Source: Fragum whitleyi
Lineage: Eukaryota; Mollusca; Bivalvia; Cardiida; Cardiidae
Direction: 5' to 3'
NCBI GenBank assembly: GCA_948146395.1
Contig: OX411558.1
Span: 37,274,850-37,338,849 of the forward strand
Length of the DNA: 64,000 bases
The notes under the pieces are model-generated. The model ran no database searches and was not told where the DNA came from. It saw only the letters and a list, made by a program, of their open reading frames with translations. Position 1 is the first letter of the stretch. Each line of letters begins with the position of its first letter. Of this stretch, positions 1-64,000 are shown piece by piece. The position numbers and the translations under genes are program-made.

Positions 1-930
1 TAAAAATCAACACCAACCACCCTTCCTTATTCTATGCATATGTGAAAAATATTTAGTCTAAAGACTCAAACAAACCAATCTAAATTTTTAATATATTTCT
101 TTTTAGAGAGTTAATCTGGTTAGCAATTAACGGTACACTGTTGTTGGTACTTATATTTATTAAGGCACATATGACCATTTGCTCTAACCCTTTAAAATAT
201 TTCTGTAAAATACCTGCTTTGTTTCTAGGGTCTCTCACATCATGTGATGCATTCCTGAATGCCTTCCAGTCTAAAGGTTTGAAGTCAGAATCCATCTGTC
301 CGTGTGCAAGCTCATCAGAGGCCCTTACTGTTTCTGTTAGAAGGTAGGTGGGTTCAAGCAGTTGCAGGTTTTGAGATTTTAAACTCACAAAAATAGATAA
401 ATGCCACAGTCACATAGATGATGATATTTTTGTTTCAGTGTGGAATTTATTTGTGGTTGCTAAGCAATGTTCATGTTGTCATCACTTGTTGGGCTATTAT
501 TAGGCGAGAAAGCCAGGGAAAGGTTTTTGATAATTATGCTTTTAACTTGTCAGTCGGTCTGTCCATCTGTAGACTGTTTTTTGTCCGGAGCACATCTCCA
601 AAAGTATGCAAGCTAAAATCATGAAGCGTTACAGGTGGATTTTTTGTGAGTAATTGCCCTTTGTTGATTGAAAAAGAATAGGCTATTGACCTGCTTATAT
701 GGAGGGAATAATTTTGTTTTACAAACATCTCTTATTTCACATTGCATTCAATGATTGAATAATAAGAATGTGTTCAGTGATATACAGGAAGTCCATTACT
801 CTCAATTATCCACAAGAAAGCATTAAAAAACTGTTAAATTAAAACCAGGCAGATCCTACAGGTCTTAGTATTTGGTCTATGTAGGGTTTGAATTATGTAA
901 TGGTCTGTGGTATTTAATTTTATTAATCTG

Positions 931-1156
931 GGTTCAATCCTCGACGGTGGAACTCATTCTTTCCGACTATTTGTCTCTCACCAATGGGTTGATAATCATA
1001 GACCTATGTGAGATAGCAGCTGGAGGCTAGGAAAGGATGCAGTGGTTGAACTGGTGAGAGAAATACCAGGAAACCATTGTTAGGTGCTCCAGCCTCCGCG
1101 ATATAACTGAAAAAATGTTGAAGCGGCATTAAACTCCATTCAATCAATCAATCAAT
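931..1156 (+). mobile_element. SINE family 1, 5'-truncated
   Basis: The element begins at the B-box-like GGTTCAATCC. It continues through the shared body (CTCATTCTTTCCGACTATTT, GATAGCAGCTGGAGGCTAGG) and ends in a CAATCAATCAATCAAT tail. The tRNA-like head upstream of the B box is missing. Confidence 0.85.
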
Positions 1157-1179
1157 AATGTTATTAATGTCTATTCCAG

Positions 1180-1249
1180 ACCGGGCAGATCCAGTAGTAG
1201 TGCCACAGGCCGCGGTACTCTGTCTATTCAGGGTCTGAGTTATGGTGTG
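1180..1249 (+). repeat. DIP2: Partial upstream copy of DIP2 exon 1 (5' half)
   Basis: This 70-bp block matches the first half of exon 1285-1424 with a few substitutions. It keeps an upstream TTCCAG acceptor-like site and ends GTG before GTATGT, a donor-like site. It lies 105 bp before the true exon, and the linking intron text resembles the true exon's left flank. Its length (70, not a multiple of 3) would shift the frame if included. Confidence 0.85.
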
Positions 1250-1284
1250 GTATGTGGTATTATTTATACTGTTATCTATTTCAG

Positions 1285-1424
1285 GCCAGGGAGATCAAGT
1301 AGTAGTGCCACAGGCCGCGGAATTTTGTCTATGCAGGGTCTGAGTTATGGTGTTGTCAGAGTTGACAGTGAGAACAGTTTGACCTCCCTTACTTTACAAG
1401 ACTGTGGTCAAGTGATGCCAGGAG
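1285..1424 (+). CDS. DIP2: DIP2 exon 1 of window
   Basis: The exon follows a TTTCAG acceptor and ends at a GTATGT donor. It encodes the block with MQGLSYGVVRVDSE and GQVMPGG, in the first FAAL-like domain. It starts with the last base of a split codon, so an upstream exon must exist outside the window. A 5'-half copy lies 105 bp upstream. Confidence 0.93.
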
Positions 1425-4400
1425 GTATGTGGAGATCTTATTTAATATTGATTAGTTTTTTGTCATGGAAATGATTTAAGATTCCAATTTCCCCTCTCTG
1501 TTTGGTAGTTTTATTAATGCCCCCCGTATTGAAAGATTGGTGGCATATTGTTATGCCATTGTCTATCTGTCTGTCTGTCTTCAAAACTTAAACAAAAAAC
1601 TTAACTTTGCCAATATCTTGAAGCATATTCAAGATACAAAGATCATATTTGGCATGATGTTAGATATTAATGATACGCATCTGCTGATACCTAAGTCAAG
1701 GTCATGTGACAAGGTCATCTGTCAAGGTCAAATTACTCAAAAACTTAACAAAAAATTAACATTGCCAATATCTTCAACATTGCCAATATCTTCAAGTCTG
1801 TTTAAGATAAAAGTCTCATATTTAGCATGATGAAAGATCTCAGTGATAAACATCTATAGATGTCAAGGTCATGTTAAAAGGTCAAGGTTGTCTGTCAAGG
1901 TCAAAATTTTGAAGAAAAAATGCTGTTATGGGGGCATTCGTGTTTGACAAACATATCTTGTTTTATATTATTCTATAAGATAGATGTTCTCCTGTACCTC
2001 TGTAAGACAGATGAAGTGGGAAAGTTGTTTATGTGTGTATTTACCACTCTTTTTATCCGTTTTATTGTTTATTACAGCTATAATGATTGTAGTTAAGATA
2101 GATAGTCTCCCGTACCTCTGTTAGACAGTGGGAGAGGCATGTCTTGGGGATGGGGGTATGAGTGCGGGTAGGATTTACCTCTCTTTTATCTCTGTTTTAT
2201 TTTTTGTTACAGCAATTATGATTGTGGTAAAGATAGATGGTCTCCCGTACCTCTGTAAGACAGATGAAGTGGGAGAGCTGTGTGTGTGTGCTGGATACAC
2301 GGGAACCAGCTTTTGGGGACTGCAGGGAATCACAGCTGCAACATTCCAGGTAATTACAAATGGTAATCTGAACTTGCTTGTCAATGAATTAGAAATAGTA
2401 TTATAACATTAAGGATTAAAACGCATATATGAAATAAAAAAAAATAACATAGAGCTTTTTTTTCGCAATAAGATTCATATGTCATGTTTTTTACTGTGTA
2501 CACAGATAACTCCGCCCATTTATCATACAGAGAGCCATCTGTAGCAGGAAAGTTGTTGCTTTTGAGGTCATATGCTAAATGGTGGCATTTTCTCTCTGTG
2601 AATTTGCGTGTTGATGTGCTTATTAATTAAATCTGATGGAGGGAGGAGTTTTATGCACAGCAAAATCCTTGGGCTCCACCATCACATTTTACCTTTTGCA
2701 TATAACTCATAAATGCAAAAATGAAGTTATTTCATAATCGATACATTCATAATGTCGATAAATAGATCCTGTTTGTATGATTAAAAAAAGATAAAGGAAA
2801 ACTATCTTGAATGATAAGGAATTAGTCAAAAATTGTGTCTCCATTAACCTAACAGCTCATAAATTGAACTTATGTCTGTTTCAATGCCAGATTTTCATCC
2901 TTCTTTGAACAAAAAAGATAAACTTAAGAAAGATTAATCATTTGAAAATGGAAAACAAAATAATATTCTATTTTTATTAATGCAAAAAACAGACAAAATT
3001 TTAAAATGTCTGTTACACCCCACCTAGTATTTTATTTTCAAAGTAATGTGAGGACACATTTAATGAAATGCTGTACAATTTTTTTTTTAGGTTCAACCAT
3101 TACACAGTGATGGCAGACCAGCGGGAGATAAAATCTACGTCAGGACAGGACTTCTTGGGTTCTTGGGACCAGTAAGTTATATTTTATCTTTTGATCAGTT
3201 GATAATGCATCGTGATTTTGACCCCTTGTTCCACCAACTATTTTCCAAAAATTGTACATATGTCATTGACAAGAGTAATTTGTCATCTGTCAATGGGAAA
3301 ATGGTCGTTGTTATTCTGAAACTTTGATCAAGCTGCAGTTACGGGGTTTTAGAATAATATTGACGAAATGATAAGTAGTACACCTGAAAAATTGGGGGGG
3401 GGGGGGGGGGGGGAGGGAACAGCTTGTGCATTACATGAAAAGCTGTGGTTGTACTGGTGTGAGAATCCACAGGAAACCTTACATCTGCCACAATGATGTA
3501 TATATTATCTTATAACTATACAAATATCCGTATGAAAACATCCCGTATGATATTTTTTATGATATCACATAGTTATTTTTAGAACATTATATGTTGTGGT
3601 TATTTTTAGATACTTGCATTTCAGTTATAAACACCGACGGAAACAAGACAAATATAGGTTATAAGATAAATATAATACGTACTTGGTGTATTGTATGAAA
3701 AAAATATCAAACTCGGTTGTGAGAATTGATAATTGTCTCGGCAGAGCCTCAACAATTTTCAATTCTCCCAACCTCGTTAGATATTTTTTTTCATATAATA
3801 CACTAAGTACGTATTATATATTTACATACTTAGTGTTTTGTATGAAAAAAAATATCTAACGAGGTTGGGGGAATTGATAATTGTTGAGGCTCTGCCGAGA
3901 CAATTATCAGTTTCCACAACCGAATTAGATATTTTTTCATACAATACACTAAGCATGCATTATATTTATCTTATAAGATTTATTTGCCTTGTTTTAGTCA
4001 ATGTTATGACAGAAATGTAAGATTCTAGAAATAACCGTGTTATGTCATTGTTCTTAAAATATCCATGTGATATCATAGAAAATATCATATGGGATGTTAT
4101 CACACGGATATTGTATAGTTATAAGATAAAACTGCAAAACTATTGAAAGTTGTGTTAAACACCCATCAAAAAAACACTTCACACTGGGGCTGATTTTAAG
4201 TCTAGGCTCCTTATTTTCCTCTAATTTAGTTAGAGGTAAATTACTATGCAAAATATCAGAAAAATGCTGGCTGTAAAAGGGATTGAATTTGTGGCCTCAT
4301 GATATCCTCCTCTCTATTTGATTACTAAGAGTTTGACATAAGAATGTTGTTAAATTGTTACCAATATATATCTGATCAATACCCCTTTTTTGGGGTACTT

Positions 4401-7400
4401 GTTTAATTGTTTTTATTTATAAAATATTAACCTTTTAATATTAACAATTTGCACAGTCTTTCTTAAGCATTTAATACTTCTTTATGTGAACTTACCCTGA
4501 CTATTCCTCTCTATTATAGGGTGGTCTTGTGTTTGTATGTGGCAGTAAGGAAGGTTTAATGCAGATCTCAAATACAATACAAATAAGCAATGCATTATAC
4601 AACACAGATTATATATTCCCCCCTCTCTCTTACAGGGTGGTCTTGTATTTGTATGTGGCAGTAAGGAAGGTTTAATGCAGATCTCAAATACTGTACAAAT
4701 AAGCAATACATTATACAACATGGATTATTGTATTCCCCTCTCTCTTACAGGGCGGTCTTGTATTTGTATGTGGCAGTAAGGAAGGTTTAATGCAGATCTC
4801 AAATAGACGACACAATACAGACGATATTATAGCTACAGTTCTTGCTGTAGAACCCATGAAATTTATATATAGGGGAAGGTAAGTTTATTTCACCTTTGTA
4901 TTTTCATAAGCCTATCAAAAGCTTTATGTGAGCTTACCTTGACTATTCCTCTCTATTATAGGTAGGTTTTTTTCACCCTTTAAAACTAGTATTTTTATGT
5001 GTCCATCAACAGATGAAACATATTATTTGATCACCAGGATAAGTGGACAGCGTCCACTACTTAACCCTGGGCAGAACTCTTGTCACCTTATGTCTGATTG
5101 ACTTGAAACCTGGCAGATAATATGTTCCTGTTATGATTATGGAGTGCAGTGTGCAAGAACAGTAATTCTACATAGCTTAATTTTTGAGTTATAAACTTTT
5201 ATTGTGTATCATACTTGAAGATCAAGCAGTGTAAATGGTTTATCTTGTGACAATTTTCCACATTGTTTGACATGTGATTTATGTCCTTGGTAAAGTGGGC
5301 TTCCATTAGATGATATCAAATAGTGTGAAATAGATGAATTGTCAAATGATAACCAAATAAGAAATATTGATATTTCACCAATATGCATAAGGAGATTATA
5401 AAAGACAGATGAAATTATTGTTCAAATATAATATGAAGATGGGTTTAAACTTCACATTATTTCTTGCATTTCTAATACCAAAACCCTTCTAGAAAGAAGT
5501 AGCAGTGTCATTTTCATTTCATGGTTGATTTCATTTATCAATAAAAGTGTACTCCTCTTCACAACTTAAGGTAATGAACCAATAATAGTTCCGCAACATT
5601 TCAGATCTCACGATCTTTAACAATGTTTGCTGAGGTTTTCCTAATGAAATCATTAGGAAACCTTTGTTAACACTGTCAAAAGTTCATTTCTTCCGAAACT
5701 TTGGGAAACTATTACAGGTTGCCTATCTTAAATATGGTGCAATATAACAGCTTTTGTTTCATCTTGGACAAATCCTAAAATGGAAAATATTTGACAGGAT
5801 TGCGGTGTTTTCAATCGAAGTGTTAAAAGATGAAAGAATTGTGATAATCGCAGAACAGCGACCCGACTGTCCAGAAGAAGAAAGTTTTCAATGGATGTCT
5901 CGAGTGTTACAGGCTGTAGACAGTATACATCAAGTGGGCGTGTACTGTCTGGCTTTAGTCCCACCCAATTATCTACCAAAGGTAGGAACTACTTTATTGT
6001 GTTGTACGGTATACACCATGTGGTTGTACTGTCTAGCTTTAGTCACACCTAACTATCTACTAAAGGTAGGGACCATGTTATCTTTATGTAGAGTATACAT
6101 CAATTAGGTGTAAACTATCTAGCCTTAGTCCCGCCCAATTATCTACCAAAGGAAAGGACTCGTTTATTGTCACTCACAGTACACAGAAAGAGGGCATGTA
6201 CTGTCTAGCTTTAGTCCCGCCCAATTATCAACCAAAGGTAGGGACCATGTTATTGTTTTGTATGGTATTCACAATGAGGGTGTACTGTCTGGCCTTAGTC
6301 CCTCCAAATTATGTACCAAAGGTAGGGACAATTTTATTGTTATGTACAGTATACACTATGAAGGTGTACTGTCTAGCTTAAGTCCAGCCAAACTATCTAC
6401 CAAAGGTAGGGATCATTTTATCTTAATTTATGATAAACATCAAGTGGGCGTGTAATGTCTGGCTTTAGTCCCACTAATTATCTACCAAAGGTAGGGACTC
6501 CTTTATTGTCACTTACAGTAAACAATAAGTGGGCGTGTACTGTTTGGCTTTAGTCCTGCCAAAAATCTACCAAAGGTAGGGACTATTTTATTGTTGTGTA
6601 CAGTATACATCAAGTGGGCGTGTAATGTCTGGCTTTAGTCCCCCCTTTTTATCTACCAAAGGTAGGGACTATTTTATTTTCATGTACAGTACACATCAAG
6701 TGGGCGTGTACTGTCTGGCTTTAGTCCCGCCTTATTATCTACCAAAGGTAGGGACTATTTTATTGTTGTGTACGGTATACATCAAGTGGGCGTGTACTGT
6801 CTAGCCTTAGTTCCCTCTATTTATCTACCAAAGGTAGGGGCTATTATAATATAAGCAAATATACAAAATAGATCTTTGAAAGTTAGATTAAAATTTGTTT
6901 TTTGTATTTGAAAAAAAAAAAACACAAACATTTATACAGAGAAAGGGAGGCCTTATAGTTTGAAAATTGAATGATTAAGGGATAAAATCAATCAAAACAA
7001 ACCAAATTCTGATTTTTCTAGGACACATCCCAAAATGTAAGTGCAAATATTTAGCATGATGCAAGCTCCATATGCATATTTGTTTATCTATCTTTCTGTC
7101 TATTTGTCTCTATGTGAGACATCTTTCATTCAGACATTTATGGCTACAACCATGAATTGATTAATATTGAATGTTCTGTTCTGATATTTATGCCAATCTA
7201 GATCAATCTTTAACATACTTTGAATATTCTGTCTTTAAAAATGATAAACCCTTGACTGATTATTGAATTGATTTACTAATTGATTGTTGAGAAAGGTGAT
7301 TACTGATTATTGAATTGATTAACTAATTGATTTTTGAGAAAGGTGATTATGTCTCTATGCTCTAAAATGATTGGATTATTTTATAAACATTGATAGATCA

Positions 7401-10400
7401 CACTAAAAATCTAGCTGCCGGTGTTTGGACTCAATGGAAATAGTTTTTCCGATGTCAAAGAAATTGCGGATGTTAATTAAAGTCAAAAGTGTTACCTTGG
7501 CAGGTTAAAGTAATTACTAAAATTTTGGTTATCAATGAATAGAAATTGTTCTGAACTCAGGGCTTGTGTTTGACCCTTAAACCAAGGTTTTGACTCCCAA
7601 ATATTTTTAGCTCACCTGAGCACGAAGTGCTCAAGGTGAGCTATTGTGGTTAGGTGGATGTCCGTCGTGCGTCATGCGGTGTCCGTCGTCCGTCGTCAAC
7701 ATTTGCCTTGTATGCACTCTAGAGGCCACATTTTTTGCCCGATCAACCTGAATTTTGGTCAGAATGATTGTCCTGATGAAATCTCGGACGAGTTCGAAAT
7801 TGGGTCAACTGGGGTCAAAAACTAGGTCACAGGGTCAAATCTTAGAAAAACTTCGTATGCACTCTAGAGACCACATTTTTTGCCCATTCAACCTGAATTT
7901 TGGTCAGAATGATTGTCTTGATGAAACCTCGGACGAGTTTGAAATTGGGTCAACTGGGGTCAAAAACTAGGTCACAGGGTCAAATCTAAGAAAAAGCTTG
8001 TATGCACTCTAGAGGCCACATTTTTTGCCTGATCAACCTGAATTTTGGTGAGAATGATTGTCTTGATGAAATCTTGGATGAGTTCGAAATTTGGTCAACT
8101 GGGGTCAAAAACTAGGTCACAGGGTCAAATCTTAGAAAAACCTTGTATGCACTCTAGAGGCCACAATTTTTTGCCAGTTCAACCTGAATTTTTGTCAGAA
8201 TGAAAGTCCTGATAAAATCTCGGATGAGTTCGAAATTGGGTCAACTGGGGTCAAAAACTAGGTCACGAGGTCAAATCTAAGAAAAAGCTTGTATGCCCTC
8301 TAGAGGCCAAATTTTATGCCTGATCAACCTGAATTTTAGTGGGAATGATTGTCTTGATGAAATCTTGGATGAGTTTGAAATTGGGTCAACTTGGGTAAAA
8401 AACTAGGTCACGGGGTCAAATCTACAAAAAATGTTGTATGCACTCTAGAGGCCACATTTTTTGCCCGATCAACCAGAATTTTGGTCAGAATGATTGTCTT
8501 GGTGAAATCTTGGACGAGTTCCAAATTGGGTCAACTTGACTCAAAAACTAGGTCACAGGGTCACATCTTAGAAAAACCTTATAAGCCTTCTAGTGGCCTC
8601 ATCTATTGTCCAATCAACCTGAATTTTGGTTAGAATGATTGTCTTGATGAAATCTTGGATAATTTTGAAATTGGGCTAACCAGGGTCAAAAACTAGGTCA
8701 CAGGGTCAAATCTAAGAAAACCTTTTATGCACTCTACAGGCCACATTTTTTGCCCAATCAACCTGAATTTTGGTCAGAATGATTGTCTCGATGAAATCTT
8801 GGACAAGATCAAAATTGGATCAACTGGGGTCAAAAACTAGGTCACAGGGTCAAATCTAAGAAAAACATTATTGGCACTCTAGAGGCCACAATTTTTGGCC
8901 AATCAAAATGAAATTTGGTCAGAATGATTGTCTAGATGAAATCTCGGATGAGATCGAAATTTGGTCATGGGGGGTCAAAAACTAGGTCACGAAATCAATT
9001 ATAAAAATCCTTGTTGGTCAACCTTAAAATTGTAAAAAAAGGATTCTCAAGTTGTATAGAAGCAACAGCTTTGTTTAGCTGAGTCATTCATCATTTTATT
9101 TCTAATACTTCATTTGAAAATTTTAGACAGTTCATTCAGGTGAGCGATTAAGGGCCACTATGGCCCTCTTGTTTTAGCTCACTTGAGCACGAAGTGCTCA
9201 AGGTGAGCTTTTGTGGTCGAGTGATGTCCGTCGTCCGTCGTCCGTCGTGTGTCGTCAACATTTACATTGTAGACACTCTAGAAGCCACATTTTTTGCCCG
9301 ATCAACCTGAAATTTGGTTAGAATGATTGTCTTGATGAAATCTCGGACAAGTTCGAAATTGGGTCAAGTGGGGTCAAAAATGAGGTCACGGGGTCAATTC
9401 TTAGAAAAACCTTGTAGACACTCTAGTGGCCAAATTTTTTGCCCAATCAACCTGAAATTTGGTCAGAATGATTGTCTTGATGAAATCTCGGACATGTTCG
9501 AAATTGGGTCAAGTGGGGTCAAAAATGAGGTCACGGGGTCAAATCTTAGAAAAACCTAGTAGACACTCTAGAAGCCATATTTTGTGCCCAATCAACCTGA
9601 AATTTGGTCCGAATGATCATCTTGATGAAATCTCAAACAAGTTTGAAATTGGGTCAAGTGGGGTCAAAAATGAGGTCACAGGGTCAAATATTAGAAAAAC
9701 CTTGTAGACACTCTAGAAGCCATATTTTTTGCCTGATCAACCTGAAAATTGGCCAGAATGATCATCTTGATGAAATCTAGGTCATTGGGTCAAGTGGGGT
9801 CAAAAATGAGGTCACAGGGTCAAATTTTACAAAAACCTTGTAAGCAGTGTAGAGGCATCATTTTTTGCCCAATCAACCTGAAATTTGGTAAAAATTCTTT
9901 ATCCTTTCTAAATCTACTTTAAAATATTTTCGACAGTTCATTCAGGTGAGCCATTTAGGGCCACTATGGCCCTCTTGTAGAATACCTTATTTCAACCATT
10001 AGAATTTTTTCCCAAGGGGGGGTCATTTTCCTTGAGAGAAATTTCTAAGGGTCAAACCGGGATTTGTTTCTCAAAGTTTCATTGATGTATCTTGTATACT
10101 ATCATAAGTTTTACAAATTAATTTCTTTCTTCATATCTTGACAAGAAAAGGTAGTTTGACTCTTCATATCTGTACAAGAAAAGATAATTTGACACTTTAA
10201 TCTGCAAAATTTTACTAATGATTTGACCGTTCTGCTGTTTTGACCCCTGTCAATTAGTTTTGACCCCTGAAATTTCCTGGTTGAGGAACTCAATATCTAC
10301 TCAATTTCAAATGCTAGTACGAGCCCTGTTAATCTTTCTCATGCTGATCAGAACGTAAACAAGGGTTTGGCAGACAGTTTAGACTAGGATCGACAAAGAT

Positions 10401-13400
10401 GTGTAGTCTGATCTTACCCTACACTGCCTGCTTTCCACTCAATTCTTGCCCTAAAATCCAGAGTCAGACAAGAAGAAATACTCAAAAAATGACATTTTGT
10501 TTAAAACAATATCTAAGTACAGCAGGATAAGGGTTGAATATGTTCTCAGTGTTACTGATTGCCTGTCTTCACAGGTTAACCGGTAAGAAGTATTTTACAA
10601 TGAAAAGAAAGGAAAATAGATCAACATACATTAATAATTATACCCCCCACCTACGAAGTAGAGGGGGGTATATTGGTTTCACCATGTCTGTCTGTCTGTC
10701 CATCCGTCCATCCGTCCGTCCATCCGTCCGTCCGTCCGTCCGTCCGTAGACCTTTTCGTTTCCGGACTCTAACTCAAGAACCAAATGACCTACAATCATG
10801 AAACTTTATACAAATGTTCCTTATGACCCAAGGAAGTGCCCTATTGTTTTTGGGTCATATAGGTCAAAGGTCAAGGTCACAGTCAGCCTTTGTTCAATTT
10901 TCGTTTCCGGACTCTAACTCAAGAACCAAGTGGCCTACAATCATGAAACTTTATACAAATGTTCCTTATGACCCAAGGAAGTGCCCTATTGTTTTTGGGT
11001 TACATAGGTCAAAGGTCAAGGTCACAGTAAATTTTTGTTCAATTTTCGTTTCCGGACCCTAACTCGAGAACCAAGTGACCTACATGTATGAAACTTTATG
11101 CAAATGTTGCTTATGATCCAAGGAAGTGCCCTATTGTTTTTGGGTCATATAGGTCCAAGGTCAAGGTCACAGTCAATTTTTGCTCAATTTTCATTTCTGG
11201 ACTCTTAACTCAAAAACCAAGCGACCTAGAATCATTAAACTTCATGCAAATGCTACATATGACCTCATTATTAGTTACAAACACATCCTGCACTAATAGC
11301 ACTTACATTCTGACAAAGCGTTTGTGGGGGGTATTAGTCCGCTCTGCGACAGTTCTAGTTAAAGCTGAATTAAAAAGAATCTTTTATTTTCATCAAGTTA
11401 AATTATCCTAGAAAATAGTCTTGAAAAGAGTAAATTGAGCCTGTGCCTGACATTTCCAACAAGTTCAAATGTGCACCAAGCAAAGACTGGTTAGCCTGTG
11501 CATCTGCACAGTCTGACCAGGGCCTTCACTTTTGCTCTTTGTAGAAAGATTGGGTCCAAAAGTGTCTTTAGAAAGTCAGGCAAACGTCTTATTAAACTAT
11601 GTGGCAGTCAAAGTTGGTTAATGTTGGCCTTTCACGCACATATCAAATTGTTGGAAATGTCACACACAGGCTAAATTGTCTATACACATTTATTTATTTA
11701 TTTCCATACTCTTCCAATTGTAATTGATCATTTTATTATTTAAATTTAATTATCTTGATACATGTATGTCACTAGCATTGGCTTTCAATTTTGTTCTGTA
11801 GACTATTTTGTTACCTGGTTTAAATTTCAACCTTTTCTTACATGGTCCCATTATGAACACTTCTCATGAAAATAAGCAAAAAAAAAGGAAATATCTTGGA
11901 AAATGAAGAAATTGCATGTAACAAGTAACTTTTCATTGCCAATAACATTTTCTTAACATAGTCTGTTTTTATTGTCTAAGACTTCATGCAAAATGGTTCC
12001 ATCTAATAAAAATTGTTTGATTATGGTTCCCCGACGGCGGCACTCATTCTTTCCAACTAGACCTATGTAAGATAGTAGCTGGAGGCTAGGAAAGAATGTG
12101 ATGGTAGTACTGGTGAGAGAAATACCAGGGATCCATTGTTAGGTGCTCCAGCCGCCGCGATATAACTGCAATAATGTTGAAAGCGGCGTTAAACTCCATT
12201 CAATCAATCAATCAATTGATTATGGTTCAGTGTATATGTTCTCTACTGTTTCAGACACCCTTAGGAGGTATACACCTACACGAGACCAGAAAGAAGTTCC
12301 TCGAGGGCTCTTTACACCCCGCCAATGTTCTAATGTGTCCCCACACCTGCGTGACAAACCTCCCAAAACCGCGTGAACACCGCCCTGACAGGGACGTCAC
12401 ACCATCAGCGGTCCATGTGGGAAATATTGTACAGGGTGCCAGACTAGCATGGGCACAAGGGAGAGAACTCAGTATGGCAGAAGAGGAAGGGGATGGGACT
12501 AAAAAAGTAGGTTTCAACAACTTCATTACAAAAGTGAAACTTAATACCTAATCCTTCTTTAGAATTAATAATGGTTGTAATGATTTGATATTTTCTGATA
12601 TCTGGTATTACACTGAACAAAACTTATAAATGAACACCTGATTTTCATGGTCGAAAAAATATTTATATGGTTATTCAAACTTTTCTGCATTTCAAATATG
12701 AAAAAGGACACTTCAAGATGCAGGCTGAATTAAAAAATGCATTGAAATTCCCTTTGAATACAAATTTACCAGGCTTCTGAACTGCACAAAAATAAATATT
12801 GATGGAAGGCGTAATTTTCACTGTTTTGATGTAGATGGCGCACACTTCAACTTTCAATCTAAAATTAGCATGTTTTGGTGTCATATAGAAATTGTGAAAC
12901 TCACAGATTTGTACTTACTTTGTTACTTCTTGAATTGGGGCTAACTGTGAAAGTCTCAAAAGAGCTATTGACATACCCTCGGATTTAGGCATCAATGTTG
13001 GTGTTGGTGTCTGCATTAGATTGATAAGTTTATTTGACTTGTGAGATTTTTTGCCATGATAAAGTTTTAATGTCATTATTACTTTATTTCAGCACCAATT
13101 TTTGACGGAGATTTTACGATTCAGAGCTCAGACCACACCAGACCACAATCTTTTTACACTGCTCAATTCTAAAGTAAGTGATATCCTTTAAAAATAAGGA
13201 AGGATGATTGTTTGTTTCAATGTAAGATTGATAAAATCATTCATTTGGTGAGCAGCATAAGCTTAATTTGTTCACTAAAAGAAAGATTTATTATTTACAA
13301 AAAAAATTAAAGAATTACCCTAAATGTAAAGTTCCGATATAAATTCTCTTGTAGCCCAAATTTTCAGATGTGACTGCAATGTACAGTTATCACATAATTG

Positions 13401-16400
13401 GTAAACTTGGCAAATTGAGTCAATGTGATGAAATCAATTAACTCAGGGGTTTAACACTTTCTTGCTCTTTGGAGATTACTGGTTAGCAAGCTTTGAGTTA
13501 AAATTGGGCCATCATATTGCTGTTGGTAACATATCAAACTTTCAATCTTTAATCAAAGGTTTTATGTCCAGCAGCGGAAAATTATTTCCCAAATACATTT
13601 ATTTAGATATCAAAGGTTTAGCCTAATACTATTGTAAGTGCCTATTAAAGTATAGGCGTATAGTCATCAATTACTTGTTTGTGACCTGTCATGCCATCTG
13701 GGAACTCTGAAAGATAAAAATATGAAAAAGAGATTGGGTCCAGCACAGATTAACCAGATGTCGGATTTCTAAATTTCTTTCACCCTAGATTAAACATTCT
13801 AGGTTCAGAAAATAAGCACATTGTGAAAAGTTTCAACCTTAGTCAGTCTGTGCAAACCGCGCAGTCTGACTAGAGTCGACACATTATGCACTACCCAGAT
13901 GGTCCCTTTTTGCTTGATGGGTCACAATTATTGGCTTTTACATTAGTTTTGTACTGACCCCCTGATATTCATTTTGATATTGCCTTTTGAATAACTGCAC
14001 TTTATAATATGACCTACGTGGCATGAGTGAAATAACCCCATTGAATATTTTTGATATTACACAGGTGTTATTACACTGGTGGCACAACTATGCAAATGAG
14101 CTCAGAGAAATAGCAACGCTATTTTGTAACCACGAAAATGATGTCATAATGTATATATTGTGACGTCAGTTTTAAATGGCCTTATAAGTTTTGTGGAAAA
14201 TTGAAACGTTGAATTTCAAGAATGTTGACGACTTTTTGCAAAAATTCAGGTCATATTATAAATAGAATATAAAATTTGGGCTCATCAAATACAGAATTTA
14301 TAAATCTTGTCATCTATAAACAGATAAAAACGGCACAGCCTTTTTTTATCTGTGTATATATGACTCATTTGATAAATTCAGTATTCTATGACCACTCAAT
14401 CAAAATCCTCTAAATATTATCTTATCTTTCTACAGTTTGTTTATTGTATGAATTTTAGCATGAAGTTATATCGATGGTTCCTTTCCACAGGTGCAAGTCA
14501 GTTTAACCATGACGTGTTCACAACTCCACAAGCGTGCAGAGAGGATAGGCTGTATGTTGATGGAGAAAGGACGATTGAATTCCGGAGATCATGTAGCGTT
14601 ACTTTACCCCCCTGGGATAGAACTTATTGCTGCGTTCTTTGGATGTCTTTATGTTGGTGGGTATCTCCTTTTTACACCAAAAATAATTTAGATCAAATTC
14701 AAAGAGGTTGTAGACAACAATAAACCATGTGAAATCATATGAACAAACAATGTTGAATGTGAAAACACATGAATAAGCAAACTTGATTTGAAAACACATG
14801 AAATGGCAAACTTAATTGTGAAAACACATGAAATGGCAATTTTAATTCAGAAAACACATGAAATGGCAAACTTAATTGTGAATACAATTGAATACGCAAA
14901 CTTGATTTTGATAAAAAAAAAAAAGAATAAACAAACTTGATTTGAATAAAAACACATGAATAAGCAAACTTGATAGTGATTAGATAAGAAAAAAAAAGAA
15001 AAAAATTTTTATCATTGTAAAATACCATCCATACAAACTTTATTTTGCCTGTTTGCTGGCGCGCAACTAAATCTCAGGATGAACAATTTCTTTCCATGTA
15101 CTTTCATACCTAGTGTATTAAAACTATTCATTCTAAATCTTGTAATGACATTTGGTATGGTCTTTGACTGAAATCTTGTTTAGTGGTTGCAATTATTTGG
15201 TGATTATTATTATCAAGGAAAAACTTGTTGACTTGTTTGTACAGATTTTCAAAAAATGTTAATTTCACAAACAGGATGTGTACCTGTAGTTATTCGACCA
15301 CCCCACCCACAAAATGTCGCCACAACGTTACCCACTGTAAAAATGATCGTAGAAGTGTCCAAATCATCCGCCATTCTAACCAACACAGCCACAGTGAAAT
15401 TACTTAAATCCAAGGTAAGTCTTTGTTTTATAGCTGTTAAAATTTTATGACTGTACATTAGATATACTGTCATTTGGTCTGCAAAACTTCCCCCAAATTA
15501 AACATTACTGAACCTATAACTGGATGTATTGAAGAGAAATTACTCCTATTCGACAGAATGACATAATCTCACTGATACACACTGATGCTGTTACTAATAC
15601 CACGGTAAATGTGGTCAATGTAATCTGAAATCTATAAAGGTCAAACTTCTTTGAAATAAATTTGTCTGTGTCAGAATATGAATATTGTCATTGAGCGATC
15701 TGAATATTGTAACCTAGCTTATTCACTTTGTAGTTAGCCGCCTTCATAGGGCAGTTGGTAGGGCATCAGACTGTCAATCTAGAGGTGGCGGATTCAATCC
15801 CCAGCTGTGGCACTCATTCTTTCCGACTATTTGTCTCTCACCAAGGGGTTGATAATCGTAGAACTACATGTATGTCAGATAGCAGCTACAGGCTAGGAAA
15901 GAATGTGATGGTTGTACTGGTGAGAGAAATACCAGCAATCCAATGTAAGGTGCTCCGGCTGCCACGATATAATTGAAATAATGTTGAAAGCAGTGTTAAA
16001 CTCCATTCAATCAATCAATCACTTTGTAGTTACAAAGATTTGGTCCCTTAATAATAGCATTAGATCGACAAAAGTAAGATAAGTTTTATGATAAAAGTTC
16101 AATGTACTTTGTTTGTTGTTTTATGTAGGAAGCAACACCAGTAGTAGAACACAGAGCATGGCCAACCATTTTAGATTCCGACGATCTTCCCAAGAAAAAA
16201 CTGGCTGCCATCTATAAAGCACCAACTCCAGAAATGATCTGTTATCTAGATTTTAGTGTATCAACAACCGGGATGTTGGCAGGAGTAAAGGTAAGTGAAT
16301 GAAAGTGGCTGCCATCCAGATTTAAGTTTGCAAGCTACAGACATTCAAATACAAAAACTGGCTGCCAACTATTAAACCTATTAAACACCATCTCCAAAAA

Positions 16401-19400
16401 TGATCTGATATCTACATTTTAATGTATCAACCACAGTCAGTAAGGCCTGTGCAAGCTGATCAGGATCAATACTACATGTGGTGTCCGGCATCCAAGCTGG
16501 CAGACTGTGTCCTCTTCATGCCTGGAGTGTAACTCTGTCACCTTAAGTCCAATTGACTTGAAACTCAGCAGTTATGTTCTTCACATGGTTACGGAGTGCA
16601 GTGCTTAAAGAACCGAAACTCTACTGAGCTTAATTTTTGAGTTATTTCCCTTTGTTGATTATCATATTTGTACATCAAGCAGTGTAACAGGTATATATTG
16701 TGACAGTTTGACACTTGTTTTAAACTGATAAATATTAAGTAAATGATTTCTATTTACACTACAGATGTCTCATGCCTCAGCCACAGCCCTGTGTAGAACA
16801 ATCAAATTACAGTGTGAGTTTTACCCTTCTAGAGAAGCCTGTCTGTGTTTAGATCCATACAGTGGACTGGGGTTTTCTCTCTGGTCTATGGCAGGGTAAG
16901 TCATTGATTTAATTCATATAATCAAGTGGTGTTGGTTTTCAAGGGTTAAGGGATGATTTTTATGCCCCTACATGGATTGATCTGGAGTTAATTATTGTTA
17001 GCTCCACTGGCCGAAGGCCAGCGAGCTATTGTCATGGTGGAGTGTCCGTCGTGCGTCCGTGCGTGGGTAAACTTTTTCTTTAAACATCTTCTCCTCCCAA
17101 ACCAATGGGCAGATTTTAACCAAACTTGGTAGAAATGATCCTTGGGTGGCCCTCTTCTCAAATTGTTCAAAGAATTTTGATTGGCCCCCAAATATGGGCG
17201 TGGCAGGGCGTGGCGTTTTTTCACTTTGAAATCTTTAAAAATCTTCTCCTCCCAAACCATTGGGCCGATTTCAATGAAACTTGGCATGGATGTTCCTTGG
17301 GTGACCCTTTACTTAAATTGTTCAAGAAAGTTTGATTGGCCCATAAATATGGGCGTGGCAGGGCGGGGCTTATTTGGAGCCCAAAATCTTCGAACAACAT
17401 CTCCTCCTGAACCACTGGGCCGATTTCAATGAAACTTTTACAGAATGTTCCTTGGATAACCCTTTACTTTAATTGTTAAAGAAATTTTGATTGGTCCTTC
17501 AATATGGGTGTGGCAGGGTGGGGCCTATTTTTAGCCCGAAATTTTCGAATGACATTTTCTCCTGAACCACTTGGCTGATTTCAATGAAACTTTACCAGAA
17601 TGTTCCTATAGTGTCTCTTTTCAAAAATTATTTGCTAAATTTTAATTGGCCCATAAATTTGGGTGTGGCATGGCGGGGCTTTTTTTGAGGCCAAAATCTT
17701 TGAACGATATCTCCTCCGGAACCACTCAGCCAATTTCAATGAAACTTTACCAGAACGTTTCTTGGGTGACTTTTTTCTTAAATTGTTCAAGAAATTTTGA
17801 TTGGTCCATAAATATGGGCGTGGCAGGGGGGGGGGGGCTTATTTTGAGCCCGAAATCTTTGAACGACAATTTCTGAACCTTATGTTTTAATAAGATGGGT
17901 AAAGGATTGCAGGTTCATTGTAATTGAGTATTTTGGTGCAATATGGACCAGAACCAGTTAATCATTATTAAATAGGTCTTAGGAGATTTCAGAGTGTTAA
18001 TGCATTCATTTAAAGTAATGAAAGTCTAAAGATTTTAAAGCCAGTGGAGCGATACAGGCCCTCTTAAGCCTCTTGTTTGCCCTGTCTGTTGCTCTGTTTG
18101 TAAAAAAAAATATTTTAACATAGGCTATAACTTTTGAATGGTAAGTGATTACACTTAGTAAAGACAAAGTCTGCACTACTTGTTCTCTAGGTAACGACAT
18201 AGTCAAAGCTTCTTTCAAGATCTGCTTAAAATTCTAAATGCACCACATGGCTGTTAAGGATGCCCATAAATATTTTATGCTCAAATTTTAACAGTTTATA
18301 TTCCGGTCACCACACCATTTTAGTTTTACCCTCAGACAATGATGCTGACCAAGATCTTAGTCTACACTGCCTGCCAAAGATTTTTTGCGCAGGAGGAATA
18401 TGCTGTAAATAGTATTAAAACATTTTAACTTGTTCAGTTTTACATTACAGTATATACTCGGGTCACCACACCATTGAGTTCCTCCCTCAAAGAAGCTGAT
18501 CAAGGCTGCAGGCTGATCTCAGTCCAAACTGCTTGTCAAAGATTTTTTTCACAGCAGGAATTTGCTGTAAATAGCATGAAAGTGTTCAAACTTGTTCCGT
18601 TTTACATTACAGTATATACTCGGGTCATCACACCATTTTAGTTCCTCCCTCAGAAGTAGAAGCTAATCCAGCTGTTTGGTTGTCTGCAGTTAGCATGTAT
18701 AAAGGTGGGTATGAATAATTGTCACTTGGAAAATGCTTGACTGCATTATTACAAGGTGCATTTTAAGCTTGGCTGTGTTCAGCGCAGTAGTATTGCAACC
18801 CACTATCATTCAAAAGGTCCCAGGTTTGATCCCTGACGGCTGCACTCATCTGTTCTGACTAATTGTTGATAATCAGGGTTGATAATCGTAGACCTATGTG
18901 GTATAGCAGCTGGAGGCTAGGAAGTGATGTAATGGTAGGAACTGTCTGAGAAATATGACAGATCCATTGTTAGGTGCTCTAGCCGCGGCGATAAAACTGA
19001 AAGATTGTTGAAAGTGGCAATTAAACCCCATAAAAACAAATCGAAGCACTTTCAGCCATTGTGCAGTTGGTAGTCATTCATCTGGCATTAATGGGTGAAT
19101 TTTTGTGCAGTCAAAGTACTGAAATGCAAGTTTCTAAAAATAACTGCATTATATCATTGTTCTAGAAATAACTATGTGATATCATTAAAAAATCATATGG
19201 GTTGTTATCACACAGATATTTGTATAGTTATAAGATAAAAAAATTTATGCAATGACACCTTTCCTTACATATGCACTGAGTATGCTTGTTTGAAAGTCAA
19301 CCTTTAATTACATCATTTGTAGCAATTAAATTTGGTGGCCGAAATGCATCAAATCTCTTTAAGTAACACCACACCATTGATGAAATCTTCAAGGTCTATT

Positions 19401-22400
19401 CATCTTGGTTAACACTTTCAGACTATTGTGAAAATTTGAAACTTGCAGTCCATGGCTACATTCAACTTCCGAAAACAATAATGTATAATGTCTCCCCCCC
19501 CTAAACAACAACTCAGCACCTTGTGATCTCTTAGACATAATTTTTATGTATTAAACATGAGAATGCCAAATAGCTTCTCCTGACGAAGAGTCTACCAAGA
19601 AGTCCAAGAAATACAAAAATAGGTAGAAAAATAGGCTTAACTTACTTTTAAAACAATAGAATGTGTCCTGTGCCCAATATGGTAAAATAAAGTAATTTCT
19701 ATTGATAGACATGCTTGAGATTGATATAATCATTTATTTCAGGATTTTTGTTAGAATTGTTGATGCAGTATAGTTGAAAATAATTGTCAAAAGAATTCCA
19801 ATATTTGAAGGCAAGAAAGTGCCTTTTGATTTGTACTTTGATTCATTTCAATTTCAGTAAGAGACACATTCTGTTCCTATGGTGTAATGGATTTGTGTAC
19901 TCGAGGTTTGGGGACATCAACAGCTGCCTTGAAGGTATTCTAAATTCAAATTCTCCTTTCTTGTTAGCTTTAATGTTTTTGGTGAAGATCCTAGATATTG
20001 TCATCACCTTGGCATCATTGACTTTTGCCCTGTTGTTGGCTTTGGCATGACAAACTTTAACCTTGGTCTTATCTCTGTTGTTATTGAAGATATATTCATT
20101 AACTTGGCATGTTCTTTGCTTGGAGTATAATTCTGTCACCTTATTTCCCATTAACTTGAAACTTGGCAGTTATGTTCCTCTCATGATTACAGAGTGCAGT
20201 GCACAAGAACCGGAATTCTACCTAGCTTAATCATTGAGTTATTTCCCTTTGATGGTCTTGGACATCCAGCAGTGTAACAGGCATATCTTGTGACACCTTG
20301 TTCAACTTCTACTTCTCATTATCATCCTTTTATAAGATGTTAGTGTTTAACCCTTTCCTGTTTTACAAAATTTAGGACCTGTCCAAATTCAAAGGTTTTG
20401 CAGATGAATATTTAAAGTAGAATTAATTTGAAAAATAACCATTCAGTAGGGTAGAAAATAGTGTGGAAAAAGAAGAAATTGCTTGTCAGAAGCAATTTCT
20501 TCTTTTTTCACAATGTTTTCTCAATCATAAAATCACAGGCACGTAAAAAGCAGGGATTAAACAGCAAAGGGTTAAACCCTCTGGCTATATATGTTTCAAG
20601 TCTTAATCAAAATATCAACAAATAATTATAGACTACTGATTTGTTGAGTCTTGTGCATAACTTACACAATTGAATTGTATGACTAAAAAGTAAACCAAAA
20701 TCGATTGCAGAACACAGCCCATTTAATGTTGAAAATATAAATCTTCTATATACATGTATAATATTCTATTATAGGCAAAGGGATTGAATCTTTCGTGTGT
20801 TCGTATTTGTTGTGTAATAGCGGAGGAGCGCCCACGAATACAACTAACTACGTCTTTCACCAAGTTATTCGGAGATTTAGGGCTTTCATACAGAGCGGTC
20901 AGTACAAGTTTTGGGTGCAGGGTAAATGTTGGCATATCATTTCCGGTAAGTTGATTTGATATAAGGATGGAATTTCTTTAATGTTGTAGTTTAAATACAT
21001 TTAATTATGTGTATAAAATGTAGACAAAATCAAACATGACTGATTGAATATCTGTTTCTGCTTATGGTAGTATTAGATGATACAATTTTTTCTTCAATTA
21101 AGTTGGGAGACAATGAGTACTTCATGAGCGAAAATATCAAAATAGAAAGCGATGAATGGCTTGAGTCACTCCACAGGCTTGAATTTCTTGTAATAGCGAA
21201 TCAAAGTTTTGATGTAAACTGACTAATTGATCAACTAATTGATGGGTATTGTAGTGATAATAACCATGATGGACATTGGAGTAATAATAAATTCGAAAAA
21301 AGCAATTTGTTCAAACTCAAGGGCACAAAAAACAAAAGGACCTTGATGGTCCTTAATCGCTCACCCGAACGAAGCTAGAAAATCGCACTGTTGTCAAATA
21401 AAGATGCGAGATTATTATCAAGCTGAAAATTGCTCTCGTGATCGTATGAGTCTTTAATAATCAATATATGTGGCTGTAACAGTGAAAAGGATGTTTAAGA
21501 AAGCTGCAATTTTGTCAAGGTCATGGGAACATAAACAAGTACACGTACAAGTAATTAAGTGTTTTTAAGAGCCACATACTGAAATATTTCTGAAATAAAA
21601 ATTCATGATTTATGTATTACATAAAGAAAATTGACCTCCGCCTGTTAAATACATATTTTTTATCTTATCAAAGAAATCGAAGCCTGATAATGGGTCACCA
21701 AAGGAACATTCCAGAGAAAAATTGGTTGATGTCCATCAGAAATATTCTGGGAAAATGATTTTCTAAGTTTCCACTATATAACATATAGGAAAAAGACCTG
21801 CGGCCATAAAATTCATAGTTTTCATCTGATCACAATAAATTTTGGACTGATGAAGGGTCACTCAAGGATCATTCTAGTGAAATTTGGTTGTTATCCATCA
21901 CTTAGCTTCTGAGAAAATGATTTTTCAAAGTTTCTACTTTATAACATAATGAGAAATGACCTCCTTCTATAAAATGCATATTTTCTATCTGATCACAATA
22001 TTTTTTTGCAGACTGACAAAGGGTCATCAAAGAATCATTCATATAAGATTTAATTGGTATCCATCAATAAGATTCTGAGAAAAGTCACTTTTTACCATAT
22101 TTGGAAATTATTCAAGCCCATTAAATCCATGTTCTTCAATTGATCAAATTTCTTGAACAACTTTGAAAGAGGGTCATCATTCCTGTGAAGTTTGGTTGAA
22201 ATTCATCCAGTAATTTCTGAGGAGAAGATTTTACGGCTGGACGCATGGACGCACTCAGCTCAATAACAATAGCCCCAGTGGCCTTCGGCCAGTGGAGCTA
22301 AAAATCAACATAATCCTTGTTGTTTATGTATATGTCGCCGCTATCATAGAGCAGTGGTTGCGATGGACTATCATTCAAAAGATTCAAGGTTCAATCCCTG

Positions 22401-25400
22401 ACGGTGGCACTCATCCTTTCTGACTTTTCCCACCAATTGAATGATAATGCTAGACCTATGTGGGATAGCAGCTGGAAGCTAGGATGTAATGGTAGTAATG
22501 GTGTGAGAAATACCAGGAATCCATTGTTAAGTTCTCCAGCTGCAGTGAATTGACTGAAAGATTGTTAAAGGCAGTGTTAAACTCCAGTTTCAAATTACTT
22601 AAAACATATTCAAGATTAAATTGTCATACTTGGCTCTAAGAAAGATGCCACTGATGCATATCTGCAGTTTTCAAGATTATCTTAAAAGATAATGTTTCAA
22701 GGTCAAGCTTCTGAAAAAATTGCTGTATTTGGATTATTGTGTGAAAAACCACATCTTGTTAACTTAAAATTATCATAAAAACATGGATCAACTTATTGGT
22801 ATACTATTGTCTAATATTGATCATGCCATTTGATTGTTGTTACCTTTAAGTATAAATACTTTTCTAGACTTTCAAAAGAGATTTAAGTGCTTGCAAAGCA
22901 ATCTTATAATAGACCAATTTCAATTTATTTTTATAGGGGGCTGCTTGTCCAGAACCCACATCTGTGTTTGTAGATCTGCGGGCCCTTCGTAATGACAGGG
23001 TCACACTGGTAGAGAAAGGAAGTCCACATAGTCTGTGTTTAATGGAGTCAGGAAAGGTATTTTCAATTTTAAGTCTTGCATATTCATATCCTTCTCTAAT
23101 TTGTGGTGTCTGTCTATCCTTTATAATAACTTACCGAGACTTAACAGGTATTTTCAGTAACCTGCAGAGGTATGCATGTGGTATTTGGCCCATTAGACAG
23201 CGTCGAGAGCTAAAGTATTTGTTGGAAAAAAAAAATATTGGTCTCTGGTATATCGATTGTCTTAATTTTGATGTTTACAAGGAAGCAAAAAAAGTTATAA
23301 GAAAATTTACCTATACTAGTGAAAAGGTTTTAAAATAACCTATTAAATATTTGTTTTTTTATCCTGTTCATTTCAGTGGTTAGACAACAATTACTTACAA
23401 CATTCAGACACTCTTGATTCTCATTCTGCTTCCTTGAGAAGTCATATTGCCAAATGCATGGGCAATGTAGAGATAGATATGATCTTCTTGGAATTGAACT
23501 CTGGACTTCTTGAAACAGACACTTTACCTCTCAGCCATGGACAACATAGTAACATGAATCATTTTGTATTTCAGTTATTACCAGGCGTCAAAGTATCAAT
23601 AGCAAATCCAGAAACTAAAGGTCAATGTGCTGATTCACATCTTGGGGAGGTATGTTTCCAAATTTCTTCTTTACCCTCAATGTTGACATACAAGCATAGC
23701 TATATGGAGTTTTATATATCTAGTGTTAAGTTGGCCTTCATTATATTGTATGATTAAAGCTCAGAGAATAGAATTAACTGTAACTTTTGAAATGTTAATG
23801 ACTTGATCTTCCTTTTTCATGTATATTTTATAAGCCAGTTCCTTTTCAAACTCATATTTAAAAGCAATTTGTTCATACTCGTACTTCAAAGCAAAATGTT
23901 CACTAATATTTTAAAGCAAAATGTTCAAAGTCATATTTCAAATCAAAATGTTCAAACTAATATTTCTAAGAAAAATGTTTACTCATATTCTAAAACCAAA
24001 TGTTCAAACTCTTCTTTCAAACAAAATGTTCAAACTAATATTTTATTTCACCCTGTTTAGATATGGGTGAGCAGTCCACACAACGCTGATGGATATTTTA
24101 CGATTTACGGCGATGACTCGTTACATCCTGACCATTTTGACGCCCACCTTGCCACAGGGGACACTCAAACATCGTATGCAAGGACAGGGTATCTAGGATT
24201 TGTAAGACGAACAGAACTAACTCAGAGTGATGGAGGTAAGATTAACTAGAAAGCCATGAATGGCTTGAGTCGCTCCACAGGCTTGAAATTCTTGTAATAG
24301 CAAACCTAAGTTTTGACTAAATTTTTAGATAGTTTGGGTTCTAATGATGTTGAAATGATTTTCAAGGTTTCCACTATATAACATAATAGAGAAATGACCT
24401 ACGCCCATAAAAGACATATTTTTCATCCAATGCCAATAATTTTGGTAGACTGATAATGGGTCACCCAAGGATCATACCAATGAATTTTGATTGATATCCA
24501 TCAGTCAAATTCTGAGAAAATGATTTTCAAAGTTTCCACTACACAACATATAGAGAAATGACCTCTGCCCAAAAAATAAATATTTTCCATCCAATCGCAA
24601 TAAATTTTTGTAGACTGATAAAAGGTCACTCAATAATCATTCCAGTGAAATTTGGTTGTTATCCATCAATTACATTCTGAGAAAATGATTTTCAAGGTTT
24701 CCACTATATATCATATAGAGAAATGACCTCCGCCAATAAAATACATATTTTCCATCCGATCACAATTATTTTTGGTAGACTAATAAAGGGTCACTCAAGA
24801 ATCATTCCAGTGTAATTTGGTTGATATCCATCGATTACATTCTGAGAAAATGCTTTTCAAATTTTCCACTATATAGCATATAGAGAAATGACCTCCGCCC
24901 ATAAAATCCATATTTTTCATCCGATCACAATGATTTTTGGCAGACTGATAAAGGGTCACCCAAGGATCATTCATGCAAAATTTGGTTGATATCCATCGAT
25001 TAGAATCTGAGAAAACTCCATTTTTACCATATTTTGAAATAAGCCACGCCCATAAAATCCATGTTTTTCATTTGATCAAAATTTCTTGAACAACTTTGAA
25101 AGAGGGTCATCCAAGGATCATTCTTGTGAAGTTTGGTTGAAATTCATCCAGTAGTTTCTGAGGAGAAGATTTTTAAAGAAAAGTTTACGACCGCACGCAC
25201 GCACAGACGGACGGATGGATGCACGACGGACACAACGCCATGACAATAGCCCCAGTGGCTTTCAGCCAGTGGAGCTAAAAACTCTTATCCTTGATATACA
25301 CAATGTTCCCAGCAGCAGAGCATCAATGACACTTAGCCTAAAACCCTACCAGTGTCCGAGATTATAAAACTTTTCTCATTCTCAATTGAAAATTTTCATG

Positions 25401-27968
25401 AACTTGGAATTTTAATCAATGCATGAGCATAAAAGATAACATTAATAAGTTCAAACAAGTTCATTTCCATATTTTCAGCCCGCCATGACGCCTTGTTTGT
25501 GGTTGGTTCCCTTGACGAGACAATCATGTTGAGAGGAATGAGGTACCATCCTATAGACATAGAAACCAGTGTACTACGAAGCCATAGGAAAATATGTGAA
25601 TGGTATGGTCACTTTTAAAGCAATGGTGTACTTCTTATCAAGTGTTCTACAAAGCACTAGAAAAATATTTGATTTGCAATTCTGATTGGCTAAAGACTTG
25701 GTATTATTTCTCAATGAAAATAATTTTGAGTAAACACCTTTTTTGAAAGCTTCCATGCAAGGTAGTCCCATAAGAAATCAGTTTCTTTCTGACAAATCTC
25801 TACTGTCATGCTTTGAAATACAGTGGTGTCGCGTTACCTCGAGAGGGCGAAATCTCGAATTCATGCGAAAGCTCGAGCTCGTCTTCCGGTCCCGACGCGT
25901 CCTTCTCTATTTTCTTGTTGGTTATTACAGCATTAGCTCGAACGGGCGATTGCTCGATCGCTCGAGCAGCAATCCCAGTCCCGTGATCAAATTTTACTGC
26001 ATTCTCTCGAGCAAAGGGGTTAGCACCTATATGACATCTATTGTTTTGCAACAAATTAACTTAAACTTGTTATTTTATCCCATTGTAAAGAATACCTTCA
26101 GGCCTTTTCACAGGGTCTCGACGAGGCAGACAACTTGTTTTCACACCTTTTTGTATGCCACACTTATTGTATTTTAGTGTGTAAATGACGCGGATTTAAT
26201 GATCAGAAAATAATTAAGAGACTTTGAAACAATCATAAAACAAATGTACATTTTGTCGAACTAACGCTCATTAGACTTTCGAAAATCATCCTCGAGAGTA
26301 ATTTTGTAAATTATTCATCTTTATTACGAAAGATATTGACGATTGCCAATCGAAACATCATAACAACAATTTTTCAGCTGTAGATTCAACGTTTCGGTCG
26401 CCAATCGACAGTGTTTGGGACCAAATCATGGCGAAAGAAAAATGCGTCTATTTTAAATTTTCTTGAATCCCGCTTCACCTTTGATTCTGTATTCTGCGTA
26501 ACAAAAGTTTTTTTAATAAATTTCAGAAAAAAAACATAGAAAGATTGTAAACTACATTCTTTGTTTATAGATGGCATTTGAGGAAACATCCTTACAATTC
26601 AATTATTAGAGGTACCGAGGAAGTTAGCTCTAAGGGTAACATTGTGAGAAAAGAAGAAATTGCTTGCAACCTCACCTATCTTCTGATTGATAAATCGTCT
26701 AAAATTTTGTCACTCAGCAACGATTGCTACGAAAATACTATAAGGAAGAAAGAATCTGCTTGTCATAAAACCTCTAATTAAAATTGCCAAATTTAACATT
26801 TTGTCATTTCAATAGCCTTATACTGAGAACAGACACTACAATATTGACGCCGATTTCATCGATCATCGATTTTTGTAGATTTTTCTCTTTTGAACCCTTA
26901 CGATTTGACCAAATTCAATCGCCTGATTTTACAAATTGTTTTAAATTAGAGTTATATATTTCGTAAAACTATTCCTCGAGGAGTATTTTACATGTGTACT
27001 GCATAATTTGAAGGCAAACTTTGCAAAGGTAGGTTTAAAAAGAAGTGAAATGTCTTCATAGATGATAATTTTGCTTACTGGCATTAACTCGAATCATGCG
27101 ATGACTCGAGCAAATTGGTCGGTCCCGTGTGTGTTCGAGCTATCGCGAGACCACTGTATTAAATTATAAAAGATGAAGGGAATAATTGTATATTTTATTG
27201 AGGTATGAAACTAAAAACTTAATCTCACTCAAGTGAATCCACTTCCTGTATTCATAGTTTGATTAGGTTTTCCGTTACATACCTCAATGAAATCAACAAA
27301 TACTCTCTTCATCTCTTAAATATATGGTTTGTGAAAATAAAGAATGTTATTTTAAAGATGTGTATTTGACAGAGGCATAGTGCACTTTTGATTCAAACTT
27401 AATAGGAAAATCTGATTTTTTGCATTTCAGGTTATTAATGGATAACAAAATAGTTCAACTTGTTTTTAATAAAATATTAATTCCCTTATATGGTCAGTTT
27501 CAATTTTTTTTTTTTTTTACAATGAAAATAATCTATTGGACAATATTTATCATGTAGATACATCTACAATCCTCAATCTGGATTTATATGGTATTTTTAT
27601 GCCCCCCATGGATAGATTTGGGCATATTGCTTCTGTCTAAAGGCCACTTTTTTTCAACATAATAACTTTAACATTGATTTGTAAGTGATAAAGCCTTCAT
27701 ATTTGATTCTTTCAGTGCTGTGTTCACATGGACTAATTTGCTAGTTGTAGTCGTAGAACTAGATGGAAACGAAAATGAGGCTCTAGACTTAGTTCCCTTG
27801 GTAACAAATGTCGTATTGGAGGAACATTATCTCATCGTTGGTGTTGTAGTAGTTGTTGATCCTGGGATTATTCCAATCAATTCACGCGGTGAAAAACAAC
27901 GAATGCATTTACGGGACGGATTCTTAGCAGACCAGTTGGACCCAATATATGTGGCATACAATATGTGA
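1285..27968 (+). CDS. DIP2: DIP2 (disco-interacting protein 2), 3' part, 19 exons
   Basis: The gene encodes the C-terminal ~895 residues of DIP2, a protein of about 1,570 residues in vertebrates. Exons: 1285-1424, 2213-2349, 3091-3171, 4751-4878, 5798-5981, 12255-12506, 13093-13173, 14491-14656, 15275-15414, 16129-16290, 16765-16895, 18613-18704, 19858-19934, 20775-20945, 22937-23056, 23575-23649, 24061-24235, 25479-25602, 27716-27968. Every junction is GT-AG, phases match throughout, and the joined frame is open to TGA. Signature blocks include RTGLLGFLGP, HQVGVYCLALVP, CPHTCVTNLPKPR, FSVSTTGMLAGVKMSH, RTGYLGF, YHPIDIETSV and the terminal DPIYVAYNM. By family knowledge DIP2 has an N-terminal DMAP1-binding domain, which is outside this window, and two FAAL-like adenylate-forming domains. 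It is linked to diacylglycerol homeostasis and to axon and neurite patterning. The 5' exons lie to the left of the window. Identity rests on recognised family sequence; the paralogue class (A, B or C) was not resolved. Confidence 0.97.
1541..1965 (+). repeat. Interspersed repeat with AAGGTCA-rich tandem segments
   Basis: The block opens with GTCTGTCTGTC and contains two or three ~130-bp degenerate units (CAATATCTTGAAGC and CAATATCTTCAAGT), several AAGGTCA words, and the tail GGGGGCATTCGTGTTTGACA. It resembles the pearl-like repeats elsewhere in the window. No coding content was supported. Confidence 0.55.
1975..2147 (+). repeat. DIP2: Two decayed upstream copies of DIP2 exon 2 (5' half)
   Basis: Copy a (about 1975-2035) and copy b (about 2078-2147) both match the start of exon 2213-2349 around AAGATAGATGGTCTCC and CCGTACCTCTG. 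Copy b keeps its TTACAG acceptor. Both lose similarity before the middle of the exon. The true exon is the third and only complete unit. Confidence 0.85.
2213..2349 (+). CDS. DIP2: DIP2 exon 2 of window
   Basis: Acceptor TTACAG, donor GTAATT. It encodes KIDGLPYLCKTDEVGELCV and then FWGLQGITAATFQ, a strongly conserved DIP2 stretch. Two decayed copies of its first half lie upstream. Confidence 0.96.
3091..3171 (+). CDS. DIP2: DIP2 exon 3 of window
   Basis: A poly-T tract and AG acceptor precede it and a GTAAGT donor follows. It encodes 27 codons ending RTGLLGFLGP, the motif near the end of the large subdomain of the first FAAL-like module. Confidence 0.96.
3394..3413 (+). repeat. Poly-G tract (20 bases)
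   Basis: An uninterrupted run of 20 G lies in DIP2 intron 3, followed by GGGAGGGAAC-like sequence. No gene or element boundary was recognised beside it. Confidence 0.9.
3505..4129. mobile_element. Foldback (long inverted-repeat) MITE-like element
   Basis: The left end TTATCTTATAACTATACAAA returns inverted at the right end as TATAGTTATAAGATAA. The arms are complementary over most of ~300 bp, including matching GAGGTTGGG and TCTCGGCAGAGCCTC blocks around a centre near 3,820. Half-copies occur at 59.9-60.2, 19.1-19.2 and 63.4-63.5 kb. No ORF of note. It lies in DIP2 intron 3. Confidence 0.85.
4520..4750 (+). repeat. DIP2: Two tandem copies of DIP2 exon 4 start plus intron (~115 bp each)
   Basis: Units begin at 4520 and 4636, each straight after a pyrimidine-rich AG acceptor, with the true exon at 4751. 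The first ~55 bases (GGTGGTCTTGT onward) are almost identical to the exon. The rest diverges into sequence common to the two copies. The intron flank with TGACTATTCCTCTCTATTAT recurs after the exon near 4940. Confidence 0.92.
4751..4878 (+). CDS. DIP2: DIP2 exon 4 of window
   Basis: Acceptor CTTACAG, donor GTAAGT. It encodes GGLVFVCGSKEGLMQIS and RRHNTDDI, the hinge into the C-terminal subdomain of FAAL-like domain 1. It is the last and only complete member of a three-unit array with about 115 bp spacing. Confidence 0.96.
5040..5280 (+). repeat. Interspersed repeat (also at 16.5 and 20.1 kb)
   Basis: It shares with 16465-16735 and 20105-20310 the order GTCACCTTA, GACTTGAAACC, TATGTTC, GGAGTGCAGTG, then TTGAGTTAT near the 3' end and GCAGTGTAA. 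It is a dispersed family of unknown class, within DIP2 intron 4. Confidence 0.6.
5798..5981 (+). CDS. DIP2: DIP2 exon 5 of window
   Basis: Acceptor TTGACAG, donor GTAGGA. It encodes IAVFSIEVLKDERIVIIAEQ, SFQWMSRVLQAVDSIHQVG and YCLALVPPNYLPK. Its 3' end with the donor is repeated ten more times immediately downstream. Splicing from this first donor joins exon 6 in frame, as in other DIP2 proteins (LPK then TPLGGIH). Confidence 0.96.
5982..6833 (+). repeat. DIP2: Ten tandem copies of DIP2 exon 5 3' end with its donor
   Basis: Copies of the exon's last ~55 bases end at 6065, 6151, 6237, 6321, 6405, 6490, 6575, 6661, 6747 and 6833, spaced 84-86 bp. Each unit carries a TGTACTGTCTGGCTTTAGTC core and CTACCAAAG followed by GTAGGG. 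The copy ending at 6151 has lost the donor GT (GGAAAGG); the other nine keep it. The exon frame stays open only to 6107, so only the donors at 5981 and 6065 are free of an in-frame stop. Confidence 0.95.
7609..9175 (+). mobile_element. Pearl-like element with ~145-bp tandem core repeats
   Basis: It starts with the hairpin GAGCACGAAGTGCTC inside AGCTCACCTGA and then a GTCCGTCGTCCGTCG tract. About nine tandem copies of a ~145-bp unit follow (CACTCTAGAGGCCACA, TCAACCTGAATTTTGGTCAG, CTAGGTCACAGGGTCAAAT). It ends with CAGGTGAGCGATTAAGGGCC and CTATGGCCCTCTTG. GCTCACCTGA and TCAGGTGAGC form short terminal inverted repeats. Small ORFs inside are products of the repeat. It lies in DIP2 intron 5. Confidence 0.85.
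9176..9977 (+). mobile_element. Second pearl-like element, directly adjacent
   Basis: The same start hairpin, GTCCGTCGTCCGTCG tract and GGGCCACTATGGCCCTCTTG end as the element before it. Four to five core units are of a diverged subtype (AAGTGGGGTCAAAAATGAGG). The two lie head to tail with no spacer. Confidence 0.83.
10641..11365 (+). mobile_element. Pearl-like element, (GTCC)n and ~138-bp core repeats
   Basis: It opens ACCCCCCACCTACGAAGTAG and then GGGGGGTAT. A long GTCTGTC/GTCCGTCC tract (10685-10747) follows, then three to four tandem units with CGGACTCTAACTCAAGAACC and AGGTCAAAGGTCAAGGTCA. It closes with GGGGGGTATTAGTCCGCTCT. Relatives lie at 29.4 and 31.4 kb. Confidence 0.82.
11433..11677. 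mobile_element. MITE with ~35-bp terminal inverted repeats
   Basis: AATTGAGCCTGTG plus TGACATTTCCAACAA at the left returns inverted as TTGTTGGAAATGTCACACAC and AGGCTAAATT at the right. It is about 245 bp, non-coding, within DIP2 intron 5. Confidence 0.75.
12025..12217 (+). mobile_element. SINE family 1, 5'-truncated, just upstream of DIP2 exon 6
   Basis: The B-box-like start, the CACTCATTCTTTCC body and the CAATCAATCAATCAAT tail match the copies at 0.9 and 15.7 kb. The tail ends only about 40 bp before the exon 6 acceptor. Confidence 0.85.
12255..12506 (+). CDS. DIP2: DIP2 exon 6 of window
   Basis: Acceptor TTTCAG, donor GTAGGT. Its 84 codons begin TPLGGIHLHETRKKFLEGSL and contain CPHTCVTNLPKPR. 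It ends in an acidic linker (AEEEGDGTKK) between the two FAAL-like domains. The preceding intron of 6.3 kb is the largest in the gene. Confidence 0.95.
13093..13173 (+). CDS. DIP2: DIP2 exon 7 of window
   Basis: Acceptor TTTCAG, donor GTAAGT. Its 27 codons encode HQFLTEILRFRAQTTPDHNL, the start of the second adenylate-forming domain. Confidence 0.95.
14491..14656 (+). CDS. DIP2: DIP2 exon 8 of window
   Basis: Acceptor TTCCACAG. It encodes QLHKRAERIGCMLMEKG, GDHVALLYPPGIELIAAFFG and CLYVG. The GTGGGT donor at 14,657 was chosen because it alone joins exon 9 in frame as the family's CLY-x-GC-x-P block. A second GT four bases downstream would shift the frame. Confidence 0.93.
14725..15000 (+). 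repeat. Minisatellite, ~33-bp units
   Basis: Direct repeats of a unit with AAAACACATGAA and GCAAACTTGATTTG. About eight diverging copies follow DIP2 exon 8 in its intron. Confidence 0.85.
15275..15414 (+). CDS. DIP2: DIP2 exon 9 of window
   Basis: Acceptor AACAG, donor GTAAGT. It encodes CVPVVIRPPHPQN, TLPTVKMIVEVSKSSA and LLKSK in FAAL-like domain 2. Confidence 0.96.
15737..16020 (+). mobile_element. SINE family 1, near full length
   Basis: The tRNA-like head GCCGCCTTCATAGGGCAGTT carries an A-box-like GCAGTTGGTAGGGC and a B-box-like GGATTCAATCC. The family body and a CCATTCAATCAATCAATCA tail follow. It is the most complete copy in the window, lying in DIP2 intron 9. Confidence 0.88.
16129..16290 (+). 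CDS. DIP2: DIP2 exon 10 of window
   Basis: Acceptor TATGTAG, donor GTAAGT. Its 54 codons include WPTILDSDDLPKKKL and YLDFSVSTTGMLAGVK. The latter is the DIP2 version of the Ser/Thr/Gly-rich ATP phosphate-binding motif of adenylate-forming enzymes. Confidence 0.97.
16465..16735 (+). repeat. Interspersed repeat (family of 5.0 kb)
   Basis: It matches the repeats at 5.0 and 20.1 kb through GTCACCTTAAGTCCAATTGA, GGAGTGCAGTGCTTAAAG and TTTTTGAGTTATTTCCCTTT. It lies directly before DIP2 exon 11. Confidence 0.6.
16765..16895 (+). CDS. DIP2: DIP2 exon 11 of window
   Basis: Acceptor CTACAG, donor GTAAGT. It encodes MSHASATALCRTIKLQCE and LDPYSGLGFSLWSMAG. It continues the phosphate-binding motif across the intron and ends with two bases of a split Gly codon. 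Confidence 0.96.
16999..18076 (+). mobile_element. Pearl-like element, ~120-bp core repeats
   Basis: It begins at the hairpin AGCTCCACTGGCCGAAGGCC, then GTCCGTCGTGCGTCC. Six or so tandem units carry CTCCTCCCAAACCA, TTTCAATGAAACTT and AATATGGGCGTGGCAGGG. It ends near GCCAGTGGAGCGATACAGGC. Terminal sequences are shared, inverted, with the elements at 22.3, 25.3 and 37.0 kb. Located in DIP2 intron 11. Confidence 0.82.
18295..18490 (+). repeat. DIP2: Two partial upstream copies of DIP2 exon 12 start
   Basis: Blocks at about 18295-18340 and 18451-18490 match the first 40-50 bases of exon 18613-18704, with GGTCACCACACCATT where the exon has GGTCATCACACCATT. The second copy and the exon share the same ~80-bp left flank ending TTTTACATTACAG, so intron and exon start were copied together (about 160-bp unit). 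Confidence 0.88.
18613..18704 (+). CDS. DIP2: DIP2 exon 12 of window
   Basis: Acceptor ATTACAG, donor GTGGGT. It encodes IYSGHHTILVPPSEVEANPA and WLSAVSMYK. Two shortened copies of its start, with copied intron flank, lie about 160 and 315 bp upstream. Confidence 0.95.
18768..19037 (+). mobile_element. SINE family 1, diverged copy
   Basis: It has an AGCGCAGTAG A-box region, CCCAGGTTTGATCCCTGACG at the B box, and the GTATAGCAGCTGGAGGCTAG body. The 3' tail is degenerate. Confidence 0.8.
19124..19243 (+). repeat. Fragment of the foldback element family
   Basis: It matches the right arm of 3505-4129, including AAATGCAAGTTTCTAAAAAT and the terminal TATAGTTATAAGATAAAA. Confidence 0.75.
19858..19934 (+). 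CDS. DIP2: DIP2 exon 13 of window
   Basis: Acceptor TTTCAG, donor GTATTC. This short exon encodes VRDTFCSYGVMDLCTRGLGT, matching a highly conserved DIP2 block. Confidence 0.95.
20105..20310 (+). repeat. Interspersed repeat (family of 5.0 kb)
   Basis: Third copy, with GTCACCTTATTTCCC, ACAGAGTGCAGTGCACAAGA and GAGTTATTTCCCTTTGATGG. Confidence 0.6.
20347..20575. mobile_element. MITE, TTAACCCTTT terminal repeats
   Basis: The element is bounded by TTAACCCTTTCCTGTTTTAC and by GCAAAGGGTTAA. A strong internal hairpin is AAGAAGAAATTGCTT with AAGCAATTTCTTCTT. Near-identical copies lie at 51799-52027 and 52218-52451. TTAA at both ends fits a TTAA target. Confidence 0.87.
20775..20945 (+). CDS. DIP2: DIP2 exon 14 of window
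   Basis: Acceptor TTATAG, donor GTAAGT. It encodes CVIAEERPRIQLTTSFTKLF, GDLGLSYRAVSTSFGCRVN and VGISFP. Confidence 0.96.
21145..21225 (+). repeat. Fragment of the pearl-like element start
   Basis: It matches the first ~80 bp of the elements at 24245 and 35701 (GATGAATGGCTTGAGTC, TCCACAGGCTTGAA). Confidence 0.65.
21334..22300 (+). mobile_element. Pearl-like element, ~125-bp core repeats
   Basis: It starts near AGGACCTTGATGGTCCTTAA with a small hairpin. It carries tandem units with TTTCCACTATATAACATA and GGGTCACTCAAGGATCATTC. It ends at GGACGCATGGACGCAC and then the hairpin GGCCTTCGGCC in CCAGTGGAGCT. Located in DIP2 intron 14. Confidence 0.8.
22337..22590 (+). mobile_element. SINE family 1
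   Basis: The tRNA-like head GCCGCTATCATAGAGCAGTG and B-box-like AAGGTTCAATCCC precede the family body. The poly-CAAT tail is lost after TTAAACTCCAG. Confidence 0.82.
22937..23056 (+). CDS. DIP2: DIP2 exon 15 of window
   Basis: Acceptor TTATAG, donor GTATTT. Its 40 codons encode SVFVDLRALRNDRVTLVEKG and SPHSLCLMESGK. Confidence 0.96.
23575..23649 (+). CDS. DIP2: DIP2 exon 16 of window
   Basis: Acceptor TTTCAG, donor GTATGT. It encodes LLPGVKVSIANPETKGQCAD and SHLGE. Confidence 0.95.
23850..24050 (+). repeat. Minisatellite, ~27-30-bp units, directly before DIP2 exon 17
   Basis: Repeats of AAAATGTTCAAACTAATATT type units run to within a few bases of the exon 17 polypyrimidine tract. Confidence 0.85.
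24061..24235 (+). CDS. DIP2: DIP2 exon 17 of window
   Basis: Acceptor GTTTAG, donor GTAAGA. It encodes IWVSSPHNADGYFTIYGDD, GDTQTSYARTGYLGFVRR and TELTQSDG. RTGYLGF is the acyl-adenylate-family motif near the domain hinge. The exon directly abuts a 27-30-bp minisatellite in the upstream intron. Confidence 0.96.
24245..25279 (+). mobile_element. Pearl-like element, ~130-bp core repeats
   Basis: It begins ACTAGAAAGCCATGAATGGC with an internal hairpin (GCCATGAATGGC). About six tandem units follow (TTTCCACTATATAACATA, AAATGACCTCCGCCCATAAA, TGGTTGATATCCATC), then GACGGACGGATGGATGC and the end hairpin CCAGTGGCTTTCAGCCAGTG before GAGCT. Located in DIP2 intron 17. It is very close to the element at 35.7-37.1 kb. 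Confidence 0.85.
25479..25602 (+). CDS. DIP2: DIP2 exon 18 of window
   Basis: Acceptor TTTTCAG, donor GTATGG. It encodes RHDALFVVGSLDETIMLRGM and RYHPIDIETSVLRSHRK, the start of the C-terminal subdomain. Confidence 0.96.
25821..27156. mobile_element. Tc1/mariner-like DNA transposon remnant (TA target), 1.34 kb
   Basis: CAGTGGTGTCGCG at the left is mirrored by CGCGAGACCACTG at the right, and both ends are flanked by TA. The subterminal parts are rich in CTCGAG-type words. No transposase ORF survives; the longest frames are under 145 codons and carry no recognised motif. The pogo-like reading rests on the TIR form and TA target and is an inference. Located in the last DIP2 intron. Confidence 0.75.
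27716..27968 (+). CDS. DIP2: DIP2 terminal coding exon with stop
   Basis: Acceptor TTTCAG. It encodes FTWTNLLVVVVELDGNENEA, LEEHYLIVGVVVVVDPG and the invariant tail LADQLDPIYVAYNM before TGA. The 3' UTR follows but its end was not fixed. The first downstream AATAAA seen (30,023) is distant and lies after several repeats. Confidence 0.97.
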
Positions 27969-28287
27969 AAAATGTGAAGAATCTAACAGAAAACAGGAAA
28001 ATGTGAAGAATTTAATGAAAATTATATTTTCATTTTCTACATGAAAATGTGAAGTCTGTGAAAGAACAGATAAATGTTCTTGAAAATGAGAATTTTAGGG
28101 AAAAAATGAGAAAGAAACAGTGAACTGACTAGACACTAGATCAAATGACATGTGATCATTCATTACTGAATGCTTAACTGTTGTAAGTGTCTATATAATA
28201 AGCACTTGCAATAGTTTGATATCAACATCTATATTTAATGTGTGTGAATCCATGCTTGAGGATTAACGGAAACTTATACGAAAATGA

Positions 28288-28528
28288 TTAACCCTTGTCA
28301 TGCTGAACCTGGAATATTCATGCTTTGACAGGAGGTATAGACAAATATCAGCCTGCACATATGTGCAGTCTGATCTTAGTTCATACCCCCTGAATTTAAT
28401 TTCAAAACCAGAAAGGTGTAATACAATGCATTTCGGAAATCAATACTCACTCACATGTGGTAACTTCCAGTGCTTTTAGCACTTTGATTTTTGTCACAAA
28501 GATTTTTATTCAGCATGACTAGGGTTAA
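28288..28528. mobile_element. MITE family TTAACCCTTGTC
   Basis: TTAACCCTTGTCATGCTGAA at the left is answered by TTCAGCATGACTAGGGTTAA at the right. It is about 240 bp and non-coding, with TTAA at both ends. Sister copies lie at 58.9, 59.6 and 62.8 kb. Confidence 0.88.
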
Positions 28529-28821
28529 GATGAGAAGATCTGGATAGATAGGAACTTACAATAGTTATTCCCTGAAACCTCAAGTTAGGCGTATGTGTAA
28601 AAATTGTAATTATGTATAGTTCTTTTTCCTTCCCTCTCTCTATCCCATGTGTACATATGTTGTGTGATAAAGTCAGTTTGTTCTTTCATTCTTTACAGAT
28701 TATTGTTACAGATTTTTTTTTCTATCACCATTTTTGATACTTTTAGACCTTACAAAACTGAAAATAGAGGAGTTAGTGCCAAAGAGGTATGAGAGTTTGG
28801 GACAAAAGCTTAAGCCGATAG

Positions 28822-29032
28822 AGTCACCCTCGAACACCCAATCCAGATGTTTTCACATCCTTGAGAGAGAGTAGCAGTGGTTTAAACCCACTGCTACTGA
28901 ATTGTACAGCTGGATGAACTAGGGATAGCTATCAAGTGGCGCGTTTACACAGCCCAGCAACTGCGGGGCTAGAACCATGGACCTCCAGGTGGCAATTCAA
29001 GTGTTTATACCATTTGACTACCAAGGTAGTTA
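28822..29032 (-). mobile_element. tRNA-derived SINE (another family)
   Basis: On the - strand there is an A-box-like TGGTAGTCAAATGGTA and a B-box-like GGTTCTAGCCCC. A body with CTCAAGGATGTGAAAACATC follows. It is not related in its body to family 1. Confidence 0.6.
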
Positions 29033-29365
29033 CATATTTTCAACAGTTAAAACCTTTCTAGTTTTTCGAAAATTTAGGTTTGTCCTAATTTAAAGAGGAT
29101 TTAGGCAAGAAATTTGAAATTCTTGATCTTGTTCCCAGGGTATGGGGTCAAATCGTTGTCTACAGCCTCTTTCAAATTGGAACATCCTATTTGTTGTTCA
29201 AAACATTCATTACATTACATTCATCGAACAAAAAAAAAGATCTGAATTTGTGTCTCATTCATAATTATAAGGGAGAAATCACTTGTTGGAAGTAGGGTTA
29301 TTTCTTCTTGTTCCAAAGTATTTTTCAACTAAAGTAATGAGGTTTTATAATTGAACAGATAGTTA

Positions 29366-29622
29366 TACCTCCACCTACAAATAGAAGGTGGTATATGAGT
29401 TTCACTCTGTCTGTCGAACTGCCCTTCATTTGCGGACTCCAAATCAAGATTGAACTGACCTAGAATCATAAAACTTTATATTATTGTTGCCAATGACCAA
29501 AGGAGGTGCCGCATTATTTTTGGGTAACAAAGGTAGAGTTCGAAAACTGTCTACAGAAATAGGACAAAGTGCTGATGGAGATATGGTGGGGGTATTAATC
29601 GGCTCTGCAACAGATCTAGGTT
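29366..29622 (+). mobile_element. Short pearl-like element (family of 10.6 kb)
   Basis: The start ACCTCCACCTACAAATAGAA and the end GGGGGTATTAATCGGCTCTG match the ends of the 10.6-kb element. It has one core unit and only a minimal GTCTGTC tract. Confidence 0.75.
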
Positions 29623-30221
29623 GTATGGGAAAGATTATTGAAATGGGAGAAATTCTCAAAAATCAATGCAAAGAAGGGAGAATTTTTCTCATTATTCAAC
29701 AATGTTTTCCTTTGTTCAAAGCTTTTGAATTGTATTAGGATGTAATTTAATGGAAAAAGGGTCAAAGCAGCTGAACCTTGTGGCCAACCTAATTCTGGGT
29801 CCTACCCGGGAATAGACTGGTCCAGTGTCCATTAGTACTCTGCTGTCTGAGAGATACTCTGATCTAGCAGGCAACAATTACAGCCCGTTGCCAGAAATAA
29901 CCTGCCCTTTGGTCCATTGAAATGCTTTTGTTGTTAATTTTAACTTGCTTCTGCATAATACTCTTCTTTTATTGTTTGTCTTTGTTTCTAGTCAAAGTCT
30001 TTGTTACTCTGAACTTCATGTTAATAAATATTCTGAAAAATTAGATTTTCTGAAAACCATATAGAAAGCACTTCCAGATTCAAATTTCAAACTGTTAATT
30101 GAAATTTATTCATGTTACAGGCTTACATATTAAAATGTCATTTGTTTGCAAAATTTATGGTTGTTAACATGAAACAGAATATTTCATTGCTGGGCTACCA
30201 AAGCCTTTGTAGCACATCTTG

Positions 30222-30576
30222 CTAGAGCGACCACGCCTATTAAGCAACCGTTTTAATAAGCAACCATTTTCAAAATAATCGCCTTGAAATCAGAGACACT
30301 TAGAAAGTTACATATTGGTCTTACAATTATTGTAAATGGATCCTATATTGATAAAACTCACTACAATAGTCTCAATGAGATGATTCTGTTGAGTTCTAAC
30401 AACATAGGATTATTGAGAAATTCTGTAAAACATTTCACATTCAATCATGGACACATATATATTTAAGAGTCCCTGATTCAATCAAAATTGTGTTTCTTAT
30501 TTGTAAACAAAGCATGTACTAAGTGACTATTCACTTTACAACTGCTATTTGTTGGTCCCGTAAGTGGTCACTTAAA
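30222..30576. mobile_element. MITE-like element with AAGCGACC-type ends
   Basis: AGAGCGACCACGCCTATTAA near the left and GGTCCCGTAAGTGGTCACTT at the right match, in the same order, the element at 62321-62646. A class was not assigned. Confidence 0.65.
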
Positions 30577-31013
30577 TAAGAATAGTTGATAGGTATGGTT
30601 TTAGAGTAGGAGAATGCAAATTACTTGGTCACCAAAATGTCCCCAGAGCTACTGGTTAGAAGGGGGTTTTTGGATTTTAGATCAAAGTGTTTTTAGTTCA
30701 ATTTTCACATAACCTATGTTGTTGGTACTCATTAACAAATAATACAAGGCTTTCAGAGCTACAGATAGAGGGGGTATTTTGGATTTCAAAAATAATTATT
30801 TCATTATTCCTAACTCAAATCATGTGTTGTTGGCACTCATTTGAAATGCCTCATTGAAATGATTACAATGAGTACCCTCAACATTTCATTGAAATATAAA
30901 GATTTAAGACTGGCTTTACCCCCTCTTATCTGCACCTTTGAGTCTCTTGCCATAATCAATTTTGCACCATTTGACTGTGACTGTTAATTGGCTCTAATGC
31001 ATTTCTGTAAGAA

Positions 31014-31224
31014 TTAACCCTTACCCTGTTGCTGGTTTCAGACAAATTGTCGTTTTGGGACAATTCAACCAGTCTGGGTTTTCCCAACAATATATATAAG
31101 TGGAAGGCAGACAGTTTAGACCCAGATCAGGCTGCACATCTGTGCAGGCTGATCTTGGTCTATATTGTCTACCAAAGCTTTGTAAATTGCGTGAATATAA
31201 TGTGACCAGCACAAGAAGGGCTAA
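31014..31224. mobile_element. MITE, TTAACCCTTACC terminal repeats
   Basis: TTAACCCTTACCCTGTTGCT is partly mirrored by ACCAGCACAAGAAGGGCTAA. The internal AGATCAGGCTGCACATCTGT resembles the TTAACCCTTGTC family, so it may be a subfamily. Confidence 0.6.
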
Positions 31225-31409
31225 ATTGATACATATCTGTAAGAATTTAGCTCGTTTATTGTATTGAAATTTTGAGTCACCCTGTTAAAGCCTATATTAG
31301 AATCTTATGTAATCCTTATGTTTCAGTTGTTATTACCTACACTTTCTTTCTATTTCAACCCTTCAAGCTCTCTCAAGGAGAGAATTCGATATACATACTA
31401 GATAATAAG

Positions 31410-31918
31410 TTTTACCCCTACCTACGAAGTAGAAGGGGGTTATATTAGTTTCACCCAATCTGTCTGTCCATACGAAGACTTTTTTTGTTTCCTGACTCTA
31501 ACTCAAGAACTGTGTCTATGTTCTAGAGGTAGAGCGTCGGCCTCTTGACTCAAAGTCCTGAGTTTGATTCCCAGAAGCAGCTATCATTCTTGGTTCTTTC
31601 ATTGGCTCACATTTTCGGCGCGAGTACTGGTGAATTTTCCAGGAATCAGAATAGAGAGGGATTAATCTAAGTTGTAAGAACTTGCTTCCCAATCGATGTA
31701 AAATGAATATGTTTAAACCAAACCAACTCAAGAACAGAGTGACCTAGAATCATGAAACTTTATACAATAGCTGCCCATAATAATAGGAGATGCCTGTTTA
31801 GTGTACAAAGGTCAAGGTCACAATTGTACTTTGTCTGAAAACCATTTAGGTTACTAAGACATAGCGCCGGTTGGGGGATTTATCTGCTTTAAACAGATCT
31901 AGTTATAATTTAGGGTAG
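31410..31918 (+). mobile_element. Pearl-like element interrupted by a SINE
   Basis: The family start TACCCCTACCTACGAAGTAG and end GTTGGGGGATTTATCTGCTT enclose the phrase CTGACTCTAACTCAAGAAC. That phrase is split from its continuation (ACTCAAGAACAGAGTGACC) by the SINE at 31505-31730, so the SINE inserted later. Confidence 0.75.
31505..31730 (+). mobile_element. SINE family 2
   Basis: TCTAGAGGTAGAGCGTCGGC is A-box-like and GAGTTTGATTCCC is B-box-like. The body contains GGGATTAATCTAAGTTGTAA and the element ends TTTAAACCAAACC. The copy at 35270-35466 shares all of these. Confidence 0.78.
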
Positions 31919-32725
31919 AATTTGAAATGTTTGTATTTGTGCTTAGTTTTAAAGAAATTAGCTGGAATCGAAATGTGCAAAGTTTGTTTTTTATTTGCTT
32001 GTTTATTTATTTATATTTTTTTCTGAGTATATAACTTGTAATATGAATTGAAGTAAATATTTACAGATATTGACAAAAAAAGAAATAAAAAATGTCTCTT
32101 GTATAAACGTGTCTCTTTATTTCCTTTTAGCCTCCTGGTATACTATACTTTCACTGAGCCTGGTTAGCTCTAAAACCTGAGGTCATTAGTTTGATATTCG
32201 ATGGTGACAAGTTTCATCTTATACACTGCCCTCCAAAAGTTTCTTCACACACACTTCTTTTAAAGACCTTAGCTTAAGTAATTTAAAACAAAGTTTTATA
32301 TTATTTTTATTGATAAAATGTATACTTTATATCTTTATTGCAATGTATCAATTAAGAAGCAATACCAGAAATGGCAAAATCATGTAAAATCAACAAAATC
32401 AGAATAGTTCACCATTTTGCCAAATTTTCTATCAAGGGGATCACCTTCTGTCAATATTTAGTGTAGCCTCCATTAGCAGGTAAGACAGCCTGAACATGCA
32501 TCTAGGCATGCTATTTACAAGCCTCTCACAACGTTCCACTGATAATCAGCATTTTCTCCTTTTGTCTCATTATTTTCTGTTATACATTGTTCTAAAATAG
32601 TATCTTTATCAACAGACATTTTGTCGTCTAAAGTAGCTTTCAAATGGGAATAATCAGATTTTAAGTAATAAAAACTAATCTATAACTTTGTTTAACAAGT
32701 ATCTGGTGTTGTATGCAACACATAA

Positions 32726-33823
32726 AGTCCCCTACCGGCTTCACATTGACTCAATATGGTAATCAATAATAGATTAAGATGAACAAGTCATCAAAATAAT
32801 TGTCAAACATATGAAATGTTATGCCCAAAATTTCAGAAATATAATTCAAATGACTTGAATAAAGTTACTAAAAGATCAATGATTTGTAATTGCTACCATA
32901 GCAAGTGTAATTTTATAAAATAAGAACAACGGTAATCTAAATGTTTAGTGATATTTTTTGCAAGCAAGTTTTCAGCGATCTTAATAAATTATAAAGACCT
33001 TAAACAAGACTTACATGAGTTGTTGTCTCTGCTGTGCCCACTATACAATTCATGCAAGCAATAGACAGATGCAAGAAATAGTATTAATAACAGTTACCTT
33101 GTCTGATCCAAGATGTTTTTCTTCAGTCTTGTTGGTAAGAAATGAGAACTTTCACTGGAGGTGATTAATACTGCTGCATCACCACCCTGACTAACATGGA
33201 TTATAATTTTTTTTACATTTTAAAACAGGTTTCATCAAGTTAGCTTGCTTAGTTATTAAGTTATTGCAGGATCCATTTTTTGCCATATTTTCACTATTTC
33301 AGTTACCATAGCACTTTTTGTCAAAGAACAAAGATAAAATGATGTGCATAATCTACACATTGCCATCTAGTCATATACCAAGTCTCATCAAATTAGCTTG
33401 CTTACTTATTAACTTATCGCAGGATCCAATATTTTTTGCCATATTTTCACTATTTCCGTAACCATAGCAACAACAATTTTAGTCTAAAAACAAAAATAAA
33501 ATGATGTGCATAATCTACACATTGCCATATAGTCATATACCAAGTCTCATCAAACTAGCTTGCTTAGTTATTATCTTATCGCAGGATCCCATTTTTGGCC
33601 ATATTTTCACTATTTCTGTAACCATAGCAACCTCAATTTAAGTCGAAAAACAAAAATAAAATGATGTGCATAATCTACACATTGCCATCTAGTCATATAC
33701 CAACTTTCATCAAAAACGCTTGCTTAGTTATTAAGTTATCGCGGGATCCAGATTTGAGCGGACGGACGGACAGACGGAGGGCAAACCTATAGTCCCCTCC
33801 GGTATGAACACCGGTAGGGGACT
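32726..33823. mobile_element. Pearl-like element with AGTCCCCTACCGG terminal repeats
   Basis: AGTCCCCTACCGG at the left is exactly inverted at the right as CCGGTAGGGGACT. The right end also folds locally with AGTCCCCTCCGG. About 3.3 core units of ~158 bp (CTTGCTTAGTTATTA, CGCAGGATCC, TTCACTATTTC, TGATGTGCATAATC) occupy 33220-33740, followed by GGACGGACGGACAGACGGAG. No ORF. Confidence 0.85.
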
Positions 33824-33924
33824 AAAAAGATTAAAGCTGAAAATCTTATAAATGAAATGTGTTTGAAGGATCTTTTGGAGGGCAGTGTATTTATAATTTT
33901 GCAAAAGTCAACAGATAAAACAGT

Positions 33925-34050
33925 GCAAACGTTTTGCCAATTTTACCCCGCTTTGCACACAAGTGCATGTGCAAAGTTGGGTATATTTGGCAAACAGTTG
34001 GCACCATTTTGTCATCCTTAATGCAGGGCTGGGTTCATGGCATTTTTTCA
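33925..34050 (+). repeat. Interspersed repeat with TACCCCGCTTTGCACAC palindrome
   Basis: TTACCCCGCTTTGCACACAA followed by GTGCAAAGTTGGGTATA forms an imperfect hairpin. A related palindrome with the same 3' text (TTTTGTCATCCT) lies at 55495-55590. Confidence 0.6.
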
Positions 34051-34069
34051 CTTTTCCCAACCAGGCAGG

Positions 34070-34210
34070 GAGCCACTGTCATAGCGCAGTTGGTAATGCG
34101 TCAGCCTGTCAATCTAGAGGTCCCTGGTTCGATCCCCGACAACGGCACCCATTCTTTCCGACTATTTGCCTCTCACCATTGAGGGTAAAACCCCATTCAA
34201 ACAAACAAAA
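34070..34210 (+). mobile_element. SINE family 1, internally deleted
   Basis: The intact tRNA-like head has AGCGCAGTTGGTAATGCG and GGTTCGATCCCC. Most of the body is missing, and it joins directly to a CCCCATTCAAACAAAC tail. Confidence 0.82.
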
Positions 34211-34273
34211 CACACCAGGCTGGCTTTGTATTCCTTGTCAGTAACATTTACCTGGCAGTATGCTTTGACCACA

Positions 34274-34566
34274 TGGGCGTAGCTAGGATTCTGAAATTTA
34301 AACAAACTCAGAAGGCGACCAACATATAGGATGAATATATAGGATAATGGCGATATACTGACTGCGGCAAAAGATTAATGTCCTCCGTTGGCTCTCCTTT
34401 TCAATGATTTGAGAGTTGGAGAATTATCACAACATCATAATTACAGCTTCAATAAACTACAAGCTGTAGTTTCGATGTTATGATAATTCACTTACGACAT
34501 TTTTCGAAAGAGGATTTATTTCAATTGCCCATGTGTGTAATGTGTGTAATGGTAGTTACGCCCTTG
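34274..34566. mobile_element. MITE with GGGCGTA terminal repeats
   Basis: GGGCGTAGCTAGGATT at the left and TAGTTACGCCC at the right are inverted relatives. A central hairpin is ACTACAAGCTGTAGT. It is in the opposite orientation to the copies at 54.1 and 54.7 kb. Confidence 0.72.
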
Positions 34567-34643
34567 GATCATATCCTTTATAGTCTAGATTTGATCAAGG
34601 TTTTTTCCTGCTCAATAATTAATCTCCTTCCATTATTTAACAG

Positions 34644-34952
34644 CCCCCATCATAGCGCAGTGGTAGCACGTCAGACTATCATTTCATTTCATTTCATTTC
34701 ATTTCATTATCATTAGGTTTGATTCCTGACCGCGGCACACATCCTTTTGGACTATTTGTCTTCCACAAATGGGTTGATAATCGTTTCTTCTGTGGGCTAG
34801 CAGCTGGAGGCTGGAAAAGGATTTAAACGTAATACTGGTGTGATAATTCAACTACCAGGGATCCTTTGTTAGGGGCGCCAGCCGCCACAAAAAGCTACAA
34901 GATTGATGAAAGCAGCATAAAACCCAATTGTAACCAATCAATCATTTAACAT
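34644..34952 (+). mobile_element. SINE family 1 with ATTTC expansion
   Basis: The head CATAGCGCAGTGGTAGCACG runs to GTCAGACTATC, where the family's next word is replaced by about six ATTTC units. It then resumes at GGTTTGATTCCTGACCG and continues to the tail. Confidence 0.82.
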
Positions 34953-35269
34953 AGATCCATGGCTGAAATACATGTAACAACCTACTAATGGCTCGTTGGC
35001 CGAGTGGTTAGCGTGTTTGAGTTAGGACCACGATAGAAATAAGAGTCATTCGACCCTTTATCGTGTTATACTCGAGTTACAAAAAAAAAACAACCTACTG
35101 ATGGCTGACAACAAAATATTCATAATTGCCTTAAAACATATAATGCAGTAACAACTATTTTGAACCATCTGGAATGTGTGAAAAGTACCAACAGTAGAAA
35201 ATGTTCAAAGAGAAAATGTTTTCATTCTTGTCAGGGCGCTGACCACTTATAAATTATTGTGGTGTCTGT

Positions 35270-35466
35270 TGGCTAGAGGTAGAATGTCTCTTGGCCCTAA
35301 GGTCCTGAGTTGGATTCCCGGGTGCAGCTTCTGATCTTTGTTATTTCATTGAACATTCGGCATGAGTAATTGGGAATTTTCAGGAAGCAGAATCAAGAGA
35401 GATTAATCTAAGATGTAAGAAATTATTTCCCAATTGATGCAAAACAAATGGGTTTAAACCAAACTT
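35270..35466 (+). mobile_element. SINE family 2
   Basis: It matches 31505-31730 (GCTAGAGGTAGAATGTCTCT, GTCCTGAGTTGGATTCCC, GAGATTAATCTAAGATGTAA, GGGTTTAAACCAAAC). Confidence 0.78.
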
Positions 35467-35700
35467 ATAAAATTGAAAAGTATTTCAATCAATTGAAAAA
35501 AATCCAAAAAATCTAAGATACTGGAAAATGCTATTCTTCAGGCATAGGTCACTAGAAATGGAGGCATTCTTCTAGATAAAGGCAATGAAAAAAAAAATTA
35601 TCATAAAACTTATTTTGATTTTACAGAATTTTCCTTTCAAAATGCAAGTTTGCCATTTAATGTATGTCCATAAAATTAATTCAGTTTCAAAGTAAATGAA

Positions 35701-37055
35701 ACTAGAAAGCCATGAATGGCTTGAGTCGCTCCACAGGCTTGAAATTCTTGTAAAAGCAAATAAATGTTTTGACTAGATTTTTAGATATTTTGGGTTCTAC
35801 TGATGTTGATATGATTTTCAAAGTTTCAACTATATAACAGATAGAGAAATGACCTCTGCTATTAAAAGACATATTTTTCATCAAATCAAAATAATTTTTG
35901 ACTGCATGATAATGGGTCACCCAAAGATCATACCAAAAATGTTTGATTGATATCCATCATTTACATTCTGAGAAAATGTTTTTCATAGTTTCCACTATTT
36001 AACATATTGAGAATTGACCTCCACCCATTAAATGTATATTTTTCATCCAATAAAAATAATTTTTGGTACACTGATAAAGGGTCACTCAAGTATCATTCCA
36101 GTGAATTTTAATTGATATCCAAAAATCAAATTCTGAGAAAATGATTTTCAAAATTTCCACTATATAACATATAAAGAAATGACCTCTGCCCATAAAATGC
36201 ATATTTTTCATCCAATCAAAATAATTTTTGGTAAATTGATAAAGTGTTACTCAAGGATCATTCCAGTGAAATTTGGTTGATATCCATCAGTTACATTCTG
36301 AGAAATGATTTTCAAAGTTTCCACTATATAACATATAGAGAAATGACCTCCGCCCATAAAATACATATTTTTCATCCAATCACAATGATTCTTTGTAAAC
36401 TGATAAAGGGTCACTCAAGGATCATTCAAGTGAAATTTGGTTAATATCCATCGGTTACATCCTGAGAAAATGATTTTCAAAGTTTCCACTATATAACATA
36501 TAGAGAATTGACCTCCGCACATAAAATACAAATTTTTCATCCAATCACAATGATTTTTTGTAGACTGATAAAGGGTCACTCAAGGATCATTCAAGTGAAA
36601 TTTGGTTGATATCCATCAGTTAGATTAAGAGAAAATGATTTTCAAAGTTTCCACTATATAACATATAGAGAAATGACCTCCGCCCATAAAATGCATATTT
36701 TCCATCCGATCACAATGATTTTTTGTAGACTGATAAAGGGTCACCCAAGGATTATTCATGTAAAATTTAATTGGTATCCATTGATTAGAATCAGAGAAAA
36801 CTCACTTTTTACCATATTTGGAAATAAGCCATGCCCATTAAATCCATGTTTTTCATTGGATCAAAATTTCTTGAACAACTTTGAAAGAGGGTCACCCAAG
36901 GATCATTCCTGTGAAGTTTGGTTGAAATCCATCCAGTAGTTTCTGAGGAGAAGATTTTTAAAGAAAAGTTTACGACCGGACGCACGGACGGACGGACGCA
37001 CGACGGACACAACGCCATGACAATAGCCCCAGTGGCTTTCAGCCAGTGGAGCTAA
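35701..37055 (+). mobile_element. Pearl-like element inserted at a U6 remnant
   Basis: It has the same termini as the 24.2-kb element (ACTAGAAAGCCATGAATGGC to CCAGTGGCTTTCAGCCAGTG, GAGCT). About eight core units are followed by GGACGGACGGACGCACGACG. In the right duplicate, the flanking AAGTAGATGAA leads directly into the U6 terminator, so the insertion lies at the 3' end of the duplicated U6. Confidence 0.85.
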
Positions 37056-37070
37056 AAAAAAATGAATCTG

Positions 37071-37132
37071 GAGCCATGATAATCTTCTCTGTATTGTTCC
37101 AATTTCAGTTTATGTACAGCCGAGGCATGTAC
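37071..37132 (-). pseudogene. U6 snRNA pseudogene (3' half lost)
   Basis: On the - strand it reads from GTACATGCCTCGGCTGTAC through the ATA-AACT and GGAACAATACAGAGAAGAT region to ATCATGGC, and then stops matching. The substitutions, the internal deletion and the adjacent element show it is dead. It is the paralogue of the intact gene at 52.7 kb. Confidence 0.85.
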
Positions 37133-37617
37133 ATAAATGATAAGAAATTTTATAAAAGATTAAAAATTATATGTTATACATGTATTACTGAAAAATATTT
37201 GCATAATATATTAAGGAGAAATAACCAACCTCTTATTAATGTTATAATGTTCCTATTAATAAGGAAATGCATTCAGTTAATCTACATCAATGAACAATTC
37301 ATTACAAAGAAGTATTAGATTATGGTTCAGGCCCATAAGTCAGAAGTTGGAAATCAAATTTTGTTATTATTCACGATTTCTATTACAGTTTTCAAATGAC
37401 CTAAGCTCCAGATAAGCAAATAAACAAGAAATCAATGGGTAACCAGGTATTTGTTATCAATACTACAATATTGTGAGTAGAGAGATACTAGGAAAATGAA
37501 ACCCAAACAGACACATACATTTGAAGTGATAAAAAAAACAACAACCTGGAATCATGGAACCACTGCAAGCTATAACCATTCCTACCTGACAACTTGTCCA
37601 GAAGCATTTACCAGGAA

Positions 37618-37621
37618 GTAT
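37618..37621. other. GTAT target-site duplication, left side
   Basis: GTAT immediately precedes the first LTR and recurs immediately after the third LTR at 51722-51725. No copy flanks the middle LTR. This marks the whole double element as derived from one integration. Confidence 0.8.
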
Positions 37622-38483
37622 TGTAGCGTTCCTGCTAGGAACCCGAGCGGATATATGGCTTCACACCTAACACTTGCCTCAACAAGGCAACTCTCGTGAT
37701 TCCACTTCACTGAGGCTTATGGGCCTCAAATCAGCGGCCTCAATGACTCCTGCTTCAATGAAGTTGAATCACACCAGCTTCAGGGAGGTGTCCTCCTTGA
37801 AGCCCTATCTATAGGTCAATTGCGGCAATCGTGCCGACTCTTAAGATCTACGAGCTGTAGCTTATGGTGACCGATGACTCAATAAGCCAGCTTCAATGAC
37901 GTCTTCTTCGACTACAAATAGGTTTCACGACCCGGGCAGCAGAGTGTTGTACTAATCCTATGGCCATCAATAAAGCGGGGCTTCCTTGAAGGTGTGGAGG
38001 GAGGTTTCAACACTGGATATCACCCAAAGACCTGAATTATATTTGTACCATCCGCACAGCTTGATGAACAAACCCGGACTGACTAAATCAGTAGGAACAG
38101 CCATTTATATACTATGTATAACATCGCCCCCTAGCGGATAACAAGGACGCCACCATATGGACCACGAGTATTACCGGAGTTCGACGGAAAGAACCGATCC
38201 TATAACTACTATAATTAATAAGCGTCTGTTGAGTACGTTCAAACGTGACCGGCCGTAACTTTGCTTGGGCCTATTCTTAACCACTTCCAACTTATAAATG
38301 GTATTAAATAATGGAAAGTAAATCACTGATACAAATAAAATCCCTAACAAATTATATTTATGGAGGAGAAACCTACCAAAGTACAATATAAACCCGATCT
38401 TTTCTGCTATGTAAATGTCGTCGTTTGTATAAATGGGAATAACTTTCGAAAACTGTATATGTATATTTCCTACTTTCGTTACA
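37622..38483 (-). repeat. LTR 1 (3' LTR of copy 1)
   Basis: It runs TGTAGCGTTCC to CTTTCGTTACA and is 862 bp. The adjoining internal sequence on the - strand, GGAGGCGTGGGTAA, is the expected polypurine-tract position but is not a clean purine run. A 106-codon frame on the - strand spans the LTR and repeats in LTR 2. It has no recognisable motif. Confidence 0.97.
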
Positions 38484-38668
38484 TTACCCACGCCTCCGAT
38501 TTACTCGCGTCCTCGCGAGGTCTAGGATTAAACAAAGACAAAATTATTTTATGAAAATAAGACGAACCTTCATATATTCTCTATATTATATAAAAAAAAT
38601 AGGATTTTCTGTTCCCTGGTGACTAGAAATAATGATGAAAATAAAAGCACGAGAGTATATATCCACAG

Positions 38669-41600
38669 TTACTTGTACTCCAAGTCTATCTCGACCCCTC
38701 CTTCTGCTTTCAGGCGCACTACCATACTTCTGGGGTTGATATCTCCCTGTGGTAAGTACTGTCCGATCCTGAATGTCTGATCCTCCTCTTGGGTCCTGCA
38801 GGCTGATTCAGTGATGAACAGATCCTCACCATCCTCCTGTACTTTAATTTTACTTTTATGGAGCCGGCCATCTCTACCAGACGCACAGGTCAACTTTACT
38901 ACAGGTGGCCTAACTGCTAATGGGACTCGAGGTGCCATCTCCGGAATCACAGCTGTCAGAGGTGTAGAGGTTGCTGACCTCACTGGCATATTGATCTTGT
39001 CTCCACTTGCCATGGCTGCCTCTACCTTGCCACTTGTGTTAGGGGAAGGGGATCTCGAACGCGGAGAAGTTACAGTCTCTGACACTTTCCTCCTCTTTGG
39101 GGCCAGAACTGGAGTAGGTCGCGTCGGCTTCGAAATAATTCTGCCCTCTGCAACGTCTTGCTTCTCCTCTCCTACTTCCACATCCGACTGGTCCTCCCAA
39201 TCACTTGATCTGGTGTCCTTGGTTGTGCCCTCGTCATTGACGTGCTTCCTTCTAACATGTTGTAAGTAGTACTTCCGGCAGCTAAATGTTTTCTTGCACT
39301 CATCACACCCAACGTTCTTTGTAACACACTTTTCCACGTGGTAGCGGTAGTCCTCTGGTGTTGCCAGGACCTCATCGCAATTAGCGCATATCATCTTTGC
39401 CTTTCTCTCCGTGACTTTGGTTCTTGCCATTGACATATCCCTGGAAAGAGATAAAACATAATCGTTTAACCATGCTGGCTTACGCCTCTCTCTCTTAGGC
39501 TGAAAAGAGACTTCATAATCTTGACTTAAATCAGCATTTTCTAGCGGACTTTCGTTTGAACTATTTTCAAAAGACTCCCCAGATAAAATTTGCTTTTTGC
39601 AGGGTCTTAATCTATCGCAATGAATAACTTGGATATTGTTTGACCTCCCACAATTTACTTTATATAAAACATCAGATACTTTTTCTGTGATTTCGTAGGG
39701 TCCTCTCCAATAGGAGGTAAACTTTGAGGAGCAACCTATTTTCTTAACAGGAAAATAAACATAGACCTTATCGTTTACCCGAAATTTGTCATAAGATAAT
39801 TTGCTGTCATGGTATTGCTTTTGTCTTTTCATAGATTCTCCAGTATTTTGTCTAACGACGCGATGGGCTACTTCTAATCTTTCTTGCAGTTCCCAAACCC
39901 ACTGATTGATGGGGAGTTCTTTAATTGATGGGGGCATTTCATACATAAGATCAAGCGGACAAGTCGTTTCACGACCTAGCATACACTGATTTGGTGTAAA
40001 GCCAGTTGTTTCGTGTTCAGATGAACGGTAGGCCATCATGACCAATTGAAGGTGCTCGTCCCAGTCTGTGTGATTTTCGTTGACAAACGCACTAAGCATG
40101 GTGACTAACGTTTTGTTAAATCGCTCGACCATGCCATCTGACATGGCGTGATATGGTGTAGTTCTTGTCTTCTCTATTTGCAGAATCCTACACATTTCTG
40201 AGAAGAGCTGGCACTCAAATTGGCGACCTTGGTCAGAGTGAATTAGCCGCGGAACCCCAAAACGAGAGATGACCTGGTTTACCAGAACTGAAGCAACGGT
40301 TTTTGCTTCTATATTAGGCAAGGCATGACATTCTGTCCATTTCGTAAAGTAGTCACCTATGACTAGAATATATCTATTCCTGTTATCGGTTTCTGGAAGT
40401 TCACCAAGTATGTCGATTGCAATCCTTTCCATAGGATAGCCACTTCTTACTATTTCCATAGGGGCACGTTTGGTTTTTATAGGATCTTTACGCTTGGTAC
40501 ATGCCTCACATGCACTGACATAAGTCTTGATATCGTTTTTCATTCCAGGCCAATAGTAGCGTTGACTAACTCGGCGTATTGTCTTTTTAATACCAAGATG
40601 GCCTGAAGCCCTTATATCATGAGAGTATTTCAGGACCTCTCTTCTCTTCTGCAGTGGTAGAACTCCTTGCCAGATTACTTGGTCGGTATCTTTTATCTCG
40701 CGACATCTCATAATGAGGCCATTTCTTACTTGAAGCTGCTCCCATTGTGAAAGCAAGGTTTTTAAGAAATAGCCCTCACACCCTATGACTTGTTTGTCAG
40801 GTTTTGAGCCTGCATCGATCCAAACTCGCAATTTATTGAGATCGGTGTCCTGTCTTTGTGCTTCTTTTAAATCGATTGCCTCGTTTGCTTCCTTAGTACC
40901 AACTTTATTTATTTGGTTATTCACATGGCTACTCTGGCCACATTGTTTACATGGAGAGCGACTTAACCCATCAGCGTTTCCATGTCTTTTTCCAGCACGG
41001 TGCTCTATCTTCATAATGTAAGGAGACAAAACCTCCAACCATCGAGCTACCTGTCCTTCCGGATTCTTGAACCGCATGAGCCATCGCAACGAGCTGTGAT
41101 CAGTCCGAACTGTGAAAGGCTTTCCATAAAGGTAATGACGGAAATACCTGACAAAATGAACCAAGGCAAACAATTCTTTTCTGGTAACACAGTACCTACG
41201 TTCAGCCTTCGTCAGACTTTTACTTGCGTAGGCAACGACTCTTTCCTGTCCATCAATCTTCTGCGACAAAACTGCCCCGATTCCAAAATCGCTAGCATCC
41301 GTGTCAAGAATAAACTCCTTAGTGAAATCGGGATGAACCAAAACAGGGTCTTTGCACAGACTTTGTTTCAGCCTCAAAAATGCTTGCTGGCAATCGTCAG
41401 ACCACTTAAATTGGACCCCCTTTTCAGTCAACCTATGAAGAGGTTTTGCAATTTCAGAAAACCCCTCGACGAACCTACGGTAGTAGCCACATAGCCCTAG
41501 AAAAGATCTGACATCTGTTACGTTTCTGGGCTGGGTCCATTCCTGGATAGCACTTGTCTTTGCTGGATCAGTCTTTATACCTTCGGCCGTCACAATGTGA

Positions 41601-44179
41601 CCTAAATAAACTACATCCTTTCGAAAAAGTTGGCATTTTCTCGGCTTCAACTTGAGGCCTGCCTGTTGCAATCTCTTAAACACTTCGTCCAAGTTAGCAG
41701 TCATTTCCTCAAAAGTCTTACCATGAACAATTATGTCGTCGAGGTAAATGAGGCAAACCTTCCAATTTAACCCAGCCAGGACGAGTTCCATCAGCCTCTC
41801 GAAGGTAGCAGGAGCGTTGCAGAGCCCAAAGGGCATAACCTTAAATTCAAATAAGCCACGTCTAGAATTGAATGCGGTCTTTGGTCTGCTGGCATCATCA
41901 AGCTCAACTTGCCAATACCCAGAGTTCAAATCCAGGCATGAAAACCATTGTGCCCCAGCTAACTGCTCCAAGGAGTCGTCAATCCTTGGGAGAGGATATG
42001 AGTCTTTTTCTGTAACATCGTTAAGCTTACGGTAATCCACGCAGAAACGCTTTGAACCATCCTTCTTTGTCACAAGAACAATGCCACTGCTCCATGGGCT
42101 CGACGAAGGTTGGATGACGCCTTTTTGGAGCATGTCATCAATCTGCTTATCAATCTCTGGGTTCATGTGAACAGGGGCTCTTCGTAAAGGTTGTTTTATA
42201 GGATGAGCATTTCCTGTGTCAATCTTGTGTCGCACTATCCCAGTCCTACCGAGGTCTTCGTCAGTCTTGGAAAAAACATCTGCATACTTTGTAAGAAGTT
42301 TAAGAACATCCTTACATTGGGCTTCGTCCATTCCAGAGGTTGTTTGTTCGTACAAATCTACGAGGTGCTGAGGGATTTGACGTTCTGCATGGTGCATTGA
42401 ACCGGTGGCTACTGAGAAAACTGGCTGCAAAGTTCCAATGAAGGTGCCCCTGTTGAACTTTTGTTCCTCAGTAGAAGTGTTTAAAAGCCGTATTGGTACT
42501 TGAGGATGTCCCGTCACGAGGGTCTTGGCTAACAGCCCTTTGCCAGACTGTAACATTCTCTCTGACGGCTCCACTAAGAAAGTGCCTTTTGCATCCTTTG
42601 GCATACCACTAACCTTCCCTTTTATCAGCATCTCGGTTCTAGGAGGGATTATGACGTCGTCTGCTATTTGAATTCTATAACAACCAACGGAACCTTCACA
42701 AGTCAGCTTCACTGGCTCTCCATTAATGCTTAATGTATTTGTACTGACATTTACACTGCAGTTATTGTCCTTCATGAAGTCAAGACCCATTAAGAGGTCA
42801 TTTTCGATATCTGCCACAATGACGTAGGCTTCGTAATTTCTACCATTAATTTTTAGCGTCACAGACGCTTTTCCTTTCACATCCAATGGCTTCCCTGAAG
42901 CTACAATTAATGTCTTCTCATATGGATGCAGGGTTGATTCATTCCCCTTGGTAAATGCATACCATACGCGAGAAGACAAAACTGTCAAGGTAGCCCCAGT
43001 ATCAACCAAACATTCGAGGGCTATGTTATTAATAGTTACTGGGATAAATAACCCGGAACCCACAGAATTTGCATTCGGGATCTTTTCAGTTTGCCCACCT
43101 TGAGGTGATGCATAAAGAGAGGGGCCTTTGTTTGATAATTTTGGGCATTTGTCTTGAAAGTGGTCCGGTGCTCCACAATTGAAGCACGATCTTGGACGAC
43201 GGCCTCTATTCCTTCGCCAGTTTTGGGACCTATTGTTTTTAAGGTCTTTCATCTGACGCTCAAGCCTCTCCACAGCATCTAACAAACCCTTCATCACGTC
43301 CGGATTATCTTCCGTGGCTCTCTTAGTCGAAGGTGCCGTGCTTGCGGAGCTGATCACTCCTTGGCCTTCAAGTTTGGTCTTTTCTGCCCTATTGAATGCT
43401 TCAAGTTCGACCGCATGTCTAACAGCTTCATTGAGGTTTGTCGGCCTTGCTTGTTTAATACGAAGGCGCATATCTACGTTTACAAGGGAATCAATGAATT
43501 GTTCCTTTGCTAGAGTCTCTTTAAGGTCAGGAGGAGCGGAAGGATAGGCTAAATTAGTAAGCCTCCTAATCTCTTGACCCAACTCAGACAAGGTTTCTGA
43601 GGCTCTTTGTCTTTTCCCTCTCAACTGTACCCTGTATAGCTCCGTTTGGTTTGGGGGAGCGAATCGCTCTTCTAGAGCCTTTACAAGAGCATTGTAATCT
43701 TTTGCTTGTGATGAAAGATTACCAAACACACCTTGGGCATGTCCTCTCAGAGATACAGCTAGGTACTGCCCCTTTTCTCTGTAGTCCCAGTCATTAATTT
43801 CCGCACAAGTTTCAAAGTGCGCTTGGTAGTCATGCCAGGAACTCGTTCCGTCATATGTTGCTGCCTTCACAGAGGCACTTCTTTGTCTACGAGGGATAGG
43901 AGTCGGGCTACCTTCCTGGTATGAATTTAGGAAGTCAACTTCCTTTCGACCACCTTTACTAATGCCTGGCCTAGGAGTGCTACTAAATGGGCCCATGCAT
44001 TGCCCTGTAGCGAAAACGCTTGTGCGGCCAATGTCAGTTGGCCTTTTAGCATCTTGAGCAACATTACTCAATTGCTGCTCTAGCAGTGAAATCTCGCACT
44101 GCATCTCTAACCGTGCGTTAGCAAGTTCTAATTGCCTCAAACGCTCCTGGAGTTCTTCATTGCTAGGTAGTGAAGCCAT
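38669..44179 (-). CDS. Gag-Pol polyprotein, copy 1 (intact)
   Basis: A single 1,836-residue frame encodes all retrotransposon functions. I start it at the ATG at 44179 (MASLPSNEEL). The frame is open 50 codons further back, but that part lies in the primer-binding site and LTR. Order: Gag with a coiled-coil-like N-terminus (about 5-45) and a capsid-like region (about 100-270); CCHC knuckle 332-345 (CFNCGAPDHFQDKC); protease with LVDTGAT at 391-397; reverse transcriptase with YLDD at 812-815; RNase H with LDTDAS near 958; integrase HHCC zinc site (H1187, H1194, C1224, C1227) and D1256-D1316-E1352 (D-59-D-35-E). A C-terminal extension carries two C2H2-type fingers (C1598/C1601/H1614/C1618 and C1625/C1628/H1641/H1646). 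No frameshift separates Gag from Pol. Confidence 0.97.
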   Translation of the reverse strand: MASLPSNEELQERLRQLELANARLEMQCEISLLEQQLSNVAQDAKRPTDIGRTSVFATGQCMGPFSSTPRPGISKGGRKEVDFLNSYQEGSPTPIPRRQRSASVKAATYDGTSSWHDYQAHFETCAEINDWDYREKGQYLAVSLRGHAQGVFGNLSSQAKDYNALVKALEERFAPPNQTELYRVQLRGKRQRASETLSELGQEIRRLTNLAYPSAPPDLKETLAKEQFIDSLVNVDMRLRIKQARPTNLNEAVRHAVELEAFNRAEKTKLEGQGVISSASTAPSTKRATEDNPDVMKGLLDAVERLERQMKDLKNNRSQNWRRNRGRRPRSCFNCGAPDHFQDKCPKLSNKGPSLYASPQGGQTEKIPNANSVGSGLFIPVTINNIALECLVDTGATLTVLSSRVWYAFTKGNESTLHPYEKTLIVASGKPLDVKGKASVTLKINGRNYEAYVIVADIENDLLMGLDFMKDNNCSVNVSTNTLSINGEPVKLTCEGSVGCYRIQIADDVIIPPRTEMLIKGKVSGMPKDAKGTFLVEPSERMLQSGKGLLAKTLVTGHPQVPIRLLNTSTEEQKFNRGTFIGTLQPVFSVATGSMHHAERQIPQHLVDLYEQTTSGMDEAQCKDVLKLLTKYADVFSKTDEDLGRTGIVRHKIDTGNAHPIKQPLRRAPVHMNPEIDKQIDDMLQKGVIQPSSSPWSSGIVLVTKKDGSKRFCVDYRKLNDVTEKDSYPLPRIDDSLEQLAGAQWFSCLDLNSGYWQVELDDASRPKTAFNSRRGLFEFKVMPFGLCNAPATFERLMELVLAGLNWKVCLIYLDDIIVHGKTFEEMTANLDEVFKRLQQAGLKLKPRKCQLFRKDVVYLGHIVTAEGIKTDPAKTSAIQEWTQPRNVTDVRSFLGLCGYYRRFVEGFSEIAKPLHRLTEKGVQFKWSDDCQQAFLRLKQSLCKDPVLVHPDFTKEFILDTDASDFGIGAVLSQKIDGQERVVAYASKSLTKAERRYCVTRKELFALVHFVRYFRHYLYGKPFTVRTDHSSLRWLMRFKNPEGQVARWLEVLSPYIMKIEHRAGKRHGNADGLSRSPCKQCGQSSHVNNQINKVGTKEANEAIDLKEAQRQDTDLNKLRVWIDAGSKPDKQVIGCEGYFLKTLLSQWEQLQVRNGLIMRCREIKDTDQVIWQGVLPLQKRREVLKYSHDIRASGHLGIKKTIRRVSQRYYWPGMKNDIKTYVSACEACTKRKDPIKTKRAPMEIVRSGYPMERIAIDILGELPETDNRNRYILVIGDYFTKWTECHALPNIEAKTVASVLVNQVISRFGVPRLIHSDQGRQFECQLFSEMCRILQIEKTRTTPYHAMSDGMVERFNKTLVTMLSAFVNENHTDWDEHLQLVMMAYRSSEHETTGFTPNQCMLGRETTCPLDLMYEMPPSIKELPINQWVWELQERLEVAHRVVRQNTGESMKRQKQYHDSKLSYDKFRVNDKVYVYFPVKKIGCSSKFTSYWRGPYEITEKVSDVLYKVNCGRSNNIQVIHCDRLRPCKKQILSGESFENSSNESPLENADLSQDYEVSFQPKRERRKPAWLNDYVLSLSRDMSMARTKVTERKAKMICANCDEVLATPEDYRYHVEKCVTKNVGCDECKKTFSCRKYYLQHVRRKHVNDEGTTKDTRSSDWEDQSDVEVGEEKQDVAEGRIISKPTRPTPVLAPKRRKVSETVTSPRSRSPSPNTSGKVEAAMASGDKINMPVRSATSTPLTAVIPEMAPRVPLAVRPPVVKLTCASGRDGRLHKSKIKVQEDGEDLFITESACRTQEEDQTFRIGQYLPQGDINPRSMVVRLKAEGGVEIDLEYK

Positions 44180-44220
44180 TTTGTGGAGGGTAGGCCTGAC
44201 AATGGAGGTTTTGTCATAGG

Positions 44221-44238
44221 ATCCCACCTCTGCCACCA
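44221..44238 (-). promoter_or_regulatory. Primer-binding site, copy 1 (tRNA-Leu-like)
   Basis: Two bases inside the 5' LTR edge, the - strand reads TGGTGGCAGAGGTGGGAT. This differs at one position from the complement of the 3' end of animal tRNA-Leu with CCA (recalled, not searched). The 2-base offset is ordinary for Ty3/Gypsy elements. Confidence 0.8.
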
Positions 44239-44240
44239 GT

Positions 44241-45102
44241 TGTAGCGTTCCTGCTAGGAACCCGAGCGGATATATGGCTTCACACCTAACACTTGCCTCA
44301 ACAAGGCAACTCTCGTGATTCCACTTCACTGAGGCTTATGGGCCTCAAATCAGCGGCCTCAATGACTCCTGCTTCAATGAAGTTGAATCACACCAGCTTC
44401 AGGGAGGTGTCCTCCTTGAAGCCCTATCTATAGGTCAATTGCGGCAATCGTGCCGACTCTTAAGATCTACGAGCTGTAGCTTATGGTGACCGATGACTCA
44501 ATAAGCCAGCTTCAATGACGTCTTCTTCGACTACAAATAGGTTTCACGACCCGGGCAGCAGAGTGTTGTACTAATCCTATGGCCATCAATAAAGCGGGGC
44601 TTCCTTGAAGGTGTGGAGGGAGGTTTCAACACTGGATATCACCCAAAGACCTGAATTATATTTGTACCATCCGCACAGCTTGATGAACAAACCCGGACTG
44701 ACTAAATCAGTAGGAACAGCCATTTATATACTATGTATAACATCGCCCCCTAGCGGATAACAAGGACGCCACCATATGGACCACGAGTATTACCGGAGTT
44801 CGACGGAAAGAACCGATCCTATAACTACTATAATTAATAAGCGTCTGTTGAGTACGTTCAAACGTGACCGGCCGTAACTTTGCTTGGGCCTATTCTTAAC
44901 CACTTCCAACTTATAAATGGTATTAAATAATGGAAAGTAAATCACTGATACAAATAAAATCCCTAACAAATTATATTTATGGAGGAGAAACCTACCAAAG
45001 TACAATATAAACCCGATCTTTTCTGCTATGTAAATGTCGTCGTTTGTATAAATGGGAATAACTTTCGAAAACTGTATATGTATATTTCCTACTTTCGTTA
45101 CA
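44241..45102 (-). repeat. LTR 2 (shared middle LTR)
   Basis: It is 862 bp, with the same ends as LTR 1 and 3. It serves as 5' LTR of copy 1 and 3' LTR of copy 2. No target duplication lies on either side. Confidence 0.97.
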
Positions 45103-45287
45103 TTACCCACGCCTCCGATTTACTCGCGTCCTCGCGAGGTCTAGGATTAAACAAAGACAAAATTATTTTATGAAAATAAGACGAACCTTCATATATTCTC
45201 TATATTATATAAAAAAAATAGGATTTTCTGTTCCCTGGTGACTAGAAATAATGATGAAAATAAAAGCACGAGAGTATATATCCACAG

Positions 45288-48200
45288 TTACTTGTACTCC
45301 AAGTCTATCTCGACCCCTCCTTCTGCTTTCAGGCGCACTACCATACTTCTGGGGTTGATATCTCCCTGTGGTAAGTACTGTCCGATCCTGAATGTCTGAT
45401 CCTCCTCTTGGGTCCTGCAGGCTGATTCAGTGATGAACAGATCCTCACCATCCTCCTGTACTTTAATTTTACTTTTATGGAGCCGGCCATCTCTACCAGA
45501 CGCACAGGTCAACTTTACTACAGGTGGCCTAACTGCTAATGGGACTCGAGGTGCCATCTCCGGAATCACAGCTGTCAGAGGTGTAGAGGTTGCTGACCTC
45601 ACTGGCATATTGATCTTGTCTCCACTTGCCATGGCTGCCTCTACCTTGCCACTTGTGTTAGGGGAAGGGGATCTCGAACGCGGAGAAGTTACAGTCTCTG
45701 ACACTTTCCTCCTCTTTGGGGCCAGAACTGGAGTAGGTCGCGTCGGCTTCGAAATAATTCTGCCCTCTGCAACGTCTTGCTTCTCCTCTCCTACTTCCAC
45801 ATCCGACTGGTCCTCCCAATCACTTGATCTGGTGTCCTTGGTTGTGCCCTCGTCATTGACGTGCTTCCTTCTAACATGTTGTAAGTAGTACTTCCGGCAG
45901 CTAAATGTTTTCTTGCACTCATCACACCCAACGTTCTTTGTAACACACTTTTCCACGTGGTAGCGGTAGTCCTCTGGTGTTGCCAGGACCTCATCGCAAT
46001 TAGCGCATATCATCTTTGCCTTTCTCTCCGTGACTTTGGTTCTTGCCATTGACATATCCCTGGAAAGAGATAAAACATAATCGTTTAACCATGCTGGCTT
46101 ACGCCTCTCTCTCTTAGGCTGAAAAGAGACTTCATAATCTTGACTTAAATCAGCATTTTCTAGCGGACTTTCGTTTGAACTATTTTCAAAAGACTCCCCA
46201 GATAAAATTTGCTTTTTGCAGGGTCTTAATCTATCGCAATGAATAACTTGGATATTGTTTGACCTCCCACAATTTACTTTATATAAAACATCAGATACTT
46301 TTTCTGTGATTTCGTAGGGTCCTCTCCAATAGGAGGTAAACTTTGAGGAGCAACCTATTTTCTTAACAGGAAAATAAACATAGACCTTATCGTTTACCCG
46401 AAATTTGTCATAAGATAATTTGCTGTCATGGTATTGCTTTTGTCTTTTCATAGATTCTCCAGTATTTTGTCTAACGACGCGATGGGCTACTTCTAATCTT
46501 TCTTGCAGTTCCCAAACCCACTGATTGATGGGGAGTTCTTTAATTGATGGGGGCATTTCATACATAAGATCAAGCGGACAAGTCGTTTCACGACCTAGCA
46601 TACACTGATTTGGTGTAAAGCCAGTTGTTTCGTGTTCAGATGAACGGTAGGCCATCATGACCAATTGAAGGTGCTCGTCCCAGTCTGTGTGATTTTCGTT
46701 GACAAACGCACTAAGCATGGTGACTAACGTTTTGTTAAATCGCTCGACCATGCCATCTGACATGGCGTGATATGGTGTAGTTCTTGTCTTCTCTATTTGC
46801 AGAATCCTACACATTTCTGAGAAGAGCTGGCACTCAAATTGGCGACCTTGGTCAGAGTGAATTAGCCGCGGAACCCCAAAACGAGAGATGACCTGGTTTA
46901 CCAGAACTGAAGCAACGGTTTTTGCTTCTATATTAGGCAAGGCATGACATTCTGTCCATTTCGTAAAGTAGTCACCTATGACTAGAATATATCTATTCCT
47001 GTTATCGGTTTCTGGAAGTTCACTAAGTATGTCGATTGCAATCCTTTCCATAGGATAGCCACTTCTTACTATTTCCATAGGGGCACGTTTGGTTTTTATA
47101 GGATCTTTACGCTTGGTACATGCCTCACATGCACTGACATAAGTCTTGATATCGTTTTTCATTCCAGGCCAATAGTAGCGTTGACTAACTCGGCGTATTG
47201 TCTTTTTAATACCAAGATGGCCTGAAGCCCTTATATCATGAGAGTATTTCAGGACCTCTCTTCTCTTCTGCAGTGGTACAACTCCTTGCCAGATTACTTG
47301 GTCGGTATCTTTTATCTCGCGACATCTCATAATGAGGCCATTTCTTACTTGAAGCTGCTCCCATTGTGAAAGCAAGGTTTTTAAGAAATAGCCCTCACAC
47401 CCTATGACTTGTTTGTCAGGTTTTGAGCCTGCATCGATCCAAACTCGCAATTTATTGAGATCGGTGTCCTGTCTTTGTGCTTCTTTTAAATCGATTGCCT
47501 CGTTTGCTTCCTTAGTACCAACTTTATTTATTTGGTTATTCACATGGCTACTCTGGCCACATTGTTTACATGGAGAGCGACTTAACCCATCAGCGTTTCC
47601 ATGTCTTTTTCCAGCACGGTGCTCTATCTTCATAATGTAAGGAGACAAAACCTCCAACCATCGAGCTACCTGTCCTTCCGGATTCTTGAACCGCATGAGC
47701 CATCGCAACGAGCTGTGATCAGTCCGAACTGTGAAAGGCTTTCCATAAAGGTAATGACGGAAATACCTGACAAAATGAACCAAGGCAAACAATTCTTTTC
47801 TGGTAACACAGTACCTACGTTCAGCCTTCGTCAGACTTTTACTTGCGTAGGCAACGACTCTTTCCTGTCCATCAATCTTCTGCGACAAAACTGCCCCGAT
47901 TCCAAAATCGCTAGCATCCGTGTCAAGAATAAACTCCTTAGTGAAATCGGGATGAACCAAAACAGGGTCTTTGCACAGACTTTGTTTCAGCCTCAAAAAT
48001 GCTTGCTGGCAATCGTCAGACCACTTAAATTGGACCCCCTTTTCAGTCAACCTATGAAGAGGTTTTGCAATTTCAGAAAACCCCTCGACGAACCTACGGT
48101 AGTAGCCACATAGCCCTAGAAAAGATCTGACATCTGTTACGTTTCTGGGCTGGGTCCATTCCTGGATAGCACTTGTCTTTGCTGGATCAGTCTTTATACC

Positions 48201-50798
48201 TTCGGCCGTCACAATGTGACCTAAATAAACTACATCCTTTCGAAAAAGTTGGCATTTTCTCGGCTTCAACTTGAGGCCTGCCTGTTGCAATCTCTTAAAC
48301 ACTTCGTCCAAGTTAGCAGTCATTTCCTCAAAAGTCTTACCATGAACAATTATGTCGTCGAGGTAAATGAGGCAAACCTTCCAATTTAACCCAGCCAGGA
48401 CGAGTTCCATCAGCCTCTCGAAGGTAGCAGGAGCGTTGCAGAGCCCAAAGGGCATAACCTTAAATTCAAATAAGCCACGTCTAGAATTGAATGCGGTCTT
48501 TGGTCTGCTGGCATCATCAAGCTCAACTTGCCAATACCCAGAGTTCAAATCCAGGCATGAAAACCATTGTGCCCCAGCTAACTGCTCCAAGGAGTCGTCA
48601 ATCCTTGGGAGAGGATATGAGTCTTTTTCTGTAACATCGTTAAGCTTACGGTAATCCACGCAGAAACGCTTTGAACCATCCTTCTTTGTCACAAGAACAA
48701 TGCCACTGCTCCATGGGCTCGACGAAGGTTGGATGACGCCTTTTTGGAGCATGTCATCAATCTGCTTATCAATCTCTGGGTTCATGTGAACAGGGGCTCT
48801 TCGTAAAGGTTGTTTTATAGGATGAGCATTTCCTGTGTCAATCTTGTGTCGCACTATCCCAGTCCTACCGAGGTCTTCGTCAGTCTTGGAAAAAACATCT
48901 GCATACTTTGTAAGAAGTTTAAGAACATCCTTACATTGGGCTTCGTCCATTCCAGAGGTTGTTTGTTCGTACAAATCTACGAGGTGCTGAGGGATTTGAC
49001 GTTCTGCATGGTGCATTGAACCGGTGGCTACTGAGAAAACTGGCTGCAAAGTTCCAATGAAGGTGCCCCTGTTGAACTTTTGTTCCTCAGTAGAAGTGTT
49101 TAAAAGCCGTATTGGTACTTGAGGATGTCCCGTCACGAGGGTCTTGGCTAACAGCCCTTTGCCAGACTGTAACATTCTCTCTGACGGCTCCACTAAGAAA
49201 GTGCCTTTTGCATCCTTTGGCATACCACTAACCTTCCCTTTTATCAGCATCTCGGTTCTAGGAGGGATTATGACGTCGTCTGCTATTTGAATTCTATAAC
49301 AACCAACGGAACCTTCACAAGTCAGCTTCACTGGCTCTCCATTAATGCTTAATGTATTTGTACTGACATTTACACTGCAGTTATTGTCCTTCATGAAGTC
49401 AAGACCCATTAAGAGGTCATTTTCGATATCTGCCACAATGACGTAGGCTTCGTAATTTCTACCATTAATTTTTAGCGTCACAGACGCTTTTCCTTTCACA
49501 TCCAATGGCTTCCCTGAAGCTACAATTAATGTCTTCTCATATGGATGCAGGGTTGATTCATTCCCCTTGGTAAATGCATACCATACGCGAGAAGACAAAA
49601 CTGTCAAGGTAGCCCCAGTATCAACCAAACATTCGAGGGCTATGTTATTAATAGTTACTGGGATAAATAACCCGGAACCCACAGAATTTGCATTCGGGAT
49701 CTTTTCAGTTTGCCCACCTTGAGGTGATGCATAAAGAGAGGGGCCTTTGTTTGATAATTTTGGGCATTTGTCTTGAAAGTGGTCCGGTGCTCCACATTTG
49801 AAGCACGATCTTGGACGACGGCCTCTATTCCTTCGCCAGTTTTGGGACCTATTGTTTTTAAGGTCTTTCATCTGACGCTCAAGCCTCTCCACAGCATCTA
49901 ACAAACCCTTCATCACGTCCGGATTATCTTCCGTGGCTCTCTTAGTCGAAGGTGCCGTGCTTGCGGAGCTGATCACTCCTTGGCCTTCAAGTTTGGTCTT
50001 TTCTGCCCTATTGAATGCTTCAAGTTCGACCGCATGTCTAACAGCTTCATTGAGGTTTGTCGGCCTTGCTTGTTTAATACGAAGGCGCATATCTACGTTT
50101 ACAAGGGAATCAATGAATTGTTCCTTTGCTAGAGTCTCTTTAAGGTCAGGAGGAGCGGAAGGATAGGCTAAATTAGTAAGCCTCCTAATCTCTTGACCCA
50201 ACTCAGACAAGGTTTCTGAGGCTCTTTGTCTTTTCCCTCTCAACTGTACCCTGTATAGCTCCGTTTGGTTTGGGGGAGCGAATCGCTCTTCTAGAGCCTT
50301 TACAAGAGCATTGTAATCTTTTGCTTGTGATGAAAGATTACCAAACACACCTTGGGCATGTCCTCTCAGAGATACAGCTAGGTACTGCCCCTTTTCTCTG
50401 TAGTCCCAGTCATTAATTTCCGCACAAGTTTCAAAGTGCGCTTGGTAGTCATGCCAGGAACTCGTTCCGTCATATGTTGCTGCCTTCACAGAGGCACTTC
50501 TTTGTCTACGAGGGATAGGAGTCGGGCTACCTTCCTGGTATGAATTTAGGAAGTCAACTTCCTTTCGACCACCTTTACTAATGCCTGGCCTAGGAGTGCT
50601 ACTAAATGGGCCCATGCATTGCCCTGTAGCGAAAACGCTTGTGCGGCCAATGTCAGTTGGCCTTTTAGCATCTTGAGCAACATTACTCAATTGCTGCTCT
50701 AGCAGTGAAATCTCGCACTGCATCTCTAACCGTGCGTTAGCAAGTTCTAATTGCCTCAAACGCTCCTGGAGTTCTTCATTGCTAGGTAGTGAAGCCAT
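45288..50798 (-). CDS. Gag-Pol polyprotein, copy 2 (intact)
   Basis: Same length and domain order as copy 1, with the ATG at 50798. Three amino-acid differences were seen between the copies: Asn334 in copy 1 is Lys here, inside the CCHC knuckle but not a metal ligand; Leu1174 is Val, before the integrase zinc site; and Gly1259 is Ser, three residues after the first integrase catalytic Asp. The base changes are at 49797, 47279 and 47024. All catalytic and zinc-ligand residues are present, so both copies look competent by sequence. Confidence 0.97.
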   Translation of the reverse strand: MASLPSNEELQERLRQLELANARLEMQCEISLLEQQLSNVAQDAKRPTDIGRTSVFATGQCMGPFSSTPRPGISKGGRKEVDFLNSYQEGSPTPIPRRQRSASVKAATYDGTSSWHDYQAHFETCAEINDWDYREKGQYLAVSLRGHAQGVFGNLSSQAKDYNALVKALEERFAPPNQTELYRVQLRGKRQRASETLSELGQEIRRLTNLAYPSAPPDLKETLAKEQFIDSLVNVDMRLRIKQARPTNLNEAVRHAVELEAFNRAEKTKLEGQGVISSASTAPSTKRATEDNPDVMKGLLDAVERLERQMKDLKNNRSQNWRRNRGRRPRSCFKCGAPDHFQDKCPKLSNKGPSLYASPQGGQTEKIPNANSVGSGLFIPVTINNIALECLVDTGATLTVLSSRVWYAFTKGNESTLHPYEKTLIVASGKPLDVKGKASVTLKINGRNYEAYVIVADIENDLLMGLDFMKDNNCSVNVSTNTLSINGEPVKLTCEGSVGCYRIQIADDVIIPPRTEMLIKGKVSGMPKDAKGTFLVEPSERMLQSGKGLLAKTLVTGHPQVPIRLLNTSTEEQKFNRGTFIGTLQPVFSVATGSMHHAERQIPQHLVDLYEQTTSGMDEAQCKDVLKLLTKYADVFSKTDEDLGRTGIVRHKIDTGNAHPIKQPLRRAPVHMNPEIDKQIDDMLQKGVIQPSSSPWSSGIVLVTKKDGSKRFCVDYRKLNDVTEKDSYPLPRIDDSLEQLAGAQWFSCLDLNSGYWQVELDDASRPKTAFNSRRGLFEFKVMPFGLCNAPATFERLMELVLAGLNWKVCLIYLDDIIVHGKTFEEMTANLDEVFKRLQQAGLKLKPRKCQLFRKDVVYLGHIVTAEGIKTDPAKTSAIQEWTQPRNVTDVRSFLGLCGYYRRFVEGFSEIAKPLHRLTEKGVQFKWSDDCQQAFLRLKQSLCKDPVLVHPDFTKEFILDTDASDFGIGAVLSQKIDGQERVVAYASKSLTKAERRYCVTRKELFALVHFVRYFRHYLYGKPFTVRTDHSSLRWLMRFKNPEGQVARWLEVLSPYIMKIEHRAGKRHGNADGLSRSPCKQCGQSSHVNNQINKVGTKEANEAIDLKEAQRQDTDLNKLRVWIDAGSKPDKQVIGCEGYFLKTLLSQWEQLQVRNGLIMRCREIKDTDQVIWQGVVPLQKRREVLKYSHDIRASGHLGIKKTIRRVSQRYYWPGMKNDIKTYVSACEACTKRKDPIKTKRAPMEIVRSGYPMERIAIDILSELPETDNRNRYILVIGDYFTKWTECHALPNIEAKTVASVLVNQVISRFGVPRLIHSDQGRQFECQLFSEMCRILQIEKTRTTPYHAMSDGMVERFNKTLVTMLSAFVNENHTDWDEHLQLVMMAYRSSEHETTGFTPNQCMLGRETTCPLDLMYEMPPSIKELPINQWVWELQERLEVAHRVVRQNTGESMKRQKQYHDSKLSYDKFRVNDKVYVYFPVKKIGCSSKFTSYWRGPYEITEKVSDVLYKVNCGRSNNIQVIHCDRLRPCKKQILSGESFENSSNESPLENADLSQDYEVSFQPKRERRKPAWLNDYVLSLSRDMSMARTKVTERKAKMICANCDEVLATPEDYRYHVEKCVTKNVGCDECKKTFSCRKYYLQHVRRKHVNDEGTTKDTRSSDWEDQSDVEVGEEKQDVAEGRIISKPTRPTPVLAPKRRKVSETVTSPRSRSPSPNTSGKVEAAMASGDKINMPVRSATSTPLTAVIPEMAPRVPLAVRPPVVKLTCASGRDGRLHKSKIKVQEDGEDLFITESACRTQEEDQTFRIGQYLPQGDINPRSMVVRLKAEGGVEIDLEYK

Positions 50799-50839
50799 TT
50801 TGTGGAGGGTAGGCCTGACAATGGAGGTTTTGTCATAGG

Positions 50840-50857
50840 ATCCCACCTCTGCCACCA
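50840..50857 (-). promoter_or_regulatory. Primer-binding site, copy 2 (tRNA-Leu-like)
   Basis: Identical to the copy 1 site, 2 bases from LTR 3. Confidence 0.8.
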
Positions 50858-50859
50858 GT

Positions 50860-51721
50860 TGTAGCGTTCCTGCTAGGAACCCGAGCGGATATATGGCTTC
50901 ACACCTAACACTTGCCTCAACAAGGCAACTCTCGTGATTCCACTTCACTGAGGCTTATGGGCCTCAAATCAGCGGCCTCAATGACTCCTGCTTCAATGAA
51001 GTTGAATCACACCAGCTTCAGGGAGGTGTCCTCCTTGAAGCCCTATCTATAGGTCAATTGCGGCAATCGTGCCGACTCTTAAGATCTACGAGCTGTAGCT
51101 TATGGTGACCGATGACTCAATAAGCCAGCTTCAATGACGTCTTCTTCGACTACAAATAGGTTTCACGACCCGGGCAGCAGAGTGTTGTACTAATCCTATG
51201 GCCATCAATAAAGCGGGGCTTCCTTGAAGGTGTGGAGGGAGGTTTCAACACTGGATATCACCCAAAGACCTGAATTATATTTGTACCATCCGCACAGCTT
51301 GATGAACAAACCCGGACTGACTAAATCAGTAGGAACAGCCATTTATATACTATGTATAACATCGCCCCCTAGCGGATAACAAGGACGCCACCATATGGAC
51401 CACGAGTATTACCGGAGTTCGACGGAAAGAACCGATCCTATAACTACTATAATTAATAAGCGTCTGTTGAGTACGTTCAAACGTGACCGGCCGTAACTTT
51501 GCTTGGGCCTATTCTTAACCACTTCCAACTTATAAATGGTATTAAATAATGGAAAGTAAATCACTGATACAAATAAAATCCCTAACAAATTATATTTATG
51601 GAGGAGAAACCTACCAAAGTACAATATAAACCCGATCTTTTCTGCTATGTAAATGTCGTCGTTTGTATAAATGGGAATAACTTTCGAAAACTGTATATGT
51701 ATATTTCCTACTTTCGTTACA
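50860..51721 (-). repeat. LTR 3 (5' LTR of copy 2)
   Basis: It is 862 bp and ends TTTCGTTACA, directly followed by the target duplicate GTAT at 51722-51725. As the outer 5' LTR it should hold the promoter for the upstream copy. Confidence 0.97.
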
Positions 51722-51798
51722 GTATCGACTCAATCATTTCCTTCAAGGTCTTGTTTTAAATAACCTTTTAATCATACACAACTATCTCCTTTGATCAT

Positions 51799-52027
51799 TT
51801 AACCCTTTCCTGTTTTACAAAATTTTGGACCTGTCCAAATTCAAAGGTTTTGCAGACAAAAATTTAAAGTGGATTTAATTTGAAAAATAACCATTCATTA
51901 GGGTAGAAAATAGTGTGGACAAAGAAGAAATTGCTTGTCAGAAGCAATTTCTTCTTTTTTCACAATGTTTTCTCAATCATAAAATTACAGGCAGGTAAAA
52001 AGCAGGGATTAAACAGCAAAGGGTTAA
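51799..52027. mobile_element. MITE, TTAACCCTTT terminal repeats
   Basis: Near-identical to 20347-20575. It lies about 75 bp from the LTR 3 edge. Confidence 0.87.
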
Positions 52028-52217
52028 CATAGATTGATTGACTGAAATACAATGTAACAACATATTGATGGCTCTAAAGGAATCAGTTGTAACTGGCTCT
52101 ATCAACATAATGGCAGTACATCTGTTTTGCCCTGAACTGTGGAAGTATGAACTCAACTATGATAGACTACAATAAGAGACTGTCTGAGATATGTGAAAAG
52201 TATCAACAGTAGATTTA

Positions 52218-52451
52218 CTCCTTTCCTGTTTAACAGTTTTACAAAATTTTGGACCTGTCCAAATTCAAAGGTTTTGCAGACGAAAATTTAAAGTTGATTT
52301 AATTTGAAAAATAACCATTCAGTAGGGTAGAAAACAGTGTGGAAAAAGAAGAAATTGCTTGTCAGAAGCAATTTCTTCTTTTTTCACAATGTTTTCTCAA
52401 TCATAAAATCATAGACATGTAAAAAGCAGGGATTAAACAGCAAAGGGTTAA
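52218..52451. mobile_element. MITE, TTAACCCTTT family, left end degenerate
   Basis: The body and right end match 20347-20575. The left end reads ACTCCTTTCCTGTTTAACAG, a small rearrangement of the family start. Confidence 0.83.
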
Positions 52452-52738
52452 CAGTTCAAAGGGAAAATGTTTTATTGATCTTTGTGGGGCAGACTAAATA
52501 AAAAATGAAGGTTTCTTTATCTCAATGAAAAGAATCCTAATCAAAGGCCTTTAACAATAAAAGATAGTCTAGTGGAAAATTAATATTTATCAAGCAGAGG
52601 TCACTAGAAAGGAAGGACATCATCAAGATAAAGGCAAATGAAAAAAATTTATCATTTATTTTCTCAGTTTCTTTCAAAATTCAACAGTTTCTATAATACC
52701 TTTGTCCTCAAAATTAATTTTGTTTCCAAGTAGATGAA

Positions 52739-52788
52739 AAAAATATGGAACGCTTCACGAATTTGCGTGTCATCCTTGCGCAGGGGCC

Positions 52789-52828
<40 letters not shown>

Positions 52829-52845
52829 ACAGCCGAAGCGTGTAC
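52739..52845 (-). ncRNA. U6: U6 spliceosomal snRNA
   Basis: The - strand carries the U6 core almost unchanged: ATATACTAAAATTGGAACGA, the invariant ACAGAGA box, AGATTAGCATGGCCCCTGCG, and GACACGCAAATTCGTGAAGC, ending CCATA and a run of seven T (Pol III terminator). The 5' stem reads GTACA...TGTAC around CGCTTCGGC, a set of paired changes from the common animal stem that keeps it fully base-paired. Such covariation suggests a functional or recently functional gene rather than a decayed copy. U6 forms the catalytic centre of the spliceosome with U2. Confidence 0.92.
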
Positions 52846-52870
52846 ATGAGTGTGAGGAAAAAGTGTCAGT

Positions 52871-52876
52871 TTTATA
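52871..52876 (-). promoter_or_regulatory. TATA box of the U6 gene
   Basis: TATAAA on the - strand lies 26-31 bases before the U6 start, the usual place for a type 3 Pol III promoter. A proximal sequence element should lie further upstream but its clade-specific consensus was not recognised. Confidence 0.65.
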
Positions 52877-53160
52877 TTAGATAAAAAATTATATATCTTT
52901 TATTATGGGTATATATTTACATGAAATATTAAGGGGAAATAACCCATTTTCTATGTTAAAATGTTCCTATTACTACAGAAATATATTCAGTTAATCTACA
53001 TCAATAAACAATTCATAACAAAGAAGTATTATGATATGGTTCAGGCCTTTAAGTCAGAAGTTGGAAATCAAATTTTGTTATTATTCATGATTTCTATTAC
53101 ACTGTTTTCAATTGACATGAGCTCCAGATAAGCAAACCAACATGAAATCAATATCATTTA

Positions 53161-54115
53161 TCTGTAACCATTACTTAAACAGTGTACGTGAAAATCTCAT
53201 ACGATCTTATTTTTATGAAATTTATGAACTAAATTTAAATTCCTATATTCAGATTTAATTAGTACAGCAACAGATAAGTTTGAAGCCAAATCAGCGTTTA
53301 TTAACTGAAGCCCAAATATTGATATAGCCCACGATTCAGGAAGTAATTTGATTGGTTAACTCGCAACGGTGGACAGTTTTGTTTGGCTTGAAAAAACATT
53401 CTAAAGAAACATTCTTTTATTTTACCAACTGAAATTGTAAATTAGACTAAAAATTATTCGTTTGATGATAAGATCATGTCAGTTAAAAACTCTAATTTAA
53501 CTGTTCGAAAAAATATTTTTGCCGGTTAAAAGTCGTTCTCCTTAATGACCGCAATCAAAGGGAGACTATTCAATCCGGAACAGCTCCCGAACAGCTCTCG
53601 GAAATTGATTATTTCCCTTATTATGTCAGCTTCTCCATCAATGATAGATGTCACAATCTATCGCTTTATATAAGGCTTTAAAATACACATCCAAGTCGTG
53701 TTAATATCCTAATGTAATTATTTAGCACTAGAATTTCACAGAACAAGTCATTCACCAATTTCTTGATTTCAGGTAAAATCGGGAAATATCCGAAAGTGAC
53801 CAAATGACCAGACTCTTCTCACTTCCTGGAAAATGTTGTTGCATTAGCCTACTACCACAAAAAAACATACTTTACTCAATTCATATGATGTAAAGTCCAT
53901 TAAACTATCCTAACGAATGCACTTTTTTTGCGCAGAGACGCCATCTTTTTCTGCAATGTCTTGATCTTGAACCAGCGCCAGCGTCTGGCCTTGTCACAGA
54001 GTTTGACCAAGTTAATGAGTCACGTGACATAAACCCCCAATGAATCATAGGGGGCGCTACAACGTTTTTTTCGGACAAAAAGTACAATAATTTTACAATC
54101 AGTCCGATGTCGATC
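53161..54115. other. Intergenic stretch, no gene recognised
   Basis: No exon, RNA or clear mobile-element boundary was seen. A TATA-like CTTTATATAAGG occurs near 53664 without a recognisable downstream gene. A 60-codon frame on the - strand near 53.9-54.1 kb shows no known motif. Confidence 0.5.
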
Positions 54116-54390
54116 CAAGGGCGTAACTCCCATTACGCAATTTACGCAAGTGCGTAAAAGAAATAATCCTCCTTTGAAAAATATCGTTGATGAATTATCA
54201 AAACATCGCAACTACAGCTTATTCAAGCTGTAGTTACGATGTTTTGATTATTCTCCGACGTTCAAATTATAAAAAAGAAAGCGGACGGAGGGCATTCATC
54301 TTTTTCACGGTCCGCATATTGTTCTTATCCAATATATTCAACGGTGATCGCCTTCTGACTGCGTAATCATAAATTACACAATCCTATTTT
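54116..54390. mobile_element. MITE with CAAGGGCGTAACT ends
   Basis: It starts CAAGGGCGTAACTCC. A central 25-bp-class hairpin carries AACTACAGCTTATTCAAGCT and GTAGTTACGATGTTTTGAT. It closes in the degenerate TGCGTAATCATAAATTACAC. Related to 34274-34566 and 54657-54940. Confidence 0.72.
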
Positions 54391-54656
54391 AGCCTATGTC
54401 GATCTACTTTTGAAGGAAATGTGGGAAACGAACAAATTCAAGCCAGCTAAATACGCTCATCTTCCCACCATGATTCATGTGCCTCCTTGGGTTACCGTCA
54501 TACGAAATTCGGCCATATAGATAGTATGCGGACTCAGTTGGAATCCAGAATTTCTATGAAGAGTTTCGAACAAACAAAGGCCGGGTGGTTTCGGGACGGT
54601 TTTCAAGTTTTAAACATTTTAACCTTTATCCGTCATAATCTAACTAACTTGTTTTT

Positions 54657-54940
54657 ACAAGGGCGTAACTATTATTTTACACAATAGCGTTATAGAAATA
54701 AATCCTCTTTCGAATAAATGTCGTTGATGAATGATTATAACATTGAAACTACACTCAAGTTGTACATGGTTACGATGTTTTGATTATTCACTAACTCTCT
54801 AAGCATCATTTGAAAAGGCCGGGGAAGCGGACGGAGGAAGTTCATCTTCTGGCACAGTTCACGTGTCGCCTTTATCCTATATATTCTTTGTTGTTCGCAT
54901 TCTGAATGCTTATAAATTTCAAAATCCTAGTTACGCACCC
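54657..54940. mobile_element. MITE with CAAGGGCGTAACT ends
   Basis: ACAAGGGCGTAACTA starts it and AAAATCCTAGTTACGCACCC ends it. The internal TTGATGAATGATTATAACAT and GGACGGAGGAAGTTCATCTT match the sister copies. Confidence 0.74.
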
Positions 54941-55127
54941 CTATCATCATTTACTGAAATTTCATTTTTGACCGTGTCTAAAACGGAAGTCTGCCCGGAA
55001 GTTTTTTCCACAAAAAACTGATGATGAACTGCCGGACAGACAACGGTATGCAAAGATCAGACTGCACAAGGCTGATCTTAGCCAACACTGTCTGCCAAAA
55101 CGTGAACCGGGCCGTGCGCTCAGGACA

Positions 55128-55446
55128 CCAGCCCGATTAGCTCAATTGGTAGAACACCGGACTTCAAAACCATCGAAGTTCGACCGCGTGGGTTCGATTC
55201 CCGGGCTGGTACACTAACAACTAATTGGCCGGCTTTCGCCGGATGAGACGTTAAACCGAGGCCCCGTGAGACGGTGCTTTACATCGGGCACGTTAAAGAA
55301 CCATGGCCGCGATGTCAGCAGTACTTTCGTCATGTATCCTTGCATTATCTCCTGTAACAACTAACTGTCTTCTGGGGGCGTCGCACCGTGGGCATGTGCT
55401 ACGGTAGCGACGATAAATAAACGGAAAATTCACACACACACACTCG
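55128..55446 (+). mobile_element. tRNA-derived SINE family 3
   Basis: The head GCCCGATTAGCTCAATTGGT with AGAACACCGGACT has a tRNA A box, and GGGTTCGATTCCC is the B box. The 3' half cannot form a full tRNA acceptor/T arm, so it is not a tRNA gene. The long body (GATGAGACGTTAAACCGAGG, GGGCACGTTAAAGAACCATG) ends at GATAAATAAACGG and a CA repeat. It is a well-preserved member. Confidence 0.82.
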
Positions 55447-55494
55447 CGTTCAGGATCACAAAAGGTTCCGTGTGCAAACAGTTTTCATATTACA

Positions 55495-55590
55495 GTACTC
55501 CGCTTTGCACCTGCACTCGGTGTGTAAAGCGGGGTATAATTGGTAAACTATTTCACACCTTTTTTGTCATCCTGAACGCAGGGCAGGCAA
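55495..55590 (+). repeat. Interspersed repeat with CTTTGCACC palindrome
   Basis: CCGCTTTGCACCTGCACTCG is followed by GTGTGTAAAGCGGGGTATAA, a hairpin related to 33925-34050. Both are followed by TTTTGTCATCCT. Confidence 0.6.
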
Positions 55591-56029
55591 TGTCATGAAC
55601 AGCAGAAAAAAAACTTGAAAGAATTGGGCTTCATATGTTGGGTTCGTTTGAACTCCCGAACCCCCTCCGCAAACTTCCGCCAATAGTGAACTGATCATCC
55701 TGTTCAACGTCACCCCGGGCTGATTTCTGAATCAGTGAGAAAATCATCCATGCCGCCGTTTCCGGAATATTGGACTCGTTACTTGTGTTAAAATGAGACC
55801 TACGGTTGACCTTAGCTTGAACTCAAGTGATCTTCAGTCAATGAATAAACGTGATTTTTTACGCCGGAATTCCGCTTAGGTGCTTTTTGTTGGGATTAGG
55901 ATCGTTTCACTGATATTTCTCATGATGTGGAAATAGCTCGGCTGTTTTCGGAGAAAACCCAAGATATTATGATCACCGAGGCGTCGGTCGCGTTGGTCTA
56001 GGCGTTGATGTTGGCCGCGGTTGCCGTGA

Positions 56030-57240
56030 CAAACTTTAACCTTGATCATATCTCATTTGTTATTGAAGACATTCTCCATCACAAGAGCTACTCAGACCAT
56101 CAGGGGGATTCCCTGGACAAGTAGAACATAATTTTCTACTAGTCAAGGATCAACATGAACTTGCCCTCAAAAAAAGGGAATATATGAATAAGAGAAATTA
56201 TTTATTTTTCATACCCATTCTCTGTAACAACTTAAACAATTTTGGCACACATGGTCTCCGATTTTGATGAAATTTCACATACAGGAAGGGACTAATAATA
56301 AGAGAAGAAATTGACAAAAAAATGTTTTTAGATCATCTGGTTACCATGGCAACGACTTTCAATGCACGGAATTTGCAAAATAAAGCTTTTTTGAAGCTAT
56401 ATAATTTGGTCTTTATATGAAGATAATGGTTGATTTTGTATGTATTGGATAGACTTAGACCTAAAATTTTGAACTAGATCTTTTGTTGTGTCAGTTTGTG
56501 TCAAAAAGGTTGGTTATCATGACAACAAATGTGACTTATTTTGATTAATTGATGTCAAAATGTTGATTTAATTTCCTGATTTTCTTCGCTTATAAATGAC
56601 ATTCGATATGTAGATGGAATTTATTATATAAATGGAGCAACTTAGATACAAATTATTTTGTTGTTGTGTACATTGGTAACCTTTACAACGGTAACTATGG
56701 CTCATAATATGGCTGCTTTTTGTTACTTCTGAGTTATTTTTTAAATTTTTGCAGCATGATGATCATTGGGACATATCTATTAAAAAGTGCTCTTTCAAAA
56801 ACCACAAAAAAATCATTGGGGATTTTTATTACCATGGCAACCATTTTTATTATTTTCTTTAATCAGCTATTTAAAGTCCCCGAAAGTTATTATGTGAATG
56901 TTAATGTGGTATTTCCTTGTAAAACAGAAAACAATGTCTGTATATTGTCATTACATTCGAAAAAATGCAAAAATCAATATTTAGTATTTGTTTTTATGCT
57001 ATGGAAACATAAGCAAACAACGTATGCCCAAAGATATTATTAATTCATATGAGAGAACCATGATGTCGTACTTATATATTGTGTGTTTTTATTTAAGTTT
57101 GTGCTGCATAACTGATATACATGTATTTACCTTTAAACTTGCAAGAAGGGACTTTTTCAATCTTTAACGTCTGTTTCCATGGCAACCAGAAGTGATTTTA
57201 AGATTTTTTTTATCTTATTTTTACTTTTGGGTCAGCTCTA
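56030..57240 (+). repeat. Degenerate repeat with recurring CCATGGCAAC words
   Basis: It begins with GACAAACTTTAACCTTGATC (shared with 20.05 kb). TTACCATGGCAAC-type words recur near 56338, 56513, 56673, 56829 and 57175, spaced roughly 160 bp apart where intact. It looks like an old tandem-core element. A 107-codon hydrophobic frame at 56720-57043 is low-complexity and not supported as a gene. Confidence 0.5.
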
Positions 57241-57603
57241 GCCTCATGTTTAAATTGTATCAAAATTTGAGACTAAGGATTCACAGAGCTTTTACACAGA
57301 AATTCCTGTGTTGGAGTTTTTGCGCCGGGATGCAGAAAATCCAAAATCGGAGCAATTCATAACAGGATACAGAGACGAACCCCTCCGGATCTGCCACTGA
57401 CATACTGCAGAGTATGCCAACATGGCCAAAACTCCCACAAGACAGTTCTTACAGATAGTCCAAGGACAAATGACGAAACTATAGATGAGATTCCACTAGC
57501 ATTTTGTATTGCCGAGTGTATTTTGTTTTGCTAAATATTGATCATCAACGCAAAAGGTCTCAGCTTAACATCTAATCCGAAGCACGATTTGTTAGCATAC
57601 CAG

Positions 57604-57705
57604 CCAGAGAATAAAATCCATGTTATCAAACTTCTTGACGTCAGGAACTCTATCGATTGAGTTCCTGATATCACGAAGTTTGATATCATGGATCATATTC
57701 TCTGG
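57604..57705. repeat. Hairpin (foldback), ~100 bp
   Basis: CCAGAGAATAAAATCCATGT and TATCAAACTTC are answered by GAAGTTTGATATCATGGATC and ATATTCTCTGG, around ACTCTATCGATTGAGT. The arms pair over about 45 bp with few mismatches. Confidence 0.82.
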
Positions 57706-58612
57706 CAGACAACCAAAGTGATGGATAAATCCTTGACTTTAAAGCCAATTTAGAAAGCAAAACAAAACATTATTTTTGTTATACTTCTATTTTTATCTTA
57801 AATAAGTTACCGCTCGAGCAATATATACATGATTTTTTACAAAGAAACTTTATACCATCTATGAAATATTTTCATCATAGTTTTGAGGATAAACTAATAT
57901 AGAAAAGAAAAACTGTGACATGAACATGAAAGAGTTGATGCCTCTCTTATCATTTTCTCATTAGAAATCATAGTTTGAAATAGTACTATTACTTAATAAC
58001 TTTTGATCTCTTTTCCTACATGTAATATTTTAACCTATGACCCCTTAAATTTGATGTACTAAAGAAATACAAGTGAGAAATAACATACTGCCAAACAGCC
58101 AATTTCTTTTGACAAGCAATTTCTCCTTTTATCACAATGCTAACTGACTGAATAGGGCATTTATGTCACTTTTTCACACACTCTAAATTATAGTATTCAA
58201 CATTATTATATATTTTTTGTTTTAATTGGGTTTAAATCCAATTTTAACAGTTTTTCAGTTACATGTATATTGAACCTGGAACATCTAGGAATGGATCGCT
58301 GGTATTTTATCCACCAGTATTACCATTATATTCTTTCAAAGCCTCAAGCTGCCACCCAGCTAAATTCAACGATTATCCACCCATTGGTAAGAGACGAATG
58401 TAAATGGAAATGAAAATGAATGGATAGGATATGTGCTGCCACCATCTAATGAGCGAATGATAGTTTGCTTAATTTAATAGAATGGGCAGCTAGTAGCTCA
58501 GATGAAAGGTTGGGCAGAACAAGCAGTCTGACAAGGGTCAACACTATTTGAACTTCCCAGATGGTTCCTTTTTGTGTGACTGGTCACATTTTGATCCAAT
58601 ATTAGTGTAAAT

Positions 58613-58618
58613 TTTATT
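58613..58618 (-). promoter_or_regulatory. GMPPA: Candidate GMPPA polyadenylation signal
   Basis: AATAAA on the - strand about 46 bases after the stop codon. A short 3' UTR would result; unproven without transcripts. Confidence 0.45.
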
Positions 58619-58663
58619 GATTGTGAATATGCCACTTTATTTGAATGTCAATATTGCTGTAGA

Positions 58664-58764
58664 TCACAAGATGATCTGGTTCTTGTAGCTGCCGTTTAAC
58701 TCCTTATTTGGTAATACTATGGAATTTAGGATGATCACCTCGGATGGTACATGAACATCAGATC
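58664..58764 (-). CDS. GMPPA: GMPPA terminal coding exon
   Basis: Acceptor TTTTCCAG. It encodes [19 protein letters not shown] and [13 protein letters not shown], then TGA. The ending NQIIL is the family's conserved C-terminus. Confidence 0.95.
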
Positions 58765-61700
58765 CTGGAAAAGAAATCACATGAATCTCTTATATATTGT
58801 CAGTTAAATTCACAAATCTTTTAACTACAAATCTTCTTACTACAGCTTGATCAAAGCTATAGTAAGAAGGTTATGGAATTACAACAATGATATGAAGGAA
58901 ACATTTAACCCTTGTCTTGGTGAACTAGAAATAATCAGGCAATGGCAGGGGGTATAGACAAAGATCAGCCTGCATGTTATGAGCAGTCTGATCTTAATCT
59001 TTACCTTATTTTCATTATTTAACCAGAAAAATCTCTTCTTTTATTTGTCAAAGGAAACACAAACATGAATGAGTGCATGCAGGGCTTTCAGCACATTGAT
59101 TATAATCCAATTTTCAAAAGGTTTTTATTCAGTATGACAAGGGTTCAAGTCAAAAAACACACCTAAGAAAGTACAAACATATGTGTTTTCTATTAAGATT
59201 TTCTTTTTCTCAAATAGCCCCCATTATCTTCTTTGACAAACAGCCATCAAAGACTTCTATGTCTTATACATATGTAAAATCCCTTTTTAGAATGATGACA
59301 TCATCATTACATCATCTAGCGCAAATTTTCATGGAATTTCTATAACTTTGCCGATTCAAATTTGGTTTTTAATGTACAAACTGTTGTTTATGTGAGAAAA
59401 AGTATCCTTACTCGATTTGCATGAAAGAAACTGATCTTACCCTAGTTTAGAATAGAAAAATTATTATGCTAGCCTTACATTTTCATTCATTAGGATTAGC
59501 TGGTGTCATACAAAATCTCAAAACAGATCTTATATTTCTCATTATTTCAACCCTTTTAACCCTTGTCATGCTGAACCCAGAATATTCCTGCTTTAACAGG
59601 AGGTATAGACAAAGATCAGCCTGCACATATGTGCAATCTGATCTTAGTTTATGCCACCCGAATTTCATTTTCAAACCAGAAAGGTGTAAAACAATGTATT
59701 TCTGAAATCAATACATACTCACATTTGGTTAACTTCCAGTGCTTTCACTACTTTGATCTTTACATTCATTTTGAAAAGATTTTTAGTCAGCTTGACAAGG
59801 GTTAAAATAGATTAAGAACCATGAAATTTGATCATTCAAAGGGACTGAACTCTTTTTACTCTTAATAATATTTCAGCTAAATCGCTGCTGTTTGAGAACC
59901 TTACTATGGCTTTCTGATATTTATCTTATAACTATACAAGTATCCGTATGATAACAACCCGTATGATATTTTTTATGATATCACATAGTTATTTTTAGAA
60001 CAATAATATCATACAGTTATTTTTAGAAACTAGCATTTAAGTTAGAAACATCGACTAAAACAAGACAAAAAGAGGTTATAAGATAAATATAATACGTACT
60101 AAGTGTATTGTATGAAAAAATATCTAACTCGGTTGTGAGAATTGGTAATTGTCTCGGCAGAGCCTCGACAATGATCAATTCTCCCAACCTCGTTAGATAT
60201 TTTTTTCCATACAAAACACTAAGTACGTATTATATATTTCTCACACCAGAATAACCACAAAGCCCTTCCTCAGGCTGCTCAATTCACTCACAGTCATTGA
60301 TACGGGGTAAATGTACCTTAGCCTTAGATTGAACCTGTGACCTTATTTCACTACTCACTGTGTTATGACAGGGGCCCTAGAATTTTTTTGTGGGAGAGTC
60401 AATGACTCCTTAATAAAGAGGGCATAAATGTCTTAAGTTAGTGGACCTGTAAAAGTTCCACAACAGTTCTGAAGTCATGAACTTCAACAGTGTTAACTAA
60501 GATTTCCTAATGATTTCATTAGGAAACTTTGGTTAACATGGTGAAAGATCATTTGTTCCGAAATGTTGGGGAATTCACGGGTCCACTACCCTAAGGCAAC
60601 CACATGGATATACAGATGGATGAACAGACAGAGAATGATTACACAATATGCCTCCAATCTAATCCATGCAGGGGAATAATAAGATATTTCATATCTCACC
60701 AATAACAGTGATAGAAGGGTTGAGTTTTCCTTCATTGGAGAATGTGGGAATAGCTTCTAGTTTAGCAAATGGTTTATTTGGGTTTGGATCATTTGGAGTT
60801 CCTTCAATCCTCGTCCAGGTTCCAACCTGACTGTTCCAGCCTATAATACTGTATAGGATACAACAATGGTCCTAAAAATAGAATCAAGAGGATTCCCAAG
60901 TTTCTAAAAATAGAAATGAAAGGATCATCATGTAAAGGATCCCCATTTAAAGTATCTAAAAGAAAACAAAGAATTTGCAATATTACAGTAAAAGCAATTG
61001 ATGACTCGGCAAAAACAGTTGTAACTGCCTATATGTTTATAGGCAGTTACAACTGATTCTCATCAAGTCATCAAAATTGTCTGTTTGGTTTGGATCATTT
61101 GTTGTTCCTTCAATCCTCGTCCATGTCCCAACCTGACTGTTCCAGCCTATAATACTGTATAGGATACAACAATGGTCCTAAAAATAGAATCAAGAGGATT
61201 CCCAGATAAAAGTTTCTAAAAATAGATGCAAGAGGATCATAATGTAAAAGTTTCTATAACTGGGAAACAATAGGACAACCATACAAAAGTTTCTAGGATA
61301 AGATAAGAGCTATAAGACGATGATGGCCCAGAGTCAAACAGTTGTAATTGTCTTTATGTTTATAGACAGTAACAACTGATAAAAAACTAACCTTGTTTTT
61401 GTTAAATTATGTTCTGTACTGTGATATTTATTGGTATAGGTTATTTAATTTTGATTTTAACTATAATTGCCTCTCTAGGTCACCCACAGCAAGGACCGCA
61501 ATGGAAATAAGGGTTTACTCCTTTTTGCGTTATCCTTGTTGTTAGGAAGCATGTCATGGTTCTTTCAAATTTAAGTAATCTATAATTTCTTATTTCGAAT
61601 TGTGTATTTTTATATGACTTTATCCCATGAACCATTATATGTTACCTATGCCTAAATAAAACTATTATTATTCTCATACAACTGATAGGAAAATGGTCCA

Positions 61701-62284
61701 AAAGATAAAATCAAGAGGATTGACAAATATAATTTTCTAAAATTAGAATTATATAAAAGTTAGGCAAATTGTTTATTTGAGTTCAGATCATTAATCCTGT
61801 TTATGCAGTAATTATATACCAAGATCAGCCTTCATGAAAGTATATGACTAAATATTTTATAATAACTTAAATTTCAAAATAAATATTCACTAACATTTAG
61901 TTCTTTCAGCACCTTCATTCCTTTGATCTTGATGATTCAGTATTTAATTTTGTTTCTAATTGTTTCATATGACTTTGTGTTTCTTTTTAAACTTCAGGGA
62001 ATATCTGCTTTGGCTCAGGTGCTTACAGCCTTAGTTTTGTTAACCAAAAATTTCAATATTTCTAATCTGTGTGGGTTTGACCCAAGCCAGCAACAAAAAG
62101 TTTTTCTGCTATGCTGAGTAACAGATTTAAAACTAGTAAAAGCAGCGTAATAGAAGTTGATGTATTTCAAAATCCAACGAAATTTACCAACCTGCAATAC
62201 AGCACCCTCTAGTACAACAGACTCCCGCACTCTTACACCTTCCCCTACAACACAGTTCTTTCCTATTGTAACATTGGGACCTAA
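58664..62284 (-). CDS. GMPPA: GMPPA, last three coding exons
   Basis: This is the C-terminal part of mannose-1-phosphate guanylyltransferase regulatory subunit alpha. Exons in gene order are 62284-62192, 60871-60700 and 58764-58664, with GT-AG junctions and matching phases. They encode 121 residues: [94 protein letters not shown] and the terminal SYKNQIIL. By family knowledge this is the left-handed beta-helix (hexapeptide repeats) through which GMPPA binds GMPPB and feeds back on GDP-mannose synthesis in the cytosol. The nucleotidyltransferase domain exons lie beyond the right edge of the window or in it unrecognised; none was seen in 62,285-64,000. The gene is convergent with DIP2. Confidence 0.94.
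58905..59150. mobile_element. MITE family TTAACCCTTGTC, diverged right end
   Basis: TTAACCCTTGTCTTGGTGAA starts it, and TTCAGTATGACAAGGGTTCA ends it with the last TTAA mutated. Confidence 0.8.
59556..59805. mobile_element. MITE family TTAACCCTTGTC
   Basis: TTAACCCTTGTCATGCTGAA at the left is mirrored by CAGCTTGACAAGGGTTAA. The internal AGATCAGCCTGCACATATGT is shared with 28.3 kb. Confidence 0.87.
59914..60240. repeat. Half-copy of the foldback element
   Basis: It matches the left arm of 3505-4129 from TATCTTATAACTATACAA to GAGGTTGGGA-type sequence, and ends at the expected centre. It lacks the second arm. It lies between the last two GMPPA coding exons. Confidence 0.83.
60700..60871 (-). 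CDS. GMPPA: GMPPA exon (beta-helix, GTPND block)
   Basis: Acceptor TTTTTAG, donor GTGAGA. It encodes [35 protein letters not shown] and [10 protein letters not shown] partial copy lies 306 bp upstream. Confidence 0.95.
61018..61053. repeat. 36-bp hairpin GTTGTAACTGCC...GGCAGTTACAAC
   Basis: A perfect inverted repeat of GTTGTAACTGCCTATA around a short loop. Related hairpins lie at 61341-61376 and 63196-63231, so this is a small dispersed palindromic family. Confidence 0.85.
61088..61177 (-). repeat. GMPPA: Partial upstream copy of the GMPPA exon at 60700-60871
   Basis: On the - strand this ~90-bp block repeats the first half of the exon, including GGCTGGAACAGTCAGGTTGG and the acceptor CTATTTTTAG. 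It lies 306 bp upstream in gene direction. Flanking AGAATCAAGAGGATTCCCA is also copied. It loses similarity before the exon middle. Confidence 0.88.
61341..61376. repeat. Diverged 36-bp hairpin of the same family
   Basis: GTTGTAATTGTC and GACAGTAACAAC around TTTATGTTTATA. Confidence 0.75.
62192..62284 (-). CDS. GMPPA: GMPPA exon (beta-helix)
   Basis: Acceptor GTTACAG, donor GTTGGT. Its 31 codons start LGPNVTIG and end EGAVLQ, typical hexapeptide-repeat turns. Confidence 0.94.
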
Positions 62285-62320
62285 CTGTAACAGAGAATAT
62301 CAACTTGCCATTACAGTCTA

Positions 62321-62646
62321 TCTTGCTCAAGCAACAACGTCTATTAAGCGACCGATTTTATTAAGCGACCACCATAAAAAGTCCCTTCACCGAAAGCAAA
62401 ATCTCTGAAAAGAGGACATTCTGAATGAACAAATGGTTATTGTTGAATCTTATGTTATTGGAACGCATTAGAATCATCTCTTGAGACGATTCTAATGGGT
62501 TCGATTGTCATAGAAGTCAGTACAACTTGACTGACAATCTATAAATGCTATCAAAATTAGCTGTCATATTTATCATGGTATTTCGTTTAAAGCGACCATT
62601 CCAATAAACGACCGCTTTTTTGTGGTCCCTTAAGTGGTCACTTAAC
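62321..62646. mobile_element. MITE-like element with AAGCGACC-type ends
   Basis: TCTATTAAGCGACCG near the left and GGTCCCTTAAGTGGTCACTT at the right match 30222-30576. A second AAGCGACCATT appears inverted-like near the right end. It lies upstream of the GMPPA exon. Confidence 0.65.
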
Positions 62647-62688
62647 ACAAGTTTTACTGTTACTGGTTATCTATTCAATTCTACACTA

Positions 62689-62840
62689 GCTTAATTAGCT
62701 AAGTTGGTAGATCACCTTCCTTCATATCACCAGAAGTTTGATAATGGGTTGCATTCCCAAACTAGAAAACTAACAATCAAATAGATTTTTGAATAAGACA
62801 CTGAAACTAAGCCCTGCGTGTGGCTGCTTTACATTTCACA
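62689..62840 (+). mobile_element. Diverged SINE family 3 copy
   Basis: It has a TTAATTAGCTAAGTTGGTAG A-box region, GGGTTGCATTCCC at the B box, then AAACTAACAA as in the 55.1-kb copy, with decay downstream. Confidence 0.6.
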
Positions 62841-62842
62841 AG

Positions 62843-63090
62843 TTAACCCTTGTCATGCTGAACCTGGAATATTCCTGCTTTGACAGGAGGTATAGACAAA
62901 GATCAGCTTACAAAAATGTGCAGTCTGATCTTAGTTCATACCACCTGAATTTCATTTTTAAACCAGAAATGTGTAAAACAATGCATTTCCAAAATCAATA
63001 CTCACTCACGTTTGGTAACTTCCAGTGCCTTCAGCAATTTGATTTTACATTTATTTTGCAATGTTTTTTATTCAGCATGACAAGGGTTAA
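62843..63090. mobile_element. MITE family TTAACCCTTGTC, perfect ends
   Basis: TTAACCCTTGTCATGCTGAA is exactly inverted at the right end up to the TTAA. This is the best-preserved copy in the window. Confidence 0.9.
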
Positions 63091-63195
63091 TTATTGTAGA
63101 TCTCAGAGGTAGTTGCCTCCTGTATCATTGAAATATCCCCATACAAACTGAGTCTTCTAGAGGCATTGTTCATACCAATGGCTTAGTGTGAAACA

Positions 63196-63231
63196 GTTGT
63201 AAATGCAGATATGTTTATATGCAGTTACAAC
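63196..63231. repeat. Diverged 36-bp hairpin (family of 61.0 kb)
   Basis: GTTGTAAATGCA and TGCAGTTACAAC around GATATGTTTATA. Confidence 0.72.
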
Positions 63232-63429
63232 TACTTTGTGATGAGCCATCAATACAGAAATATACAAACGCATTCTATTCTCAACTTTTCTAATTTGACA
63301 ATTTCTTTCCATCAATAGATAAGGCAATATGACTTTTGTAATGAATTTGACTCAGCTTCAGAATTTTAAACTTTTCTCAATGAAAGCGTGTAAATGTATA
63401 TCAAATTCGGAGATACAATTCTTGGATTG

Positions 63430-63540
63430 ATTATTGCTTATTACACTAAGTGAGTATTATATTTATCTTATAACATCTATTTTTCTTGTTTTCGTCCATG
63501 TTTATAACTGAAATGCAAGTTTCTAAAAATAGCCGTATTT
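63430..63540 (+). repeat. Fragment of the foldback element family
   Basis: It carries TTATATTTATCTTATAACAT and CTGAAATGCAAGTTTCTAAA, as in the right arm of 3505-4129. Confidence 0.65.
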
Positions 63541-63763
63541 GGAGAAAGACTTTTTGCAAGCAAGTCAAAAATCAAAGAGTTATTCTAAAAGTGAGCACTT
63601 GCAGCTGAGAGGGCCGTTAAAGTATTATTGTTTTCTTCCCTGCAATATTTCTACTTACCCCAGCCATTTCATGAACTTTGGCAGAAAAATGCATTGAGCT
63701 AGTTAAATTTTATTACTGGTATATAAAAAGATTAAATTCTTTCAAGTTTTGGAATTGGTACCA

Positions 63764-64000
63764 AACTTCTGCTACCTTGGTGACACTTTGTCAGATAAAC
63801 CTGGTTGTGAGCTTGCCGCAACAACATGTTGTAAGTCCACCTGGAAGAAGTTTAGAGAGCTTCTTCCAATCGAAGTTTAAAGAGCTTCTTCCAATCCTCA
63901 CAAACAGGCAACTACCAATCAGATTATACGCCACCTTTATTCATACCATGCTTCTTTACAGATCTGAGACACAGGCTGTGACAGCCAACACACAGAAGAA
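63764..64000 (+). pseudogene. LINE reverse-transcriptase C-terminal fragment, broken
   Basis: The frame reads NFCYLGDTLSDKPGC, STWKKFRELLPI and, after a break, LPILTNRQLPIRLYATFIHT, MLLYRSETQAV. This is the pattern after the RT catalytic core of non-LTR elements. A ~21-bp local duplication (AGAGCTTCTTCCAATC twice) introduces a stop. It is 5'-truncated and runs off the window. Confidence 0.75.

What the first reader, a model, noticed from the sequence alone, without database searches (positions are those of the whole stretch)
1180..61177. Recurrent tandem copying of exon edges in two unrelated genes
Six coding exons (DIP2 exons 1, 2, 4, 5, 12 and one GMPPA exon) each sit at the end of a small tandem array of partial copies of themselves. 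In five cases the copies are the 5' exon half with acceptor and lie upstream. In one they are the 3' end with donor and lie downstream. Unit sizes differ (about 85, 105, 115, 120-135, 160 and 306 bp), so this is not one repeat family. It suggests a genome-wide process favouring short tandem duplication that includes splice junctions, in which only the outermost unit stays complete.
Basis: partly seen in the sequence, partly recalled or inferred. Interest (0 to 1): 0.87.

Follow-up and report, generated by a model that had tools for sequence, protein, structure and literature searches.

The report
Partial tandem copies of exon edges
Several exons of two ordinary animal genes sit beside decayed partial copies of themselves, left by short duplications of a kind that also occurs elsewhere in the same genome; the copies are real, but exon edges are not clearly a favoured target.

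Summary
DIP2 exons at 1285, 2213, 4751, 5798, 18613 and GMPPA exon 60871-60700 have partial local copies far above chance; a seventh case was missed (exon 16129-16290, copy 16353-16434). The host genome could be sampled. By one criterion copies touch 7 of 23 window exons, 2 of 20 exons of the same genes outside, and 3 of 33 chaperonin exons; background segments: 118 of 300 (window introns), 176 of 600 (DIP2/GMPPA introns), 100 of 600 (random tiles), 33 of 264 (chaperonin flanks). 'Only the outermost unit stays complete' follows from geometry. The 5:1 acceptor bias is not significant. Substitutions fit neutral copies beside a conserved original, so exon-bearing duplications stay visible longer. 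Against this: after removing dispersed families, private duplications on exons exceed raw expectation (9 vs 2.6; outside the window 4 vs 1.8, P 0.11), and edge-only overlaps in the window exceed random placement (6 vs 2.2, P 0.015). Edge-crossing tandem duplication is a known event that can create introns (Ma et al. 2016).

The parts
229..343 (+).
   Evidence: sequence read; tblastn; tested as 231-342
1285..1424 (+).
1170..1251 (+). partial copy of E1: acceptor plus first 72 nt, offset 105, 88% identical
2213..2349 (+). DIP2 exon E2, complete
1977..2037 (+). far partial copy of E2 (exon part only in the stringent alignment)
2039..2137 (+). near partial copy of E2 with acceptor
4751..4878 (+). 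DIP2 exon E4, complete
4506..4581 (+). outer partial copy of E4 with acceptor
4600..4690 (+). middle partial copy of E4 with acceptor
4922..4970 (+). orphan copy of the E4 acceptor region (4480-4528) downstream of E4, 90% identical
5798..5981 (+). DIP2 exon E5, complete
6006..6848 (+). ten downstream copies of the E5 3' end with donor region, unit 84-86 bp; 9 of 10 keep AAG|GTAGGG
16129..16290 (+).
16353..16434 (+). downstream copy of the E10 3' part (16196-16268), 78% identical; the stringent match stops 22 nt short of the donor
18613..18704 (+). DIP2 exon E12, complete
18291..18336 (+). far partial copy of E12
18372..18504 (+). near partial copy of E12 with acceptor
60700..60871 (-). GMPPA penultimate exon, complete
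61074..61380 (-). partial copy: 105 nt of exon 5' part, acceptor and about 200 bp of intron, offset 307

Best explanation
Short local duplications (offsets here roughly 85-570 bp) arise across this repeat-rich genome without clear regard to gene structure. If the duplicated segment spans one exon edge, the result is necessarily one complete exon on the outer side and one or more partial copies with the same splice site on the intron side: upstream for an acceptor-spanning event, downstream for a donor-spanning one. The copy becomes intron, the intact exon still makes the normal protein, and selection tolerates it; events that duplicate a whole exon or break an exon are mostly lost. The copies then decay neutrally. 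Because the real exon hardly changes at amino-acid-changing sites, such a pair diverges at about half the speed of a purely intronic pair at most of its sites and stays recognisable longer. Shown: copies, sides, background rates, substitution pattern. Inferred: the mutational step (slippage, or end-joining/template switching), the selection step, and that decoy sites are ignored in splicing.
For: Exons are hit no more than background: window 7 of 23 vs 118 of 300 window intron segments; same genes outside 2 of 20; CCT exons 3 of 33; tiles 100 of 600; CCT flanks 33 of 264 (Fisher P 0.51 for window exons vs window introns, 0.24 and 0.65 for the 53 other exons vs tiles and flanks). Sixteen arrays dropped at random in the window's gene space touch 6.8 exons' worth of arrays on average; 7 observed (22 exons). 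Geometry: in 14 of 14 cases the copy lies on the side that the matched end of the exon predicts. Substitutions over 19 copy/original alignments: introns 18.8%, synonymous sites 21.6%, non-synonymous 8.0%, close to 2t, 2t and t, the pattern of a neutral copy beside a constrained original; 9 of the 72 non-synonymous differences are stops in the copy.
Against: In the window, edge-only overlaps number 6 against 2.2 expected from random placement of arrays (P 0.015) and fully covered exons 0 against 4.5 (P 0.0016); I ascribe both to selection and to dispersed satellites being insertions, untested. Counting only arrays with no other place in a 352 kb pool, exons carry 9 over 76 exons against 2.58 expected (P 0.0014), or 5.16 after a twofold clock correction (P 0.08); the window alone gives 5 vs 0.78 (P 0.001; corrected P 0.02) but was picked for this; outside it 4 vs 1.81 (P 0.11; corrected P 0.49). 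The rate (0.062 per kb) and target lengths were my inputs, rounded. If intronic duplications fade faster, a reservoir of weak ones should exist; only a slight surplus was seen (5 matches of 28 bits or more vs 1-2 in three nulls).
Confidence: 0.75

Rival explanations
1. A mutational process in this genome really favours exon edges, for example breakage at transcribed or GC-rich exon borders followed by short tandem duplication.
For: Private, non-dispersed duplications on exons exceed raw expectation in the pooled 76 exons (9 vs 2.58, P 0.0014); 62 of the 80 arrays that touch no exon have other places in the pool, against 4 of the 13 that touch one; edge-only overlaps in the window 6 vs 2.2 (P 0.015).
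Against: Not significant in the 53 exons not chosen for the pattern (4 vs 1.81, P 0.11; clock-corrected 3.61, P 0.49); unfiltered rates are equal to or below introns; the window was selected because of the pattern; 'private' in a 352 kb pool is weakly defined.
Confidence: 0.15
2. The copies are kept because they work, as alternative exons or regulatory decoy splice sites.
For: The best copied acceptors of E1, E2, E4, E12 and GMPPA score 9.9-12.6 (leave-one-out median of real sites 8.85), and 9 of 10 E5 copies keep the donor. Using the outer acceptor of E1 would add 35 residues in frame without a stop.
Against: The score matrix was built from sites that include the originals, so it favours copies. 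The far E2 and E12 copies score only 3.8 and 1.4. The substitution pattern fits neutrality. Outer acceptors of E4 and GMPPA give stops; copies of N7 and of the CCT exon in L044 have lost the donor GT.
Confidence: 0.07
3. Assembly artefact.
For: Raw reads could not be examined.
Against: Copies differ from originals by about 2-18% in exon parts and some carry indels; the pattern recurs on several chromosomes.
Confidence: 0.03

Closest known systems
[quoted passage not shown] Ma, Lan and Niu 2016, PMC4974935)
   Same: A short tandem duplication spans the 3' end of an intron and the 5' part of the next exon, so acceptor and tract are copied with partial exon; the paper also mentions a second, 83 bp tandem duplication inside an intron of the same gene (abstract, Introduction, Results and Discussion read).
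   Different: There the duplicated exonic piece is expressed and a new intron is spliced, with RNA evidence. Here no expression data exist and the copies look like dead intron sequence; several are donor-side.
Internal gene / tandem exon duplication (papers seen only in search listings)
   Same: Local duplication of exon-bearing segments.
   Different: Whole exons are duplicated there (recalled); here 0 of 76 exons is fully covered by a local copy under the criterion.
Dispersed satellite-like arrays carried by Helentron elements in oyster (Vojvoda Zeljko et al. 2020, PMC7492417; abstract read)
   Same: Many intron-only arrays here (units about 145-172 bp, recurring at several places) look alike in organisation.
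   Different: Most exon-edge arrays have units not seen elsewhere in the pool; no Helentron ends were tested.

Membership tests
Edge-crossing tandem duplication | Direct local copy containing a splice junction plus partial exon | tested here: met
   E1, E2, E4, E5, E12, G2; the E10 match stops 22 nt short of the donor
Edge-crossing tandem duplication | Intact exon on the outer side of the copies | tested here: met
   14 of 14 cases, (exon ends outside the window taken from profile or tblastn matches, so the edge of N8 and L048 is inferred)
Intron gain by tandem duplication (Rogers / Ma type) | Duplicated exonic piece retained in mRNA and a new intron spliced | not testable with these tools
   no RNA data; outer acceptors of E4 and GMPPA lead to stops
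Tandem whole-exon duplication / mutually exclusive exons | A second complete exon copy | tested here: not met
   0 fully covered of 76 exons
Dispersed satellite or mobile element | Unit recurs at unrelated places in the genome | tested here: not met
   E1, E4, E5, E10, E12 arrays: 0 other places in the 352 kb pool; the E2 (22 places) and GMPPA (9 places) clusters are fused with dispersed repeats, so their exon part was not judged apart
Exon-edge-favouring duplication process | Exon edges duplicated more often than matched intron segments | tested here: inconclusive
   not enriched unfiltered; raw excess among private arrays, not significant outside the window; edge-only excess in the window

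The most novel reading that the evidence does not exclude
This genome has a raised rate of private short duplications that preferentially involve exon borders, so that roughly one exon in ten carries a decoy splice junction next to it: a large natural series of near-miss intron and exon births.
Probability: 0.13. Interest if true: 0.65.

Novelty: new member of a known kind. Interest (0 to 1): 0.3.

Why it matters
In a repeat-rich animal genome about a tenth of the sampled exons (5 of 53 outside the window) carry decayed partial copies beside them, many with copied splice sites. That is raw material for intron gain and for studying how the spliceosome picks one of several near-identical sites (ten good donors at and after DIP2 exon E5). 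It also warns that such copies can outlive intronic duplications because the real exon is conserved, which can mimic a preference for exons.

Tried and rejected
Chance similarity: rejected. A reservoir of weak, older intronic duplications: only a slight surplus over the null, so I could not directly show it. Higher identity of exon parts as a sign of function: explained by the clock. Kinesin candidate on C3 (L053): no local copy found, dropped. A myosin-head search did not complete. A paper search for 'partial exon duplication' with tandem, intron and splice site found 0 papers; other searches gave the related work cited. Dropped before the strict private count: the E2, G2, N7 and L037 cases, because their clusters are fused with dispersed families; GM7 is in that count although its copy lies 976 bp away and it is not a hit.

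Full report
Gene models. tblastn with recalled human-like DIP2 and GMPPA proteins, plus reading of the sequence, placed 20 DIP2 exons on the plus strand of the window (about 229-343 and 19 exons from 1285 to 27968) and three GMPPA exons on the minus strand (62284-62192, 60871-60700, 58764-58664). The ends of the 19 DIP2 exons carry AG/GT and their joined frame is open, with its only stop at the end. Thirteen more DIP2 matches and seven GMPPA matches lie in the flanking sequence; their ends are from tblastn and were not refined.

Observation. Self-comparison finds local copies overlapping seven window exons: E1, E2, E4, E12 and GMPPA G2 with the acceptor, upstream; E5 with the donor, downstream; and E10, whose 3' part is copied downstream. 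The E10 case is new. The best matches score 65-401 bits; shuffled tiles reached at most 26.8 bits and three order-2 Markov versions none of 34 bits or more.

Geometry. A duplication of a segment I+X, where X is the first part of an exon, gives I X I X rest. The complete exon is last and the copies lie upstream. A donor-spanning segment gives the mirror image. Hence the side of the copies and 'only the outermost unit is complete' are consequences of any edge-spanning duplication. Across the 14 cases seen (7 in the window; N7, N8 and three CCT exons outside; two kinesin exons) 14 of 14 have the copy on the predicted side, 7 upstream and 7 downstream. The E10 match stops 22 nt short of the donor. 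The kinesin cases were picked from the table because two matches overlapped in profile range, so they show occurrence, not rate; a third candidate from that table failed.

Background. In the window's gene space 16 arrays touch 7 of 22 exons; random placement gives 6.8 arrays and 6.9 exons on average. With one criterion (at least 20 exon bases covered by a local match of 40 bits or more, 600 bp flanks) the rates are: window exons 7 of 23; same genes outside the window 2 of 20; CCT exons 3 of 33; random-tile segments 100 of 600; DIP2/GMPPA intron segments 176 of 600; window DIP2 intron segments 118 of 300; CCT flanks 33 of 264. Segments were drawn with overlap, so they are not independent. Window exons differ from exons elsewhere (7 of 23 vs 5 of 53, P 0.037), as expected of a window chosen for the pattern.

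Of 93 arrays in the sampled sequence, 80 touch no exon and 62 of these have other places in the 352 kb pool; of the 13 that touch an exon only 4 do (E2, G2, N7 and L037, fused with dispersed repeats). The excess sits in the window (5 vs 0.78); in the 53 other exons it is 4 vs 1.81, P 0.11. The pool is 0.03% of the genome, so 'private' is only roughly defined. One of the four, GM7, counts only with offsets up to 1100 bp and is not a hit.

The clock. Over 19 copy/original alignments (ten of them from the one E5 array, hence not independent), exon parts differ at 134 of 1185 positions and intron parts at 107 of 568 (P 3e-5). Differences per site are 0.216 at synonymous positions, 0.080 at non-synonymous positions and 0.188 in introns. 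A neutral copy beside an original conserved in protein predicts 2t, t and 2t. So copies seem to decay neutrally, and exon-bearing pairs stay recognisable about twice as long at most of their sites. With that factor the pooled excess is 9 vs 5.16 (P 0.08), the window's 5 vs 1.55 (P 0.02) and the independent one 4 vs 3.61 (P 0.49). A large reservoir of weak intronic pairs, which the clock would predict, was not seen: 5 matches of 28 bits or more outside arrays against 1, 2 and 1 in three nulls.

Edges, not whole exons. Of 76 exons none is fully covered by a local repeat, whereas many random segments are. In the window fully covered exons are 0 vs 4.5 (P 0.0016) and edge-only overlaps 6 vs 2.2 (P 0.015) under random placement of arrays. 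Selection against whole-exon or within-exon duplications, and the inserted nature of dispersed satellites, could explain this without a special process; this was not tested.

Splicing. The nearer copied acceptors, and 9 of 10 E5 donors, remain strong by a matrix built from the window's own sites, which favours copies of those sites; the far E2 and E12 copies score low (3.8 and 1.4). Two outside copies lost the donor GT. Use of the E1 outer acceptor would insert 35 residues in frame; the E4 and GMPPA outer acceptors would bring stops. Nothing here shows use.

Literature. Ma, Lan and Niu 2016 (abstract, Introduction, Results and Discussion read) describe the same kind of event in potato, there producing a new intron. 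The kind is known; the cluster in one window is striking but selected.

Noticed in passing
window 38672-44335 and 45291-50954 (minus), with repeats near 38174, 44793 and 51412: Two 1888-residue open frames that look near-identical, with three copies of an adjoining repeat, in the DIP2-GMPPA interval; perhaps a recent tandem pair of a long-terminal-repeat type element (inferred; only seen in the ORF list).
   Followed up: no
window 4922-4970: An orphan acceptor copy downstream of DIP2 exon E4, 90% identical to 4480-4528, suggesting a larger second-level duplication of about 442 bp.
   Followed up: partly
window 1180-1424: Use of the copied E1 acceptor would give an in-frame, stop-free insertion of 35 residues.
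   Followed up: partly
window 61178-61256: The acceptor region of the GMPPA copy holds a nested 38 bp duplication that includes the acceptor tract.
   Followed up: partly
window 1522-1964; 7706-9978; 10753-11264; 17077-17874; 21295-22232; 24340-25178; 35808-36963: Satellite-like arrays (units about 145-172 bp) in introns and intergenic DNA whose sequence recurs at other genome places.
   Followed up: partly
L051 and L052 (C9 and C16): Two kinesin exons with upstream partial copies including the acceptor, offsets about 330 and 128 bp.
   Followed up: yes
C16:37259978-37262324 (DIP2 exons N7 and N8, upstream of the window): Downstream copies of exon 3' ends; the N7 copy has lost its donor GT.
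   Followed up: yes
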